Source of the DNA: Paludibacterium paludis
GTDB taxonomy: Bacteria; Pseudomonadota; Gammaproteobacteria; Burkholderiales; Chromobacteriaceae
Direction: 5' to 3'
DNA length: 64,000 bases
Assembly: GCF_018802605.1 (NCBI RefSeq)
Contig: NZ_CP069161.1
Location: 1,302,001 to 1,366,000, forward strand
The position numbers were made by a program, and so were the translations under genes. The notes beneath the pieces were generated by a model. It saw only the letters and a list, made by a program, of their open reading frames with translations, ran no database searches and was not told the origin of the DNA. Of this stretch, positions 1-64,000 are shown piece after piece (within the stretch, counting starts at the first letter, position 1; every line of letters starts with the position of its first letter).

Positions 1-21
1 ATCGTCGAACTGCTCGAATGA
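1..21 (+). CDS. possible C-terminal end of an upstream gene
   Basis: Frame 1 is open from the window edge and stops with TGA at 19-21, giving only six residues (IVELLE). It could be the tail of a gene outside the window. Nothing about its function can be read. Confidence 0.25.
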   Translation: MVELLE

Positions 22-146
22 GACGATTTCAATGCTGCCGGCATCGAAGCTGCTGCTGATTTTCATTGTGCTGAACCTGTCTTTTAAAGAGGGGGAGAGC
101 CAAACAAGGATTGTAAACCCCACAGGCCCGATAGCCAATGTTCCCG

Positions 147-192
147 GGAAAAAACCCGGCCTTCCCGGCGGGATGCGGGGAAGGCCGGGTTT
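147..192 (-). terminator. rho-independent terminator of the phasin gene
   Basis: A perfect 15-bp stem (152-166 with 178-192) is followed on the minus strand by a run of T (the A run at 149-154). It lies 15 bases past the phasin stop codon, so it ends the minus-strand phasin transcript. Confidence 0.85.
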
Positions 193-206
193 GCCTGAGC
201 GATGCT

Positions 207-761
207 TCAGGAAGCGGATGCGTTGCGGCGGCTGCCCTTGACCGCCTCTGCGGTGGCGCTGGTAGCCGCCTTGACATTGGTGTCGGCGAATTCGGCGACT
301 TGCTGGGCCGCGCGCTGCAACGTGTTCAGCGCGGCGGCGGAAGCGGCGAACGAGGATTTGAACGCGTTGAGGAACGTGTCGGAGCCGGCCGGCGCGTTTT
401 GGGACAAGTTGTCCAGACTGCCGATCAGCGCCTTGTTGAACTGGCCGAGCTGTTCTTCCGCAAGACGGGTCAGGCTGGCTTGCGTATTCGATACGATCTC
501 GTATAACTCGCGGGAGTGGCTGACGGCTTTTTCCGCGGACTGGCCCGACAGCGCATTGACTTTGAGCAGAGCCTCCTGGGGATCCTTGGCCGTGGTCAGC
601 TCCCGAGTCACCTTGACTTGATCTTCAAGTGTCTGTTTGGATAATTCCAGTTGCAGTTTTACCAGACGCTCGGTACCGTCCAGGGAAATCTGGGCGAAGC
701 GCAAAGCGGTCTCGACACCGTTGGCGGAGATCTTGCTGAAGTTTTCGTTGATTGCAAACAT
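207..761 (-). CDS. phasin family protein (PHA granule-associated)
   Basis: A 184-residue phasin that coats polyhydroxyalkanoate granules and stabilises the polymer surface in the cytoplasm. The protein is mostly amphipathic helix, with the Phasin_2-type pattern: an N-terminal FAINENFSKI-like start, a central 'LQLELSKQTLEDQ' helix and an Ala-rich tail. The start at 761 is preferred over the longer frame to 833 because GAGAGG precedes it by a normal spacing and family members begin with a similar MF(A) sequence. It is divergent from phaR, whose product represses phasin genes until granules form. An inverted repeat (787-794 and 826-833) upstream is a likely PhaR site. Its partners phaC and phaA are about 52 kb away in this window. 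Confidence 0.88.
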   Translation of the reverse strand: MFAINENFSKISANGVETALRFAQISLDGTERLVKLQLELSKQTLEDQVKVTRELTTAKDPQEALLKVNALSGQSAEKAVSHSRELYEIVSNTQASLTRLAEEQLGQFNKALIGSLDNLSQNAPAGSDTFLNAFKSSFAASAAALNTLQRAAQQVAEFADTNVKAATSATAEAVKGSRRNASAS

Positions 762-786
762 GATTAACCCTCTCAATGAACGATGG

Positions 787-833
787 TTGTGCAGTCTGCC
801 GGGCAGTGCGAGATAAAATTGCGCGCTGCACAA
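787..833. promoter_or_regulatory. candidate PhaR operator between phasin and phaR
   Basis: TTGTGCAG at 787-794 and CTGCACAA at 826-833 form a perfect 8-bp inverted repeat in the divergent phasin/phaR spacer. PhaR proteins are known to bind TGCA-containing sites in phasin and phaR promoters. The assignment is inferred from sequence and position. Confidence 0.5.
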
Positions 834-950
834 TGACGCAGGAATCTATCATGGGCGAGCGGTTTTCCCCAGAACTTTTGCTCTAGCTTGTTGTATTTAT
901 GTTAGATTGCTCGGATACAACACCTAAACGACAATAAACGGGAGTGTTTC

Positions 951-1529
951 ATGAGTGTTGAAAAGCGGGTTATCAAGAAATACCCGAACCGACGTCTGTA
1001 CGATACCGCCACCAGTTCGTACATCACCCTTGGCGATGTGCGGCAACTGGTGCTTGATCATGTCGATCTGCAGGTACTGGACGCGAAAACCCACGAAGAC
1101 ATCACCCGCAGTGTGCTGCTGCAGATCATTCTCGAGGAGGAGAATGGGGGCGCACCCATGTTCAGCTACGAGGTGCTGACGCAGTTTATTCGTTTTTACG
1201 GGCAGGCCATGCAGGGCATGATGGGGCCCTTCCTGGAAAAGAACCTGCAGATCTTCTCGCAGCTTCAGCAGCAGCTCAGGGAACAGACTCGCGCCATGTA
1301 TGGCGACAACACCGTGTTCAACAACAAGTTGTGGTCAGAGTTTATGTCTTTTCAAGGGCCGGCGATGCAGAATATGCTGGGAAATTACCTGGAACAAAGT
1401 ACAGGCATGTACCTGGAAATGCAGAACCGCATGCAGGAGCAGGCCAAGCAACTGTTCAGCGGCTTCGGTTTCCCCGGCTACTCGCCGGACGACAAAAAAC
1501 CGGATGCGCCAAAGTCCGACGAGCAATGA
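951..1529 (+). CDS. phaR: polyhydroxyalkanoate synthesis repressor PhaR
   Basis: A 192-residue DNA-binding regulator of PHA storage. The N-terminal about 65 residues are the PHB/PHA accumulation regulator DNA-binding domain (IKKYPNRRLYDT near residue 8). The Gln/Met-rich C-terminal part, with repeated GMMG/QMQ-like stretches, is the PHB-binding region typical of the family. In known systems PhaR represses phasin and its own gene, and is titrated off DNA by nascent PHA granules. The start at 951 has GGGAG upstream. It is transcribed away from phasin and followed by a good terminator. Confidence 0.95.
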   Translation: MSVEKRVIKKYPNRRLYDTATSSYITLGDVRQLVLDHVDLQVLDAKTHEDITRSVLLQIILEEENGGAPMFSYEVLTQFIRFYGQAMQGMMGPFLEKNLQIFSQLQQQLREQTRAMYGDNTVFNNKLWSEFMSFQGPAMQNMLGNYLEQSTGMYLEMQNRMQEQAKQLFSGFGFPGYSPDDKKPDAPKSDEQ

Positions 1530-1612
1530 CCTGGCGCTAACGAACCCGCATGCAACATTCCGCCTCCCTGCAAGCTGTGCCGAGGCGGTTAATGGATGGT
1601 CCGCCTTGCATC

Positions 1613-1650
1613 AATGCCTCCACAGGCCTCAAACCTGCCGAGGCATTTTT
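1613..1650 (+). terminator. rho-independent terminator after phaR
   Basis: An 8-bp outer stem (1613-1620 with 1639-1646) encloses a CAGG/CCTG inner stem and is followed by TTTT. The remainder of the 526-base gap to the next gene (1651-2055) holds no ORF or element I can support. Confidence 0.8.
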
Positions 1651-2055
1651 CATGCCCGGTGGAGTCATCACGGCGACCGTTGCACCCTTTCAGTCGGCCG
1701 GTTTGACCGTTTGTGATCATAAATGCGATTGGTCTAAAAATGTTGTGAATGGAAAAGCCGGAATAAGCGTGGATTTCTGTCTGTTTTTTGGCGGGAGAGT
1801 CAAGGAGGGGCTGCCTTCCGCGGCGTGCCCTCCGCCGGGAGCGCGTGGTCAACTCAATGATTTTTAAAATCAACGACTTTTTACTCGCCGGGACGAGGTC
1901 TCTGGGAGACGAATTCGGGGAAGGTGTTGGTCGCGGCAGTTGGCGTGGCGCCTTTTTTGAAATGCCATCTATTTAAATGGCGTGAATTTTTACAAAATAA
2001 CTCGTAAAATGACCAAGGTTCTCAACATTACCGAAACACGAATATTCCGGCCGCA

Positions 2056-4572
2056 ATGTCTCCTCTGCAGCAAACCGTTGAACAAATACTGAGCCCCGAC
2101 ATCCTGTCGTGTTCCCCGGAAACCTCCGTTGGCGAAGCCGCGGCGATCATGTCGTCGCGCGGCTGCGGCTCGATCGTGGTCATCGATGAAGCCGGCACGG
2201 CGGTGGGTATCTGGACGGAAACCGATGCGCTGGATATCGATTATCGCGATCCGGCGATTCGGCTCATGCCCGTCAGCCAATTGATGAGTCATCCCGTGCT
2301 CACGGTGCCGCACACGTTGTCGCTGCATGAAGCGACCGCGCTGTTCCGGGAGAACGCGATCCGTCATGCCCTGGTGACCGGACCCAAGGGGTACCACGGC
2401 ATGATCTCCCTGACCGATATCGTGCTGAACCAGGGAACGGAATCGTTCATCGGCCTGCGACGCGTGGAAACCGTCGACGCGCCACCGGTGCTGATCATCG
2501 ATGGTTCCCGTTCTTTGCCTGAGGCGATGCAATGGATGCGGGAAGCGGGCCGCGACGCCTTGGTTGTGGCGCTTGATGATGGGGAATACGGCATCGTCAC
2601 TCAGCGAGACGTGCTGCGCCTTGTCACCGAGGGGCCGCCGGATCAACCTCTGGGTGGGCTGTGCTCCCAGCCGCTGGTGGCGGTGGGCAGGCACACCAGC
2701 CTGTTGCAGGCCCGACGCCTTCTGATCGCCCGAAAGATACGGCATCTGGGAGTGGTCAATGACGAGGGCGTGATCGAACGCCTGCTCGGATTCTCCGAAA
2801 TCCTGCGCAGCATCGAGCAGGAATTCATGATGGAGTTGCAGCAGGTGTTGTCCGAACGCGACAAGGCCTTGCTGGAAACACGGCAGAATCTGCTGCTAGC
2901 CGACAAAGTGTTCGAATCGACGCTTGACGGCATCATGATCACTGACGGTGACGGCATTATTCAATCCGTCAATCCCGCATTTTGCCGCATCACCGGTTAT
3001 GGATCCGGGGAGGTGATCGGCAAAACACCACGCCTGCTCAACTCCGGACGTCAGCCGGGCGAATTTTATGAGTATTTCTGGCGCTGCCTGCGGCAGGAAG
3101 GCTTCTGGCAGGGCGAGATGGTCAACCGTCGCAAGAACGGTTTGCTGTATACCGAGCACCTGAGCGTAACGGCCATCCGGGATCCGGACGGCCGTTGCCG
3201 TCATTATGTTGCGGTGTTTTCCGATATCACCCAGCGCAAACAGGCGGAAGAGCGACTGCACTTCCTGGCCAATCATGATGCGTTGACCGGCCTTCCCAAT
3301 CGCACCCTGTTCATGGAGCGCCTGCAGTCCGCCATTGATCGCGCCTCGGAGTCCGGCGAGCGTTTGGCGCTGCTTTTTATCGACCTGGACCGTTTCAAAC
3401 TGGTGAACGATACCCTGGGACACCTGGCCGGGGACGAGCTGCTCATCATGGTGGCGGAGCTGTTGCGCGAGCGGATCCCCGCGCATGGCACCGTGGCCCG
3501 TCTGTCCGGCGACGAATTCATTCTGTTGATCGAGAACGTCGAGAGTGTTCGCCAAGTGGCGGGCCTCGCGCAGTCGCTGACCGAGACCATGTCTTCGGAA
3601 AAGCAGGTCTCGGGGCAGAATGTGTTCGTGTCCGCCAGCATTGGCATCAGTTTGTATCCGGACGATGGAACGATGGCCGACATCCTGCTGGGCAACGCCG
3701 ATGCCGCGATGTACCGGGCCAAGGAGCGGGGCAAGAATACCTTCCAGTTTTATACGACGGACATGAATGCCAGTGCTCTGGAACGCTTGCGTCTGGAATA
3801 TGCCTTGCATCGGGCACTGGCGCAGAACGAGGAACTGGAAGTCTGGTACCAACCGAAGGTAGCGCTCGCCGATGGTTCTATCGTCGGCGCCGAAGCGCTG
3901 GTCCGCTGGACTCATCCTGAGTTGGGACCGATCGCGCCGGATCGTTTCATCGCCATCGCCGAAGAAAGCTCATTGATCGGCATGCTGGGCGAGTGGGTGC
4001 TGGCAACGGCCTGCTCGGCGCTGAGAAGCTGGCGTGAGCGAGGCTTGCTCATGGGCCGCATGGCGGTGAATATCTCGGGGCGGCAGCTGAAGCTGGGCGG
4101 TATCGTGGAGACGATTTGCCGCATTCTTGACGATGCCGGGGTGCCTCACGGCTCGCTCGAGCTTGAAGTCACCGAAAGTGTCGCGATGGAGGAGGGCAGC
4201 GGCATGATCGATGTCCTGCACCGACTCAAGGAGCAGGGAATCTATCTTTCCATTGACGACTTCGGTACAGGCTATTCGTCGCTCGCTTACCTGAAGCGCT
4301 TGCCTGTCAGCGGCCTGAAAATCGACCGCTCGTTCATTATGGATCTGCACCGGGACAGCGATGATGCGGCCATCACCGCGGCGATCGTCTCGATCGCGCA
4401 AAGTCTGGGGCTGGATCTGGTGGCCGAGGGAGTCGAGCGCGTCGAACAGCGCGACTTTCTGTTGGGCAAGGGATGCACGATGGCGCAAGGCTATTTCTTC
4501 AGTCCCCCGCTGCCGCGCGCCGAATTCGAGGCATTGCTCGTTGAACAGGCCGGTCGGCGTCCATGCCGTTGA
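2056..4572 (+). CDS. CBS-CBS-CBS-CBS-PAS-GGDEF-EAL c-di-GMP signalling protein
   Basis: An 838-residue cytoplasmic protein with no membrane segment. Two pairs of CBS domains lie at about residues 8-130 and 135-255, a PAS domain at about 285-395, GGDEF at about 400-560 and EAL at about 580-830. The GGDEF signature reads SGDEF (about 483-487), a conservative variant that can still be active. The EAL half has EALVRW (about 613), DDFGTGYSSL (about 733) and KIDRSF, so phosphodiesterase activity is expected. CBS pairs bind adenine nucleotides, so the protein may link nucleotide or energy status to c-di-GMP turnover; that link is inferred. The ATG at 2056 is the only usable start after an in-frame TAA at 2005; it lacks a clear ribosome site. 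Confidence 0.9.
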   Translation: MSPLQQTVEQILSPDILSCSPETSVGEAAAIMSSRGCGSIVVIDEAGTAVGIWTETDALDIDYRDPAIRLMPVSQLMSHPVLTVPHTLSLHEATALFRENAIRHALVTGPKGYHGMISLTDIVLNQGTESFIGLRRVETVDAPPVLIIDGSRSLPEAMQWMREAGRDALVVALDDGEYGIVTQRDVLRLVTEGPPDQPLGGLCSQPLVAVGRHTSLLQARRLLIARKIRHLGVVNDEGVIERLLGFSEILRSIEQEFMMELQQVLSERDKALLETRQNLLLADKVFESTLDGIMITDGDGIIQSVNPAFCRITGYGSGEVIGKTPRLLNSGRQPGEFYEYFWRCLRQEGFWQGEMVNRRKNGLLYTEHLSVTAIRDPDGRCRHYVAVFSDITQRKQAEERLHFLANHDALTGLPNRTLFMERLQSAIDRASESGERLALLFIDLDRFKLVNDTLGHLAGDELLIMVAELLRERIPAHGTVARLSGDEFILLIENVESVRQVAGLAQSLTETMSSEKQVSGQNVFVSASIGISLYPDDGTMADILLGNADAAMYRAKERGKNTFQFYTTDMNASALERLRLEYALHRALAQNEELEVWYQPKVALADGSIVGAEALVRWTHPELGPIAPDRFIAIAEESSLIGMLGEWVLATACSALRSWRERGLLMGRMAVNISGRQLKLGGIVETICRILDDAGVPHGSLELEVTESVAMEEGSGMIDVLHRLKEQGIYLSIDDFGTGYSSLAYLKRLPVSGLKIDRSFIMDLHRDSDDAAITAAIVSIAQSLGLDLVAEGVERVEQRDFLLGKGCTMAQGYFFSPPLPRAEFEALLVEQAGRRPCR

Positions 4573-4866
4573 CGCGCTGTAGTCATCGCGATGGATGGGG
4601 AGCCATGGCCCCGCTCACGACAAAAAATAATGGCGACTGCCCCTGATTCTGACGTTTTATGCCAATAGGGTTTTGTGGCGGGCCATGATCGTCGAGAGGC
4701 GAAGGGTAGTTGTCTCGGACAAAACCCCGCGCGCTTTTTCTGCCGTACCCGACGTTTCGGCAGATGCACTCAAGGCTTGCAAGCGGGAGCCATCGAGCGA
4801 TCCCTAAGGGGCGAGCCGATTTCTCGCGCGGTTCCGCCGCATGCCCGGACTTCCTGTCCGGGGAAT
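4573..4866. other. gap without recognisable genes
   Basis: Between the c-di-GMP gene and the serS terminator I see no supported ORF, RNA gene or repeat. Open frames here are short and lack ribosome sites. Confidence 0.5.
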
Positions 4867-4896
4867 AAAAAAACGCCACGAACCGTGGCGTTTTTT
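4867..4896. terminator. bidirectional terminator between c-di-GMP gene and serS
   Basis: A 9-bp stem (AACGCCACG / CGTGGCGTT) with a 3-base loop has A and T runs on its two sides, so it can stop both the serS transcript (minus) and the upstream plus-strand gene. Confidence 0.88.
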
Positions 4897-4915
4897 CTGC
4901 CGGACATACCCGAAC

Positions 4916-6232
<1,317 letters not shown>

Positions 6233-6330
6233 TCATTCAGAAATCACGGATCATTATACGCTGATTGGGCCGACGCTGGCGCATGACGCAGGTCAGGCCA
6301 GCGCGGCATTTTTCGTACGGAGCGCTTCGC

Positions 6331-7641
6331 TTATTCGCGTTTTCCGGCGTCCTCGTCCAGTTGACGCAAAAATGCCAGTTTTTCGGCGATTCGGCTCTCC
6401 AGGCCGCGGGGAACCGGCTGGTACCAGCCCGGATCCCCGACTCCGTCGGGCAAGTAGCGCTCACCGGCGGCATAGGCATGCGGCTCATCGTGAGCGTAAC
6501 GGTATTCGTGGCCGTAGCCCAGTTCCTTCATCAGGCGGGTGGGCGCGTTGCGCAGGTGCACCGGCACCTCGCGGGAAACATCCTGCCGGACAAAGGCTCG
6601 TGCCTGGTTGTAGGCCGTGTAGCCGGCGTTGCTCTTGGCGGCGACCGCCAGATAGATGACGGCCTGGGCCAGTGCCAGTTCGCCTTCCGGCGAACCGAGC
6701 CGTTCATAGGTGGCCGCGGCATCGTTGGCGATCTGCATGGCCCGCGGGTCGGCCAGCCCGATGTCCTCCCACGCCATGCGCACGATGCGGCGCGACAGGT
6801 AACGCGGATCGGCGCCGCCATCGAGCATGCGGCACAGCCAGTAGAGGGCGCCGTCCGGATTGGAGCCCCGCACCGATTTGTGCAGAGCGGAAATCTGGTC
6901 GTAGAACTGGTCGCCGCCCTTGTCGAAACGCCGGGCGTTCAGTGTCAGGGCGCTTTCCACGAAGGCGGCATCGATGCGCTGTGCTTGAGTCGCCCGGGCC
7001 GCGGTGGCGGCTTGTTCCAGAAGATTCAGGAAGCGGCGCGCATCGCCATCGGCGTAACCGATCAAGGTATCCACCGCGGCGTCGTCGAACGCCAGGTGCG
7101 CGAGCGCGGTTTGCCGCGCCCGGGCCAGCAGTTGGCGCAGCTCTTCCTCGGCCAGCGGTTTGAGGACATAAACCTGGGCGCGTGAGAGCAGGGCGGAGTT
7201 CACTTCGAACGAGGGGTTTTCCGTGGTGGCGCCGATAAAGGTCACCAGGCCCGATTCGACGAAAGGCAGGAGCGCGTCCTGCTGGCTCTTGTTGAAGCGA
7301 TGGATCTCGTCGACGAACAGCAGGGTGTGCCGGCCATTGCGGTTGAGGGTCCGGTGCGCGGCGTCCATGGCTTCGCGAATGTCCTTGACCCCGGACAGCA
7401 CGGCGGACAGCGCGATGAATTCGCAGTCGAACGCCTGGGCGGTGAGGCGGGCCAGGGTGGTTTTGCCGACGCCGGGCGGACCCCAGAGGATCATCGAGTG
7501 GGGCTGTCCCGACTCGAAAGCCAGGCGCAGGGGTTTGCCCGGGCCGAGCAGGTGGCTTTGGCCGATCACGTCGTCAAGACGTGAGGGGCGCAAAGCTTCG
7601 GCCAGCGGTTTTTTCGGTTCGGTGGCGAACAGGTCGTGCAC
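6331..7641 (-). CDS. rarA: replication-associated recombination protein RarA (MgsA) AAA+ ATPase
   Basis: A 436-residue clamp-loader-like AAA+ ATPase that acts at stalled replication forks. Walker A is GPPGVGKTT (about residue 54), Walker B is LFVDEIHRF, sensor 1 is GATTENP, and a C-terminal tetramerisation region ends near the stop. The start codon is GTG at 7641, 12 bases after the lolA stop, so the two genes probably form a lolA-rarA operon, an arrangement common in proteobacteria. Confidence 0.95.
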   Translation of the reverse strand: MHDLFATEPKKPLAEALRPSRLDDVIGQSHLLGPGKPLRLAFESGQPHSMILWGPPGVGKTTLARLTAQAFDCEFIALSAVLSGVKDIREAMDAAHRTLNRNGRHTLLFVDEIHRFNKSQQDALLPFVESGLVTFIGATTENPSFEVNSALLSRAQVYVLKPLAEEELRQLLARARQTALAHLAFDDAAVDTLIGYADGDARRFLNLLEQAATAARATQAQRIDAAFVESALTLNARRFDKGGDQFYDQISALHKSVRGSNPDGALYWLCRMLDGGADPRYLSRRIVRMAWEDIGLADPRAMQIANDAAATYERLGSPEGELALAQAVIYLAVAAKSNAGYTAYNQARAFVRQDVSREVPVHLRNAPTRLMKELGYGHEYRYAHDEPHAYAAGERYLPDGVGDPGWYQPVPRGLESRIAEKLAFLRQLDEDAGKRE

Positions 7642-7653
7642 GATGGGTCCGGC

Positions 7654-8265
7654 TTATTGGGCGTTGAGGACATCCACACCCTTGGGAGGGGTGAAGCTGA
7701 AGCTGCCGGGGCGCAATGCGGGGTTCTTCCTGAGATCGGAGAACACAATCCGCGTGGTGCTGCCAAAACTGTCGGTCAGTTCCATTTCGACCAGAACATT
7801 GCTCCTGAAGCCCATGCGGATCGCGCTGAAGGTATTCTCCGATTTTTTGGGCGTGGCGCTGAGCCATTCCACATCGCCCTGGCGGCCGTTTTCCTTGAGC
7901 ACGTAATCGCGCTCGATGGCGTTGCTGCCGGCCAGCAGGGCGGCCGGGCTCGATCCCAGGGCGTTGTCCAGCGGGCGAGTGGTGACCTGCGCGAGTTCCT
8001 TGTCGTAAATCCACAGGCGCTTGCCGTCGCCGACGATCAACTGGTCGAACGGTTTGCTGTACGTCCAGCGGAAACGTCCGGGGCGCGAGATTTCCAGCGA
8101 GCCTCCGGCTTCCTCGCGTTTGTTCTTGGCCGTCACCACCTGATGAAAGCTGGCGGACAATGTCGTTGTGCCGGCGACAAACGCTTTCAGTTGCGCAATG
8201 GCAGCGGCATTGGCCGCGACTGGCAGCAATGTGGTGGCAAGGAGAATCAACAGGTGTCGTTTCAT
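7654..8265 (-). CDS. lolA: outer-membrane lipoprotein carrier protein LolA
   Basis: A 203-residue periplasmic chaperone that takes mature lipoproteins from LolCDE and hands them to LolB at the outer membrane. It has a signal peptide (KRHLLILLATTLLPVAANA, about residues 2-20) and then the LolA half-barrel, including 'SLEISRPGRFRWTY' and 'LWIYD'. The start at 8265 is chosen because it opens directly with the signal peptide; the longer frame to 8349 adds unrelated residues. It lies just upstream of rarA on the same strand. Confidence 0.93.
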   Translation of the reverse strand: MKRHLLILLATTLLPVAANAAAIAQLKAFVAGTTTLSASFHQVVTAKNKREEAGGSLEISRPGRFRWTYSKPFDQLIVGDGKRLWIYDKELAQVTTRPLDNALGSSPAALLAGSNAIERDYVLKENGRQGDVEWLSATPKKSENTFSAIRMGFRSNVLVEMELTDSFGSTTRIVFSDLRKNPALRPGSFSFTPPKGVDVLNAQ

Positions 8266-8440
8266 GGCTTGGACGCGCCGTGCCCGGTGGGGCGCACGGC
8301 CGAGAGAATGGCAAACTGCAAGTATCCGTCCGCGAAGTTGAGGGGTCAACCCTCGTGTTTGCGGTCATTCTGTCACTTTGCGCGGGGCGGCGGCTCCAGT
8401 AGTATCTGTCCGTCATTTATGGTGGATGGGGGGTAACGTC

Positions 8441-9937
8441 ATGTTCGCAGACTACGCGCAGTATGATGCCCTGGGGTTGGCTGAACTGGTGCGATCCCGG
8501 GCGCTGTCGCCGGCTGAACTCCTGGAGACGGCCCTGGCCGGGATCGACCGACTCAATCCCGCGGTGAATGCCGTGAACCGGCGCATGGATGCCTCGGCCA
8601 GGGCGCAGGTGGCGGCGGGGCTGCCTGAAGGACCGCTTCATGGTGTGCCCTACCTGGTGAAGGACCTGGTCGCGAGTTGCGCGGGGGAGCCTCTCGGGGC
8701 GGGAACGGCGTTGCTGCAAACGGTGAAAGCGGAGCGGGACAGCGAACTGGTGTGCCGGCTGCGGCGTGCCGGCATGGTAATCGCCGGGCGCACGGCCACG
8801 CCGGAGTTCGGATTGACCCCCTATACCGAGCCGGTGGTCGGCGGGCCTGTCCGCAATCCCTGGCGGCGCGATCTGACCTCGGGAGGGTCCAGCGGCGGGG
8901 CGGCGGCGGCCGTGGCCTGCGGCATGGTGCCGGCGGCATCCGGCGGTGATGGCGGCGGTTCGATCCGCATACCGGCTTCGTTTTGCGGGTTGTTCGGCAT
9001 GAAGCCCTCGCGCGGCCGGACGCCGGCCGGTCCCGATGCCGGCGTGCCCTGGCACGGTCTGGCCCAAGAGCATGCGCTGACCCGGTCGGTGAGGGATAGC
9101 GCCGTGCTGCTGGATATCACCCAGGGCATGGATGCCGGCGCGCCATATACGGCGCCGGATCCGGGGGAGGGGTTTCTGGCGGCGGTCGGGCAGCCGCCGG
9201 GGCGTTTGCGCATCGCTTACACCAGTCGTCCGCTGCTGGGGGGCGGACAGCCCCATCCGGATTGTTTGAGGGCGCTGGAGGATGCGGTGGCGTTGCTCGA
9301 ATCCCTCGGCCATCACCTGGAGGAGGCCGCCCCCGATATCGATCCGGTCGCGACTTTGCTCGCCTACTTCATCGTGGTGGCCGGAGAGACCCGCGCCGAT
9401 ATCGAATGGGCGGCGCGGATGGCGGGTGTCCGGCCAGCCATGCGCGACTTCGAGCCGTCGACCTGGGTGCTGGGTCTCATCGGCAAAAGCTATTCGGCGC
9501 TCGATTTCGTCAATGCCTGCCGACAGTTCGACAAAGCCACGCGTCAGTCGGGGGAGTTTTTCCGGAACTACGATGTTCTGCTCACCCCGACCATGGCGAT
9601 TCCTCCGCATGCGATCGGGGCGTTGCAGCCCAGCCGGCTGGAAGGGCATCTGATGAAGGTGTTCGGCGCACTGGGGAGCGGCAAGGTCTTGCGTTGGGTG
9701 AATATTGTCGAACAGATGCTGCCCAAAGTGTTCGACGGCATGCCGTACACGCCGCTTTTCAATATCACCGGACAGCCGGCGATGTCCGTGCCGCTTTACT
9801 GGAATGACGGCGGTCTGCCGATCGGCGTACAGTGCGCGGGGCGTTTCGGCGAGGAGGCGCTGCTCTTCAAGCTGGCCGCCCAGCTTGAAGAGGCGAGGCC
9901 ATGGGCCGGGCGACGGCCGCCTTCCTGGCTCAACTGA
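8441..9937 (+). CDS. amidase-signature family hydrolase
   Basis: A 498-residue enzyme with the Ser-cisSer-Lys amidase signature: the lysine in PYLVKDL (about residue 74), the Gly/Ser-rich GGSSGG with the cis-serine, and the nucleophile in GGDGGGSIRIP. It hydrolyses amide bonds. The overall pattern (ATPEFGLTPYTEP, a C-terminal PLFNITGQPA) is closest to 6-aminohexanoate-cyclic-dimer-hydrolase-like and broad-specificity amidases, not GatA; the natural substrate cannot be told. No signal peptide is seen. ATG 8441 has GGGGG upstream; ATG 8426 in the same frame is an alternative. The gene converges on nadE and the two stops overlap by 8 bases. Confidence 0.85.
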   Translation: MFADYAQYDALGLAELVRSRALSPAELLETALAGIDRLNPAVNAVNRRMDASARAQVAAGLPEGPLHGVPYLVKDLVASCAGEPLGAGTALLQTVKAERDSELVCRLRRAGMVIAGRTATPEFGLTPYTEPVVGGPVRNPWRRDLTSGGSSGGAAAAVACGMVPAASGGDGGGSIRIPASFCGLFGMKPSRGRTPAGPDAGVPWHGLAQEHALTRSVRDSAVLLDITQGMDAGAPYTAPDPGEGFLAAVGQPPGRLRIAYTSRPLLGGGQPHPDCLRALEDAVALLESLGHHLEEAAPDIDPVATLLAYFIVVAGETRADIEWAARMAGVRPAMRDFEPSTWVLGLIGKSYSALDFVNACRQFDKATRQSGEFFRNYDVLLTPTMAIPPHAIGALQPSRLEGHLMKVFGALGSGKVLRWVNIVEQMLPKVFDGMPYTPLFNITGQPAMSVPLYWNDGGLPIGVQCAGRFGEEALLFKLAAQLEEARPWAGRRPPSWLN

Positions 9938-11522
9938 AGCGGTTGGTGATCGGGTAGCGCCAGTCCTTGCCGAAGCTGCGATGCGTTACGCGCGGTCCGA
10001 CAGGAGCCTGGCGCCGCTTGTATTCGTTGATTTTCAGCAGGCGCACCACCTTGCGCACGTCCGCTTCGGCAAAGCCTTCGGCGATGATTTCTTCCGCGGA
10101 CAGATTGTTTTCCATATAGCGTTGCATGATGGCGTCGAGCACCTCGTAGGGCGGCAGGCTGTCCTGGTCGGTCTGCTCGGGGCGCAACTCGGCCGATGGC
10201 GGGCGGACGATGATGCGCTCGGGGATGACTTCGGTTTCGCGATTGCGCCAGCGCGACAGCTCGTACACCAGCGTCTTGGCGACATCCTTGAGCACCGCGA
10301 AGCCGCCGGCCATGTCGCCGTACAGCGTGCAGTAGCCGGTGGTCATTTCCGACTTGTTGCCGGTGGTCAGCACCAGTTTGCCGGTCTTGTTGGACAGCGC
10401 CATCAGGAGTGTGCCGCGGATCCGCGCCTGCAGGTTCTCTTCGGTGGTGTCTTCGGCCAGTCCGGCGAACGCGGGGGCCAGACCCGCCGTGAAGGCTTCG
10501 TACATCGGCCAGATGGCGATTTCATCGTACTTCACGCCAAGCCGGGCCACCATGTCGCGCGAATCGGTGACGCTGATGTCGGCGGTGTAGCGCGAGGGCA
10601 TCATGACGGCGTGCACCTTGTCGGCGCCCAGCGCATCGACCGCGATGGCGAGGGTGAGGGCGGAGTCGATACCTCCGGACAGACCGAGCAGAACCCCGGG
10701 AAACCCGTTTTTGCCGATATAGTCGCGCACGCCGGCAACCAGCGCGCGGTAGGTGCTCTCCAGCGGGTCCGGCAGCGCCGCTTGCGGGCCGTTAACGAAG
10801 TCGCCGTCATGGAAATCCAGCTGCAGCAGGGTTTCGTCGAAGGCCGGTGCCTGCGCCGCCACGTCCCCCTGGCGGTTCATGGCGAAGGACGCGCCATCGA
10901 ATATCAGCTCGTCCTGACCGCCTGTCAGGTTGGCGTACGCGATGGGCAGGCCCGTTTCCTCGACCCGGTAACGGATCACGCCGTGGCGCGTGCCGATCTT
11001 GTTGCGGTGGAAGGGCGAGGCATTGAGTACCACGAGTACGTCCGCGCCGGCATCGGCCGCGCAGGCGGCCGGCTCGACGGACCAGACATCCTCGCAGATC
11101 AGGACGCCGACCCGGACGTCGCCTTGCCGGAACACCAGCGGCGCGGCGCCCGGCGTGAAGTAGCGGCATTCGTCGAACACTTCACTGTTCGGCAGCGACA
11201 TCTTGTGATAACGGCCCAGAATGTTGCCATCGCGCATGACCGTCGCGGCGTTGAACGCCTCTTCGCCAATGCGCATGGGGTGGCCGATCACGAGGGTAAT
11301 GCCATCGAGTTCCAGCAGTTCGTCCATCGCGGCCGCGCACGAGCGGTAAAAATGCGGTCTGAGCAGAAGGTCCTCCGGCGGATAGCCGGTCAGCGCGAGT
11401 TCCGGCGTGACGAGGATATCGGCGCCATCCGCCATGGCGGTCTTGGCTAACGCGAGGATTTTGCGGGTATTGCCGGCAAGATCGCCGACAACGGGGTTGA
11501 ACTGGGCGAGCGCGATACGCAT
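9930..11522 (-). CDS. nadE: glutamine-dependent NAD+ synthase
   Basis: A 530-residue enzyme that amidates nicotinate adenine dinucleotide to NAD+, with ammonia drawn from glutamine. The N-terminal half is a nitrilase-like glutaminase domain (Glu in TPELALTGYP, Cys in GVLICEDVWS). The C-terminal half is the ATP-pyrophosphatase synthetase domain with GLSGGIDSALT and TGNKSE. The start at 11522 (MRIALAQFN) fits the family; the open frame upstream to 11798 is antisense to the next gene's 5' end. The two-domain form explains how the cell uses glutamine directly. Confidence 0.95.
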   Translation of the reverse strand: MRIALAQFNPVVGDLAGNTRKILALAKTAMADGADILVTPELALTGYPPEDLLLRPHFYRSCAAAMDELLELDGITLVIGHPMRIGEEAFNAATVMRDGNILGRYHKMSLPNSEVFDECRYFTPGAAPLVFRQGDVRVGVLICEDVWSVEPAACAADAGADVLVVLNASPFHRNKIGTRHGVIRYRVEETGLPIAYANLTGGQDELIFDGASFAMNRQGDVAAQAPAFDETLLQLDFHDGDFVNGPQAALPDPLESTYRALVAGVRDYIGKNGFPGVLLGLSGGIDSALTLAIAVDALGADKVHAVMMPSRYTADISVTDSRDMVARLGVKYDEIAIWPMYEAFTAGLAPAFAGLAEDTTEENLQARIRGTLLMALSNKTGKLVLTTGNKSEMTTGYCTLYGDMAGGFAVLKDVAKTLVYELSRWRNRETEVIPERIIVRPPSAELRPEQTDQDSLPPYEVLDAIMQRYMENNLSAEEIIAEGFAEADVRKVVRLLKINEYKRRQAPVGPRVTHRSFGKDWRYPITNRFS

Positions 11523-11595
11523 CTTGATAACATCCAGAGGGACTTCGAATGGCGACAAGTTTACCAGATGTCGGAATGGGGGATGGAGGCGCGCC

Positions 11596-12720
11596 GTGGT
11601 GAACGGATGGCATGAGTCCATGTCCGGTGTGCCGGCCGCGGAGTGGGATCGTTTGGCCGCGGGTCGGGCACTGGTGTCCAGCTCGTGGCTCGTCGCGCTG
11701 GAGGATACCGGCTGTGTCGGCGATCGGACCGGCTGGCAACCGATGCCGTTGACGGTCGGGCAGGATGGCATCGTGGCCGCCGCGCCGGCGTATATCAAAC
11801 AGCACTCTTATGGCGAATACGTTTTTGACTGGGCTTGGGCCGAAGCATGGGAGCGGGCGGGAGGGCATTACTACCCGAAACTGGTGGTCGCCGTTCCATT
11901 CACTCCGGTTTGCGGTCCGCGGCTGATGGGCGATACGGCGCTCCGTGGCGGGGTGATTCATGCTCTTGAGCAACAGGTTGTCGACACGGGGCTGTCATCC
12001 GCTCATGTGCTGTTTCCCGGGCAAGACGAGGTTGGCGCGCTGGAGGAGGCCGGGTGGCTGATCCGGCATGGGGTGCAGTTCCACTGGATCCAGCGGGGCT
12101 ACCGGGACTTTGGCGATTTTCTTGCTGTGCTCGATCGGGACAAACGCAAAAAGATCCGGCAGGAGCGGCGGCGCGTGGGCGAGGCCGGGATTACCATCCG
12201 CACCCTGGAAGGTAGTGAAATCGGCGCGGGGGACTGGCGTCTTTTCTACCAGTGTTATCGGCAAACCTACCTCGAGCGCCGCTCCACCCCGTATCTGTCC
12301 CTGGCGTTTTTCGAACAGGTGGGAGAGACCCTGGCCGACCACATGGTCATGTTCATCGCCAGCAAGGATGGCCGGGATATCGCCGCCAGTCTGTGTCTCC
12401 GTGACGGGGAACGGCTCTATGGCCGCTACTGGGGCGCTGTTGAATCCGTTCCATGTCTGCATTTCGAGATGTGTTACTACCAAGGAATCGAGTATGCAAT
12501 AAAGCACGGACTGACATGTTTCGAGGGCGGGGCCCAGGGGGAGCACAAGCTGGCGCGGGGCTTCGATCCGGTCAGGACATACTCCGGGCATTATTTGCGG
12601 GATAGCCGTTTCCGATCAGCGGTTTATGCCTGGTTGCAAAGGGAACAATCCGGTATAGATCGGTATGTCGCCGAACTTTTTTCACATTCCGCTTATAAAA
12701 ACGCTTGCCACGACCCATGA
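11596..12720 (+). CDS. GNAT/FemAB-like protein of the COG3146 (DUF482) family
   Basis: A 374-residue protein resembling the 'peptidogalycan biosynthesis/recognition' family: an N-terminal segment with QHSYGEYVFDWAWA and a C-terminal acyltransferase-like half with CYYQGIEYAI and FEGGAQGEHK. Such proteins have a FemAB/GNAT fold, but their substrate is not established. GTG 11596 is chosen because GGAGG (11585-11589) precedes it by six bases; GTG 11599 is equally possible. It diverges from nadE, with about 70 bases between the starts. Confidence 0.82.
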   Translation: MVNGWHESMSGVPAAEWDRLAAGRALVSSSWLVALEDTGCVGDRTGWQPMPLTVGQDGIVAAAPAYIKQHSYGEYVFDWAWAEAWERAGGHYYPKLVVAVPFTPVCGPRLMGDTALRGGVIHALEQQVVDTGLSSAHVLFPGQDEVGALEEAGWLIRHGVQFHWIQRGYRDFGDFLAVLDRDKRKKIRQERRRVGEAGITIRTLEGSEIGAGDWRLFYQCYRQTYLERRSTPYLSLAFFEQVGETLADHMVMFIASKDGRDIAASLCLRDGERLYGRYWGAVESVPCLHFEMCYYQGIEYAIKHGLTCFEGGAQGEHKLARGFDPVRTYSGHYLRDSRFRSAVYAWLQREQSGIDRYVAELFSHSAYKNACHDP

Positions 12721-12733
12721 CCGCATATATACT
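12705..12733 (+). promoter_or_regulatory. sigma-70 promoter of the tRNA-Ser gene
   Basis: TTGCCA (12705-12710), a 17-base spacer and TATACT (12728-12733) are followed by a GC-rich discriminator, as in stringently controlled stable-RNA promoters. The hexamers sit across the end of the upstream gene. Confidence 0.8.
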
Positions 12734-12784
12734 GCGCATCCTCTGACAACGAAAACGCAAACGCGACGGTGTCGGGAAAAACCC

Positions 12785-12875
12785 GGAGAGATGGATGAGT
12801 GGTTTAAGTCGCACGCCTGGAAAGCGTGTTCAGGGTAATACCCTGACGGGGGTTCGAATCCCCCTCTCTCCGCCA
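12785..12875 (+). tRNA. tRNA-Ser (anticodon GGA)
   Basis: A 91-base type II tRNA. The acceptor stem is GGAGAGA/TCTCTCC (12785-12791 with 12865-12871), the discriminator is G12872 and CCA is encoded. The anticodon stem CACGC/GCGTG encloses CTGGAAA with GGA at 12819-12821, which reads UCC/UCU. A long variable arm (CAGGGTAATACCCTG) and a T-arm with GGTTCGAATCC are present. tRNA genes are common integration sites and the tailocin island begins about 250 bases downstream, but no second copy of its 3' end was found at the island's far edge. Confidence 0.97.
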
Positions 12876-12883
12876 GAATTCTT

Positions 12884-12915
12884 AAAAAAGCCCTGACTCG
12901 TTCAGGGCTTTTTTA
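12884..12915 (+). terminator. terminator of the tRNA-Ser gene
   Basis: An AAAAAAGCCCTGA / TCAGGGCTTTTTT stem-loop with a T run begins nine bases after the CCA end. Confidence 0.9.
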
Positions 12916-13130
12916 TTTGGTGGCGTTTTGCAAGCGAATTCTCGCCCGTCATCCCACCTCCGGGGCTTGCCAGGCGTCGCCAGTGCCATTTATTCCCTTG
13001 CGGCGCACACGCTGGCCGTGGCATACCGTCGCCGCATCGAGTGCTCCGGTGTGCCGGCGCAGCAGAGGGGCGTGTCCACCCCTTTGCGGTTTCGAGTGCG
13101 CAGGCGCCGGACCGCTTTCCCTCACCGGGA

Positions 13131-13826
13131 TTATCCCCCGCGCCACACTTTCCGGCCGATCACCCGGAACAGGTCCAACTGCTCGCCTTTGACCTCGATG
13201 TTCTCGAATTCGGGGTTTTCCGATTTGAGCAGCACGCCGCCGGCGATGCGCTGGATCGTCTTGATGTAGAACTGGTCATCTAGGCACACCGCGTAAATCT
13301 CCCCGTCGATGATGTCTTTCTGGGTGGTGTCGATCAGCACCGTGTCCCAGTCCTCCAGCTTGGGTTCCATCGACCGGCCTCTCACGTACAAGGCCTTGCA
13401 GTGCTCCGGCGTGATCCGTTTGTGCTGGAACCAGCGGGCGCGGAACGCCAGCGGGTCCTTCTGGTTGATGACCCACTGAATGTTGCCCAGGCCCGCGGAG
13501 AGATGGACATCGTATCTGTCCACCATGACGTATTGGTCGGGATTCAATTCGTCGAGCGAGTGATAGGGGCGGATCGAGGCGGCTTCCGGGGCCACCGGCA
13601 GCGGCGCGGTCGGCCAGTGTTCGATCGGCTCCTCGCCGCGCAATTGCGCCACCGTGATGCCATAGCGGTCGGCGATCGGCTTGAGGGTGGCGTGGCGCGG
13701 ATCGCGGCTTTCGCCCCGCAGGATCCGGAAAATGGTCGGTTGCGGCACACGCGTGGCATCGGCCAGTCCGTTTTGCGTGTCACCGGCTTCCGTCATCAGG
13801 CGCTGAAGGATGTCTTTGAGTTCCAT
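13131..13826 (-). CDS. CI/LexA-like self-cleaving repressor (HTH + S24 peptidase)
   Basis: A 231-residue regulator with an N-terminal helix-turn-helix (about residues 5-60, with a TRVPQPTIFRILRG recognition region) and a C-terminal S24 peptidase. Ser152 (RGRSMEP) and Lys189 (FYIKTI) are the expected catalytic dyad, and Ala111-Gly112 (LSAGLG) is a cleavage bond of the LexA/CI type. Such proteins self-cleave on RecA filaments after DNA damage and release their promoters. It faces away from the tail genes, as PrtR does in R-pyocin loci. Its -10 TATAAT ends about 7 bases before the ATG and no Shine-Dalgarno is present, so the mRNA is probably leaderless. Confidence 0.92.
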   Translation of the reverse strand: MELKDILQRLMTEAGDTQNGLADATRVPQPTIFRILRGESRDPRHATLKPIADRYGITVAQLRGEEPIEHWPTAPLPVAPEAASIRPYHSLDELNPDQYVMVDRYDVHLSAGLGNIQWVINQKDPLAFRARWFQHKRITPEHCKALYVRGRSMEPKLEDWDTVLIDTTQKDIIDGEIYAVCLDDQFYIKTIQRIAGGVLLKSENPEFENIEVKGEQLDLFRVIGRKVWRGG

Positions 13827-13833
13827 GATTCAA

Positions 13834-13862
13834 ATTATACGCTAATGTATGATTTTTTGAAA
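13834..13862 (-). promoter_or_regulatory. promoter of the tailocin repressor gene
   Basis: Read on the minus strand: TTTCAA (13857-13862), a 17-base spacer and a perfect TATAAT (13834-13839). Transcription would start at about 13827, essentially on the start codon, giving a leaderless message. Confidence 0.7.
13837..13850. promoter_or_regulatory. operator-like site 1 (repressor promoter)
   Basis: ATACGCTAATGTAT has ATAC/GTAT dyad ends and overlaps the -10 and spacer of the repressor promoter. It matches site 2 at 10 of 14 positions, as expected if the repressor controls its own gene. Confidence 0.55.
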
Positions 13863-13874
13863 CCCGTTTACGTA

Positions 13875-13903
13875 TTGTTTGTTATGCGTTTGTGTATTAT
13901 TCT
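13875..13903 (+). promoter_or_regulatory. rightward promoter for the gene at 13968
   Basis: TTGTTT (13875-13880), a 17-base spacer and TATTCT (13898-13903) read away from the repressor. Operator-like site 2 fills the spacer. Confidence 0.6.
13884..13897. promoter_or_regulatory. operator-like site 2 (rightward promoter)
   Basis: ATGCGTTTGTGTAT lies exactly between the -35 and -10 of the rightward promoter, so a bound repressor would block it. It is related to site 1 (10 of 14). A weaker, partly matching stretch sits near 13867-13880. Confidence 0.5.
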
Positions 13904-13967
13904 GTAGTGAGTGGGCCGGGCAAAAACCGGTTCATCTCAGCATTTGCGTAGATCACAAGGGGAAACG

Positions 13968-14495
13968 ATGGAATTCACAACGGTGAGAGGTCTGGTGGGG
14001 TGGGCATTTCAAATGAGCGCCGCCGTGCCGGTCAGCGTGCAGACCTACCGGGAACGGGTCGGCTCCGTCATGCGGGAGTTGACGCCGGCCGAACAGAAAA
14101 ACATGGCGATGGATATTCTCGCCAAGGTCGGGCGCCTCAAACCTCAGGAATACGCGGCGATCGCCGCTTACTTCACCCGTGATATCCGCGCGATCAATGA
14201 GGCGGCCAAGGCGCTGCCCGCCGGGTGGCCGACACCCTTGCGACGTGAACTGACTCGTGGCTGGGCCAACGACCAGATTCTGGAGCGGGACCAGAAAACC
14301 ATGGCCGAAACCTATCTGCTGTCGGAGCCGAGCATGACGCGACGCAAGCAGCAGGCGTTCCGGTTGCTCGACGCCCATTTCGTCACCGGCCTGAATGTCC
14401 TGGAAGTTCAGGTGCAGGATTGTCTGTCGCGACCCGTCCGGCGCGATACGGCGGGAGGGCGAAGCGCCGTCGGTTCGATATGCTACGCGGCGTGA
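13968..14495 (+). CDS. unknown tailocin-locus protein, candidate regulator
   Basis: A 175-residue protein I do not recognise. It is rich in charged helices, has no signal peptide or membrane segment, and ends in a basic segment (RPVRRDTAGGR). AAGGGGAAACG before ATG 13968 is a good ribosome site. It is the only gene driven by the promoter divergent from the repressor and it precedes the tail operon, the position held by PrtN-type activators in R-pyocin loci and by late regulators in phages. A role as activator or antiterminator of the tail genes is inferred from position only. It could equally be an unrelated early protein. Confidence 0.7.
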   Translation: MEFTTVRGLVGWAFQMSAAVPVSVQTYRERVGSVMRELTPAEQKNMAMDILAKVGRLKPQEYAAIAAYFTRDIRAINEAAKALPAGWPTPLRRELTRGWANDQILERDQKTMAETYLLSEPSMTRRKQQAFRLLDAHFVTGLNVLEVQVQDCLSRPVRRDTAGGRSAVGSICYAA

Positions 14496-14970
14496 CGCCG
14501 CCCCCTTCCTGTCTACCCATTCCCTCGGGGCCGGTTTGCCGGCCGGTCCCGCCTTGGAAATACGACTTCCTTTTTCTGTCCGACACGTCCCTCCATGATG
14601 GATGACGGCACTTTTCGCCACGAACCGTGAACCGGTTCACACGGTTTCGCGTTGTCCACGTCTTTCCATGCCCGGGTTCTGGCGGCGCCGCCGATGGGGG
14701 GGCGAATGCCAGAAATCATCGGACAGCATCTGTTGTATCGCCGCAATGGCAGCTTCACCTCCCTTGATCTTCCGTTGCCGGTCCGGATGCGAGCCATTTG
14801 CCACAATTCTTCTCTCCCGATTCCCTGCGACCCCTATCTCTTTATCTATTTTGGAGATGACACGATCCGTCCTTAGCCATGCGGGCTTTGGCCATGATCG
14901 AATGATGGCGTACCCCGTTTGTTCGGAAGGTGAGATTTTCGTGTTGTTGTTGCATGAAGCTCAGGGGGGC
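14496..14970 (+). other. long non-coding leader upstream of the tail promoter
   Basis: About 475 bases without a supported gene between the unknown regulator and the tail promoter. It contains the perfect palindrome at 14627-14640. Short open frames across it overlap one another in several frames and lack ribosome sites. Confidence 0.6.
14627..14640. promoter_or_regulatory. perfect 14-bp palindrome GTGAACCGGTTCAC
   Basis: A perfect dyad typical of a site for a dimeric DNA-binding protein. Its core AACCGGTTCA (14630-14639) also occurs at 13925-13934, just downstream of the promoter for the 13968 gene. The pair may bind the same locus regulator. Confidence 0.5.
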
Positions 14971-14999
14971 TTGCCATGTCCGGTGAAATTTTTTATACT
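14971..14999 (+). promoter_or_regulatory. tail-operon promoter
   Basis: TTGCCA (14971-14976), a 17-base spacer and TATACT (14994-14999): the same hexamers and spacing as the tRNA-Ser promoter in this window. Transcription would start near 15006, a few bases before a terminator hairpin. No repressor-type operator is seen in it. Confidence 0.75.
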
Positions 15000-15010
15000 G
15001 TTTGCAGCTA

Positions 15011-15040
15011 CCCGAATTGCGTCCGCAGTTCGGGTTTTTT
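15011..15040 (+). terminator. leader terminator immediately after the tail promoter
   Basis: CCCGAA (15011-15016) pairs with TTCGGG around a TGC/GCA inner stem and is followed by six T. With a start near 15006, transcripts would end after about 35 bases unless terminator read-through occurs. Confidence 0.8.
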
Positions 15041-15103
15041 GTTTTCCGGGGGGATGCGGCGCATCGTTCGCGATTCGTCCCGAACAACCACCGGATCCCA
15101 TGG

Positions 15104-15136
15104 ACGGCCCCGTATCGCACGATGCGGGGCCGTTTG
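15104..15136 (+). other. second leader hairpin
   Basis: A perfect 9-bp GC-rich stem (15104-15112 with 15125-15133) is followed by TTTG. It may be a weak back-up terminator. A third 5-bp hairpin (15183-15197, then ATTT) lies just before the first tail-operon gene. Confidence 0.5.
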
Positions 15137-15217
15137 CATTGGTGCGTCCATGTTGGATTCCTTGCCGGGACATTTTCCATACGCCCGAAATCCGGGCATT
15201 TCTATTGGGAACAGATA

Positions 15218-15517
15218 ATGCATTGCGAATACGCCAAAACTATTTGCGACGCTGTGTATCTGCGCGAAGGACAGCAAGTGCTCATGCCGACCGGGCGTGC
15301 CGCGACGGTCACGGCGTTGCGGCACGGGACGGTGCTGTTCCGTTACCTGGATACACAAAAGCACGATGAAGTCGAACTGACGCGGCAGCAGGTCTCCCGG
15401 CTGGTGGGCGTCGCTTGGCATCACGTCGACCGTCACCGCCTCAGGGCGGTGTTTCTTTATCCGGAACCGCCGGTTTCCGACTTGCCCGGCAAAGGAGCGC
15501 GTGCATGGCCGATCTGA
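15218..15517 (+). CDS. small unknown protein at the head of the tail operon
   Basis: A 99-residue protein I do not recognise. Residues about 18-60 (GQQVLMPTGRAATVTAL, then a VLFRYLD strand) alternate like a small SH3/KOW-type beta barrel; that is only an impression. No good ribosome site precedes ATG 15218. Its 3' end overlaps the next gene's start by 13 bases, which supports translation in the same operon. It is probably a minor tail or regulatory factor. Confidence 0.65.
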   Translation: MHCEYAKTICDAVYLREGQQVLMPTGRAATVTALRHGTVLFRYLDTQKHDEVELTRQQVSRLVGVAWHHVDRHRLRAVFLYPEPPVSDLPGKGARAWPI

Positions 15518-16326
15518 TGGATGTGCAGGATGCCCTTAAAACACTGGTGAACGGCGCGCTGTATCCGGCGGGACCGGCCGCCGTGTCGGCGGCGGGCATG
15601 CCGGTAACGATCGACATCGGCATGCCCGCCCAGGCTCAGCTGGATACCGACCTCGCCGCCCAGCGTTGTCATGTGGCGATTTTCTCGCTGGAGAACGAGC
15701 GCAACACCACGCGTTTCTCGAAAACCTGGCGCACCCTGAAACGCGCCGATATCACCGTGAAGGCCGAGGTGGCCGGGCTGACCATTTCGCTGTCCGGAAG
15801 CACCGCGACCGCGCACAACATCATGGTCATCGCCGACAACACGGCGCGCAGCGTGGCCATCAAACCGGGGGGACGCCTGGTCGACGCGGTCGCGGCGCTG
15901 GCCGCGCAGTTTCCCGGCGCGGCGGCAAGCGGCGCCTCGCTGACGCTGCCCGCGCCGACGCGCCGCGTTATCGCCCGGGTGGGCGGCTTCGATACCGTGT
16001 CGCGCGATCTTTGCCATATCGAAAAGGATTTTGCGGTCACGATCCTCGCCGCCAATCAGGACCAGAAGCGCGCGCTGGCCCGCCTGCTGATGCCGCGTCT
16101 GGTGGATACGCGTTTTTTGGTGATGCCCGACGGCTCCCGCCCGAAAATGCTCTACCGCCGCTCGCTGGACAGCGACGGAGCCCAGAATGGCGCGCCCAGC
16201 CGGCGCGATATCGTGATGACCGTGGAGTATGCCATCACTCAATTGGCCGAGGCCGCCCAAGTTCTGTCGGTGACCGAAACCCTGTCCCCGGGCGCAGGTC
16301 CGGTGGCGGCTTCCAAGGTGTTTTAA
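15505..16326 (+). CDS. tail completion/terminator-like protein upstream of sheath
   Basis: A 273-residue protein immediately 5' of the sheath gene, where contractile-tailed phages keep proteins that cap or complete the tail. The start ATG 15505 has AGGAG upstream. The protein has alternating beta-rich segments (HVAIFSLENERNTTRF, LTISLSGSTATAHNIMV) and a C-terminal region with VMTVEYAITQ. I cannot place it in a named family with certainty. A headless particle still needs a cap at the top of the tube, and this is the best candidate. Confidence 0.65.
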   Translation: MADLMDVQDALKTLVNGALYPAGPAAVSAAGMPVTIDIGMPAQAQLDTDLAAQRCHVAIFSLENERNTTRFSKTWRTLKRADITVKAEVAGLTISLSGSTATAHNIMVIADNTARSVAIKPGGRLVDAVAALAAQFPGAAASGASLTLPAPTRRVIARVGGFDTVSRDLCHIEKDFAVTILAANQDQKRALARLLMPRLVDTRFLVMPDGSRPKMLYRRSLDSDGAQNGAPSRRDIVMTVEYAITQLAEAAQVLSVTETLSPGAGPVAASKVF

Positions 16327-16424
16327 GACAAGAGCCGGCCAGCCATGGCCGTTTCCGCCCAAGCACAGTGTCTGGCGCCTGTCGCCGCCGGGCATGTTTT
16401 ATCCCGCGACAACCCCGACAAACG

Positions 16425-16444
16425 GCCCGCCTTGAGCGGGCTTT
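16425..16444 (+). other. hairpin before the sheath gene
   Basis: GCCCGC/GCGGGC around a 5-base loop is followed by only three T. A weak terminator or mRNA end-stabilising structure, located 21 bases before the sheath start. Confidence 0.5.
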
Positions 16445-16465
16445 GTCATTTCTGGAGACTGATGT

Positions 16466-18013
16466 ATGCCCGTTTATCCCGTTGGACAACTCAATACCGC
16501 CGCCCTGCAGACTCCCGGCGTCTATATCCAGGTCATTCCGCCGAAGACCCGTGTCATCAACGGCGTGCCGACCGATATCTATGGCCAGGTCGGCGTTGCC
16601 TCCTGGGGGCCGGTGAATGCGCCGACGCTGGTCGGCAGTCCGACCGACGCTGTCGGCTTGTTCGGCACGCAGCAGGTGCGCAAGTACGATCTGGCCAGCG
16701 CCATTGCCGTCGGCATGCAGATCGGCGCGACCAACCAGCGTATCGTGCGCGTCACCGACGGCACCGATACCGCCGCGACCGCCAAACTGATGGATTCGGC
16801 CGCTTCGGCGGCGGTCGGCATGACCCTGACCGCGCAGTACACCGGCACGGTCGGCAATACCCTGACCGCCTCGCTGTCCGCCGGCACACGGCCCAACAGC
16901 TTCAAGCTGATGGTGCAGCGCCAGGGCTTCGCCCCGGAAATCTTCGATGGCATCACCGGCAGCGGTGCGGCCTTGTGGAGCAGTCTGGTCAGCGCCGTCA
17001 ATAACGGCATTTCCAGCGTGCGCGGTCCGTCCACGCTGGTGACCGCCACTGTCGGCGCCTCGAGTGCGGCGCCGGCCCTGGGCGCTGTGGTCAACTTCGC
17101 CGGCGGCACCGACGGCGCGGCCGGAGTGAACGACGCATCGCTGATCGGTTCGGATGGCACGGTCCGCAAGGGGATGTACGCGTTGCGCGGCTCGGGCGTC
17201 CAGGTGATGAACCTCGTGGATCTGACCGACGCGACGCAATGGCCCAATATCGCGGCATTCTGCGCTGCCGAAGGCGTGTACGGCTTTACCCAGGGCGCGG
17301 CGGGTGCCAGCTGCCAGACCGTTTCCACCGCGCTGAACACCTCGGGGGTCGACTCTCCGTACCTGAAGGTGCTGGTTGGTGACTGGATTTACTGGCAGGA
17401 CACCGTCAATGGCCAGAACCGCATGATGGCCCCGGCGTCCTTCCTCGCCGCCCGCTGCGCGGCGCTCGCGCCGCACATGTCGACGCTGAACAAGCCGATC
17501 GGCAACGCCACCGGTACGCAACGCGTCGCCCAGAACCAGCCCTACAGCGGCGCCGAAATCGGTTCCGTGGTGGGCGCGCGCCTGGATGTGGTCGGCAATC
17601 CGTCGCCGGGCGGCAACTACTATGCGGGCCAGACCGGCCGCAACACCTCGTCGGATCCGACCCGCAACGGCGACAACTACACGCGGATGACCAACTTCAT
17701 CGCGCTGACGCTCGCCGGCGCGTTCGGTTACGCGATCGGCCAGAACCAGACGCCGGACCTGCGCCGCGAGGTCAAGAGCGCGATCGAGACCTTCCTGTTG
17801 AATCTGCAGCGCCAGAACATGATCGGCGATGTCAACGGCGGTCCGTCCTTCTCGGTGAAGCTCGACAAGGAAAACAACCCGGACGATCGTGTCGCGCTGG
17901 GTTACATGCAGGCCGATGTTCAAGTGAAGTACCTGTCGGTGATCTTCTATTTCATCGTCAACCTGGAGGCCGGTCAGTCCGTCACCGTGCAGGTCGCCAA
18001 CAACCCACGCTAA
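16466..18013 (+). CDS. contractile tail sheath protein
   Basis: A 515-residue tail sheath protein that forms the outer contractile tube. The N-terminus has the usual TPGVYIQVIPP handshake strand (about residues 16-26). The C-terminal domain has IETFLLNLQRQNMIG and a final extended strand (LSVIFYFIVNLEAG) that links neighbouring subunits. The length is typical of Mu- and P2-type sheaths. TGGAGAC precedes ATG 16466. A sheath defines the particle as R-type (contractile), not F-type. Confidence 0.95.
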   Translation: MPVYPVGQLNTAALQTPGVYIQVIPPKTRVINGVPTDIYGQVGVASWGPVNAPTLVGSPTDAVGLFGTQQVRKYDLASAIAVGMQIGATNQRIVRVTDGTDTAATAKLMDSAASAAVGMTLTAQYTGTVGNTLTASLSAGTRPNSFKLMVQRQGFAPEIFDGITGSGAALWSSLVSAVNNGISSVRGPSTLVTATVGASSAAPALGAVVNFAGGTDGAAGVNDASLIGSDGTVRKGMYALRGSGVQVMNLVDLTDATQWPNIAAFCAAEGVYGFTQGAAGASCQTVSTALNTSGVDSPYLKVLVGDWIYWQDTVNGQNRMMAPASFLAARCAALAPHMSTLNKPIGNATGTQRVAQNQPYSGAEIGSVVGARLDVVGNPSPGGNYYAGQTGRNTSSDPTRNGDNYTRMTNFIALTLAGAFGYAIGQNQTPDLRREVKSAIETFLLNLQRQNMIGDVNGGPSFSVKLDKENNPDDRVALGYMQADVQVKYLSVIFYFIVNLEAGQSVTVQVANNPR

Positions 18014-18031
18014 CCGTCAACCGACGCACCA

Positions 18032-18052
18032 GGGGGCATCGCCCCCTTTTTT
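18032..18052 (+). terminator. terminator between sheath and tube genes
   Basis: GGGGGC-ATC-GCCCCC is followed by six T. It lies inside the tail operon, so it probably trims or partly attenuates transcription between sheath and tube. Confidence 0.75.
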
Positions 18053-18082
18053 ATTGATTTCCTACGTTTTCAGGAGAGTGTT

Positions 18083-18514
18083 ATGCCTATCGGCGAATTT
18101 TCCACCGGACGCGACGTGTCCCTCGACTTCATTACTCCGACCGGTCCGCTGCGCCTTGCCGGCCTGAAGAACTTCAGCTCCAAGCAGGATCTGACCGACA
18201 AGAAGATCAAGCTGATCAACGGCCGTACCGTCCACCAGCGTTTCTTCGACGGCTGGTCCGGAGCCTTCGAGGCCGAGCGGGCGGATTCGACGCTGGATGA
18301 TTACTTTTGCGCGCTGGAAGACAACTACTTCTCCGGCAACCCGGAGAACCCCATCACCATTACCGAAACCGTCAATGAACCGGACGGCAGCATCAGCCAG
18401 TACCGTTTCGAGGGCGTGCTCCTCAAACTGGACGACGCCGGCGCCTGGAAGGCCGACGAAACCGTTCCCCAGAAAGTCAGCTTCGTGGCCGAGCGCCGCA
18501 GAAAGGTGGCCTGA
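18083..18514 (+). CDS. tail tube protein
   Basis: A 143-residue protein forming the inner tube inside the sheath. Its size and place directly after the sheath match phage tube proteins (Mu M / P2 FII type). It has beta-rich features such as LRLAGLKNFSSKQDLTDKK and WSGAFEAERADS. An AGGAG precedes ATG 18083. The stop is two bases before the chaperone gene, so the two are likely co-translated. Confidence 0.88.
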   Translation: MPIGEFSTGRDVSLDFITPTGPLRLAGLKNFSSKQDLTDKKIKLINGRTVHQRFFDGWSGAFEAERADSTLDDYFCALEDNYFSGNPENPITITETVNEPDGSISQYRFEGVLLKLDDAGAWKADETVPQKVSFVAERRRKVA

Positions 18515-18516
18515 TC

Positions 18517-18906
18517 ATGGCCAAAGTCACCGTAAAACACTCCGCGGCTCAGGCCGCCGCACCGGCCGCCAGTCTGCAGGCGCGCCTTGACCGCACGGTC
18601 GAGGTGACCGACGCGCTGGGCCGCACCCTGACTCTCAAGAAACCCGGCGTGCTCGATCAGTTGCACCTGATCGAAACGCTGGGCGCGACGGCCAAGAACG
18701 ATATGTATCTGAACATCGTGGTGCCGATCCTGTATGTGGTGGCCATCGACGGCGACACGGTCTACAAGCCCGCGAGCAAGCGGGAGCTCGAAGCGATTGT
18801 CCAGCGTCTGGACGAGGACGGCTTGCAGGCCGTCGCCAAGGGGGTGGAAGAGCACTTCGCCGCTCCGGCCGGTGAGGCCGGGTTCAAGGAGGCGTTGGGA
18901 AACTGA
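18517..18906 (+). CDS. tail assembly chaperone, short form
   Basis: A 129-residue protein with LGRTLTLKKPGVLDQLHLIE, the pattern of tail assembly chaperones that sit between tube and tape measure. These coat the tape measure during tail building and are absent from the finished particle. A slippery heptamer sits directly on its last codons (see 18897-18903), so a longer form is also expected. ATG 18517 follows the tube stop by two bases. Confidence 0.87.
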   Translation: MAKVTVKHSAAQAAAPAASLQARLDRTVEVTDALGRTLTLKKPGVLDQLHLIETLGATAKNDMYLNIVVPILYVVAIDGDTVYKPASKRELEAIVQRLDEDGLQAVAKGVEEHFAAPAGEAGFKEALGN

Positions 18907-19076
18907 TTCGCTCCGGGCCGCTTCGCGAATGCCTCTGGCTGGTAAAGAACGGCGTGCCGTTCGATATCGCTTTTTCCCTGGAGGAGGTGGAGCGGGCGGC
19001 CTGGGGCATCATTTTTTCCGAGTTCAGGGGCAATACGTTCGATCTGCAGCGCATGGAGTTCGAACGCCATGACTGA
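18517..19076 (+). CDS. tail assembly chaperone, frameshifted long form
   Basis: Joining 18517-18903 to 18903-19073 by a -1 shift gives 186 residues. The extension (57 residues, starting LIRSGPLREC and including WLVKNGVPFDIAF and WGIIFSEFRG) is coding-like, has no start codon or ribosome site of its own, and stops at 19074-19076, just before the tape-measure gene. In other tails the extension contacts the tape measure and the short part recruits tube subunits. The frameshift is inferred from sequence. Confidence 0.83.
18897..18903 (+). promoter_or_regulatory. -1 programmed frameshift site GGGAAAC
   Basis: In frame the heptamer is G GGA AAC, an XXXYYYZ slippery sequence immediately followed by the TGA stop at 18904. 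Slipping back one base pairs the tRNAs with GGG and AAA and opens a 57-codon frame. Phage lambda G/GT uses the near-identical GGGAAAG. Confidence 0.85.
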
Positions 19077-19166
19077 GGCGACGCCTGCGCGGGGCGGGCG
19101 GGGGAGCGCCCGTCCGCTCCGCGGCAAGATGGCGCGCCGGGTCATGGATTGATCAGGAAAGACATT

Positions 19167-21023
19167 ATGAGCGATTCAATCACGGCCGCGGGCGGGATCG
19201 ACGGGCTCGATTCGATGAATCTGAGCCTGTTGACGCTGACCGACCTGCTGGGCATGGCCGAGGCGTCCGCTTACCGGCTGGCCGGGCGGTTGCGCAGCGT
19301 CGGCGAACTGATGCAGCTGGGCGAGCGGCTGATCGGCACCGGGCATGGTGTGCTCGGGCTGTTTCAGAGCGCCTCGCGGGAGCTGCATCACCTGGGGCGG
19401 GAGGCCGAGCACCTCAAGGCCATCCGTCTTGGCGATGCGATGACACAGGAAGCCGGTCGCCTGGCGCGCGGTGTGACCGAGTTCAGCGTCAGCGCGAACC
19501 TGTCGCTGTCGCTGGTGGCCTCGGCGGTGGCGACGTTGTCCGGCAAGGTGACCGCCTCCTTGCGCACGGCGCCGGCCATCGAGCGCGCCGCGCGCCAGGC
19601 GCCACAAGACAGTGCCGGGCGGTCCCCGTCGCCCCCTGGCGGCGCGCCGGCCGCCGGACATGGCGCTTCGGGCTCCGTGCCCGCCGGTTCGTCCGGACCG
19701 TTTCTGCGCGGTATGGTCGCCCTCGGCATGGCGATGGACCGGTTCGGTGACCGCCTGATCGGGCTGGGCGGACGCGTCTCGGAGGCGGGAGGCAAGGTGG
19801 TGGCGTTCGGCGAGCGCACCGTCGCCTTCGGCCGGGACATCGTCGCGGCCGGCGCCAGGGTCTCGGCATTCGGCGACCGGGTGGCGGGCGTTGGCCGCCG
19901 TACCATCGAGATCGGCAACGGCGTCGATACGGCCGGGCAACGGATCTTCGCGTTCGGCCAGCGCGCGCAGGCGGCCGGCGGCCGTATTGTCGATGCCGGC
20001 GAGCGGATGCAGTCCTTCGGCAAGGAGACCTCTGTGCTGGGCGGCCGGCTGTCCGGTCTTGGCGCGTCGCTGCAGGGGTGCGGTGGCCGAACCGGGCAAT
20101 TCGGACAGTTCCTGAGTCAGCTTGGCGGCAACCTGTCGACCTCCGGCGATCGCATCGCCCGATTGGGGCAGAGCGCGGTCACGCTGGGCTCGCAGGTGAT
20201 CGAAGGCGCCAGCCAGGTGATGAAGCTGGGCGTCCGGGTGAGCGAAGCCGGCAAGCAGATCGTTTCGCTTGGTGGCCACGTGCTGGAGGCCGGGGGCAAG
20301 ATCGCCGGCGCGGGCCGGAAGATCGGCGAGGTGGGCGGGCGTGTTATCGGATTTGGCCAATCGGTCATCCAGTCCGGCAAGGGTATCGAGAACTTTGGCG
20401 GCCGGATCGCCGAGATGGGCAAGGACGTCAAGAAGGCCGGCGGCCAGGTGGTCGACTACGCCGGCAAGCTCGGCTCCATGGCCGGTCAGGTGCGGCAATC
20501 CTTCCTGCCCGCCCTCAAGGAGTCGATCGGCATGGCCGGCCGGCTGGCCAGTTCGGGATTGTCTTCGCTGCTGGGTGGGGTGACCAAGGGGTTCAACCTG
20601 GCCACCTCCGGCGTCAAGCTCTTGGGCGGCGGCGTGCAGGTATTCGGCCGGGCGCTCCTGCTCAACCCGATCGGTCTGGCCATCGCCGCGATCGCCGCGG
20701 CGGTGTATCTGTTGTGGAGCAACTGGAGCACGATCGGCCCGAAAATCAAGGCGATCTGGACCGATATCTGCGATGGCGTGATGTCGGCGTTCAACAAGAT
20801 CAGGAGCCTGTTCGGTTTTGGCGACAGTACCCCGGCCAAACGGCCGCAGGTCACGCCGCCGGCCGTGTCGCCGTCGACCCAGGTGCACACCGCGATTCAT
20901 CTGGACAGCCGCAAGATCGCCGAATCGGTCTCCAAACACCAGGCACGGGAAATGGGCAAACCGGCCGCCGCGGCAAGCGGTTTCAATCCGCGGCTTGGCA
21001 TGCCCGTGCCCAGCATGAGGTAA
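19167..21023 (+). CDS. tape measure protein
   Basis: A 618-residue tape measure that sets tail length. Residues about 190-440 are a ladder of heptad-like repeats with a glycine about every seventh position (GGRVSEAGGKVVAFG and some 30 similar units), predicted to be helical. Near residue 495-520 is a hydrophobic segment (LNPIGLAIAAIAAAVYLLW) that may enter the target membrane. ATG 19167 has AGGAAA upstream; an in-frame ATG at 19149 lacks one. At about 0.15 nm per residue the tail would be roughly 90-95 nm (inference). Confidence 0.9.
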   Translation: MSDSITAAGGIDGLDSMNLSLLTLTDLLGMAEASAYRLAGRLRSVGELMQLGERLIGTGHGVLGLFQSASRELHHLGREAEHLKAIRLGDAMTQEAGRLARGVTEFSVSANLSLSLVASAVATLSGKVTASLRTAPAIERAARQAPQDSAGRSPSPPGGAPAAGHGASGSVPAGSSGPFLRGMVALGMAMDRFGDRLIGLGGRVSEAGGKVVAFGERTVAFGRDIVAAGARVSAFGDRVAGVGRRTIEIGNGVDTAGQRIFAFGQRAQAAGGRIVDAGERMQSFGKETSVLGGRLSGLGASLQGCGGRTGQFGQFLSQLGGNLSTSGDRIARLGQSAVTLGSQVIEGASQVMKLGVRVSEAGKQIVSLGGHVLEAGGKIAGAGRKIGEVGGRVIGFGQSVIQSGKGIENFGGRIAEMGKDVKKAGGQVVDYAGKLGSMAGQVRQSFLPALKESIGMAGRLASSGLSSLLGGVTKGFNLATSGVKLLGGGVQVFGRALLLNPIGLAIAAIAAAVYLLWSNWSTIGPKIKAIWTDICDGVMSAFNKIRSLFGFGDSTPAKRPQVTPPAVSPSTQVHTAIHLDSRKIAESVSKHQAREMGKPAAAASGFNPRLGMPVPSMR

Positions 21024-21028
21024 CGACT

Positions 21029-22183
21029 ATGGCTTTTTCTGTTTCATCGCTGGGCGAGGGCGTGGCGGGCTTGACCCGCAAGCTTGAATCGTTTGCCGGC
21101 GAGCATGACGAGCAAGAGGGGGTCGCCGCCGACGGCGATGTGCTGGGCGCCACCCGCCTGAGGCTTGGCGACATTGAGTTCACCGGCCTGGAATTGCCCG
21201 AGCAGATCGGCATCCACCTGCAGCAGCGGCTGGTCAGCCACGATCTGGTGGGAGGAGCGCGCATCGTCGACACGCTGGGCGCGTTTTACGAGCCGGTGGA
21301 GTGGTCGGGCACGCTGGACGGGCCCGGCGCCGTGGCGCGCGACGAGGCGCTCAGGGCGCTGGCGGCGGACGCCGGGACGCACATGCTCAATTGGGATGTG
21401 TACAGCTTCCGGGTGGTCGTCGCCGGCTATACCTCCAAATACCTGAACCATGCCCATATCGACTACACGATCCGCTGCATGGTGCTGGAGGTGCCGACGG
21501 CTTCCGCTGAGGAGACGGCTCCCGATGTCGCCGATCAAGTGAACGAAGCGGTCGACAATGCCGGAGCCCAGGCCGAAGAGCTGGGCGACCCGCGCATCAT
21601 GGAGGCGGTCACGGCCGTCAAGGACGCGATCAACACCGTGCACGATGTGGCCACGGCCGCCGTGACGCAGGTTCAAGGGGTTGTCAGCAAGCTGGTGAGC
21701 GCGCAACAGGCCGTCGCCCAGAAGATTGCCGTCATCGAAGAAGGGGTGAGCAAAGTCGTCACCCTGGGCGGGCTCGCGCCGGGCAATCCGGTGGCGCGCG
21801 CCGCGCAGGACATGATGGGCCGGGTCGACGCCTGGGTGAAGCTGCCGGCGCTTTACCGCCTGCAGGACTCTCTGGGCGACGCCAGGAAAGCGCTGGAAAC
21901 CCTGCCGGCCTTCGCCGCGTCGGTCGAAGCGGCGGGCAAGACGGTCTCGAAAGCGGAGGGCCGACTTGAAAACGGCGTGCGCTCGGTGGTGCGGGCCGCC
22001 GGCGACCTGTATGACATCGCGGCGCGCGAGCTGGGCAATGTCGCGCACTGGCCGGTGATCGCCGAGGCCAACCATCTGGACGATCCGGTGCTGCCCGAGG
22101 GCATCAACGTCATCCGGATTCCGCCCAGGCCCTCGGCCAATGCGCTGATTCCCGATAACCCCGCTTACCGGTTGCCATCATGA
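21029..22183 (+). CDS. Mu N-like protein (DNA circularisation family N-terminus)
   Basis: A 384-residue protein placed between tape measure and hub, as gpN is in Mu. The N-terminal about 150 residues, with LRLGDIEFTGLELPE and VEWSGTLDG, resemble the DNA-circularisation/gpN family. The middle is a long helical stretch (QVNEAVDNAGAQAEE onwards), and the C-terminus ends in NPAYRLPS. In headless particles it cannot act on DNA, so a structural role joining hub and tape measure is the reasonable reading. The stop overlaps the next start by four bases. Confidence 0.75.
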   Translation: MAFSVSSLGEGVAGLTRKLESFAGEHDEQEGVAADGDVLGATRLRLGDIEFTGLELPEQIGIHLQQRLVSHDLVGGARIVDTLGAFYEPVEWSGTLDGPGAVARDEALRALAADAGTHMLNWDVYSFRVVVAGYTSKYLNHAHIDYTIRCMVLEVPTASAEETAPDVADQVNEAVDNAGAQAEELGDPRIMEAVTAVKDAINTVHDVATAAVTQVQGVVSKLVSAQQAVAQKIAVIEEGVSKVVTLGGLAPGNPVARAAQDMMGRVDAWVKLPALYRLQDSLGDARKALETLPAFAASVEAAGKTVSKAEGRLENGVRSVVRAAGDLYDIAARELGNVAHWPVIAEANHLDDPVLPEGINVIRIPPRPSANALIPDNPAYRLPS

Positions 22184-23268
22184 CTCGACTCAACGACAAC
22201 GCCGTTCATTCCATCGCCCGCCCGGTCCGCGGGCGATGTTATTTGAACGACAGGGAAATGACCGGCTGGATCGCCATGGAGGTCGACAACAACGCCTTCC
22301 TGAGCGCCGACACCTTCCGCGTGGTGTTCGCCCGCGCGAGCCTGCCGGAGGGCTACGACATCGACTGGTTTTCCCGGCAGACGGTGTTCCGCGTGGAAGT
22401 CCAGTTCGATGACGGCACGGGGCTGCGCTCGTTCGCGCTGGGCAATGCCGACACGCTGGTGTACGACCCGGTGGCCGGCACCCTGACTCTGGAGGGACGA
22501 GATCTGACCTCGCTGCTGGCGGATACCAAGATCTCGCGCAAGTGGCAGAACCTGACCGCGTCGCAGATCGCCGCGGAAATCGCGCGCGCCCATGATCTCA
22601 CACCCCGTGTGGCGGAGACGCGGACCCGGGCGGGCAGCTACTACCAGATCGACCACGTCCAGCTGCAGGACGAGATGAGCGAATGGGATCTGTTGACCTA
22701 CCTCGCCCGGCGCGAGGAGTTCGCCTGCTTCGTCAGCGGCCGGGAGCTGCATTTCGCGCCGATGCCCGCGCCGGGCGGCGCCGATGTTTACCGCATCGAC
22801 TGGTCGGACGCGCAATCCGGGCCGGTCTGCGCGGTGCGAACCCTGGCCTTCGAGCGCGCGCTCTCGGTGTCACGCGGTATCGAAGTGTCGGTCTCCAGTT
22901 TCAACGTCAAGCAAAAGAACGGTTTCACCGTGACGCATCCGGAGCCGAAGGGCAAGAAGGACGGCGCCGGCGGGGGCGCGAGCCAGTACCGTTTCACGTA
23001 TCCCAATCTGACGCGCGATGCCGCCCGCCGCAAGGCCGTGGCCCTGTACGACGAAATCGCGCGCCATGAAATGAAACTGGAAGCGACGCTGCCGGGCGAC
23101 AACCTGTTGATGCCCGACGTGCTGATCGAAGTGGCCGGCACCGCCAGCGATTTCGATCAGACCTACTACGTGGACAGCATCCGCCGCTCGCTGGACGTGG
23201 AGGGCGGTTATCTCATGTCGGTGAGCGCCAAGAACCGCAACCCGGCGACGGAAGGAGGACAAGCATGA
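22180..23268 (+). CDS. baseplate hub protein (Mu P / P2 D-like)
   Basis: A 362-residue baseplate hub, the T4 gp27-like ring on which the spike sits. Recognisable are FRVVFARASLP near the start, GRDLTSLLADTKI (about residues 106-118), and 'TYLARREEFACFVSG' typical of late-control/hub proteins. It overlaps both neighbours by four bases, so the hub, spike and N-like genes are translationally coupled. Confidence 0.85.
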   Translation: MTRLNDNAVHSIARPVRGRCYLNDREMTGWIAMEVDNNAFLSADTFRVVFARASLPEGYDIDWFSRQTVFRVEVQFDDGTGLRSFALGNADTLVYDPVAGTLTLEGRDLTSLLADTKISRKWQNLTASQIAAEIARAHDLTPRVAETRTRAGSYYQIDHVQLQDEMSEWDLLTYLARREEFACFVSGRELHFAPMPAPGGADVYRIDWSDAQSGPVCAVRTLAFERALSVSRGIEVSVSSFNVKQKNGFTVTHPEPKGKKDGAGGGASQYRFTYPNLTRDAARRKAVALYDEIARHEMKLEATLPGDNLLMPDVLIEVAGTASDFDQTYYVDSIRRSLDVEGGYLMSVSAKNRNPATEGGQA

Positions 23269-23930
23269 TTGCGCAGTGGCAGAACCAGATCGCGGCGCGG
23301 GCGCGCCAGGCCGACGATTCGGCGCGAACGCGCCTGGGCGTGATCAGCGCCTACGACCCGGCCCAGTTCGCGGTCAAGGTCAGGATCGAGCCGGGCAAGG
23401 TGGAAACCGGCTGGATTCCGCTCGGCTCCCCGTGGGTCGGCAACGGCTGGGGGGCGTTTTTCGCGCCGGCGCTGGGCGAGACCGTCGAGGTCGAGTTCCA
23501 GGAAGGGAGCGTGGATGCCGGCATGGCGTCCATGCGGTTTTTCAACGATGTCGACCGCCCGTTGTCCGTGCCGGCCGGGGAGGGCTGGCTCGTCCACCAG
23601 TCGGGCAGCGCCCTGAAGTTCCATGGCGACGGACGTGTCGAGGTGATCGCCGCCGCGGACCTGAGCGTTGCCGTTGCCGGCAATCTGAGCGCGACCGTGA
23701 GCGGCGCCGCGACCCTCAAGGCGTCGTCCGTGAAGGTGGACGCGCCGAACAGCGAATTCACCGGCAATGTGACCATCGGCGGCGCGTTGAGCCAGGGCGG
23801 CGGACAGGGCGGCAACGCCACGTTCGGCGGTTCGGTCACCGCCAGCGGCGATGTCCGGGGCGGCGGCATCAGCCTTGCGCGTCACGTCCATCCGGACGCG
23901 CACGGCGGCACCACGGGAGGCCCGCAGTGA
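23265..23930 (+). CDS. baseplate spike protein (gpV/Mu gp45-like)
   Basis: A 221-residue membrane-piercing spike. The N-terminal about 100 residues form the OB-fold (LGVISAYDPAQFAVKV, ETVEVEFQEG). The rest alternates short strands (VAVAGNLSATVSGAATLK) expected to form a trimeric beta-helix. The tip carries His207-x-His209 (ARHVH), the HxH motif that binds iron in P2 gpV-type spikes, followed by a Gly/Thr-rich end. This is the part that first touches the target envelope. Confidence 0.88.
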   Translation: MIAQWQNQIAARARQADDSARTRLGVISAYDPAQFAVKVRIEPGKVETGWIPLGSPWVGNGWGAFFAPALGETVEVEFQEGSVDAGMASMRFFNDVDRPLSVPAGEGWLVHQSGSALKFHGDGRVEVIAAADLSVAVAGNLSATVSGAATLKASSVKVDAPNSEFTGNVTIGGALSQGGGQGGNATFGGSVTASGDVRGGGISLARHVHPDAHGGTTGGPQ

Positions 23931-24292
23931 AGGATCTTCATCATTACGTCGGCAGCGATCTGTCGATCTCGGCGACCGGCGATCTGTTGCCGGTTACCGG
24001 TCCCGAGAAAGGCCGGCAGCGCATCCTGCGCCGCCTGGTGACCAATCCCGGCGATTACCGGGCGCATCCGGAGTACGGCGCGGGGCTTGGCTGTTTTGTC
24101 GGCGACAACCTCGATGTGCCGCGCATCCGCGCCATCGTGGCGCGCCAGATCCTTCTGGAGAGTGCGGTGGCGCGCGATCCGCGTCCGCAAGTGGTGGTCG
24201 AGCCGATCCAGGACGGCGTGTCGGTGACCGTTCGCTACCGTGACGCGCCAACCGGCCAGATGCAGTCTCTGGCCTTCAATCTGAACAGGTGA
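23927..24292 (+). CDS. baseplate wedge protein (gp25/W-like)
   Basis: A 121-residue gp25-like wedge subunit that ties the sheath to the baseplate. It has the family pattern GRQRILRRLVTNPGDYRAHP and a C-terminal VTVRYRDAP strand. The start is GTG at 23927, overlapping the spike stop as GTGA; no ATG in this frame gives a full-length protein. Confidence 0.85.
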   Translation: MKDLHHYVGSDLSISATGDLLPVTGPEKGRQRILRRLVTNPGDYRAHPEYGAGLGCFVGDNLDVPRIRAIVARQILLESAVARDPRPQVVVEPIQDGVSVTVRYRDAPTGQMQSLAFNLNR

Positions 24293-24295
24293 CAT

Positions 24296-25420
24296 ATGGC
24301 TTTCAATATCAAGACATGGCCGCAGCTGGTCAGCGACCAGGTGACGGCGATCCAGGCGCGCGCGGCGGGACTGGTCGACACCACGATCGGTTCGCTGATG
24401 CGCGCGCTGGCCGAGAGCAACGCCAGCGTGGTGCAGTGGTTGCAGCAGCTGGTGCTGCAGCTTTTGGCGCGTACCCGGGCGTCGACCTCGTCCGGCGAGG
24501 ATCTGGACAGCTGGCTGGCGGACTTCGGCTTTGCGCGCCTGCCGGCCGTCGAGGCACGCGGCTTCGTGACCTTCGCCCGCTTCACGCCCAATCTGCCGGC
24601 ACTGATCCCGGCGGGCGCCACGGTGGAGACGGCGGACGGCAGTCAGTCCTATGTGGTGGTGCCCGATGCCTCGAACCCGGCCTGGAGCGCCGAGCGCAAC
24701 GGCTACGCCTTGCCGGCCGGCGCGCGCGAGATCGCGTTGCCGGTGGTGGCGCGGCGGCCCGGGGAGAAGGGCAATGCGCTCTCGGGAATGGTGACACAGA
24801 TCACCGGCGCGATTCCGGGCGTCGATACCTGCGTCAACGCCGCCGCGATGGCGGGCGGACGCAACGCCGAATCGGACGACGCGGTCCGCGCGCGCTTCGT
24901 GGCCTGGGTGGCGAGCCTGTCCAAGGCCACCCGGGCGGCGGTGGAGTACGCCGTGTTGTCCATGGCGCAGGGCATGAGCTGCGTGGTGGTGGAGAACCGG
25001 CGCTACGACGGTGTGGCGCAGCCGGGGTTTTTCTATGTGGTGGTGGATGACGGCACCGGCAGCCCCACCGCCACGACCCTGTCGTCGGCCTATAACGCCA
25101 TCGATCTGGTCCGGCCGTTCACCTCGACCTTCGCGGTGTTCAAACCCGCGCGGCTGTCCGCCTCGATCCGGCTGGCGATCCGCACCGACGGTTCGGTCGA
25201 TCACAACGATGCCTGCAATCTGGTGCGCCAGGCCATCATCGACTACGTGAACCGCTTGAAACTCGGGCAGTCGCTGCCCTGGTCGATGATCGCGAGTCTT
25301 GCCTACGCCGCGAGCCCGGCCATCACCAACGTGACCGATCTCACGCTCAACGGCGGAACGGCCGATCTGATCGCATCGGGACAACAGGTGATCAAGACCA
25401 CGGATGTGGGGGTGATCTGA
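24296..25420 (+). CDS. baseplate J-like protein
   Basis: A 374-residue Baseplate_J family wedge protein (Mu gp47 / T4 gp6-like). Features include GSLMRALAESNASVVQWLQ in the N-terminal helical part, LIPAGATVETADG, then GRNAESDDAVRARF and a C-terminal domain. Its stop TGA and the next ATG overlap by one base, so it is coupled to the following gene. Confidence 0.9.
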   Translation: MAFNIKTWPQLVSDQVTAIQARAAGLVDTTIGSLMRALAESNASVVQWLQQLVLQLLARTRASTSSGEDLDSWLADFGFARLPAVEARGFVTFARFTPNLPALIPAGATVETADGSQSYVVVPDASNPAWSAERNGYALPAGAREIALPVVARRPGEKGNALSGMVTQITGAIPGVDTCVNAAAMAGGRNAESDDAVRARFVAWVASLSKATRAAVEYAVLSMAQGMSCVVVENRRYDGVAQPGFFYVVVDDGTGSPTATTLSSAYNAIDLVRPFTSTFAVFKPARLSASIRLAIRTDGSVDHNDACNLVRQAIIDYVNRLKLGQSLPWSMIASLAYAASPAITNVTDLTLNGGTADLIASGQQVIKTTDVGVI

Positions 25421-26070
25421 TGAAAGGCGATGTGAAGGATTTTGTCAGGCGGCTGGCCACCCAGCTGCCGCCCTGGTTCGGCGACGACAATCCGGTGCGC
25501 GACGCGGTGCTCGAAGGACTCGCCACGGCGCATGCCTGGTTCTTTTCGTTTTACCTCTACGTGCGCGCCCAGACCCGGCTGCTGAGCATGGCGGATTCCG
25601 CGCTCGATCTTTTCGCGCTGGATTTCTTCGGCGAGGCGTTCCGGCGCGGCGCCGGCCAGTCGGACAGCAGTTTTCGCAACCGGATCCGCATCAACCTGTT
25701 TCGCGAGCGGGGCACGCGCCGCGCGGTCGAGGACGTGCTGCTGGAGCTGACCGGCCGCGCACCGGTGGTCATCGAACCGGCGCGCATGTCCGACTGCGGC
25801 GCGGTCGGCGTGAACCTGGCGCTGGGCGCGGCGGGCTATGTGGGGTCGCTCACCCTGCCGTTCCAGGCCTTCGTCACCGCCTTCAGGCCGCGCGGCAACG
25901 GCGCCGCGGGTTACCCCGGCGTGGCCAGCAACCCGTTCGGACTCGGCATCAACGCCATCGTGGCGCCGGAAAGCGTCATGCGCCCGAGCGTCAGCGACGC
26001 GGACATCCTCGCCGCGATCAACGCCGTGAAACCGGCCGGCACGCTCGTCTGGGCGCGCATCAGTCACTGA
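25420..26070 (+). CDS. tail protein I / Mu gp48-like baseplate protein
   Basis: A 216-residue protein in the place of P2 gpI / Mu gp48, linking the wedge to the fibres. It shows a helical N-terminal half (LDLFALDFFGEAFRRG, SFRNRIRINLFRERGTR) and a Gly-rich second half (GAAGYPGVASNPFGLGI). It follows the J-like gene with a one-base overlap and precedes the first fibre by 21 bases. Confidence 0.8.
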   Translation: MKGDVKDFVRRLATQLPPWFGDDNPVRDAVLEGLATAHAWFFSFYLYVRAQTRLLSMADSALDLFALDFFGEAFRRGAGQSDSSFRNRIRINLFRERGTRRAVEDVLLELTGRAPVVIEPARMSDCGAVGVNLALGAAGYVGSLTLPFQAFVTAFRPRGNGAAGYPGVASNPFGLGINAIVAPESVMRPSVSDADILAAINAVKPAGTLVWARISH

Positions 26071-26091
26071 ATCACACAACAGGAGCACGCA

Positions 26092-27426
26092 ATGCGTCGT
26101 GAAACGATTTACCCCGGCCAGATCCTGCCGGAAACCACGCTGCTCAACATGGGCCGCGACACCCTCGCCGGCATGGGCCGGCTGATGCAGGACATCTTCG
26201 GCGGCGGCCCGGCCGTGGCGGGCTTCGCCTGCACGCCGACCGCCCCGGCGAGCCTGCAGGTGAACATCGCTCCGGGCAGCATCTACACCCTGCAACCCCT
26301 GGAAGCGACCGCCTGGTCGACGATGGGCGCCGATACCGGCCACACCACCGTCAAACAGGGCCTCCAGCCGGAGATCACCGCCCTGACCATCACCCCGCCG
26401 GCGGTGGTGGGCATGGCCATCAACTACTTGGTTCAGGTCGCCTACCAGGATCAGGACATCAACCCGATGGTGCTGCCGTACTACAACAGCCAGAACCCGA
26501 ACCAGCCCTTCACCGGCCAGGGCAACAACGGACAAAGCCAGGCCACCGCGCGGGACGGCGTGGCCGTGGTGTCGCTCAAAGCCGGCATCGCCGCCGCCAG
26601 CGGCAGCCAGCAGACTCCGGCGCCGGACAGCGGCAATGTCGGGTTGTGGGTGATCACGGTGCTGAACGGGCAAACCACGGTGACCAACCAAAACATCGCC
26701 CCGTACCCGAACGTGCCGTACCTCAACCCGAACATGCTGGGCACGACGCCGACCCTGCTGCAAACTCCGCCCCAGTTCGACAAGTCGACCCGGGTGGCGA
26801 CGACGGAGTTTGTGCAGCGGGCGCTGGGGAACTTTCAGTCAGGCGTTGAATTCTACGAGTCAACGACACTTAGCGCATCCGATACCGGTAAGTGGATTAA
26901 TTTGGCCAGTGCAACGCCGTTTACTGTCACCATGCCATCCTTGGCCTCAGTGCCTGAGGGCGCTGCATTTCTGATCCATTCCGACTCCACACCAATAACA
27001 CATACATTGGTGGCCACCGGGAATGATAGATTTGTCGCCGCTGGCGTTAAGTATTCGACATTACCCCTTGGGCAAGGTGAGTTTCTGATTGTGACCAAAG
27101 CAGCGACGGTTTGGCGGACAGCCGGTACTGCCGTACTGAAGAACGAGGCGCAATTCCGCGCGTCCTTCATCGGAAATGGCTGGCAAAAGTTGCCGAGTGG
27201 TTTGATTATTCAGTGGGGGCAGATTCTCGTCATTACAGCAAATACCCAAACACAATTTAAATTTCCACTGACGTTCCCTAATGCCACTCTTGCGCTCTAT
27301 TCTTCCGCCATCAACAGTGGAACCACGGTTGTTAGCACGGATGGGTGTTGGTTCGATACGGCAATAGGTAGTGTAGTTGCGTCAGGACCAAATATTACAG
27401 TTAATTGGTTAGCCATCGGGTATTAA
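26092..27426 (+). CDS. tail fibre protein, cassette 1
   Basis: A 444-residue receptor-binding fibre. The first about 246 residues are nearly the same as in the second fibre (27959) and should attach to the baseplate. The last about 198 residues are different and end with a gp53-like fold beginning GNGWQKLPSGLIIQWG. The divergent part is visibly richer in A and T than its surroundings, a sign of exchange. AGGAGCACGCA precedes ATG 26092. Confidence 0.88.
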   Translation: MRRETIYPGQILPETTLLNMGRDTLAGMGRLMQDIFGGGPAVAGFACTPTAPASLQVNIAPGSIYTLQPLEATAWSTMGADTGHTTVKQGLQPEITALTITPPAVVGMAINYLVQVAYQDQDINPMVLPYYNSQNPNQPFTGQGNNGQSQATARDGVAVVSLKAGIAAASGSQQTPAPDSGNVGLWVITVLNGQTTVTNQNIAPYPNVPYLNPNMLGTTPTLLQTPPQFDKSTRVATTEFVQRALGNFQSGVEFYESTTLSASDTGKWINLASATPFTVTMPSLASVPEGAAFLIHSDSTPITHTLVATGNDRFVAAGVKYSTLPLGQGEFLIVTKAATVWRTAGTAVLKNEAQFRASFIGNGWQKLPSGLIIQWGQILVITANTQTQFKFPLTFPNATLALYSSAINSGTTVVSTDGCWFDTAIGSVVASGPNITVNWLAIGY

Positions 27427-27435
27427 GGAGAAACC

Positions 27436-27867
27436 ATGTATTTTAGCCAATCAACTGGCGGATTTTATGACGAGTCTGTTCACTGTAACCTGATGCCTCC
27501 CGACTCCGTCGAATTAACAGACAAACACTATCGGTCACTGCTGGATGGTCAATCGGTTGGAAAGCAGATTGTGGCTGTAGCGGATGGCAAACCGGTGTTG
27601 GTCGATCCTCCAGAACCGACTACCAATCAGTTGGCGGTTCAAGCTCGAATTCAACGTGATGGCCTTGTCAGTTCGAGCGATTGGATTGTCGCCCGTCATC
27701 GTGACCAACTCGATGCCGGGAGCAAAACCAGTTTGCCCGCATCTCAGTACACGGAGTTGATCCAGTATCGCCAGATGCTACGCGATGTGCCGGCACAGAA
27801 GGGATTCCCCTCTTCGATCAATTGGCCCACGTCCCCCGCTTGGCTGAAAACCCTGACTCAGTCGTAA
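27436..27867 (+). CDS. tail fibre assembly chaperone, cassette 1
   Basis: A 143-residue fibre-assembly chaperone of the Mu U / P2 G class, which helps its own fibre trimerise. The N-terminus (MYFSQSTGGFYD) and C-terminus (LRDVPAQKGFPSSI) are typical. AAGGAG precedes the ATG. The N-terminal part differs from the cassette 2 chaperone in step with the fibre tips, as expected for matched pairs. Confidence 0.87.
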   Translation: MYFSQSTGGFYDESVHCNLMPPDSVELTDKHYRSLLDGQSVGKQIVAVADGKPVLVDPPEPTTNQLAVQARIQRDGLVSSSDWIVARHRDQLDAGSKTSLPASQYTELIQYRQMLRDVPAQKGFPSSINWPTSPAWLKTLTQS

Positions 27868-27918
27868 CCGGGTCGAATAACCTCGAAGCTGGATTGAACT
27901 ATTTGCATGATTGTGACG

Positions 27919-27942
27919 AGACCGCACCGAGCGGTCTTTTTT
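27919..27942 (+). terminator. terminator between the two fibre cassettes
   Basis: GACCGC-ACCGA-GCGGTC is followed by six T. It would reduce read-through from cassette 1 into cassette 2, unless antitermination acts. Confidence 0.8.
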
Positions 27943-27958
27943 ATTTTGGGAGCACGCA

Positions 27959-29311
27959 ATGCGTCGTGAAACGATTTATCCCGGTCAGATCCTGCCGGAA
28001 ACCACGCTGCTCAATATGGGGCGCGACACCATGGTCGGCATGGGCCGGTTGATGCAGGACATCTTCGGTGGCGGTCCGGCCGTGGCAGGCTTCGCCTGCA
28101 CGCCGACCGCGCCGGCGAGCCTGCAGGTGAACATAGCACCGGGCAACATCTACACTCTGCAGCCTCTGGAAGCCACTCCCTGGTCGAGTCTTGGTGCCGA
28201 TACCAGCCGCACAGTGGTGAAGCAGGGGATTTTGCAGGATGGAACCTCCTTGACGATCACCCCGCCCACCGCAGCTGGGCAAGCCATTAACTATCTGGTT
28301 CAGGTTGTCTACCAAGACCAGGATATCAACCCGACCGTTTTGCCGTACTACAACAGCCTGAATCCGAATCAGCCTTTTACCGGTCAGGATAACAACGGAC
28401 AAAGCCAAGCCACCGCGCGTGACGGCGTGGCCGTGGTGTCGCTCAAGGCCGGCATCGCCGCCGCCAGCGGCAGCCAGCAGACTCCGGCGCCGGACAGCGG
28501 CAACGTCGGGTTGTGGGTGATCACGGTGCTGAACGGGCAAACCACGGTGACCAACCAAAACATCACCCCGTACCCGAACGTGCCGTACCTCAACCCGAAC
28601 ATGCTGGGCACGACACCGACTCTGCTGCAAACCCCGCCCCAGTTCGACAAGTCCACCCGGGTGGCGACGACGGAGTTTGTGCAGCGGTCGCTGGGATGTG
28701 TACGCGGTGAGCGAGTGATCTCGGGGTCGGTTGCGCTATCGGCAGATGATGTTGGCGCGATGATTATCGGTGCTGCCAGTTCTAATTGCGTCGTAACGTT
28801 ACCACCTGCATCGGTTGCAGCTGGTGCGCAGGTCCACTTTTTTAACCGCAGCTCGACTTCTGTTGTTTCGGTGCAACCATCGTTGGCCGACATTATAGAC
28901 ACCTCGGCAGGTAATTTCCCGATTTTGCTCGCACGGGGTGACTCGGCTATTTTTGAGTCGAACGGCTCTGGAACGTGGCGGCTTTCAGGCGGTAGCGCAT
29001 CGCTACGGTCTGCAACAGATTTTGCATCAAGTACCTACCCCGGCAACGGTTGGCAGCGGTTGCCGAGCGGGTTGATCATTCAGTGGGGCACAGTAAATAT
29101 GGCGAATGGCACGTCAGGGCCCCTGTTGTTCCCCATGGCGTTCCCGAGCATGGTTTTAATGCTAACGACCGGACCTAATGGATGGGGGTCATTCACTTAT
29201 GGATGGAGCAATCTAACCCAGGCCGGATTCACCATGCTTAGTTGGATTTCTTCCACTGGCACCCCTGTGTCAGGCCCGTCTTCTGGATCATTTTTTGCCA
29301 TTGGGAGATAG
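27959..29311 (+). CDS. tail fibre protein, cassette 2
   Basis: A 450-residue second fibre. The first about 246 residues match fibre 1 closely, with almost only third-base changes across the last third of that shared region. The C-terminal about 200 residues are unrelated except for the GNGWQRLPSGLIIQWG motif that opens the gp53-like tip. The ribosome site GGGAGCACGCA is the same as for fibre 1. A second tip suggests a second receptor. Confidence 0.88.
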   Translation: MRRETIYPGQILPETTLLNMGRDTMVGMGRLMQDIFGGGPAVAGFACTPTAPASLQVNIAPGNIYTLQPLEATPWSSLGADTSRTVVKQGILQDGTSLTITPPTAAGQAINYLVQVVYQDQDINPTVLPYYNSLNPNQPFTGQDNNGQSQATARDGVAVVSLKAGIAAASGSQQTPAPDSGNVGLWVITVLNGQTTVTNQNITPYPNVPYLNPNMLGTTPTLLQTPPQFDKSTRVATTEFVQRSLGCVRGERVISGSVALSADDVGAMIIGAASSNCVVTLPPASVAAGAQVHFFNRSSTSVVSVQPSLADIIDTSAGNFPILLARGDSAIFESNGSGTWRLSGGSASLRSATDFASSTYPGNGWQRLPSGLIIQWGTVNMANGTSGPLLFPMAFPSMVLMLTTGPNGWGSFTYGWSNLTQAGFTMLSWISSTGTPVSGPSSGSFFAIGR

Positions 29312-29315
29312 AATT

Positions 29316-29744
29316 TTGTTCTATTCGAAGTCTAGCGGTTTTTATAGCCGCCAACTCCACTGTGCGGCAATTCCCTCCGACGCCGTTGAACTGACCGATG
29401 CCCAGTACCGGGCTCTCTTGGACGGCCAGGCGGCCGGGAAACGGATCGTCGCCGGGGCGGACGGCAAACCGGTTTTGGCCGATCCGCCGGCACCGACCGC
29501 CGATCAGCTCGCCGTGCAGGCACGCGCCCGGCGCGATGCTCTGGTGGGTTCGACCGACTGGGTGATCGCACGGCATCGCGATCAGGTCGAGACCGGCGTC
29601 AAAACCAGTCTCTCCGGCGCGCAGTACACCGAGCTGATGCAGTACCGCCAGGCGCTGCGCGACGTGCCGGCGCAGAAGGGCTTTCCTTCTTCGATTGCAT
29701 GGCCCGCACCCCCTTCGTGGCTTGCCGCTCTGCCCCAATCCTGA
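29316..29744 (+). CDS. tail fibre assembly chaperone, cassette 2
   Basis: A 142-residue paralogue of the chaperone at 27436, high in identity over the C-terminal two thirds. The start is taken as TTG 29316 because GGGAGA precedes it, it lies just after the fibre stop, and the resulting N-terminus (FYSKSSGFYS) lines up with cassette 1. The in-frame ATG at 29295 lies inside the fibre gene without a ribosome site. Confidence 0.82.
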   Translation: MFYSKSSGFYSRQLHCAAIPSDAVELTDAQYRALLDGQAAGKRIVAGADGKPVLADPPAPTADQLAVQARARRDALVGSTDWVIARHRDQVETGVKTSLSGAQYTELMQYRQALRDVPAQKGFPSSIAWPAPPSWLAALPQS

Positions 29745-29761
29745 CCCGCCTTGTGCGGGTC
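29743..29761 (+). other. hairpin after the fibre cassettes
   Basis: A perfect 7-bp stem GACCCGC/GCGGGTC overlaps the chaperone stop and is followed by GTTCTCTTT. A weak terminator between tail and lysis genes. Confidence 0.45.
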
Positions 29762-29782
29762 GTTCTCTTTCTGGAGGTCTGT

Positions 29783-30106
29783 ATGCACATCGTGATTCGC
29801 GATGCGGTGCGTCTCACCCTGTTGTTGCTGGGCGGGCTCACGCTGGTCGCTCTGGCGGACGGGCATCTGGCGTTGTTCGGTTTGCCCCCCGCCGCGGGCG
29901 CGCCGATCGAGTTCGCCGGCTGCGCGCTCTTCGCCACCGCCATGGCCCACCTGATCCGCCGGCTGCTGTTTCACCGGCTGGATCTGCAGCATTTCGCCCT
30001 GCGCGCCTTCGAGCATCCGGTCGGAGCGGGGCTTGTGGTGCTGGGGCTGTGCATGGTGATCCAAGCACTGATGCCGATTCTCACCGTGATGCTGACGAAA
30101 GGGTAG
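29783..30106 (+). CDS. small membrane protein, putative holin
   Basis: A 107-residue protein with three hydrophobic segments (about residues 9-30, 43-60 and 78-102) and a charged middle loop with RRLLFHRLDLQH. It opens the lysis block, with GGAGG before ATG 29783. Holins make the inner-membrane holes that release endolysin, and size, topology and place fit; there is no family match I can state, so the holin role is inferred. Confidence 0.7.
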   Translation: MHIVIRDAVRLTLLLLGGLTLVALADGHLALFGLPPAAGAPIEFAGCALFATAMAHLIRRLLFHRLDLQHFALRAFEHPVGAGLVVLGLCMVIQALMPILTVMLTKG

Positions 30107-30109
30107 GCC

Positions 30110-30778
30110 ATGCGCAGGATCATCATCGGCTGGCTGATGGTCCTGCCGGCCCTGGCCGGCGGACTGCCGCCCAATGCCGTGAAGTACTTGCCCCTCCTGG
30201 CCCGCGACGCGGCGGTGGTGTTGCCCGAAGTGCGTCCGCGCTCGGTGTTCGCCGGGCAGATCGAGCAGGAAACCTGCCCGAGTCTTGCCAGCGCCAAGTG
30301 CTGGAATCCGCACGCAGAACTTGCCACCGATCGGGAGTACGGTTTCGGACTCGGGCAATTGACCGTCACCCGCCGCTTCGACAACTTCGCGGACGTTAAA
30401 ACCCGCGACCGGAGTCTTGCCGGCTGGGCGTGGTCTGACCGGTTCGACCCCATGCGCCAGATCCGCGCCATGCTGGTGATGGACCGCGAGTGCCGGCGTC
30501 ATGCCGTGGGCGCCGCGGGGGACGACGCCACCGCCATGATGCTCGCCTGCTACAACGGGGGCGGCGGCGGGCTGCGCGCCGACCGGGCGCTGTGCCGCAA
30601 CACACCGGGCTGCGATCCGGCGCGCTGGTGGGGGCATGTGGAAAAAACCAGCAACAAAAGCCGCAAGAAGTGGAAGGGATATGGCAAATCCGCTTTCGAG
30701 GTCAACAGGGAGTACCCGCACAACATCATCCGTGTGCGGGCTCCTCGCTACCGGCCATACCTGGATGAGGGGGGATGA
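30110..30778 (+). CDS. lytic transglycosylase-like endolysin
   Basis: A 222-residue peptidoglycan-cleaving enzyme. The N-terminus (RRIIIGWLMVLPALAGG) is a signal or signal-anchor segment, so export could be by Sec. The fold resembles SLT/lysozyme: the likely catalytic Glu54 in IEQET, YGFGLGQLT (about 87-95) and the ACYNGG motif (about 151). It starts four bases after the putative holin and overlaps the next gene by four bases. It frees tailocin particles by lysing the producing cell. Confidence 0.8.
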   Translation: MRRIIIGWLMVLPALAGGLPPNAVKYLPLLARDAAVVLPEVRPRSVFAGQIEQETCPSLASAKCWNPHAELATDREYGFGLGQLTVTRRFDNFADVKTRDRSLAGWAWSDRFDPMRQIRAMLVMDRECRRHAVGAAGDDATAMMLACYNGGGGGLRADRALCRNTPGCDPARWWGHVEKTSNKSRKKWKGYGKSAFEVNREYPHNIIRVRAPRYRPYLDEGG

Positions 30779-31041
30779 TGGACAGACACTGTGAATGCAC
30801 GGAGGTGGTGACGATGCCGCGCGAGGAGTTTCGGGAGTTGCTGGAGGAGGCGGCGCGCCAGGGCGCGGAAAAGGCCCTGATCGAAGCCGGGGTGTCGGAT
30901 GCCGTGAAGCTGGCGCGCCGCGTCGATGGTATCAGCGATGCCTTCTGGCGCGCCTTCATCGGGCTTTTGGTGGTCGGCCTCGGTACGGCGCTGTGGCAGG
31001 GCATGAAGGCCGTGGCGACACTCAAGACCGGAGGCAGCTGA
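30775..31041 (+). CDS. small membrane-anchored lysis-block protein
   Basis: An 88-residue protein with an acidic/helical N-terminal half (PREEFRELLEEAARQGAEKA) and one membrane segment near the C-terminus (FIGLLVVGLGTALWQGM). Overlapping ATGA couples it to the endolysin. It resembles small phage proteins found beside holins; it may be the true holin, an antiholin or an accessory factor. Function not established. Confidence 0.7.
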   Translation: MMDRHCECTEVVTMPREEFRELLEEAARQGAEKALIEAGVSDAVKLARRVDGISDAFWRAFIGLLVVGLGTALWQGMKAVATLKTGGS

Positions 31042-31043
31042 CC

Positions 31044-31484
31044 ATGAGGGTTCTCATTGTGCTGATCGCGGGGCTGGCCATCGGGTCGGCCCTGTTTTTT
31101 TGGGGACGCCACGAGGCGCGGACCGAGCTGGCGGCAAAAACCGCCATGGCCGCCGCCCGCGCCCGCGAGCGGGAACGGGCCGACGCGCAAGCGTTCGGTG
31201 TGATTGACCGGGAGCTGACTCATGCATGGAAAACACAACTCGATGAAAAAAATCGCACCATCGATGATTTGCGCTCTGGCGCTCTCAAGCTGCGCCGCCG
31301 TCTCGCCGCCCGTGTGCCCGACGCCCCGGCCGGTGCCGGACAGCGTGATGCGAGCGCGGCCGGCGGACTTCTCCCTGAAGATGCGGCGTTTCTTGTTCGG
31401 CTCGCCGCCGACGCCGATCGCAATACCGAACAGCTCGCCGCCTGCCAGCGGCTTCTGAGCGCCGAGCGCGCCGGGCCCGAATAG
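31044..31484 (+). CDS. Rz-like inner-membrane spanin
   Basis: A 146-residue i-spanin. It has an N-terminal anchor (LIVLIAGLAIGSALFFWG) and a periplasmic coiled coil rich in Arg/Glu/Ala (AAARARERERADAQAF, DEKNRTIDDLRSGALKLRRR). Together with Rz1 it fuses inner and outer membranes in the last step of lysis. GGAGGCAGCTGACC precedes ATG 31044. The Rz1 gene lies wholly within it in another frame. Confidence 0.83.
   Translation: MRVLIVLIAGLAIGSALFFWGRHEARTELAAKTAMAAARARERERADAQAFGVIDRELTHAWKTQLDEKNRTIDDLRSGALKLRRRLAARVPDAPAGAGQRDASAAGGLLPEDAAFLVRLAADADRNTEQLAACQRLLSAERAGPE
31243..31458 (+). CDS. Rz1-like outer-membrane spanin lipoprotein, nested in Rz
   Basis: A 71-residue lipoprotein in the +1 frame inside the Rz gene. 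The signal sequence KKIAPSMICALALSSC ends in a lipobox cysteine and is followed by a Pro-rich stretch (VSPPVCPTPRPVPDS), the usual form of o-spanins. Nested Rz/Rz1 pairs are well known in phages. Confidence 0.82.
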   Translation: MKKIAPSMICALALSSCAAVSPPVCPTPRPVPDSVMRARPADFSLKMRRFLFGSPPTPIAIPNSSPPASGF

Positions 31485-31605
31485 CGCCGGATGTCGCCCC
31501 TTCTGACCTGGGTCATGGCTTGCCGCCCGGGGTACGGGCGTATACTGGCCAGGTGGCGGGCCCTCGATGCCGGAGGTTCGCGAATGATCTGGAGGACAGC
31601 GAATC

Positions 31606-32250
31606 ATGGCATGGCAACAATTCGATCGGGGGTGGCGACTCGCGGCGCGGGACGGGGAGGCCAACTCGCTGGTGATCCTGCTTCACGGGGCGGGCGGCGA
31701 GAGCCGGGACCTGCTGCCGTTGGCCGAGGCCTGGCGCGATGCGCTGCCGCATACCGCCTTTGTCTCGTTCGACGGAGGTGAAACGTTCGGCGGCCGGCGC
31801 GGGGGCCGGGTATGGTACGGCCTTGGCGGTATCGATACCGCCAGCCGCCGCGCGCGCGTGGCCGCGGCCTATCCGGGACTGCACGCGCTGATCGACCGGG
31901 AAATGGCGTACTGGAAGGCGCTTCCCGCCCGGGTTGCCCTGGCGGGGTTTTCTCAGGGGGCCATCATGGCCTTGCACCATGTCGTCAGCGATCCGGTGGG
32001 CGTGGCCGGTGTCGTGGGGTACTCGGGACGGCTGGCATCGGCGGTATCGGCCTATAATCCGGCCAAAGTGACGCTGATCCATGGGTTGGGTGACACCGTG
32101 ATCCCGTTTCAGGAGACCGTGAGCGCCGCCAAAACCCTGCACGACTCGGGCTTTCGCGCCGAACACGTGTTGCTGCCCGGCGTGGCGCACGGCATTTCTT
32201 CCGAAGGCGTCGAGCTCGGCCGCGATGCCTTGACCCGTCTTTTTGCCTGA
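31606..32250 (+). CDS. phospholipase/carboxylesterase family alpha/beta hydrolase
   Basis: A 214-residue cytoplasmic esterase of the LYPLA/YpfH type. The catalytic triad is visible as Ser in GFSQG (about residue 111), Asp in LGDTVIP and His in GVAHGIS. The oxyanion region LLHGAGGES is near the N-terminus. GGAGG precedes ATG 31606. It is probably the first host gene after the tailocin island. Its stop abuts that of the convergent diguanylate cyclase gene without a gap. Confidence 0.87.
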   Translation: MAWQQFDRGWRLAARDGEANSLVILLHGAGGESRDLLPLAEAWRDALPHTAFVSFDGGETFGGRRGGRVWYGLGGIDTASRRARVAAAYPGLHALIDREMAYWKALPARVALAGFSQGAIMALHHVVSDPVGVAGVVGYSGRLASAVSAYNPAKVTLIHGLGDTVIPFQETVSAAKTLHDSGFRAEHVLLPGVAHGISSEGVELGRDALTRLFA

Positions 32251-33498
32251 TTAGTCCTGAAACCGGTCCGCGCACACCCGGTCGCGGCCCTCCTGCTTGG
32301 CCTGATACAACAGCGCGTCGGCCCGGGCAAGCAGTGCCGTGGCGTCCTCGTCGGCGCGCCGTTCGGCCACGCCGAAACTCGCCGTCATCCGGATCGGTCC
32401 TCCGGACAGTTCGATCGCTTCGGCCGCCACCGCCTGACGCAGGCGTTCCGCCAGCGCGCGTGCGCCGAACAGGGGCGTCTCCTGAAGCACGATGACGAAC
32501 TCCTCGCCGCCAAAGCGGGCGATCCAGTCCAGATCCGCGCGCAGCTCCCGCTGCAGGCAACGGGCCACCTGCGCGAGCACCAGATCGCCGGCGACATGCC
32601 CGTGATTGTCGTTGACCGACTTGAAATGATCGATGTCGCAGAACACCACGGACAGCGGCAGATGGTTGCACTCGCTGCGTTCGACCTCCCGCGGATAACG
32701 CTCGTCGAACAGATGCCGGTTAAAGCAGCCGGTCAAGGGGTCGGTGATCGAAATCTCGTGGATCGCCTCCATGGCCATTTTCAGTTCCAGGGTGCGTTCC
32801 GCGACCCGCTGGTCAAGATCGCGGATGTGGCGGTTCAGTCCGGCCTGCAGCTTGCCGAAACCCTCGGCCACCAGATCGATTTCATCCCGCCGGCGGCCGG
32901 TCGGCCGGCCCAGCCGAAGAGGGCGCGTGAGCGTTTCCGGGCGCAAATCCGTCACGAAGCCGGCGATCTGGTGCATGGGTTTTTGCAAATCACGGCGCAA
33001 TATCAGAGCGATCATCGCGCAGATCAGAATGGCGAGCAGCAGATAGCCGAGCAGGGTGGGCAACAGCCCGGCCACCACGTCCGAATAAAACGCCTCGCTA
33101 TCCGGCCAGATGTCCAGCGTGCCGATCGATCCGCCATTTTTGTACGGGTAGGGAATCGTAAAATGCTGCCCGTCGCCTCCGGCCTGCATCTGCGGCTTTC
33201 CCGCCTCGAATACCTGCCCGGTCTTCACCTCCAGCCGCACATAGCCGATCTGCCGGCGCTCGGCGATGGCCTTGACTTGGCGGCGCACGGACTCGGGCTC
33301 GATGTCCCACAGGCTGACGGAGAGCAGGGGAACGCTGGTGTTGGCGATATCGTGCAGCGACTGCGCAAAATACTCGCGTTCGGCGCGGTAGGCCAGGAAC
33401 GCTTGCAGTGCGGCCATGATGCAGGCGCAGGCCGTGACGAGCAGGATGGTCTTGCGGATCAGCGCGGCGGCGAGGGGGCGGTAGGCGTTGGACGGCAT
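32251..33498 (-). CDS. membrane diguanylate cyclase (periplasmic sensor-HAMP-GGDEF)
   Basis: A 415-residue c-di-GMP synthase. Membrane segments at about residues 14-35 and 145-167 enclose a periplasmic sensor of about 110 residues. A HAMP-like linker and coiled coil follow (RDLDQRVAERTLEL), then GGDEF (about 250-410) with ITDPLTGCFNRHLF and an intact GGEEF active site. The gene starts six bases after the binding-protein gene upstream, so the sensor domain may read the state of that periplasmic protein. Confidence 0.9.
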   Translation of the reverse strand: MPSNAYRPLAAALIRKTILLVTACACIMAALQAFLAYRAEREYFAQSLHDIANTSVPLLSVSLWDIEPESVRRQVKAIAERRQIGYVRLEVKTGQVFEAGKPQMQAGGDGQHFTIPYPYKNGGSIGTLDIWPDSEAFYSDVVAGLLPTLLGYLLLAILICAMIALILRRDLQKPMHQIAGFVTDLRPETLTRPLRLGRPTGRRRDEIDLVAEGFGKLQAGLNRHIRDLDQRVAERTLELKMAMEAIHEISITDPLTGCFNRHLFDERYPREVERSECNHLPLSVVFCDIDHFKSVNDNHGHVAGDLVLAQVARCLQRELRADLDWIARFGGEEFVIVLQETPLFGARALAERLRQAVAAEAIELSGGPIRMTASFGVAERRADEDATALLARADALLYQAKQEGRDRVCADRFQD

Positions 33499-33504
33499 CG
33501 CAGG

Positions 33505-34617
33505 TCACCCGTGTCCGTCAAGGAGTTGCCGCAGGCCGAACGCATAGTGGCGCCGTTTCGGATTGAGCACCCGGCTAAAGCGCCGGAAGTCGACACGCGA
33601 AAAGTCGCCCTGCCCGAAACGGGCGAGGTAACGTTCGGCGTCCGCCGCGGAAAACACCATGAACATCGGCCTTTCCAGTTCCAGCCCCTCGTCCCGGAAG
33701 TCCTTGCCATGCGCGTAGTCGTAGAGCATCACCAGCGACCACGCCCCGGCCAGGAAATGCCCGCCGGCCAGCGCGGCGAGTTGTCCCTGTGTAACCGCCC
33801 GCATGGCCTCATCCGACGTGTTCACCGCCGAAAAAAAACCGTCCTTGCCAGGCGTTCCTCCCCGGTTCTTCCAGCTTTTCATGGCGCCGAAGGCCATCAT
33901 GTCATTGCCGGCCCACACCAGGCGCGCCCGCGGGTAGCGCCGGTACAGCCAGTCACTTTTTTCCGCGGCCTTGTCGCGCTTCCAGTCGGCATAGACTTCC
34001 TGTTCGAGCGTCACGTCGCCCGCCTCGACAACCGCCCGGCGCATGCCCCGGTTGCGGCTGACCGAAGTGGGCGTGGAGCGGTCGCCGCCAATGGCCAGAA
34101 GATGCAGCCGGCCGTCGATGGCCGCGGCGTGCCCCGCGCGCGCCTGGGCGAACAGGGCTTTGGCGGTCAAATAGCCGGCGGCCTCCGAATCCGGCTCGAG
34201 CGAACCTAGCCAGTCGGGGTAACGCTCCCGCGGACGGCCCGTCAGTATCCGGTCGGCCGGCGCGTCGATGCCGCTATAGGCGAGAAAGGTCTTGATGCCG
34301 CTGCCGTCGAAAGCGCGCAGCAACTCCGGCGCGGTGCCGTAATCGTTGGTCAGCACCACGTATTCGGGACGGCGGGAAGGCGGGCGGGCAATAATGTTCC
34401 GGGCGATTTCGCGGGTGCGCACGTGATCGCGTTCGGCGTAGATCACTTCCAGCGATACGCCGAGGCTGGCCGCCGCGGATTTCATGGCCCGGGATGCCGC
34501 GACCCAGAACGCTTCATCGGACCGCCCGGGGTTGATGAACAGCACCGACTGGGCGAACAGTGGCAGCGACATGGCCATCAGCCATAGCGCACAGGCAAAG
34601 CGGCATGATATGGCCAT
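33505..34617 (-). CDS. periplasmic sugar-binding-protein-like sensor component
   Basis: A 370-residue secreted protein with a signal peptide (ACALWLMAMSLPLFA) and the periplasmic-binding fold of the LacI/RbsB type (VLFINPGRSDEAFWV, WAGNDMMAFGAM). There are no ABC permease or ATPase genes nearby. It is followed six bases later by a membrane diguanylate cyclase, an arrangement like LuxP/LuxQ in which a binding protein reports a ligand to a sensor. Ligand unknown. The start at 34617 begins the signal peptide. Confidence 0.82.
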   Translation of the reverse strand: MAISCRFACALWLMAMSLPLFAQSVLFINPGRSDEAFWVAASRAMKSAAASLGVSLEVIYAERDHVRTREIARNIIARPPSRRPEYVVLTNDYGTAPELLRAFDGSGIKTFLAYSGIDAPADRILTGRPRERYPDWLGSLEPDSEAAGYLTAKALFAQARAGHAAAIDGRLHLLAIGGDRSTPTSVSRNRGMRRAVVEAGDVTLEQEVYADWKRDKAAEKSDWLYRRYPRARLVWAGNDMMAFGAMKSWKNRGGTPGKDGFFSAVNTSDEAMRAVTQGQLAALAGGHFLAGAWSLVMLYDYAHGKDFRDEGLELERPMFMVFSAADAERYLARFGQGDFSRVDFRRFSRVLNPKRRHYAFGLRQLLDGHG

Positions 34618-34709
34618 GGAGAATTTCGCGGCGCGTCTCGCTGTCATGTCGAACTATAAAAATATGTTACATGATTTCATCGATAGAGCCTACGCAATAA
34701 CCATGCTCT

Positions 34710-34940
34710 TTAGCGCAGCCAGACCGCAACCCCGCCATGATGGGAACAGGTGCCCCGGCGGTGCCGGCTGTAACTGTCGCTGCCATCGCGGCATCGCGCC
34801 GTGGGGATATCGGTCCGGGTGGCGACGGCATGGGAACCGTCGCGGTGGCGATGCGCGCCATGACCCCGGGCCTCGGTGGCGGCAGGCAGGGCAAGCGTGG
34901 CGGCGACCACAAGGACGGTCAGTACCGGCGCGAGGTTCAT
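34710..34940 (-). CDS. small secreted DUF3761-type protein
   Basis: A 76-residue protein with a signal peptide (NLAPVLTVLVVAATLALPA) and a short mature part with RHRRGTCSHHGGVAVWL, the conserved pattern of DUF3761. Two cysteines (CRDGS and TCSHH) could make a disulphide. Start 34940 has GGAGAAG upstream; ATG 34952 in frame is an alternative. Function unknown. Confidence 0.78.
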   Translation of the reverse strand: MNLAPVLTVLVVAATLALPAATEARGHGAHRHRDGSHAVATRTDIPTARCRDGSDSYSRHRRGTCSHHGGVAVWLR

Positions 34941-35157
34941 TGGCTTCTCCATTCAAAACGGCGTGTGATCGGGAAAGTGTGCCATGAGTCAATGAAATAA
35001 GCATGAGAATAACCGGCGTTGTTCACAACTAAAGCATAGCCGGTGGGGAAATTTGTTTGTCATTGGATGGTGCCGGGCCGGGGCTTCGGGGTAAGCTCAT
35101 CGCCGGACGTTCCGACAGCCGGCGGGCGCGGAACGGCACAATGACAAAGGAGGAAAC

Positions 35158-35697
35158 ATGAAAATCACTAAAATCCATCACGTGGCATACCGCTGCAAGG
35201 ACGCCATGGAGACCGTCAAGTGGTACGGCAAGTATCTGGACATGGATTTCGTGCTGGCGATCGCCGAAGACGAGGTTCCGTCCACCCGGGAGCCGGATCC
35301 GTACATGCATGTCTTTCTCGATGCCGGTGGCGGCAATATTCTGGCGTTTTTCGAATTGCCGACCCGGCCGCCGATGGGGCATGACCCGAATACCCCGCGC
35401 TGGACCCAGCACATCGCTTTCGAGGTGGATTCCGTCGAAACGCTGCTCTCGACCAAGGCGAAGCTCGAGGCGGATGGCATCGAGGTGGTCGGACCGACCG
35501 ACCATACCTTGTTCACCTCGATTTATTTTTTCGATCCCAATGGCCACCGGCTGGAGTTGGCCGCCAATACCGCCACGCCGAGAATGTATGAAAAACTCGA
35601 CGAAGTGAAGTGGGCCATGCTGGAGGAATGGTCGCGCACCCGGCGCGCACCCCGGCACGCAAGCTGGATGCATGATGGACGCGGGCATCCTGGATGA
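35158..35697 (+). CDS. VOC superfamily protein (glyoxalase/dioxygenase-like)
   Basis: A 179-residue vicinal-oxygen-chelate protein with two beta-alpha-beta-beta-beta modules. Possible metal ligands are His8 (KIHHVAYR), Glu in AFFELP, His in TQHIAFEV and Glu in RLELAA. Such folds serve glyoxalases and extradiol dioxygenases; the substrate cannot be told. A very strong AAAGGAGGAAAC precedes ATG 35158. The C-terminal about 40 residues extend beyond the core fold. Confidence 0.83.
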   Translation: MKITKIHHVAYRCKDAMETVKWYGKYLDMDFVLAIAEDEVPSTREPDPYMHVFLDAGGGNILAFFELPTRPPMGHDPNTPRWTQHIAFEVDSVETLLSTKAKLEADGIEVVGPTDHTLFTSIYFFDPNGHRLELAANTATPRMYEKLDEVKWAMLEEWSRTRRAPRHASWMHDGRGHPG

Positions 35698-35810
35698 ATA
35701 ATGCCGGACGGTTTGGAGTTTATAGTTTATTTTTGATGGGGCAAGGAATAACATGAACCGCCCGGTCTTATTACGGTAAACGAGCGGCGGTTAATTAAGT
35801 AGTCTTACGC

Positions 35811-35837
35811 TTGACTTTGTGGTGGGCGTTATATAAT
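35811..35837 (+). promoter_or_regulatory. strong promoter-like sequence facing a terminator
   Basis: TTGACT (35811-35816), a 15-base spacer (short) and TATAAT (35832-35837). Any transcript would begin near 35844, at the foot of the terminator 35848-35887, with no gene in between. Confidence 0.45.
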
Positions 35838-35847
35838 TGTTTTAAAT

Positions 35848-35887
35848 TAAAAAGGCCGTTCCAGAAAATATCGGAACGGCCTTTTTA
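35848..35887. terminator. bidirectional terminator downstream of the MarR-like gene
   Basis: A perfect AAAAAGGCCGTTCC / GGAACGGCCTTTTT stem with a 10-base loop has A and T runs on both sides. It ends the minus-strand regulator gene at 35905. Confidence 0.92.
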
Positions 35888-35904
35888 ATGTTTGCTGAAA
35901 CGAT

Positions 35905-36282
35905 TTAGCACGCTACCACGCCACGTCTTGACGCCCGATCCAGCATTTCACCTCGGACTTCGCGTCCTTTCGGCGTCAACTGGACGAGCTGGTGGCGGCG
36001 GTCTTTCGGATCCGGATAAAACTCGACCAGCGGGGTGATTTTCGATTCAGCCTTGCGTGTCTTGTCCAGGCCCGCCAGCAGGCTGAACGCGCGCGATACG
36101 GCGCCCGATGACACTTCCTTGGCGGCCTGCTTGACGATTTCCGAACGGGGAGCGGCGCCTTCGGGAGGCAACGCAAAGAAAATGGAAATGGCGACCAATG
36201 GAACATCGGCGCAGACCAGTTCCTGAAAATCGTTGATGAGACGGCTCGCTGCGGTCAAATAATCACTCGGTGCAATAGGCAT
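35905..36282 (-). CDS. MarR-like winged-helix protein
   Basis: A 125-residue protein. A C-terminal LVQLTPKGREVRGEMLDRAS is the usual end of a MarR winged helix, and SEIVKQAAKEVSSGAVSRAFSLL fits the recognition helices. The usual N-terminal dimerisation helices are short. AGGAAAATGAT precedes ATG 36282. It stands alone with its own terminator, so its targets cannot be inferred. Confidence 0.68.
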   Translation of the reverse strand: MPIAPSDYLTAASRLINDFQELVCADVPLVAISIFFALPPEGAAPRSEIVKQAAKEVSSGAVSRAFSLLAGLDKTRKAESKITPLVEFYPDPKDRRHQLVQLTPKGREVRGEMLDRASRRGVVAC

Positions 36283-36583
36283 ATCATTTTCCTGGGCATG
36301 TCATTCCCGGGTAGAGAATATTCAGCGCTTGTCGGGAAAACAGCGGAATGTCAGCCGGATAAAAGCTAACCATCCGGTGTGCGGAATGACTAATCTTCTC
36401 ATATAAAACGAAGTTAATCCAGAGATAGATTGATAATCCCGGCTTATGGCATAAGGAATCGCTTCAATCGAATTAATTGCAGATGGTATTGGCCGGTCGG
36501 CTTTTTTGTCGATGAATCTGACTGTCCGACACATTGTGAGCGGGGAATAAAAAAAGATCTCAGGAGTTGCGAATAATGCTGAA
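36283..36583. other. AT-richer spacer without supported genes
   Basis: Between the two small regulator genes I find no supported ORF. One 70-codon minus frame (36322-36534) lacks a ribosome site. The region should contain the promoter for the MarR-like gene. Confidence 0.5.
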
Positions 36584-36625
36584 GCAAGAAAAAACCGGGA
36601 CTATGTTTTTAGCATAGTCCCGGTT
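36584..36625 (-). terminator. terminator of the XRE-like gene
   Basis: A perfect 13-bp stem (36593-36605 with 36613-36625) is followed on the minus strand by six T. It lies 20 bases after the stop of the gene at 36645. Confidence 0.88.
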
Positions 36626-36644
36626 GCTCGTGTCTGACCGGTTG

Positions 36645-37013
36645 TTATTCGCTTTCCAGCAACGCCTCCGCCGCAACCGACAGCTTGGCCGCCTCCTGGG
36701 CAAGGCTCTCGCTGGCCGTGAGCACGGCCTGGATGCGCTCGACGTTACGGCGCAAAGAGTCGGTGTTCATCTCGCCGCTGGCGATCGCCCGGATGATGGA
36801 AGCATTCTCTTGCGTCACGCCTTCCAGGGGGATGCCCAGTTGGTAGCGAAGACGCAACAGTTCCATAACCGGACGCGGTATGCGGCGATCGTTTTCGTAG
36901 CGGGAGCCGCCCGACTGGGTGACGCCGATAGCGCTCCAGAACTCCTGCTGGTTCATGTCCAGCTGGAGCCGCAGGCTACGCGGGTCAAATGAAATAGTGT
37001 TTTCTGCACTCAT
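36645..37013 (-). CDS. XRE-type helix-turn-helix regulator
   Basis: A 122-residue protein. LRLQLDMNQQEFWSAIGVTQ then SGGSRYENDRRIPRPV (about residues 14-48) is a helix-turn-helix of the XRE type. The C-terminal half is a helical segment (RRNVERIQAVLTASESLAQE) likely used for dimerisation. GAGGACATC precedes ATG 37013. No partner gene is adjacent. Confidence 0.78.
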   Translation of the reverse strand: MSAENTISFDPRSLRLQLDMNQQEFWSAIGVTQSGGSRYENDRRIPRPVMELLRLRYQLGIPLEGVTQENASIIRAIASGEMNTDSLRRNVERIQAVLTASESLAQEAAKLSVAAEALLESE

Positions 37014-37206
37014 GATGTCCTCATTACCTTAAAAGCCTGGTTTCGTGTTTTGTGCCTTCGCCTCGAGGGCGTATTCTTTTGGCATCTTTTTATGTCCTAG
37101 CGTAACTTGATAATAATTAGTTTACGGGTATGTTGAACGGTTTAATTGTTAACGCTTATTTCAAACCGAAAGAGGAGGAGTGCGGGGCCGGCGAAAGGAC
37201 GGGAAA

Positions 37207-37236
37207 AGGGGCGGGGCAGGTGGACCTGCCCCATGT
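37207..37236 (-). terminator. terminator of the small gene at 37258
   Basis: GGGGCAGG-TGGA-CCTGCCCC (37213-37232), read on the minus strand, is followed by GCCCCTTTTCCC. A short T run makes it a moderate terminator, 25 bases past the stop. Confidence 0.55.
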
Positions 37237-37257
37237 GTCGGGCGGGAGGAAAACGGG

Positions 37258-37446
37258 TCAGAACAGGTCGTCGCAACGCTCCGCCAGGAACCGTGCATCG
37301 TCGCGGTCATGAGCCCTCTGGCGGACTTTTTGCTGACGGGCTTTCTCGGGACCGCTCAATTGGGGTTTGGCCACGGCATACAGGAAACTCTCGTGCTGAT
37401 CGCGAGCCTGTTTGCGACGAACGCTGAGAGGGATGCGATAGATCAT
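37258..37446 (-). CDS. small basic protein of unknown function
   Basis: A 62-residue, Arg/Lys-rich protein (SVRRKQARDQHESFLY, KARQQKVRQRAHDRD) without signal or membrane segment. Support: GAGG eight bases before ATG 37446 and a hairpin with TTTT after the stop. No family recognised. It could be a small nucleic-acid-binding protein. Confidence 0.5.
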   Translation of the reverse strand: MIYRIPLSVRRKQARDQHESFLYAVAKPQLSGPEKARQQKVRQRAHDRDDARFLAERCDDLF

Positions 37447-37835
37447 GCTGATACCTCACTGTCTGATGGACTGCCAAGCACCTGCTCGAGGGAGTGCAGA
37501 TCCGGGACAGATACGCCACCAGCGTGGTTCGACAAGCTATCGGTCAGGTGTTTGCCTGCGCCGCAACTGTCCTTCGCGCGCCCTCAGCAAGAAGTTGATC
37601 GCTTTTGTCGGTTTTGTAAAGAGTAATTTGTTTACAGTAACGCTAAATGTAGTGTTTGATCTTCAGCGTATGCACAATTAGCAGCCGCTGAGGCGGTGGC
37701 GGGAAAGATGCCTAAGTGGCCAAACCCGGCAGAGAGTGTTGCAATGCGGCAACGGCCTATCCCATGGTGCCGTGACCACTGTCATGTTGGCTGGAATAGA
37801 ATGCCTGTGTCGACGTTCGTCAGGAAATATTCTTA
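37447..37835. other. spacer without supported genes
   Basis: About 390 bases, AT-richer than the flanks, with no ORF that has a ribosome site. It should hold divergent promoters for the small gene at 37258 (minus) and the thioesterase at 37836 (plus). Confidence 0.45.
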
Positions 37836-38285
37836 ATGGAAAAGTGTTATCCCGAGATCTCCCGGCATGGCATCACCATGCGCTGGGGTGACATGGATGC
37901 TGTCGGGCACCTGAACAACACCTACTATTTCCGCTACCTGGAGCAGATCCGGCTGGATTGGCTGGAGTCGCTTGGGCATGGCATCGATCCGGACGGCGAA
38001 GGCCCGGTGCTGGCCAGCACCTCGTGCACGTTCCGCAAGGAACTCACTTATCCTGCCGAGGTGGAAATCACCATCGAACTGGAAAAGCTCGGCCGCAGCA
38101 GCATCAAATTCCGCCACCATTTCTATCGCAAGGGCGATCCTGACACCGTGTACGCCTACGCGGACGTGACCCTGGTGTGGGTCGATTACCGCGCAGGCGT
38201 GTCGGTTCCCGTGCCGGCCGATATCCGCGCCGTGCTGGAGGCCGCCGTCGCGCGCCATGGCGGTTGCGGCGCTAGCGGGAAGTGA
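37836..38285 (+). CDS. hotdog-fold acyl-CoA thioesterase (4HBT family)
   Basis: A 149-residue thioesterase of the YbgC/FadM type. The signature RWGDMDAVGHLNNTYYFRYLE (about residues 16-36) includes the catalytic Asp in GDMD. The central helix and VEITIELEKLGRSS strand complete the hotdog fold. It hydrolyses acyl-CoA thioesters; the chain preference is unknown. The 3' end overlaps the convergent mnmC by 14 bases. Confidence 0.88.
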   Translation: MEKCYPEISRHGITMRWGDMDAVGHLNNTYYFRYLEQIRLDWLESLGHGIDPDGEGPVLASTSCTFRKELTYPAEVEITIELEKLGRSSIKFRHHFYRKGDPDTVYAYADVTLVWVDYRAGVSVPVPADIRAVLEAAVARHGGCGASGK

Positions 38286-40251
38286 GCTTGCCGCGGCTCA
38301 GGTCGCGCAAAAGAAAGCGGTTGGGGTGAACGGCGCGCATCAGCGAGCTTGGCAGGGGGGCCGTTTCGCCGCACAGGTAGCTGGCGAGAATTTCGCCTGA
38401 CAACGGCGCGGTCACCAGACCCCGCGAGCCGTGCGCGGTGTTGACGTACAGCCCCGGGCACCAGGGCGCCGGCGTTGCCGGACGCGAGGTGGCGTCGCGC
38501 GCGAGTTCGGGCCAGGCCGCCACAAAATCCTCCTGGCGAACCACCGGTCCGATCATGGGCAGATAGTCGGGGCTGGTGCAGCGGAACGCGGCGCGCCCGC
38601 CCTCGACCTGCGGCCCGGAACGGGCCTCGCCGAGCGCGGCGTGAAGCGCCGGCGCCATGCCGGCGAGCATGGCGAGGTTGGCGTCGTGTTCGCTGTCGCG
38701 CACGTCCGTTCCGTCGTCATTGAAGGTGAAGGTCGCGCCAAGACAATGCGACCCGCCACGTTCCGGCGAGATGTAGCCTTCCGCGCACAGCACGGTGTTC
38801 AGGCGCCGCGACCCGGCCGTGGCGCGCGCTTGCGTGATTTGTCCGCGGATGCGTTTGAGCGGCAGGTGGCACGTGCTGTCGAAATCCGCCGTATCGGCCG
38901 CCGAGGCCAGCACCACGACGGAGCCGATGGCCAGCGGACCCTCCGGGCCGACGGCGATCCATTCTCCGTCAACGGGATTGCGGTCAAGTTCGATGACGGG
39001 TTGCCCGGCGCGTACCGTGATATTCGGGTGATCGGTCATGGCGGCGACCAGCGCCGGCGGGTGCGCCCATCCTCCTTCCGGAAAGAACAGCCCCGGACTG
39101 GACAGCGGAATGCCGGCGAGCGCCGACGCTTCTTTTTCCGTCACCGCGCGCACGAAGTCTTCGGGCAATCCCGCCGCGGCAAGCTGCGCCTGCCGCTTCC
39201 GCTCCTCTTCGTCAAAGCCCAACTGCAGCACGCCGCTTGACCGCCAGGCCCCGGTATCCGGGCCGAGCAGCGCCGACAGCGTTCTCAAGCTGAAGCCGTA
39301 GCCGGACAGGATCAACCGCGTCAGCGGGGTGAAGTGCGCGGACAGCTTGGCATAGAGCACGCCTTGCGGATTGCCCGATCCTTCCGCGGCCAGCGCCGGA
39401 TGGCGCTCGACGAGCGTGACCTGCCAGCCGCGCGCGGCAAGACTGCGCGCGCTCGCCGCGCCGGCGAGTCCGCCGCCGACGACGATGGCGCTGCGTCCGG
39501 CCGGCAAGGGCGGCCGGGCATACCATGGCGCCTCCCATTCCGGTTCGGGCTGTTTTATCAGCACTCCGCGGCACATCTCCCGTTTCTGGCCGTGTCCTGG
39601 CACCTTTTCCACGTGAAAGCCCGCCTCGGCCAGACCCCGGCGCACCGCGCCGGCGCAGGTGAAGGTGGCGAAGGTGGCGCCGTCGCGGCCAAGCCTGGCC
39701 ATCGCCGAGAACAGTTCGGGGTGCCACATGCCGGGGTTTTTCGAGGGGGCGAACCCGTCGAGAAACCAGGCGTCGACCCGGGTATCGATTTCTTGGATCG
39801 TGTCGAGGGCATCGCCGATCACCAGCGTGAGCGTCACTCGCCCCTCCGCGAGAACGAGCCGGTGCCAGCCCGGACCCGGCACGCCGTACTGCGCGAGAAG
39901 CTTGCCGCTGAAATCCGACAGTTCGGGCCACAACGCGAGCGCGCGCGCCAGATCCTCGCGGGACAGCGGGTGCTTTTCCATGCTGACGATGTCAAGCCGG
40001 GCACCCGGCGGCGCGTGCTCTTCGAAACACTGCCAGGCGCACAGCACGTTCAGGCCGGTGCCGAAGCCGGTTTCCGCGATCGTGAACACGCCGTCCGGCG
40101 CCAGCGCCGCGAAGCGTTCGGCAAGCCTGTTGTTGTCCAGAAAAACATGGCGGGTTTCGTCCAGCCCGCTCGTCCGGGAAAAATAGACGTCGCCGAAAGT
40201 CGTCGAAAAGGGCTGGCCGTCGCGCCAGTCAAGTTCCGCGTTGTGTGTCAT
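38272..40251 (-). CDS. mnmC: bifunctional tRNA mnm5s2U34 methyltransferase/oxidoreductase MnmC
   Basis: A 659-residue two-domain enzyme that finishes 5-methylaminomethyl-2-thiouridine at the wobble base of several tRNAs. The C-terminal-type FAD domain (about residues 255-659, with AIVVGGGLAGAASARSLA) removes the carboxymethyl group. The N-terminal domain (about 1-240, with TGFGTGLNVLCAW and DAWFLDGFAPSKNP) then methylates using SAM. Length and both motifs match full MnmC. Confidence 0.96.
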   Translation of the reverse strand: MTHNAELDWRDGQPFSTTFGDVYFSRTSGLDETRHVFLDNNRLAERFAALAPDGVFTIAETGFGTGLNVLCAWQCFEEHAPPGARLDIVSMEKHPLSREDLARALALWPELSDFSGKLLAQYGVPGPGWHRLVLAEGRVTLTLVIGDALDTIQEIDTRVDAWFLDGFAPSKNPGMWHPELFSAMARLGRDGATFATFTCAGAVRRGLAEAGFHVEKVPGHGQKREMCRGVLIKQPEPEWEAPWYARPPLPAGRSAIVVGGGLAGAASARSLAARGWQVTLVERHPALAAEGSGNPQGVLYAKLSAHFTPLTRLILSGYGFSLRTLSALLGPDTGAWRSSGVLQLGFDEEERKRQAQLAAAGLPEDFVRAVTEKEASALAGIPLSSPGLFFPEGGWAHPPALVAAMTDHPNITVRAGQPVIELDRNPVDGEWIAVGPEGPLAIGSVVVLASAADTADFDSTCHLPLKRIRGQITQARATAGSRRLNTVLCAEGYISPERGGSHCLGATFTFNDDGTDVRDSEHDANLAMLAGMAPALHAALGEARSGPQVEGGRAAFRCTSPDYLPMIGPVVRQEDFVAAWPELARDATSRPATPAPWCPGLYVNTAHGSRGLVTAPLSGEILASYLCGETAPLPSSLMRAVHPNRFLLRDLSRGKLTSR

Positions 40252-40434
40252 AAGCTCGCTTGTGCCGGGTTCCTCTCTTTGGCCGACAGTATCTCATGAC
40301 AGGCGAACCCTTGCCAAAACCGGGTTTCGCGCCGATTCGCGGGCAGCCGTGTTGATGTCGTCATGTTGTGCTAGCCTTGATATAAACGGGGGCATCAACG
40401 TCCGCCCGACCTCTTCCGCCCGAACGAGATCGCC

Positions 40435-42450
40435 ATGAGAATAGGAACCCGCCTGGTCGTCGCCCAGGTTCTGCTGATGTCGGCCGCCGTGGCCGCTTTC
40501 GTGATTCCCCTCTATGCCCTGACGCAACGCATGATGCTGGAACGCTCCCGCAACGTGCAGGCCCAGCTGGTCGTGCAGTCAATGAACATGATCGACGGGT
40601 TCTTTGATGCGTTGAAACTCTCCACCCGGCAATTCGAACGGGTGTTCGTGTCCAGCCTCGAGGGCAGTTTCAGCGTCAATCCCGCGGTCCGCATCGACGT
40701 TGGCGGCGTGTCGTCGCCGGAAATGCGGCTTGGCAATGCCGTGGTCAACAACCATAACGATCAAGTGGACCGGTTCGCCGCCCTGACCGGCAACGTGGCG
40801 ACGATTTTCGTGAGGGACGGCGACGAGTTCATCCGCGTCTCCACCTCGCTGATCCAGCAAAACGGCCAGCGGGCCATCGGCACGAAACTGGACAAGGGCG
40901 GAACCGCCTATGCCCGCCTGATCAAGGGCGAAAGCTATCTTGGGCACGCCAACCTGTTCGGCAACGAATACGTCACCGCCTACTCCCCCATCACCGATCG
41001 CAACAACACCGTGATCGGCGCGACCTTCGTCGGCGTCGGCGCGACGGACGGCATCGCCAGCATCCTGACACGCATGTCGAAAGTGAAGCTGGAAGAGGGC
41101 GGACACATCACCATCGTCGACATCGGACGCCCCGGATCGGAGGGTACCTACATCCTGCATCCCAAACTCGCCAACCGGACGGTCGGCAAGGATCTGGACG
41201 CGCAGGGCCAGCCGTTCATGAAGGATCTGATTCGCCAGGGGAGCGGGCAGGTCACTGTCGCCCTGCCGGGCGACAACGGGCCGGAGCGTCATCAGCTGTC
41301 GTTCGCCACCTACAAGCCCTGGGGGTGGATGGTCGTCAGCGACGAGGTCGAAGCCCAGTTGCAGCGCGACAGCCGGGCCATTCTCGAATGGCAGGTGCTC
41401 GGTTGCGTGCTGTTGCTCCTGGTGCTGGCCGTGATGCTGTGGTTTCTGGCCGGGTGGCTCGTGGCTGCGCCGGTGCGGCGCCTGGTGCGCGCGGTGGCCG
41501 GCATTCGCGACGACTGTGATCTGACGCGCCGTCTCGAAGTCCGGCGCCGCGACGAGATCGGCGAGATCAGCGGGGTGCTCAACAGCCTTCTTGAGAGTTT
41601 TCAGCAGGCGCTCAACCGCACCGGTTCGCACGCCGTCGAACTTGATACCTCGGCGCGGGAGCTGGCCCTCAAATCGATGAACGCCGCGCAATGCGCGGGC
41701 GAGCAGATTCTCGGCGCGCGCCGCATGGCCGAGCAGGCCGACGAGCTGCTCGACGGGGTGCGCCGGATCGCCATGGTCGCCGGCGAGGCGAGTCAGGTGG
41801 CCGATGCCTCGAGTCTCGCCGCGCGGGAAGGAAGCGACAGCCTCGTCGCCGCGGTGGACGAAGTCAACCGCATCGCGTCGACGCTCGGTTCGGCGGCCGA
41901 CAGCCTGTCCACGCTGGAAGCCAGCGCGCGCCAGATCAGCGATATCGTCCAGGTGATTCGCGAGATCGCCGACCAGACCAATCTTCTGGCGCTCAACGCG
42001 GCGATCGAAGCGGCGCGCGCGGGGGAGCAGGGGCGCGGTTTCGCGGTCGTCGCCGACGAGGTGCGCAAACTGGCCGAACGCACCAGCCAGTCGACCAAGG
42101 AGATCGGCGATATGATCGATCGCATGCAGGCCGCGACCCAGCGGGCGGTGGCGGCGATGCGCGAATCGGTGGTGCAGGCGGGCGAGGGCGCGGCGATCAC
42201 CAGCGGCGCGCGGCAGGCGATCGCGTCGATCGTCAGCGATGCCGGGCGTGTGCTGGGCGTGGTCAATGCCATCAACGAGCAGCTCGGGCAGCAACGGGGG
42301 ATTGTCGACGGCATCGCCAGGCAGATCGATACCATGCGCGGCCTGACCGATACCACCAACGAGGCGGCCGAACTGGCGGCGCTGACCGCCAACCACATGG
42401 CCGGTCTTGCCGATACCCTGCGCGCAGAGGTCGGGGCGTTTCGCACTTGA
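40435..42450 (+). CDS. methyl-accepting chemotaxis protein
   Basis: A 671-residue chemoreceptor. A first membrane segment (about 7-28) and a second (about 322-345, [18 protein letters not shown]) enclose a periplasmic Cache-type domain of about 290 residues. A HAMP domain ([14 protein letters not shown]) leads to the signalling hairpin, whose tip reads [20 protein letters not shown] then [20 protein letters not shown]. It passes ligand state to CheA/CheW. The ligand is unknown; the Cache domain suggests small organic molecules. Standing alone, without other chemotaxis genes. Confidence 0.93.
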
Positions 42451-42474
42451 AAAGATGAATGGCCCTCCCAAGAT
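42446..42474 (+). promoter_or_regulatory. sigma-32-like heat-shock promoter of clpB
   Basis: CTTGAAA (42446-42452), a 14-base spacer and CCCAAGAT (42467-42474) resemble the CTTGAAA...CCCCATNT heat-shock consensus. It overlaps the stop codon of the upstream chemoreceptor gene and would give a leader of about 30 bases before clpB. Confidence 0.6.
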
Positions 42475-42508
42475 TGAGGATATCGTCACTGTTCTCAAGG
42501 AAACGGCC

Positions 42509-45085
42509 ATGCGTTTTGACAAGCTGACCACCAAATTCCAGGAAGCCCTGGGGGATGCCCAGAGCCTTGCCGTCGCCAACGACAACCCGGCGATCGAAGC
42601 CGTGCATCTGTTGTCCGCCATGCTGGAGGACGAGGATGCCGGCGTGATCGGCCTGCTCAATCAGGCCGGCGTCAACGCCCTGGCCCTGCGCCAGGCCTCG
42701 CGCGCCGCGATCGAGCGCCTGCCCAGGGTGCAAGGCGCCACGGCCGACGTCACCGTCTCGCGCGAGCTGGCCGCGATGCTCAACCAGTGCGACAAGCAGG
42801 CCATGAAGCGCGGCGACGCCTATATCGCCAGCGAGCTTTTCCTGCTGGTTCTCTCCGCCGACAAGGGCGAGGCCGGGCGCCTTTTTCGCGAGCACGGCGG
42901 CACCGAAGCGGCCGTATCGCGCGCCATCGAGGCGGTGCGCGGCGGCCAGAGCGTCGGTTCGCAGGATGCGGAAAACCAGCGCGAGTCCCTGAAAAAATAC
43001 ACCCTGGACCTGACCGAGCGCGCGCGCTCGGGCAAACTCGATCCGGTGATCGGCCGCGACGACGAGATCCGCCGCGCCATCCAGGTGCTGCAGCGCCGCA
43101 CCAAGAACAACCCCGTGCTGATCGGCGAACCGGGCGTGGGCAAGACCGCCATCGTCGAAGGGCTCGCCCAGCGCATCGTCAACGGCGAGGTGCCCGACAG
43201 CCTCAGGAACAAACGCCTTCTGGTGCTCGATCTCGCCGCGCTGCTGGCCGGCGCGAAATACCGCGGTGAATTCGAGGAACGCCTCAAGGCGGTGCTCACC
43301 GACCTCGCCCGCGACGAAGGCAACACGATCATTTTCATCGACGAACTGCATACGCTGGTGGGCGCCGGCAAGGCCGAAGGCGCCATGGACGCGGGCAATA
43401 TGCTCAAGCCGGCCCTGGCGCGCGGCGAGCTGCACTGCATCGGCGCGACCACGCTTGACGAGTACCGCAAGTACATCGAGAAGGATGCGGCCCTCGAGCG
43501 CCGCTTCCAGAAGGTGCTGGTGGGCGAGCCCACGGTGGAGGACACCATCGCGATCCTGCGCGGTCTGCAGGAAAAGTACGAGATCCACCACGGCGTGGAC
43601 ATCACCGACCCGGCCATCGTCGCCGCCGCCGAGCTGTCCCAGCGTTACATCACCGACCGCTTTTTGCCGGACAAGGCCATCGACCTGATCGACGAGGCGG
43701 CCAGCCGCATCAAGATGGAGCTTGATTCCAAGCCCGAGGAAATGGATCGCCTGGACCGCCGGCTCATCCAGCTGAAGATCGAGCGCGAGGCGGTGCGCAA
43801 GGAAACGGACGAGGCTTCGGCCCGCCGGCTCGGACTCATCGAGGAGGAGATCGGACGCCTGACCCTCGAATACTCCGATCTCGAGGAAATCTGGAAATCC
43901 GAGAAGGCCGCGGCGCAAGGCAGCCAGAGCATCAAGGAGGAGATCGACCGGCTCAAGGTGGAAATGGAGGATCTCAAGCGCAAGGGCGACTGGCAGCGTC
44001 TGGCCGAGCTGCAGTACGGCAAGCTGCCGCAGCTGGAGGCGCGCCTCAAGCAGGCCGAGGCCGCGGGTTCCGACGAGAAAAAGCCCAACCGGTTGTTGCG
44101 CACCGAAGTGGGCGCCGAAGAAATCGCCGAAGTGGTGAGCCGAATGACCGGCATTCCGATTTCGCGCATGCTCGAGGGCGAGCGCGAGAAGCTGATGCGC
44201 ATGGAGGAGGCGCTGCACGGTCGCGTGGTCGGCCAGGACGAGGCGGTCGGCGCGGTGTCCGACGCCATTCGCCGCTCCCGGTCCGGCCTTTCCGATCCGA
44301 ACCGGCCATATGGCAGCTTCCTGTTCCTTGGCCCCACCGGCGTGGGCAAGACCGAACTGTGCAAGGCGCTGGCGGGATTCATGTTCGACACCGAGGATCA
44401 CCTGATCCGCATCGACATGTCCGAATACATGGAGAAGCACTCGGTCGCCCGGCTGATCGGCGCGCCGCCCGGATACGTGGGGTACGAGGAGGGGGGCTAC
44501 CTGACCGAGCAGGTGCGCCGCAAGCCTTATAGCGTGATCCTGCTCGACGAAGTCGAGAAAGCGCATCCGGACGTGTTCAACATTCTGTTGCAGGTGCTGG
44601 ACGACGGGCGCCTGACCGATGGTCAGGGACGCACCGTGGACTTCCGCAACACCGTGGTGGTGATGACCTCCAACATCGGCAGCATGCAGATTCAGAGCAT
44701 GGCGAGCGACGATTACCAGGTCGTCAAGCTGGCGGTGATGGCCGAAGTGAAAACCCATTTCCGGCCGGAGTTCATCAACCGCATCGACGAAGTGGTGGTG
44801 TTCCACGGCCTTGACGAGAAGAACATCGCGTCCATCGCCCGCATCCAGCTGCGTTCTCTCGAGGCGCGTCTGGCGCGCATGGACCTGGAGCTCGACGTGG
44901 GCGACGCGGCGCTGGAGCTGATTTGCGAGGCGGGCTTCGATCCGGTGTACGGCGCGCGGCCGCTCAAGCGGGCGATCCAGAACGAGATCGAGAATCCGCT
45001 GGCCAAGGCCTTGCTGTCGGGCCGCTACCCGCCCAAGTCGACGGTGAGGGTCGGCGCGCGCGACGGCCGGCTGGTGTTCGAGTAA
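42509..45085 (+). CDS. clpB: ATP-dependent disaggregase ClpB
   Basis: An 858-residue Hsp100 disaggregase that works with DnaK to pull apart protein aggregates. It has an N-terminal domain (about 1-145), first AAA+ with GEPGVGKT (about residue 205), a long coiled-coil middle domain (about 400-530), and second AAA+ with GPTGVGKT (about 608) and [18 protein letters not shown]. The length is standard. ATG 42509 follows AAGGAAAC; upstream in-frame starts lie in the preceding gene. A heat-shock promoter precedes it. Confidence 0.97.
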
Positions 45086-45091
45086 GAAAAA

Positions 45092-45119
45092 AGGCCGGCC
45101 CCCGAGAGAGGGCCGGCCT
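45092..45119 (-). terminator. terminator of fliW
   Basis: A 10-bp AGGCCGGCCC/GGGCCGGCCT stem is followed on the minus strand by six T. It also separates fliW from the convergent clpB. Confidence 0.85.
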
Positions 45120-45137
45120 GTGTGTCAGCGTGACCGT

Positions 45138-45587
45138 TCAGCGCGCCATGCCGGGCAGGCCGGTTTGTGGCGTCTGGGCGGTTTTTTGCAGGGCGAGCCG
45201 GGCACGCAGGTTGATCACCAGTGGATTGCGCGCGTTGGCGCGCAAGGTGACCGGGAACGGATGCGGGTCGGGGTTGTCCACCGCGTCCTGGTAGACGATG
45301 ACCGCCACGGTCGCTTCTTCGGGCTCGCGGATGTCGAGCAGCGCGGTCTCTTCGTCGCTCAGCTCGATCTCGTAGGACAGGCCGAGTTGCGCGGGTTCCG
45401 TGATGGTGAACAGCACGTCCGGGTTGTCCAGCGATTGCATCCAGTAAACGTGGGGAGCGTCCTTGCCGGCCTCGTGGAACAGCGTGAAGCGGGTGCAGTT
45501 TTCCAGGGCGGGCAACCCCCGCGGGAAAACGATGACCGAGGTTTCGTCGATATCGACGGCGCCGAGCCGGCGGGTGTGGAATTCCAT
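45138..45587 (-). CDS. fliW: flagellar assembly factor FliW
   Basis: A 149-residue FliW. It binds flagellin in the cytoplasm and, when free, binds and inhibits the RNA-binding regulator CsrA, tying flagellin translation to filament assembly. Family features are VIVFPRGLPALENCTRF near the N-terminus, WMQSLDNPDVLF, and NPLVINLRARLALQ at the end. TGGAGAACAATAA precedes ATG 45587. It is a single gene here, away from other flagellar genes. Confidence 0.93.
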   Translation of the reverse strand: MEFHTRRLGAVDIDETSVIVFPRGLPALENCTRFTLFHEAGKDAPHVYWMQSLDNPDVLFTITEPAQLGLSYEIELSDEETALLDIREPEEATVAVIVYQDAVDNPDPHPFPVTLRANARNPLVINLRARLALQKTAQTPQTGLPGMAR

Positions 45588-45663
45588 TTATTGTTCTCCA
45601 GAAGGTGCCCCTGACCCTTCATTATGCCTCATCCGCATGGCGCCGTGGCAAGCGGGTCGTGTG

Positions 45664-46446
45664 TCACCAGCTCCAGACCGCGCCCAGCGCGGCGGCGGCC
45701 TGATCGGTCGAGCCCGAGACGGCGAGGCCGGCATGCATCATGAATCGATCGTTCGGCACATGGAAGTAGCCGAGCGCCAATCCCTGCCGATCACGATACT
45801 GACCGACCCCGAGCGCGACCTGATGCTGTTTTGCCGAGCCCGGGTGGGGTTTGAGCGCGGCCATCGCCACCGTCAGCGCGATGCCTTTGCGGGCCCGGCT
45901 GTCCACGTCGGCGATGCGCTGTTCGAGCCGGCTCCGGACTGCGCCCAGCTGGGCGACATTCACGGCATCGCCCGGAGCCCGTCCCGCCGCGACCCGGACA
46001 AGACGCCGATTACCGAAAGCGGCCGTATCGGGGCTGTCGGCCACCGAACCCGTGCCGATGGCGACACTGCCCGGCGCGGAGGCCACCGGAAGAGGCGCAT
46101 CCTCTCCTCCGGGCGCGAGAGCCATGTGACGCATGGTGTTGTCACGCAGGGATTGCTGTGCGCTTTCCGCGGTATCGAGCCGGTTGTTCAGTTCGAGAAA
46201 ACGCTTTCCGGATGCCTCGGTGTGGGCGCGCAGATCGTGCCGGGTCTGGGCGACCGTGCTGGAGCACAGCGGTGTGGGGCAGCCCTGCCACTTCTGGATT
46301 TTTATGATGGCATCGACCTGCGACTCCAGAACACCGATGCGCTGTTCCTGGGGGCTGGAGGACCCGGATGCGGAAAGCGGGATCGGCGACAGGCAGAGGG
46401 TCAGCAGCGCGAACTGAATGCGCGCGCGTTTCGACAGAAACAGCAT
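45664..46446 (-). CDS. minimal trimeric autotransporter (YadA-like)
   Basis: A 260-residue outer-membrane protein. It has a signal peptide (IQFALLTLCLSPIPLSA), a short coiled coil, a head-like repeat (SVAIGTGSVADSPDTAAFG), the VNVAQLGAV connector, and a C-terminal about 70-residue YadA anchor ending in W (ALGAVWSW). Three copies should form one 12-stranded barrel. Typical adhesins are far longer, so this has almost no passenger. The second ATG (46446) is chosen because AAGGAG is six bases upstream of it but touches the first. Confidence 0.78.
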   Translation of the reverse strand: MLFLSKRARIQFALLTLCLSPIPLSASGSSSPQEQRIGVLESQVDAIIKIQKWQGCPTPLCSSTVAQTRHDLRAHTEASGKRFLELNNRLDTAESAQQSLRDNTMRHMALAPGGEDAPLPVASAPGSVAIGTGSVADSPDTAAFGNRRLVRVAAGRAPGDAVNVAQLGAVRSRLEQRIADVDSRARKGIALTVAMAALKPHPGSAKQHQVALGVGQYRDRQGLALGYFHVPNDRFMMHAGLAVSGSTDQAAAALGAVWSW

Positions 46447-46846
46447 GGACATCTCCTTGTTGGGACAACAGCGTGTACTATTTCATCGTCGCAGCGCGGC
46501 CGGCAGACGGCGGAGTCGGCAGATCGGGTAAGAAGATCAAAGTGGATCGGCAAGAATGTCGGGACGACCTTGTCGGTTTCGCGCGGTGCCATTCTGGATA
46601 AAGCTCCGATGCAGCGGGACGCCGGGAGCACCGGCAGTACAGGAAAGCGCGCGGGTCCGCCGCTGGCCGCTGATGACCTGTGGGTTCAAATGGCAGAAAA
46701 AACAGCGGCTTAGCGAAGCGGCGGCGGCCGTCTGCACGCTTGACGCGCGCTGACGCCGCGAGCATAATCGCGCACTCACTAATTGCGAGTGTCCGGCCCC
46801 GCCGACCGGCGGGGCCTTGCCTTTTGTCTCCCGGAGAGTGTTTTTC
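46447..46846. other. spacer with one hairpin
   Basis: No supported ORF. A perfect GC hairpin (GGCCCCGCC/GGCGGGGCC, 46795-46816) followed by TTGCCTTTT lies 30 bases before the next gene and may act as a leader structure or weak terminator. Confidence 0.5.
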
Positions 46847-47266
46847 ATGGATTCTCAGGCGTTTTTGCGCGAGCTCGAATCGCTGTCGCTGCCTGCTTCC
46901 TCCTTCGATCATACGGCCCACCTGTTCGCCGCCTGGTCGTACCGCTGCCGCTATCCCGCCCGGGAAGCCGCCGCGCGCTGCGCGCGCACCCTGTCGCGTT
47001 TCGCCATGGCCAACGGCGATGCCGCGAAGTATCACCACACCCTGACCCTGTCGATCCTGACGCTCCTTTACGACCGCATGGCACAGGATGCCGCCCTGTC
47101 TCGGGACTGGAGCGCTTTTCTCTCCGCCTGCGACGACATTCGCCGCGATGCCCGCAACGTGGTGCTCGAACACTATTCGGCGGATCGGCTGAACGACGAC
47201 ACCGCACGCAAATCCTTCGTGGAGCCCGACCGCAAACCGCTGCCCGCGCTCTGCCCGCTGCACTGA
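46847..47266 (+). CDS. conserved protein of unknown function
   Basis: A 139-residue cytoplasmic, helical protein with a His pattern (FDHTAHLFAAWSY about residues 20-32, KYHHTLTLSIL about 61-71) that resembles a family seen in many bacteria without an assigned role. The histidines could bind a metal. GGAGAG precedes ATG 46847. It is 17 bases upstream of trhP, so it may be in the same operon. Confidence 0.7.
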   Translation: MDSQAFLRELESLSLPASSFDHTAHLFAAWSYRCRYPAREAAARCARTLSRFAMANGDAAKYHHTLTLSILTLLYDRMAQDAALSRDWSAFLSACDDIRRDARNVVLEHYSADRLNDDTARKSFVEPDRKPLPALCPLH

Positions 47267-47283
47267 TTACGGAAACCCACCCC

Positions 47284-50504
<3,221 letters not shown>

Positions 50505-50564
50505 GTTAGCAAAGCTTCGTAACGTGAAAGCCTCCCGTAGGGTGGCGCGCGTTTCGGCCTGTTG

Positions 50565-50601
50565 ACAGCGCCCCCTGATTTCTTGAGTCAGGGGGCGCTG
50601 T
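50565..50601. repeat. perfect 14-bp inverted repeat after argS
   Basis: ACAGCGCCCCCTGA (50565-50578) and its exact complement (50588-50601) flank a 9-base loop. No T run follows, so as a terminator it would be atypical. It sits just outside the transposase remnant and could also be an old element boundary; neither role is proven. Confidence 0.5.
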
Positions 50602-50633
50602 GTTAGGTGGCATGGTTTTCCTATCCGCTCCGG

Positions 50634-50819
50634 TCAGGTGCGCCGACCCGGTGCGCGACATAGCGCCGAGGCGGGCCGCTTCACGTTGATGCGTAGTGAC
50701 CGGACTCTCCCATCCTCGACCTTCCGGCGCCGCCGCCGCACGTAATCACCGGTCAGGTTGATGTGCGTTGAGTCCAACGGCGACAGGTACTGCAGTCGCT
50801 TGTCGCCTGACCGATTCAA
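50634..50819 (-). pseudogene. Tn3-family transposase C-terminal remnant
   Basis: A minus-strand fragment of 61 residues with [20 protein letters not shown], which matches the conserved extreme C-terminus of Tn3-family TnpA ([14 protein letters not shown]). The remaining about 900 residues of a normal transposase are absent. Only a relic. The neighbouring broken toxin-antitoxin pair is a cargo type often carried by this transposon family. Confidence 0.72.
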
Positions 50820-50997
50820 ACCTGATCACTGCGATTATTCCCAAATCAGACGAGGGCGGAACCCGAACACACCGGCGCCTGAGTTGCGCGCGCCAGCGAG
50901 GCCGGGTCGGGCGACATCCTGGCCCGGGGCATTTCCGTCGCACCGTGGCCACAGTGGTGCCGACGCTGGCAAGATCACCTCCAGACTGGAGGAGTCC

Positions 50998-51160
50998 ATG
51001 GCATCGGCAACCAGGGTTTTGACCGCGCACGTGCCGCTTCCGCTGGCCGACAAGGTGGATCAGATGGCTTCACGGCTTGAACGTTCGCGCGGCTGGATCA
51101 TGAAGCGGGCGCTTTGCGCCTGGATTGCCCAAGAATGAGGAGCGCGACCGACTGGCCCAG
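50998..51160 (+). pseudogene. ParD/RHH-type antitoxin, frameshifted
   Basis: The open part (50998-51138) gives 46 residues with VPLPLADKVDQMASRLERSR and GWIMKRALCAWI, a ribbon-helix-helix antitoxin N-terminus. It ends at TGA 51136. One extra base there separates it from the next frame (51137 onward), which continues the family sequence as EERDRLAQEALV before being cut off. GGAGGAG precedes ATG 50998. The repressing domain might still be made; the toxin-binding tail is lost. Confidence 0.72.
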
Positions 51161-51164
51161 GAAG

Positions 51165-51372
51165 CGCTGGTATGAATGCCTGGCCCCGGTGAACAAGCCC
51201 GCCGCCGCGCGGGCGGTGCGGGCGCTGACCAGGGCATCGACCATTTTGCTGACTAACCCGCGCATCGGCGAGCAACTTTTCCAGTTTGGTCGGGGAGTAC
51301 GAGATTCGCTACGAGATTCAGGATTCGACCATCTACGTGCTGCGGTTGTGGCATACCCGAGAGAACCGCTGA
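51165..51372 (+). pseudogene. ParE/RelE-type toxin, truncated and frameshifted
   Basis: In one frame 51165-51288 reads ECLAPVNKPAAARAVRALTR then LLTNPRIGEQLFQF. In another frame 51292-51372 reads GEYEIRYEIQDSTIYVLRLW and ends HTRENR before TGA. Together these are the middle and end of a ParE toxin. The N-terminal helix is missing and a piece between the halves is deleted, so no active toxin is expected. Confidence 0.75.
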
Positions 51373-51788
51373 GATGGCTTTGCCGCCAACACGGCTGTGA
51401 CTTCATGCCCAAGCGGTGCCTCTCTCCGGTTTGAATGGCCGGACGGGACGCCGAGGATTTGCCGGGCGGCCTCCCCATCGCTGATCATTCATGGCGTGGA
51501 CGACTACGACAGTCGAGTTCCGCTGCACATCAGAACGACGGAATGCGCAGACCCTTGGACATGGAGCCGACCATCCCGGCATCGGCGTCGAGGAGATGTC
51601 GCCCGTCCTTTCCAAGGCGCTACGGCAGGCGGAGGCATCCCCCGCCAGTCTTCATGGCACGGTGGGCAACGAGTGTCACCGCGTTGTGAACGTTCGCCCT
51701 GCCGGCAAGAAAACCCTCAGTTCCAGCGACAATCCGGGATTAAAGCAAGCTCATTGGTCAAGCCGGGGATCTCTGGTCAACCGATCCG
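51373..51788. other. decayed intergenic DNA
   Basis: Between the toxin relic and the phaA terminator, open frames overlap in several directions without ribosome sites or recognisable proteins. It is probably scrambled remains of the same mobile element. Confidence 0.5.
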
Positions 51789-51846
51789 CAAAAAAACACC
51801 CCAAAGGTTGAACGGGTGTCCAACGTTCGGGGTGTTCCGCAGAAGG
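51789..51846 (-). terminator. terminator of the phaC-phaA unit
   Basis: AACACCCC (51795-51802) pairs with GGGGTGTT (51839-51846) around an inner TTG/CAA stem, and is followed on the minus strand by a run of T. It lies just past the phaA stop. Confidence 0.75.
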
Positions 51847-51852
51847 GCAGGG

Positions 51853-53034
<1,182 letters not shown>

Positions 53035-53064
53035 AATCGGTTTCTCCTGTGTAGTCCGTCCAGT

Positions 53065-54831
53065 TTACTGGAGATTGGCCAGCGCGCTGGGCATGGCCTT
53101 GGCCAGCACGTAGCTGCCGGGGGCCGGGCACAGCGCCGGGAATGCCTTGTTGCCGGCGCTCTTGGGAGCCGCGACCTTGTCGCCGGAGCGCGGCGCGAGC
53201 CAGGCGTCCCAGTCTTTCCACCACGAGCCCGGATGGCTTTCCGCATTCTCCAGCCATTCGTTCGGATCGTCCGGCAAGGTTTCGTTGACCCAGTAATTGC
53301 GCTTGTCCTTGGTGACCGGGTTGATCGAGCCGGCGATATGGCCCGACGCGCCCAGCACGAAGCGGCGCGATGGCGCGCCGGTCAGGTACTTCAGACCGGA
53401 ATAGGCCGAGGACCACAGCACGATGTGATCTTCCCGCGCCGCGAAAATGTAGACCGGAATATCGATCCGGCTCATGTCCATCGGTACGCCGCACAGCGAG
53501 ATTTCACCAGGGCGGGTCAGGACGTTGTTCAGGTAGAAACTGCGCAGGAAGAACGTATGCATCGGCAGGGGGAGGTCGACGGCGTCGTTGTTCCAGAACA
53601 GCAGGTCGAACGGCGCCGGCGTCTTGCCCAGCAGGTAATTGTTCACCACGTAGTTCCACACCAGATCGTTGGCGCGCAAGGAGGCGAACGAGCGTCCGAT
53701 CTCCTTGCCGCTGACGATGCCGCCCGCCGCCATCTTGGCTTCGCGCGCGGCCAGCAGCGCCTCGTCGATGTACACCTTGATTTCGCCCGGATCGCTGTGG
53801 TCGATCAGCGAGGTCATGAAGGTGACCGAGTCGAACCAGTTCTGCCCGCGGCCCTTCATGGCGACGACCGAGGTGGCGAGGATCAGCCCGCCGATGCAGA
53901 ACCCCAGCGCATTGATGGTGTCTTCGCGGCTGATCTTGCGCACCGTCTCGGCCGCCGCGACCACGCCTTGTTCGATGTAGTTTTCCCAGCCGTAATGCTT
54001 GATTTCGGGCACCGCCGACCGCCAGCTGACCAGGAAAACCTGATAACCCTGGGCCACGAAATGGCGCACCATCGAGTTGTCCGGCTGCAGGTCCATCAGG
54101 TAGTACTTGTTGACGCAGGGAGGCACGATCAGCAGCGGTTTTTTGTAGACCTGCGGCGTGGTCGGGGTGTACTGGATCAGTTCGATCAGTTCGTTGCGGA
54201 AAACCACGTGGCCGGGCGTCGCGGCGATATTCTCGCCGATCGTGAAGCGCGACTCGTCCGACATCGAGATGTGGCCCTTCTTGATGTCGTCGAGCATGTT
54301 CTTCATGCCCTCGACCAGGCTTTCGCCCTTGGTTTCGATGGCGTGCTTGATCACGTCCGGGTTGGTGAGCATGAAATTGCTCGGCGCCATCGCGTCGATG
54401 TACTGGCGGGTGATGAACGACAGGCGTTCCTTGCTCTCGCCTTCGAGCTGGGCCTGATCGACCAGTTCCATCATCCAGCGGGAGGTGAGCAGGTAGCTTT
54501 GCTTGAGGAAGCTGTAGAACGGGTGGTCGCTCCACTCGGGCGACGCGAAGCGGCGGTCGGTCGCCCTGTTCTGTGGTTCCGCCGGCTCCGCTCCTTGCGC
54601 GGGGTTGCCGAGGAACTGCATCCACAGGTTCATCTGCTGCTGATAAAGCGAGCTTTGCAGCGCGATGAACTGGTTGGCGCTGCCCAGCATCTGGGTCCAG
54701 GCGTCAGACACCGGATTGGCCGGCGACTCGGGGCCGCCGAAGGCGTTGACGAACTGCTGCATCCATTTCTGATTCGTTTCGGTCAGCTGGGTGAAGAACT
54801 TTTCCAGCGAAACGGTGCTGTCCAGACTCAA
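53065..54831 (-). CDS. phaC: class I poly(3-hydroxyalkanoate) synthase
   Basis: A 588-residue polymerase that joins hydroxyacyl-CoA units into PHA at the granule surface. The lipase-like box is GFCIGG (Cys about residue 312); the other catalytic residues are Asp in AAREDHIV and His in [29 protein letters not shown] is typical. The start is TTG at 54831, because AAGGAG lies exactly six bases upstream and the upstream in-frame ATG (54912) would add unrelated residues. Confidence 0.95.
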
Positions 54832-55092
54832 AATCTTCTCCTTGCTCAATGCGCGACAAAAGGCGATGGTCGAACGGATAGATAGGCGTGGTATTCCGCG
54901 TGGGAATGGCAACGGTTCCTCGCCGAGACTCTACCAGCAATTTATGACAATTACAGCGGCTGAACATTCAGTTCCGGGTAAAAAAACCGGGTGGGGCGCA
55001 GGGTTGTTGCGCATTGCACAACGCCGGTCGCGCCATGACGCCAACGCCGGGTTGTGAGACAATGCGCGAAGAGAGAACCGAGGATAGTTCGC

Positions 55093-55743
55093 ATGAAAAA
55101 TGTCAAACTGGACGGGCGCGAGACGCGGGTCTCGACTATTTTCTGCATCGGCCGCAACTACGCGGCGCATGCCGCCGAACTGGGCAACGCGATCGAAGAA
55201 GAGCCGCTGGTGTTTCTCAAGCCGCTCTCTTCGCTGTTGCCCGAAGGCGAACCCATCGTCCTGCCGTCCTGGTCTCAGGATATCCATCACGAATGCGAAC
55301 TCGTATTGTTGATCGGCAAAGGCGGGCGGAACATCCCCGAGCGCGATGCCCTGGCGCATGTGGCGGGCTTCGGCATCGGGCTGGATCTGACCGCGCGCGA
55401 CGTGCAGACCGAACTCAAGAAAAAAGGCCATCCCTGGACCCGGGCCAAGGGGTTTCCCGGCGCGGCCTGCGTGTCGGCGTTCGTCTCGCCGTCCAACGGC
55501 CGGTTGCCTGAGGTTTTCCGGTTTTCGCTGGCGGTCAACGGCGAAGTCCGGCAGCGCGGCGACACGTCGCTGATGCTGTTCCCGATCGCCCGGCTTGTTT
55601 CCCACCTGTCGAGCCTGTATGGCCTGCAGGAAGGGGATCTGGTCTACACCGGCACGCCCGAAGGCGTCGGCCCCCTGCAGGGCGGCGACAGGCTGTCGCT
55701 GACCCTGGACGGCCATCCTGGCGCGCAGTGGAGTGTTGCCTGA
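55093..55743 (+). CDS. fumarylacetoacetate hydrolase family protein
   Basis: A 216-residue FAH-fold enzyme. IFCIGRNYAAHAAELG (about residues 14-29), the metal-binding HHECELVLLIG and the TGTPEGVGPL end are the family marks. Such single-domain members act as acylpyruvases, oxaloacetate decarboxylases or isomerases; the exact reaction cannot be told. The stop overlaps the start of hslR by one base. Confidence 0.87.
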   Translation: MKNVKLDGRETRVSTIFCIGRNYAAHAAELGNAIEEEPLVFLKPLSSLLPEGEPIVLPSWSQDIHHECELVLLIGKGGRNIPERDALAHVAGFGIGLDLTARDVQTELKKKGHPWTRAKGFPGAACVSAFVSPSNGRLPEVFRFSLAVNGEVRQRGDTSLMLFPIARLVSHLSSLYGLQEGDLVYTGTPEGVGPLQGGDRLSLTLDGHPGAQWSVA

Positions 55744-56141
55744 TGGAGCGCGGCCTCGACGACGGACGCGTGCGCCTCGACAAATGGCTGTGGGCCGCGC
55801 GGTTTTTCAAAACGCGCCAGCTCGCCCATGAGGCCATCGAGCTTGGGCGCGTGCTGGTCGGCGGCGAGCGGGTGAAGGCGTCGCGCGTCGTGCGCGAGGG
55901 GGACGAGCTGATCGTCCGTCAGCCTCCCGTGGAATACCGGGTCACGGTTCTCGCTCTCGCGACCCAGCGCCGTCCGGCCGCCGAAGCGCGGCTGATGTAC
56001 CGCGAAAGCGAAGAGTCGGCCGCGCAGCGCGAACAGACCCTGGCGCTGGCGCGCGCCGAGCGGGCCAGCTTCCCTCACGGGGACGGGCGTCCGACCAAGA
56101 AAGCACGCCGGGATATCATCCGTTTCAAATCATCGTACTGA
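55743..56141 (+). CDS. hslR: heat-shock protein 15 (S4-domain ribosome rescue factor)
   Basis: A 132-residue Hsp15. It binds 50S subunits that still carry nascent-chain tRNA and helps recycle them. The S4 RNA-binding domain spans about residues 9-65 (VRLDKWLWAARFFKTRQLAH, GRVLVGGERVKAS). The C-terminus is basic (RPTKKARRDIIRFK). It is translationally coupled to the upstream hydrolase through TGATG. Confidence 0.92.
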   Translation: MERGLDDGRVRLDKWLWAARFFKTRQLAHEAIELGRVLVGGERVKASRVVREGDELIVRQPPVEYRVTVLALATQRRPAAEARLMYRESEESAAQREQTLALARAERASFPHGDGRPTKKARRDIIRFKSSY

Positions 56142-56166
56142 CGTTGCCCCGCAACTCCGAGGTTCC

Positions 56167-57324
56167 ATGCCGTCCCTGCGCCCCTTCGCCCTGTATTACT
56201 TCTGCTACTTCGCCTACTCAGGCCTCTTCGGCCCGTTCTGGTCGCTGTACCTGCAGTCGCTGAATTTTTCCGCGTGGGAAATTTCGGTGCTGGTCGCGCT
56301 GTCCACGCTCGCGCGGATCGCCGCGCCCGGTTTTTGGGGATGGCTTGCCGACCGCCAGGGACGCCGGCGCGCCATCATCATCGCCACCTCGGTGCTGGCC
56401 GGCGTGGCGTTCGCGGCGCTGTGCGTTGGACCCAAGGCGTTCGCCTGGGTGTTCGGCTGCCTGGCGTTCGCGCATTTCTTCTGGGCCGCTTCGCTGCCGC
56501 TGGTGGAGGCCAGCACCGCGCACCTGACCCGCGCCAATCCCGGACGTTACAGCCGCGTGCGGGTATGGGGGTCGATCGGATACATGATTCTGGCCATCGG
56601 CAGCGGCTATGTGCTCGATGCCCTGACCATCGACAGCATGCCGTGGCTGACCCTGGGTCTGCTCGTGCTGGTGGCGCTGGTGTCGTTCCGCGTGCCCGAT
56701 GTGCAAACCGCGCCCAGGAGCGTCGCGCGCGAGCCGCTGCGTTCGACCCTGATGCAACCAAGGGTGATCGCGCTTTTCACCTGCTGTTTTCTGATGGCGT
56801 TCGCCTTCGGCCCCTATTACACCTTCTACTCGATCGCGCTCAAGGAAGCCGGGTACGACAAGAGCCTGATCGGCTGGTTCTGGGCGATCGGCGTGGTGTG
56901 CGAGATCCTGGTGTTCTGGTTCATGCCGCGCATCATGAAGCGTTTCTCCCTCGAAACGCTGATGCTCGCCTCGCTGGTCGCCGGCGTGGCGCGCTTCGCG
57001 ATGATCGCGTTGGGCACCGGGCTGCCGGCGTCCGACGTGCTGTCGCAGTCGCTGCATGCCCTGACCTTCGCGATCCATCACGCCGCGGCGGTGGGGCTGA
57101 TCCATCGCTACTTCGACGAGCGGCACCAGGCGCAGGGCCAGGGGCTGTACATCGTCGCCTCGTTCGGCGTGGGCGGCAGCGCGGGCGGGCTTCTGGCCGG
57201 CGCCCTGTGGCCGCAGGGCGGGGTGGCGCTGTGCTTCGGACTGTCGGCCATCGCCTGCCTGCTCGGCGTGCTGGTCTCGCTCAAGGCGCTGCCGCCTCCG
57301 CGGAGCGCCGCGCCGGCGGCATGA
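56167..57324 (+). CDS. MFS transporter (HcaT-like)
   Basis: A 385-residue inner-membrane transporter with about 12 membrane helices. It belongs to the phenylpropionate-permease-like MFS branch: FALYYFCYFAYSGLFGPFWS at the N-terminus and the loop-2 motif GWLADRQGRRRA (about residues 58-69). The substrate is not known; neighbours do not suggest a pathway. The start is ATG 56167, 25 bases after hslR. Confidence 0.83.
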   Translation: MPSLRPFALYYFCYFAYSGLFGPFWSLYLQSLNFSAWEISVLVALSTLARIAAPGFWGWLADRQGRRRAIIIATSVLAGVAFAALCVGPKAFAWVFGCLAFAHFFWAASLPLVEASTAHLTRANPGRYSRVRVWGSIGYMILAIGSGYVLDALTIDSMPWLTLGLLVLVALVSFRVPDVQTAPRSVAREPLRSTLMQPRVIALFTCCFLMAFAFGPYYTFYSIALKEAGYDKSLIGWFWAIGVVCEILVFWFMPRIMKRFSLETLMLASLVAGVARFAMIALGTGLPASDVLSQSLHALTFAIHHAAAVGLIHRYFDERHQAQGQGLYIVASFGVGGSAGGLLAGALWPQGGVALCFGLSAIACLLGVLVSLKALPPPRSAAPAA

Positions 57325-57411
57325 GCGTCGACGGGTGCGCGAATGCAACGCCTGTCGGCCCGACAGCAAAAACCGTCTCGGCGCCCGGGTGCGACGTTTT
57401 TTCGACAGGCT

Positions 57412-57438
57412 GTCCGATATTTCGGACTCCCTGTCCGA
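57412..57438. promoter_or_regulatory. inverted repeat and half-site upstream of leuC
   Basis: GTCCGA-TATT-TCGGAC (57412-57427) is a perfect inverted repeat, and a third GTCCGA follows at 57433-57438. It is placed about 140 bases before leuC, suiting a dimeric regulator. The identity of the regulator is unknown. Confidence 0.45.
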
Positions 57439-57574
57439 TTTCCTGTTTCTGATGTCAAACGCTTACTTTTGTTAACCTTTTTTCTCCTCCCGCACTGCAT
57501 CAAACCCGCTTGAAAGGCGCGCCAACGCTATGCAAGAATGGATCGGAACTGATCCGACCCCCAGGCAAAGCGAT

Positions 57575-58981
57575 ATGGCGCGAGAAACCCTTTACGACAA
57601 ACTCTGGTCCAGCCACGTGGTCCAGAGTCTCCCCGACGGTACGGCCCTGTTGTACATCGACCGACATCTTGTCCACGAAGTCACCAGCCCCCAGGCCTTC
57701 GAAGGCCTGAAACTGGCCGGCCGGCTACCCTGGCGCCCGGATTCGGTGGTGGCCACCGCGGATCACAACACGCCGACCCGCGACTGGGACCGCGGCATCG
57801 AGGATCCGGTGTCGCGTCAGCAGGTCGAAACGCTCGACGCCAACATCCGCGAATTCGGCGCGCGCGCGTATTTTCCGTTCCGCGACGCGTCGCAGGGCAT
57901 CGTGCATGTGATCGGCCCCGAACACGGCGCGACGCTGCCGGGCATGACCGTGGTGTGCGGCGACAGCCATACCTCGACCCATGGCGCCTTCGGCGCCCTG
58001 GCCCACGGCATCGGCACCTCCGAGGTCGAGCATGTGCTGGCCACGCAATGCCTGGTCGCCAAGAAATCCCGGTCGATGCGCATCCTGGTGGACGGCGCGC
58101 TGCCGAACGGCGTGACGGCCAAGGATCTGGCGCTCGCCATCATCGGCCGTCTTGGCACCGCGGGCGGTACCGGCTATGCCATCGAATTCGCCGGACCGGC
58201 CATCCGCGCATTGTCCATGGAAGGGCGCATGACCCTGTGCAACATGGCCATCGAGGCCGGCGCGCGTTCGGGACTCGTGGCGGTCGACGACACGACGATC
58301 GAGTACGTGCGCGGGCGGCCGCTCGCGCCTTCCGGCGAGAACTGGGACAAGGCGGTGGCCTGGTGGCGCACGCTGGTGTCCGACGAGGACGCGGTGTTCG
58401 ACGCCGAGGTGCGTATCGACGCGGCGCAGCTCGCGCCCCAGGTCACCTGGGGAACTTCGCCGGAAATGGTGGTCGCCATCTCCGGCCACGTGCCCGATCC
58501 CGCGCGGGAGCCCGACGCGGTGCGGCGCGCCGGCATGGAGCGCGCGCTCGCCTACATGGGCCTTGCCGCCAACACGCCGATCGACCGGATCGCGGTGGAC
58601 AAGGTGTTCATCGGATCCTGTACCAATTCGCGCATCGAGGATCTGCGCGAGGCGGCCGCCGTGGTCCGGGGGCGGCGCAAGGCCGATTCGGTGCGATTGG
58701 CGATGGTGGTGCCCGGCTCCGGACGGGTCAAGGCCGAAGCCGAGAGGGAAGGGTTGCACGAAGTGTTTCTGGCGGCGGGATTCGAGTGGCGCGAACCGGG
58801 CTGTTCGATGTGTCTGGCGATGAACGCCGACCGGCTCGAGCCGGGCGAGCGCTGCGCCTCCACGTCCAACCGCAATTTCGAAGGCCGGCAGGGGCAGGGC
58901 GGGCGTACCCATCTGGTCAGCCCGGCCATGGCGGCCGCGGCGGCGATCGCCGGCCATTTTGTCGATGTGCGCGGCCTGTGA
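57575..58981 (+). CDS. leuC: 3-isopropylmalate dehydratase large subunit
   Basis: A 468-residue aconitase-family subunit that with LeuD isomerises 2- to 3-isopropylmalate in leucine synthesis. Iron-sulphur cluster cysteines are in GSCTNSR and [25 protein letters not shown] and the C-terminal NRNFEGRQG complete the signature. Start ATG 57575 ([11 protein letters not shown]) matches the family; the ATG at 57530 would add fifteen residues. Confidence 0.96.
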
Positions 58982-59011
58982 GGGCGCGCCGGTAAGCGTA
59001 AGAGAAGAGCG

Positions 59012-59137
59012 ATGATGACATTCCGACTCCTTGTCCTGTCTGTGTGCGTGTTGGTCCTGGCCGGGTGCAATACCGTGGCCGGGGTCGGCAAGGATATCAA
59101 GAAGGCCGGCCAGGCCATTGAAAAGGCGGCGAACTAG
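59012..59137 (+). CDS. entericidin-like small lipoprotein
   Basis: A 41-residue lipoprotein. A hydrophobic signal with lipobox VLAGC (Cys19) is followed by [20 protein letters not shown], the amphipathic helix typical of the entericidin A/B family (in Escherichia coli a toxin/antidote pair of envelope lipoproteins). AGAGAAGAG precedes ATG 59012. Only one member is present, so no pair can be assigned. It lies between leuC and leuD, with leuD starting two bases after the stop. Confidence 0.85.
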
Positions 59138-59138
59138 C

Positions 59139-59777
59139 ATGAAGGCATTCACTCGGGTGGACGGGCTGGTGTGCCCGCTCGATCGCGCCAATGTCGATAC
59201 CGACGCGATCATTCCCAAGCAGTTCCTCAAATCGATCAAGCGCACCGGCTTCGGTCCCAATCTTTTCGATGAATGGCGCTATCTGGATCATGGCGAGCCG
59301 GGCATGGACAACGGCGCGCGGCCGCTCAATCCGGATTTCGTGCTCAATCATCCCCGTTACCGGGGCGCCGAGATCCTGCTGTGCCGGGAAAACTTCGGCT
59401 GCGGCTCGAGCCGCGAGCATGCCCCCTGGGCGCTCGAGGATTACGGGTTTCGCGCGGTGATCGCGCCGTCGTTCGCCGACATTTTTTTCGGGAACTGCTA
59501 CAAGAACGGCCTGCTGCCGATCGTGCTGCCCGAAGACGCGGTATCCCGGCTGTTCCAAGCCTGTTTCGCCGAGGAAGGCTTCCGGCTGACCGTCGACCTT
59601 GCCGCGCAGCGCGTGATCGTGCCTGGCGGGGAGACGCTGGCTTTCGAGATCACCGAGCACCGCAAGCATTGCCTGCTTAACGGGCTTGATGAAATCGGGC
59701 TGACGCTCGAACACGCGGACGCGATCCGCGCCTTTGAAAACCGCTTGCGCCAGGATCGACCCTGGCTGTTCGCCTGA
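59139..59777 (+). CDS. leuD: 3-isopropylmalate dehydratase small subunit
   Basis: A 212-residue partner of Leu[20 protein letters not shown] (about residues 13-31) and [18 protein letters not shown] (about 85-102) are the swivel-domain signatures. It starts one base after the entericidin-like gene, so it is co-transcribed with leuC and leuB. Confidence 0.96.
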
Positions 59778-60863
<1,086 letters not shown>

Positions 60864-60911
60864 GCGGCACGAAAAGAACACACAGGACACAGAGTGAAAG
60901 GAAAGAGCACA

Positions 60912-62024
60912 ATGAGAGTCGGATTTGTCGGCTGGCGCGGGATGGTCGGTTCCGTGCTGATGCAGCGCATGCGCGAAGAGAACGATTTCGCCCGTATCGA
61001 TGAGCCGGTGTTTTTCACCACGTCGAATGTCGGCGGCCGCGCGCCCGATATCGGCAAGGACGTCCCCGCGCTGCGGGACGCGTTCAGTGTCGACGCGCTG
61101 TCCGCCATGGACGCCATCGTCACCTGTCAGGGCGGCGACTACACTTCGCAGATCTACCCCAGACTGCGCGAGGCGGGCTGGAAGGGGTTCTGGATCGATG
61201 CCGCCTCCACGCTGCGCATGCAGGATGACGCGATCATCGTTCTCGACCCGGTCAACCTGTCGGTGATCGAGGCGGGACTCGCCCGCGGCGTGCGCGATTT
61301 CATCGGCGGCAACTGTACGGTCTCGCTGATGCTGATGGCGCTGGCCGGCCTGTTCCGGGAAAACCTTGTCAAGTGGGTCAGCGCCATGACCTATCAGGCC
61401 GCGTCCGGCGCCGGCGCGCAGAACATGCGCGAACTGATTTCCGGCATGGGCGCCATCCATGCCTCGGTGGCCGGCGAGCTGGCCGATCCGGCCTCGGCCA
61501 TCCTCGATATCGACCGCAAGGTGTCGGACCTGCTTCGCTCGGACGCGTTTCCCCACGCGAATTTCGGCGTGCCCCTGGCCGGCAGCCTGATTCCCTGGAT
61601 CGACAAGGATCTGGGCAACGGCCAGTCCAAGGAGGAGTGGAAGGGCGGCGTCGAGGCGAACAAGATTCTCGGCCGCTCGGACAACCCGGTCGTGGTCGAC
61701 GGCCTGTGCGTGCGCGTCGGAGCGATGCGTTGCCACAGCCAGGCCCTGACGCTCAAGCTGACCCGCGACGTGCCGCTCGACGAAATCGTCGACATGCTCG
61801 ACGGCGCGAGCCCCTGGTCGTCGGTGGTGCCGAACAATCGCGAGGAGTCGATGGCGCGCCTGAGCCCGGCCGCCGTGACCGGCACCCTGTCCGTGCCGGT
61901 GGGCCGCCTGCGCAAGATGGCCATGGGTCCCGCCTACCTGTCGGCCTTCACGGTGGGCGACCAGTTGCTGTGGGGCGCGGCCGAGCCGCTGCGCCGCATG
62001 CTGAGCCTGCTCGTGTCCCGCTAG
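60912..62024 (+). CDS. asd: aspartate-semialdehyde dehydrogenase
   Basis: A 370-residue enzyme that reduces aspartyl phosphate to aspartate semialdehyde for lysine, methionine, threonine and cell-wall diaminopimelate. [12 protein letters not shown] is the NADP-binding loop, the catalytic Cys is in GGNCTVSLM (about residue 135) and the acid/base His in RCHSQAL. ATG 60912 is preferred to 60894 by family alignment. A terminator follows. Confidence 0.96.
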
Positions 62025-62053
62025 CCGTCTATTCCGGCTTTCGCCACCCGGCG

Positions 62054-62085
62054 CAATGGCCCCTTCGCGGGGCCATTGTCATTTG
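62054..62085 (+). terminator. terminator after asd
   Basis: A perfect 10-bp CAATGGCCCC/GGGGCCATTG stem with a 5-base loop; the T run after it is short (TCATTT), so it may be leaky toward the next gene. Confidence 0.65.
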
Positions 62086-62303
62086 CGCCTGCCTGGGGTT
62101 GACACCGCCGACTTTGCCGGCGCTGTCGCCGCCAAAAACCTCGTCCGGGACGGTAATTGTGCGTATCGCTCCGGTATCGGAGGCCTCCCCGGGTGCATTG
62201 TTGGCGAACAGCGCCTAAAATACCGCCATCGCGACTGCTGCCAGTCGACAATGTTATTGCTTCGGGGCGTCGCGGACGCCCCGTGCCCGTTACAGGAAAC
62301 GCC

Positions 62304-63317
62304 ATGTCCAGAATGATCCCCGTCGCCGTTGTCGGCGCGACCGGCCTTGTCGGCCAAGCCGTCCTCGATTTGCTGGCCGAGCGCCAGTTTCCCGCCAGCC
62401 GTGTGTTCGCCGTCGATGCCGGCGAGCAGGACGGTCAGACCGTGTCGTTCGGCAATATCGAACTGGATGTCCACGATGTCGAGGACTTCGCGTTCGATCA
62501 GGTGCGTCTGGCGATTTTCGTGGCGGGCGCAGATGTGTCGCGCCGCTTCGTGCCCGAGGCGGGCAAGGCGGGCGTCGCCGTGATCGACTTTTCCGGGGCA
62601 TACCGCCTGGACGGTGATATTCCGCTGATCGTTCCGGAGGTCAACGGCGATACGCTGGCCGACTGGGAAAGCCTGTCGCTGGTGTCCCTGCCCAACTGCA
62701 CCGTCGCGCCGCTGGCGCGCGCCCTCAAGGCGCTGGAAGCCCACGGGCTTTCACGCATCACCGTGTCCACCTACCAATCGGTGTCCGGCTCCGGACAGGC
62801 CGCCATGGAAGAACTGGCCAACCAGACGACGGCCCTGTTCAACCAGCGGGAGTCCGATGTCGCGGTCTACCCCAAGCGCATCGCCTTCAATCTGCTGCCC
62901 GCGATTGGCGCGATCGGCGAGGACGGCGTCTCCGACGAGGAGCGTTCGCTGATGCTCGAATTGCCGCGCTTGCTCGGGCGGACCGATCTGATCATCGAGG
63001 CGATGTGCGTGCGCGTGCCGGTTTTCTTCGGGCATGCCTGGTCCGTGCATGTCGAAACCGCTACGCCGCCCGATGCGGATCGTGCCCGCAAGCTGTTCGC
63101 GGCCGTCGGTTTGCATGTGGTCGATGAGCCGTCCCGCGAAGACGGGTTCGCCACGCCCATGGAGGTGGCCGGCAGCGAGGACGTGTGGGTGAGCCGGGTG
63201 CGCGCCACACCCCGCGGACTGGCGTTCTGGGTCGTGGCGGACAATGTCCGCGCCGGCGCCGCCCGCAATGCGGTGCGTGTTGCCGAAAGGCTGCTGGCGG
63301 ACGGCAGGCTGGACTGA
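62304..63317 (+). CDS. Asd paralogue (USG-1-like semialdehyde dehydrogenase family)
   Basis: A 337-residue relative of Asd in the branch often named USG-1. It has VAVVGATGLVGQAVLDLL at the N-terminus, LPNCTVAPLA with a cysteine at the catalytic position (about residue 132) and VRVPVFFGHAWSVH with a His. Since a complete asd lies just upstream, this copy may have another role; in several proteobacteria it stands beside fimV/truA. Activity is not proven. Confidence 0.87.
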   Translation: MSRMIPVAVVGATGLVGQAVLDLLAERQFPASRVFAVDAGEQDGQTVSFGNIELDVHDVEDFAFDQVRLAIFVAGADVSRRFVPEAGKAGVAVIDFSGAYRLDGDIPLIVPEVNGDTLADWESLSLVSLPNCTVAPLARALKALEAHGLSRITVSTYQSVSGSGQAAMEELANQTTALFNQRESDVAVYPKRIAFNLLPAIGAIGEDGVSDEERSLMLELPRLLGRTDLIIEAMCVRVPVFFGHAWSVHVETATPPDADRARKLFAAVGLHVVDEPSREDGFATPMEVAGSEDVWVSRVRATPRGLAFWVVADNVRAGAARNAVRVAERLLADGRLD

Positions 63318-63389
63318 CCCTGCCGCGGTTGTGGCCAAAATTCGTTGCCAGGCCTAAGATGGCAAAAAAATCTATCCGGAAGGTGGAAT

Positions 63390-64000
63390 GTGAGTAAACG
63401 GGCCAACACGATTCGGACTTTTCTTGCCGCCGGCATGGTGGCGTTGTCGCTGCCGGCCTGGGCCGGTCTGGGGAGGGTCAGCGTGCTGTCCCGTCTCGGG
63501 GAACCCTTCCGCGCCGAGATCGCCCTGACGGGTATTTCCTCCGCGGATCTGGACGGCGCGCGCGTGGGTCTCGCCGATGCGGCCACTTTCCGGGACATGA
63601 ACGTCGATCTCACTCCGGACGTGTCCGCTCTGCAGTTCTCTTTGCGCAAGACGCGGGATGGCGCCATGATCCATATCGCGTCGCGTCGCGCGATCAGCGA
63701 ACCCTATCTGAGGTTCGTGGTGTCGGCGCGTCTGGCCTCGGGCACCGAGCACCGGGAGTACACCGTGCTGCTCGATCCGGCCGGTTACGCGGTGCCCGGC
63801 ATCGGGCAGATCACCCAGGACATGCCCGACTACTCCGACACGGATCAGGCTTCGCGCTACACCCGCCGTCCGGCCAACGCCGCGCGCAAGAGCGCGGCCG
63901 CTGCCCGGTCCGCCGGACGCGGGCCCGGCCCGCACACCGCGAAGGGCGTGGCGGCATCGGCCGCGTCGGCGGCCAGGGACGTGACGGCCCAGCCCGGCGA
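63390..64000 (+). CDS. fimV: FimV-like pilus/polar hub protein, N-terminal part
   Basis: The start of a FimV homologue; the frame is open to the window edge, about 203 residues seen. Signal peptide (TFLAAGMVALSLPAWA), then GLGRVSVLSRLGEPFRAEI, the periplasmic start typical of FimV/HubP, and a Pro/Ala-rich linker begins near residue 160. FimV organises type IV pili and polar proteins. The start is GTG 63390, preceded by AAGGTGG. Partial at the 3' end. Confidence 0.88.
   Translation, partial: MSKRANTIRTFLAAGMVALSLPAWAGLGRVSVLSRLGEPFRAEIALTGISSADLDGARVGLADAATFRDMNVDLTPDVSALQFSLRKTRDGAMIHIASRRAISEPYLRFVVSARLASGTEHREYTVLLDPAGYAVPGIGQITQDMPDYSDTDQASRYTRRPANAARKSAAAARSAGRGPGPHTAKGVAASAASAARDVTAQPG

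Follow-up and report, generated by a model that had tools for sequence, protein, structure and literature searches.

A headless phage tail in a Chromobacterium-family bacterium, most likely a weapon against rival bacteria

Introduction

The window analysed here, a stretch of 64,000 nucleotides from Paludibacterium paludis, carries a phage tail locus between a tRNA-Ser(GGA) gene and an esterase gene. Is it a prophage in decay, the tail of a phage whose head lies elsewhere or a weapon of its host, and how would its expression be controlled? The best reading of the sequence is an intact R-type (contractile) tailocin: a headless phage tail kept by this member of the Chromobacterium family, which most likely kills rival bacteria. 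The weapon is of a known kind; its probable control by antitermination is a new twist.

Results

Gene content of the locus

The features are given as window coordinates, strand and description.

12785..12875, +: tRNA-Ser(GGA) (ARAGORN), chromosomal anchor
13131..13826, -: LexA/CI-like S24 repressor, 231 aa (PF00717, 6.6e-22)
13968..14495, +: AlpA/Q-like processive antiterminator as predicted from its fold, 175 aa
14971..14999, +: sigma70-type promoter TTGCCA-17-TATACT, pR'-like
15011..15040, +: intrinsic terminator, tR'-like, directly 3' of the promoter (-17.9 kcal/mol, z -5.2)
15218..15517, +: small ORF, 99 aa, first gene past the terminator, conserved also in headed relatives
15505..16326, +: pre-sheath protein (phrog_13532), from its position possibly the tail terminator
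16466..18013, +: tail sheath (phrog_23, 1.9e-43)
18083..18514, +: tail tube, named by position (phrog_12993)
18517..19076, +: tail assembly chaperone, 129 aa, extended by a -1 frameshift (GGGAAAC, 18897-18903)
19167..21023, +: tape measure, 618 aa from ATG (phrog_28/58); alternative TTG start at 19149
21029..22183, +: N-like protein, 384 aa, named by position (phrog_21362)
22180..23268, +: baseplate hub, gpD/gp44-like (phrog_52, 1.7e-40; PF05954)
23265..23930, +: baseplate spike, gpV/gp45-like (PF04717)
23927..24292, +: baseplate wedge, W/gp25-like, GTG start
24296..25420, +: baseplate J (PF04865, 5.7e-31)
25420..26070, +: baseplate I-like (phrog_26379)
26092..27426, +: tail fibre 1
27436..27867, +: fibre assembly chaperone 1
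27959..29311, +: tail fibre 2
29316..29744, +: fibre assembly chaperone 2, TTG start
29783..30106, +: small holin-like protein, 107 aa, assigned from position and hydrophobic character, without family match
30110..30778, +: endolysin (phrog_669, 1.6e-20)
30775..31041, +: small protein, 88 aa (weak DUF6127, under cut-off)
31044..31484, +: Rz-like inner-membrane spanin (phrog_1327, 5.2e-14; Pfam just under cut-off)
31222..31458, +: Rz1-like lipoprotein encoded inside Rz in a different frame (by eye: lipobox-like LSSC, proline-rich)

An earlier note on this DNA had described ordered contractile-tail and lysis parts with open frames, which profile matches across 13131-31484 confirmed. The contractile-tail set is complete (sheath, tube, tape measure, baseplate and fibres), with the tube and the N-like protein named by position only, and the locus has its own lysis cassette consisting of an endolysin, an Rz/Rz1-like pair and, by inference, a holin. 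The slippery heptamer of the chaperone gene is of the canonical -1 type, lies in the correct register and also occurs in the closest relative. The first 738 bases of fibre 2 are 88% identical to fibre 1, while the tip is different. The esterase gene at 31606 forms the downstream border. Overlooked in the earlier gene list were the regulator (13968-14495), the promoter and terminator (14971-15040) and the small conserved ORF (15218-15517); the start of the N-like gene was corrected to about 21029 and the W-like gene to 23927-24292. Rfam gave nothing at gathering score within 13-32 kb.

Absence of head genes

No gene for head, packaging, integration or replication was recognised between the tRNA-Ser gene and the esterase gene, which bears out the earlier description of the island. 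Capsid and terminase genes of the same element elsewhere in the genome, which the note had named as evidence against a tailocin, were not found with queries from headed relatives: TerL, portal, capsid and gp212 had no match in the 4.07-Mb single-contig genome, and all four were found in the headed controls Aquitalea aquatilis (G024) and A. magnusonii (G028). Head types vary among the relatives (G035 is without portal and capsid of the G024/G028 types), and types beyond these two were covered only via gp212, PF05065, PF05125 and PF06074. A different head module is hence excluded less firmly than genes of the G024/G028 types; the common marker gp212 is absent. At 3.21 Mb the genome does carry a P2-type capsid; with a 418-aa sheath of its own close by, it belongs to a different element.

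Mu gene order and phage ancestry

Compared with the tail gene orders of phages Mu and P2, the tail genes follow that of Mu. A P2 type was rejected, as PF04984 had no match to the sheath and the gene order differs. Of the designation "Mu-type R-tailocin" proposed earlier, the R-type and the Mu order stand; a Mu type beyond gene order does not. A strict Mu origin was rejected on account of tyrosine integrases in the nearest headed relative, A. magnusonii, and in the prophage of the sister species P. yongneupense (G001), which also has a tRNA att repeat, and further on account of the -1 heptamer frameshift site and of the Mu portal family, which was absent from the tail loci in the eight genomes searched (the matches of G001 and G035 are on contigs other than those of the tail loci). 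The Mu transposase profile had no match anywhere, the controls included, and carries no weight. In the distant Komagataeibacter phage phiKX1, one ORF is named transposase.

Relatives and history of the locus

The closest species (G005) carries the same headless element with the same flanking genes on both sides. In the 14 genes compared between the two species dN lies well below dS, which indicates purifying selection; the tape measure (41%) and the fibres diverge fast. The R-type tailocin reading is strengthened by this headless ortholog, by the purifying selection and by the lack of matching head genes in the genome.

The P. yongneupense prophage occupies the same tRNA-Ser(GGA) and its head is in decay, with TerL in pieces, a stop codon in the portal and no capsid match. 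Its integrase adjoins the tRNA-Ser, and tRNA bases 66-85 recur as a direct repeat at its far end. In the window, the tRNA 3' end did not recur elsewhere in a search with 14-base words, and the idea that the island is still bounded by att repeats was rejected. The esterase neighbour gene occurs in only three of six genomes of the genus, the source genome included, and therefore no clean empty site was obtained.

The tail genes and their order are the same in A. aquatilis, in A. magnusonii (G028/L055), in IMG/VR contigs and in the more distant phiKX1. A. aquatilis also shares the regulator and the promoter-terminator block. Unlike the locus, these family prophages possess terminase, portal and capsid and, among those checked (all but phiKX1), gp212 (phrog_14605), the probable joining protein. 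Trees require at least four origins of headlessness in the phage family, two of them within Paludibacterium at different tRNA genes, and loss of the head repeatedly coincides with loss of gp212. Further headless candidates are Herbaspirillum L068 (ORFs only) and L178 from IMG/VR, with only 4.5 kb upstream.

Repressor and putative antiterminator

The repressor had rightly been described as self-cleaving: it affiliates with the S24 family and keeps Ala111-Gly112, Ser152 and Lys189. That control picture left out its probable partner, a predicted antiterminator of the AlpA/Q type, together with a promoter and a terminator. This 175-aa protein has an alternative upstream GTG start at 13911. AlpA tops the fold list of its predicted model by 6 Z units, a lead to be read with caution, since the matched fold is that of a helical protein and the tool warns of possible high Z for helical models; several rows below AlpA are sigma region 4, and a fold family missing from the match list carries no weight as evidence. 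Sequence and profile comparison detected no similarity between the regulator and AlpA or Q proteins. Of 25 members of the regulator family, five match a CII-like family weakly (best E 0.005); some members match sigma-70 region 4, one being so named by its source. Judged from the model, the protein is likely an AlpA/Q-like processive antiterminator. Antiterminators of this type have been described as lacking evident homology to one another in sequence (PMC9371919).

Promoter-terminator block

Ahead of the tail operon a sigma70-type promoter-like site is followed by an intrinsic terminator, whose hairpin at about +6 to +29 from the predicted start site lies very close. In most relatives the hairpin stands just past the regulator stop and the -35/-10 pair overlaps the regulator 3' end, unlike the window, where about 475 nt separate stop and promoter. 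The relatives share the block TTTGCAGC-NN-CCCGAA-NNN-CGTC, which on sequence comparison seems more conserved than a bare terminator requires. The promoter matches at 9-11 of 12 positions in some copies and at only 7 in others. A scan at threshold 9 recovered the aligned promoter in the window alone; in G024 and L173 it picked different sites, and in the remaining five none; weaker sites of relatives were read and then scored, and for L219 and G005 the scorer picked other sites. Neither the regulator of G001 nor a partial regulator match in G035 is followed by the block. Among the eleven IMG/VR stretches that carry the pattern, regulator identity is only 25-36% in seven; several stretches nearly duplicate one another, and at least two were themselves sources of the pattern. 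Its sole match in the window is no test, the pattern having been drawn from the window itself. At window position 46740, too, a promoter-like site lies no more than 60 nt from a terminator, and a candidate GCGTGA was noticed by eye in several promoter spacers.

In the independent tailocin of G002 and G004, tandem terminators follow a perfect TTGACA-16-TATAAT. Its 169-aa regulator (model pLDDT 53) showed no similarity to the AlpA-like family in profile comparison. Behind the candidate regulator of Herbaspirillum L068, neither a promoter nor a near terminator was found. The automatic scan yielded no promoter for the Ralstonia loci, where TTGCAC-17-TATTCT was read by eye only.

Discussion

We consider it probable that the locus encodes an R-type tailocin, inherited vertically and derived from a temperate phage integrated at tRNA-Ser, stripped of its integrase, early and head modules and governed by an S24-AlpA/Q-like antitermination switch. 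Under SOS conditions, activated RecA would promote self-cleavage of the S24 repressor, and its loss would free the divergent promoter of the 175-aa protein. RNA polymerase starting from the promoter at 14971 would normally halt about 35 nt on, at the hairpin, where the AlpA/Q-like protein may load on it and allow read-through. One long transcript would then yield the small ORF, the tail, two fibre/chaperone pairs and the lysis proteins. Cell lysis would release headless contractile tails which, as expected of the class, would depolarise related cells with a specificity set by the fibres.

The tailocin could be real and the 175-aa protein an ordinary late-gene activator of the sigma-r4/HTH type, such as ArpU/RinA or PrtN, with the hairpin merely ending an early transcript. 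The sigma-70 region 4 and weak CII-like matches within the regulator family, the sigma rows of the fold list and the hairpin just past the regulator stop in most relatives fit this. We nevertheless regard it as unlikely: AlpA leads that fold list, the hairpin of the relatives stands behind a -35/-10 pair, the block is apparently conserved beyond the need of a bare terminator and the independent G002/G004 tailocin repeats the arrangement of promoter and terminators.

The remaining explanations concern the element as a whole. A decaying prophage remnant without function for the host is brought to mind by the broken cousin at the same tRNA and by an insertion-like stretch ahead of the window's promoter, but is quite improbable given the open frames, the dN/dS comparison and the retention of lysis genes and regulators and the loss of the joining gene along with the head. 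That the locus is a satellite or helper-dependent element, its tails receiving their heads from the P2-like prophage at 3.21 Mb, is hardly credible; a P2-type capsid exists in the genome, but that element has its own sheath, and the tailocin lacks the probable joining protein and any recognised terminase. Equally far-fetched appears an eCIS-like injection system that delivers a protein toxin instead of puncturing its target: a contractile tail without head would suit it, yet neither an AAA+ ATPase nor an effector-like ORF could be recognised, and the tape measure is phage-type, next to fibres with gp53-like tips, tfa chaperones and an S24 repressor.

Tailocins with Mu order are already known, namely the Pseudomonas syringae syringacin (PMC12090994) and enterocoliticin of Yersinia enterocolitica (PMC13030884). 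In the excerpted sources, the R-type syringacin (Hockett 2015) is described as derived from Mu or a Mu-order phage, independently of the P2-type pyocins; it shares with our locus Mu-order ancestry and a fixed chromosomal site, which lies between trp genes instead of at tRNA-Ser (PMC12090994, PMC6331570). Enterocoliticin likewise combines Mu-order tail genes and a CI repressor with a lack of head genes, and two upstream ORFs are called antitermination protein Q, by annotation only; the excerpts contain no analysis of fold or of promoter and terminator (PMC13030884). Both were likened by description. The AlpR/AlpA/alpBCDE system of P. aeruginosa resembles the locus in combining a repressor that cleaves itself, an antiterminator of AlpA fold, an intrinsic terminator behind the promoter and lysis genes downstream; as the excerpts describe it, AlpA binds the element GGGACG and the switch governs lysis genes and no tail (PMC7969949, PMC9371919). 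Our comparison detected no sequence similarity to it. BceTMilo and the R-pyocins are also headless contractile tails with lysis genes, whereas their tail genes are described as P2/KL3-like and BceTMilo has Ogr late control and an integrase gene (PMC5411513, excerpt).

The locus would offer a compact, testable circuit for the commitment to explosive release of a tail weapon, controlled by read-through instead of an activator. Such activator-type control is exemplified by PrtN. Together with its relatives it forms a natural series from full prophages via a prophage with decaying head at its att site to an element at the same tRNA that is headless and fixed, and phrog_14605, repeatedly lost together with the head, may serve as a marker for tailocins of this phage family. 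More tentatively, and as less likely than not, we suggest that late-gene antitermination is a general pre-adaptation to the tailocin state, with repeated convergent collapse, within one phage family, to a two-protein, all-or-none SOS switch using unrelated antiterminators: AlpA-like here, a different Cys4 protein in Paludibacterium purpuratum and a Paludibacterium MAG, and a third type in Ralstonia. If true, loss of the early and head modules would leave repressor, antiterminator, promoter and terminator as a minimal SOS switch.

The element and its chromosomal setting

The element in the window is most probably an R-type tailocin and is stably inherited. It is compact and bordered by a tRNA gene and an esterase gene, and the features that define its borders and its control region are:

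12785-12875, tRNA-Ser(GGA), one border of the element
13131-13826, S24 repressor, divergent, first gene of the element
14971-14999, promoter TTGCCA-17-TATACT, 10 of 12 matches
15011-15040, intrinsic terminator directly behind the promoter, -17.9 kcal/mol, z -5.2
31606, esterase gene, other border

Behind the repressor all genes run in one direction: a small regulator, a small ORF, a pre-sheath protein, sheath, tube, chaperone, tape measure, N, hub, spike, W, J, I, two fibre/chaperone pairs and, at the end, a holin-like protein, endolysin, a small protein, Rz and a nested Rz1. The tube, N, holin, Rz1 and pre-sheath proteins were named by position or by eye, the remaining ones by profile match. 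The chaperone contains an in-frame -1 slip site (GGGAAAC), which is also present in the closest relative. The intact contractile tail, frameshifted chaperone and lysis block described in the earlier note are borne out. Over their first 738 bases the two fibre genes are 88% identical in DNA sequence; beyond, they diverge. Each is paired with its own assembly chaperone, an arrangement also present in G005, the closest species, which has the same headless element. Judging from the genes, two fibres could provide two receptor sets, or one could be a reserve. The scanned neighbours upstream (seryl-tRNA synthetase, RarA/MgsA, amidase, NAD synthase and a FemAB-like protein) and downstream (esterase, GGDEF and periplasmic binding protein) have an ordinary chromosomal look. 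A literature search, with most subscription papers outside its reach, found no paper on a tailocin, R-type or other, in Paludibacterium.

Control region

The regulator is a predicted AlpA/Q-like antiterminator. Among 3000 random 53-mers drawn from the window, 3 reach the promoter score of 10. This promoter-terminator block lies behind the regulator in six of the eight sequences first examined and is absent in Paludibacterium yongneupense (G001) and in the Aquitalea genome G035. A pattern drawn from the six block-bearing sequences matched 13 stretches in IMG/VR. A homologue of the regulator precedes the block in 11 of them; its identity to known members is 64-99% in four and 25-36% in seven. 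At least two of these eleven (L221, L224) had also been used to draw the pattern, and there are several near copies among them. The distance from the regulator stop codon to the block is 11-18 nt in nine stretches and 965 nt in two; the remaining two stretches have the look of chance matches. In the window, about 475 nt (14496-14970) with no convincing ORF separate the regulator stop codon from the promoter. This segment is missing in G005 and most relatives and looks like an insertion, the block itself being retained. Another promoter-like site, 30 nt ahead of a terminator-like hairpin (46740-46821), is probably a gene end.

The repressor retains the features of the S24 class, an Ala-Gly bond and a Ser/Lys pair, which are invariant in all six aligned repressors; self-cleavage, as described in the earlier note, is probable. 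Taken together, the anatomy of the tailocin points to an AlpR/AlpA-like read-through switch, a reading in which confidence is slightly lowered by the lack of the block in G001 and G035 and by CII-like matches of the regulator family.

Other headless loci of this tail family carry different regulators in the same place, a possible convergence. In the Paludibacterium MAG G002 and in P. purpuratum (G004), the position is occupied by a different Cys4 protein of 169 aa (low-confidence predicted model, pLDDT 53). A perfect TTGACA-16-TATAAT lies over its stop codon. Tandem terminators come next, ahead of the small ORF: at least two were called, and the sequence shows a third hairpin, GC-rich and with a run of T. 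From its position and the surrounding DNA we would guess that this protein is an antiterminator as well. Loci L057 (8030-8700) and L134 (2260-2960) have a perfect consensus sigma70 promoter over the regulator stop codon, followed by tandem intrinsic terminators. Two Ralstonia genomes contain headless copies of the same tail family (L072 and L073). There the place is taken by an S24 repressor of their own, an unnamed protein of a third type (phrog_19609, from a scan of L073) and a weaker promoter, read by eye, with a called terminator. No such promoter or terminator was found next to the candidate regulator of Herbaspirillum.

Enterocoliticin combines tail genes in Mu order with a CI repressor and two ORFs annotated as antitermination Q (PMC13030884), so the pairing of a repressor with Q in a tailocin is not entirely new. 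A search on tailocins with antitermination, AlpA, AlpR or pyocin, which mostly did not extend to subscription papers, found no paper describing antitermination as tailocin control.

Absence of head genes

Protein searches in ten genomes used the terminase large subunit (TerL), portal and gp212 (phrog_14605) of the Aquitalea genome G024 and the capsid of G028. None of the four matched in G000, the genome holding the window (one contig, 4.07 Mb), or in G005, G004, G002 and G003, and all four matched in the headed controls G024 and G028, in support of the earlier claim that head genes are lacking. G035 matched TerL and gp212, without this portal type and this capsid type, and G014 matched TerL and gp212 in pieces only; hence head types vary, and gp212 alone is a near-universal marker. 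Neither PF05065 nor a Mu-type portal was found in G000. The earlier note had looked to capsid and terminase genes of the same element elsewhere in the genome as evidence against a tailocin; a P2-type capsid is present at 3.21 Mb, near its own sheath at 3.23 Mb.

This capsid and a 418-aa sheath belong to a separate P2-type element (3213024-3228196, loci L043-L045). Near it, at about 3.22 Mb, lie a fibre piece and a fibre chaperone that resemble those of the tailocin (35-39% identity for the piece; for the chaperone, 70% to tfa1), so that fibre parts may be exchanged. A 516-aa frame elsewhere in G000 has a sub-threshold sheath match (2377129-2377386).

Distribution and conservation of the tail

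Of 61 genomes in the bacterial family, 9 (G000 among them) have a sheath match at E 1e-30. Those of the genus include P. yongneupense, P. purpuratum, the Paludibacterium MAG and a "Pseudogulbenkiania" MAG (G005); prophages of the tail family occur in the Aquitalea genomes G024, G028 and G035. Only three records of the phage collection match the sheath, the nearest being Komagataeibacter phiKX1/2 (36% identity), with the same tail gene order as the window. The synteny across Chromobacteriaceae that had been proposed as a check is seen in G005, whose element has the same neighbours: to one side the FemAB-like gene and tRNA-Ser(GGA), which are about 10 kb farther off, with other genes intervening, and to the other esterase and GGDEF. 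Between the two, 14 element genes (the set without fibres, fibre chaperones, holin-like protein, 88-aa protein and Rz) have protein identities of 41-94%, dS of about 1.0-2.6 and dN/dS of about 0.03-0.44, the ratios being rough because dS is near saturation. Four flanking genes have dS of 1.1-1.7. These values fit chromosomal inheritance under purifying selection.

Origin and repeated loss of the head

In P. yongneupense, a related prophage begins at the same tRNA-Ser(GGA), beside FemAB, and ends in a 20-base repeat of the tRNA. It carries genes for a tyrosine integrase, a RecT-like protein and an S24 repressor. Its head module is decaying, with TerL in pieces, a stop codon in the portal and an intact gp212, and no capsid match was found in the prophage. 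This locus (L035, 5410-16764) is a possible intermediate toward a tailocin. A tRNA repeat of this kind was not found in the window; the tailocin thus occupies the site where its own phage family attaches, and it has neither an integrase nor an att repeat. In Aquitalea magnusonii, the nearest headed relative, a tyrosine integrase gene and TerL lie on one contig, about 18 kb apart. The Mu-type portal genes of G001 (C35) and G035 (C1, C13 and C48) are on contigs other than those with the tails studied and belong to separate Mu-like prophages.

TerL, portal, capsid and gp212 were profiled in 162 sequences: the window, four genome stretches and 157 loci drawn from two listings (the best 80 of each; three duplicating the genome stretches were removed, other near copies kept). 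gp212 was present in 142, of which 87 also had a head gene by profile and 55 had gp212 only, their headed status resting on gp212. Twelve of the 20 sequences without gp212 were uninformative (<1.2 kb upstream). The other eight are headless candidates: the window, G005, G004, G002, two Ralstonia, one Herbaspirillum and one IMG/VR contig (4.5 kb upstream). Present in 142 of 150 family sequences with >1.2 kb upstream (e.g. L028:17082-17720) and missing in these eight, gp212 probably joins head and tail and is a convenient marker.

One tree was built from 65 of the 112 usable rows, after 47 (mostly near copies or distant or incomplete loci) had been dropped by a hand-made list; on it, headlessness requires five changes. 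A second tree, made with care from 24 rows chosen by hand and leaving out the IMG/VR contig, requires four, the same across the 5-95% bootstrap range; P. yongneupense was scored as headed in both. The grouping of the window with G005, G004 and G002 was rejected (AU p 2.5e-4), as was that of all seven headless sequences (AU p 7e-27), p-values that are optimistic since the groups were chosen after the first tree had been seen. Two relatives with head genes fall close by: A. magnusonii joins the window pair (support 100/100), and Aquitalea aquatilis lies within the 96/99 group of G004 and G002. The elements of the latter two are near tRNA-Pro(GGG), in G004 beside pheST.

That tailocins arose many times has been published (accessible text of PMC12090994). 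Given the rejected joint grouping, the headed relatives close by and the different tRNA sites, a weapon of this kind seems to have arisen twice in the genus Paludibacterium, each time at a different tRNA gene. The tailocin class is already known; this tailocin is a worthwhile new variant because of its probable control, the decapitation series and the parallel origins.
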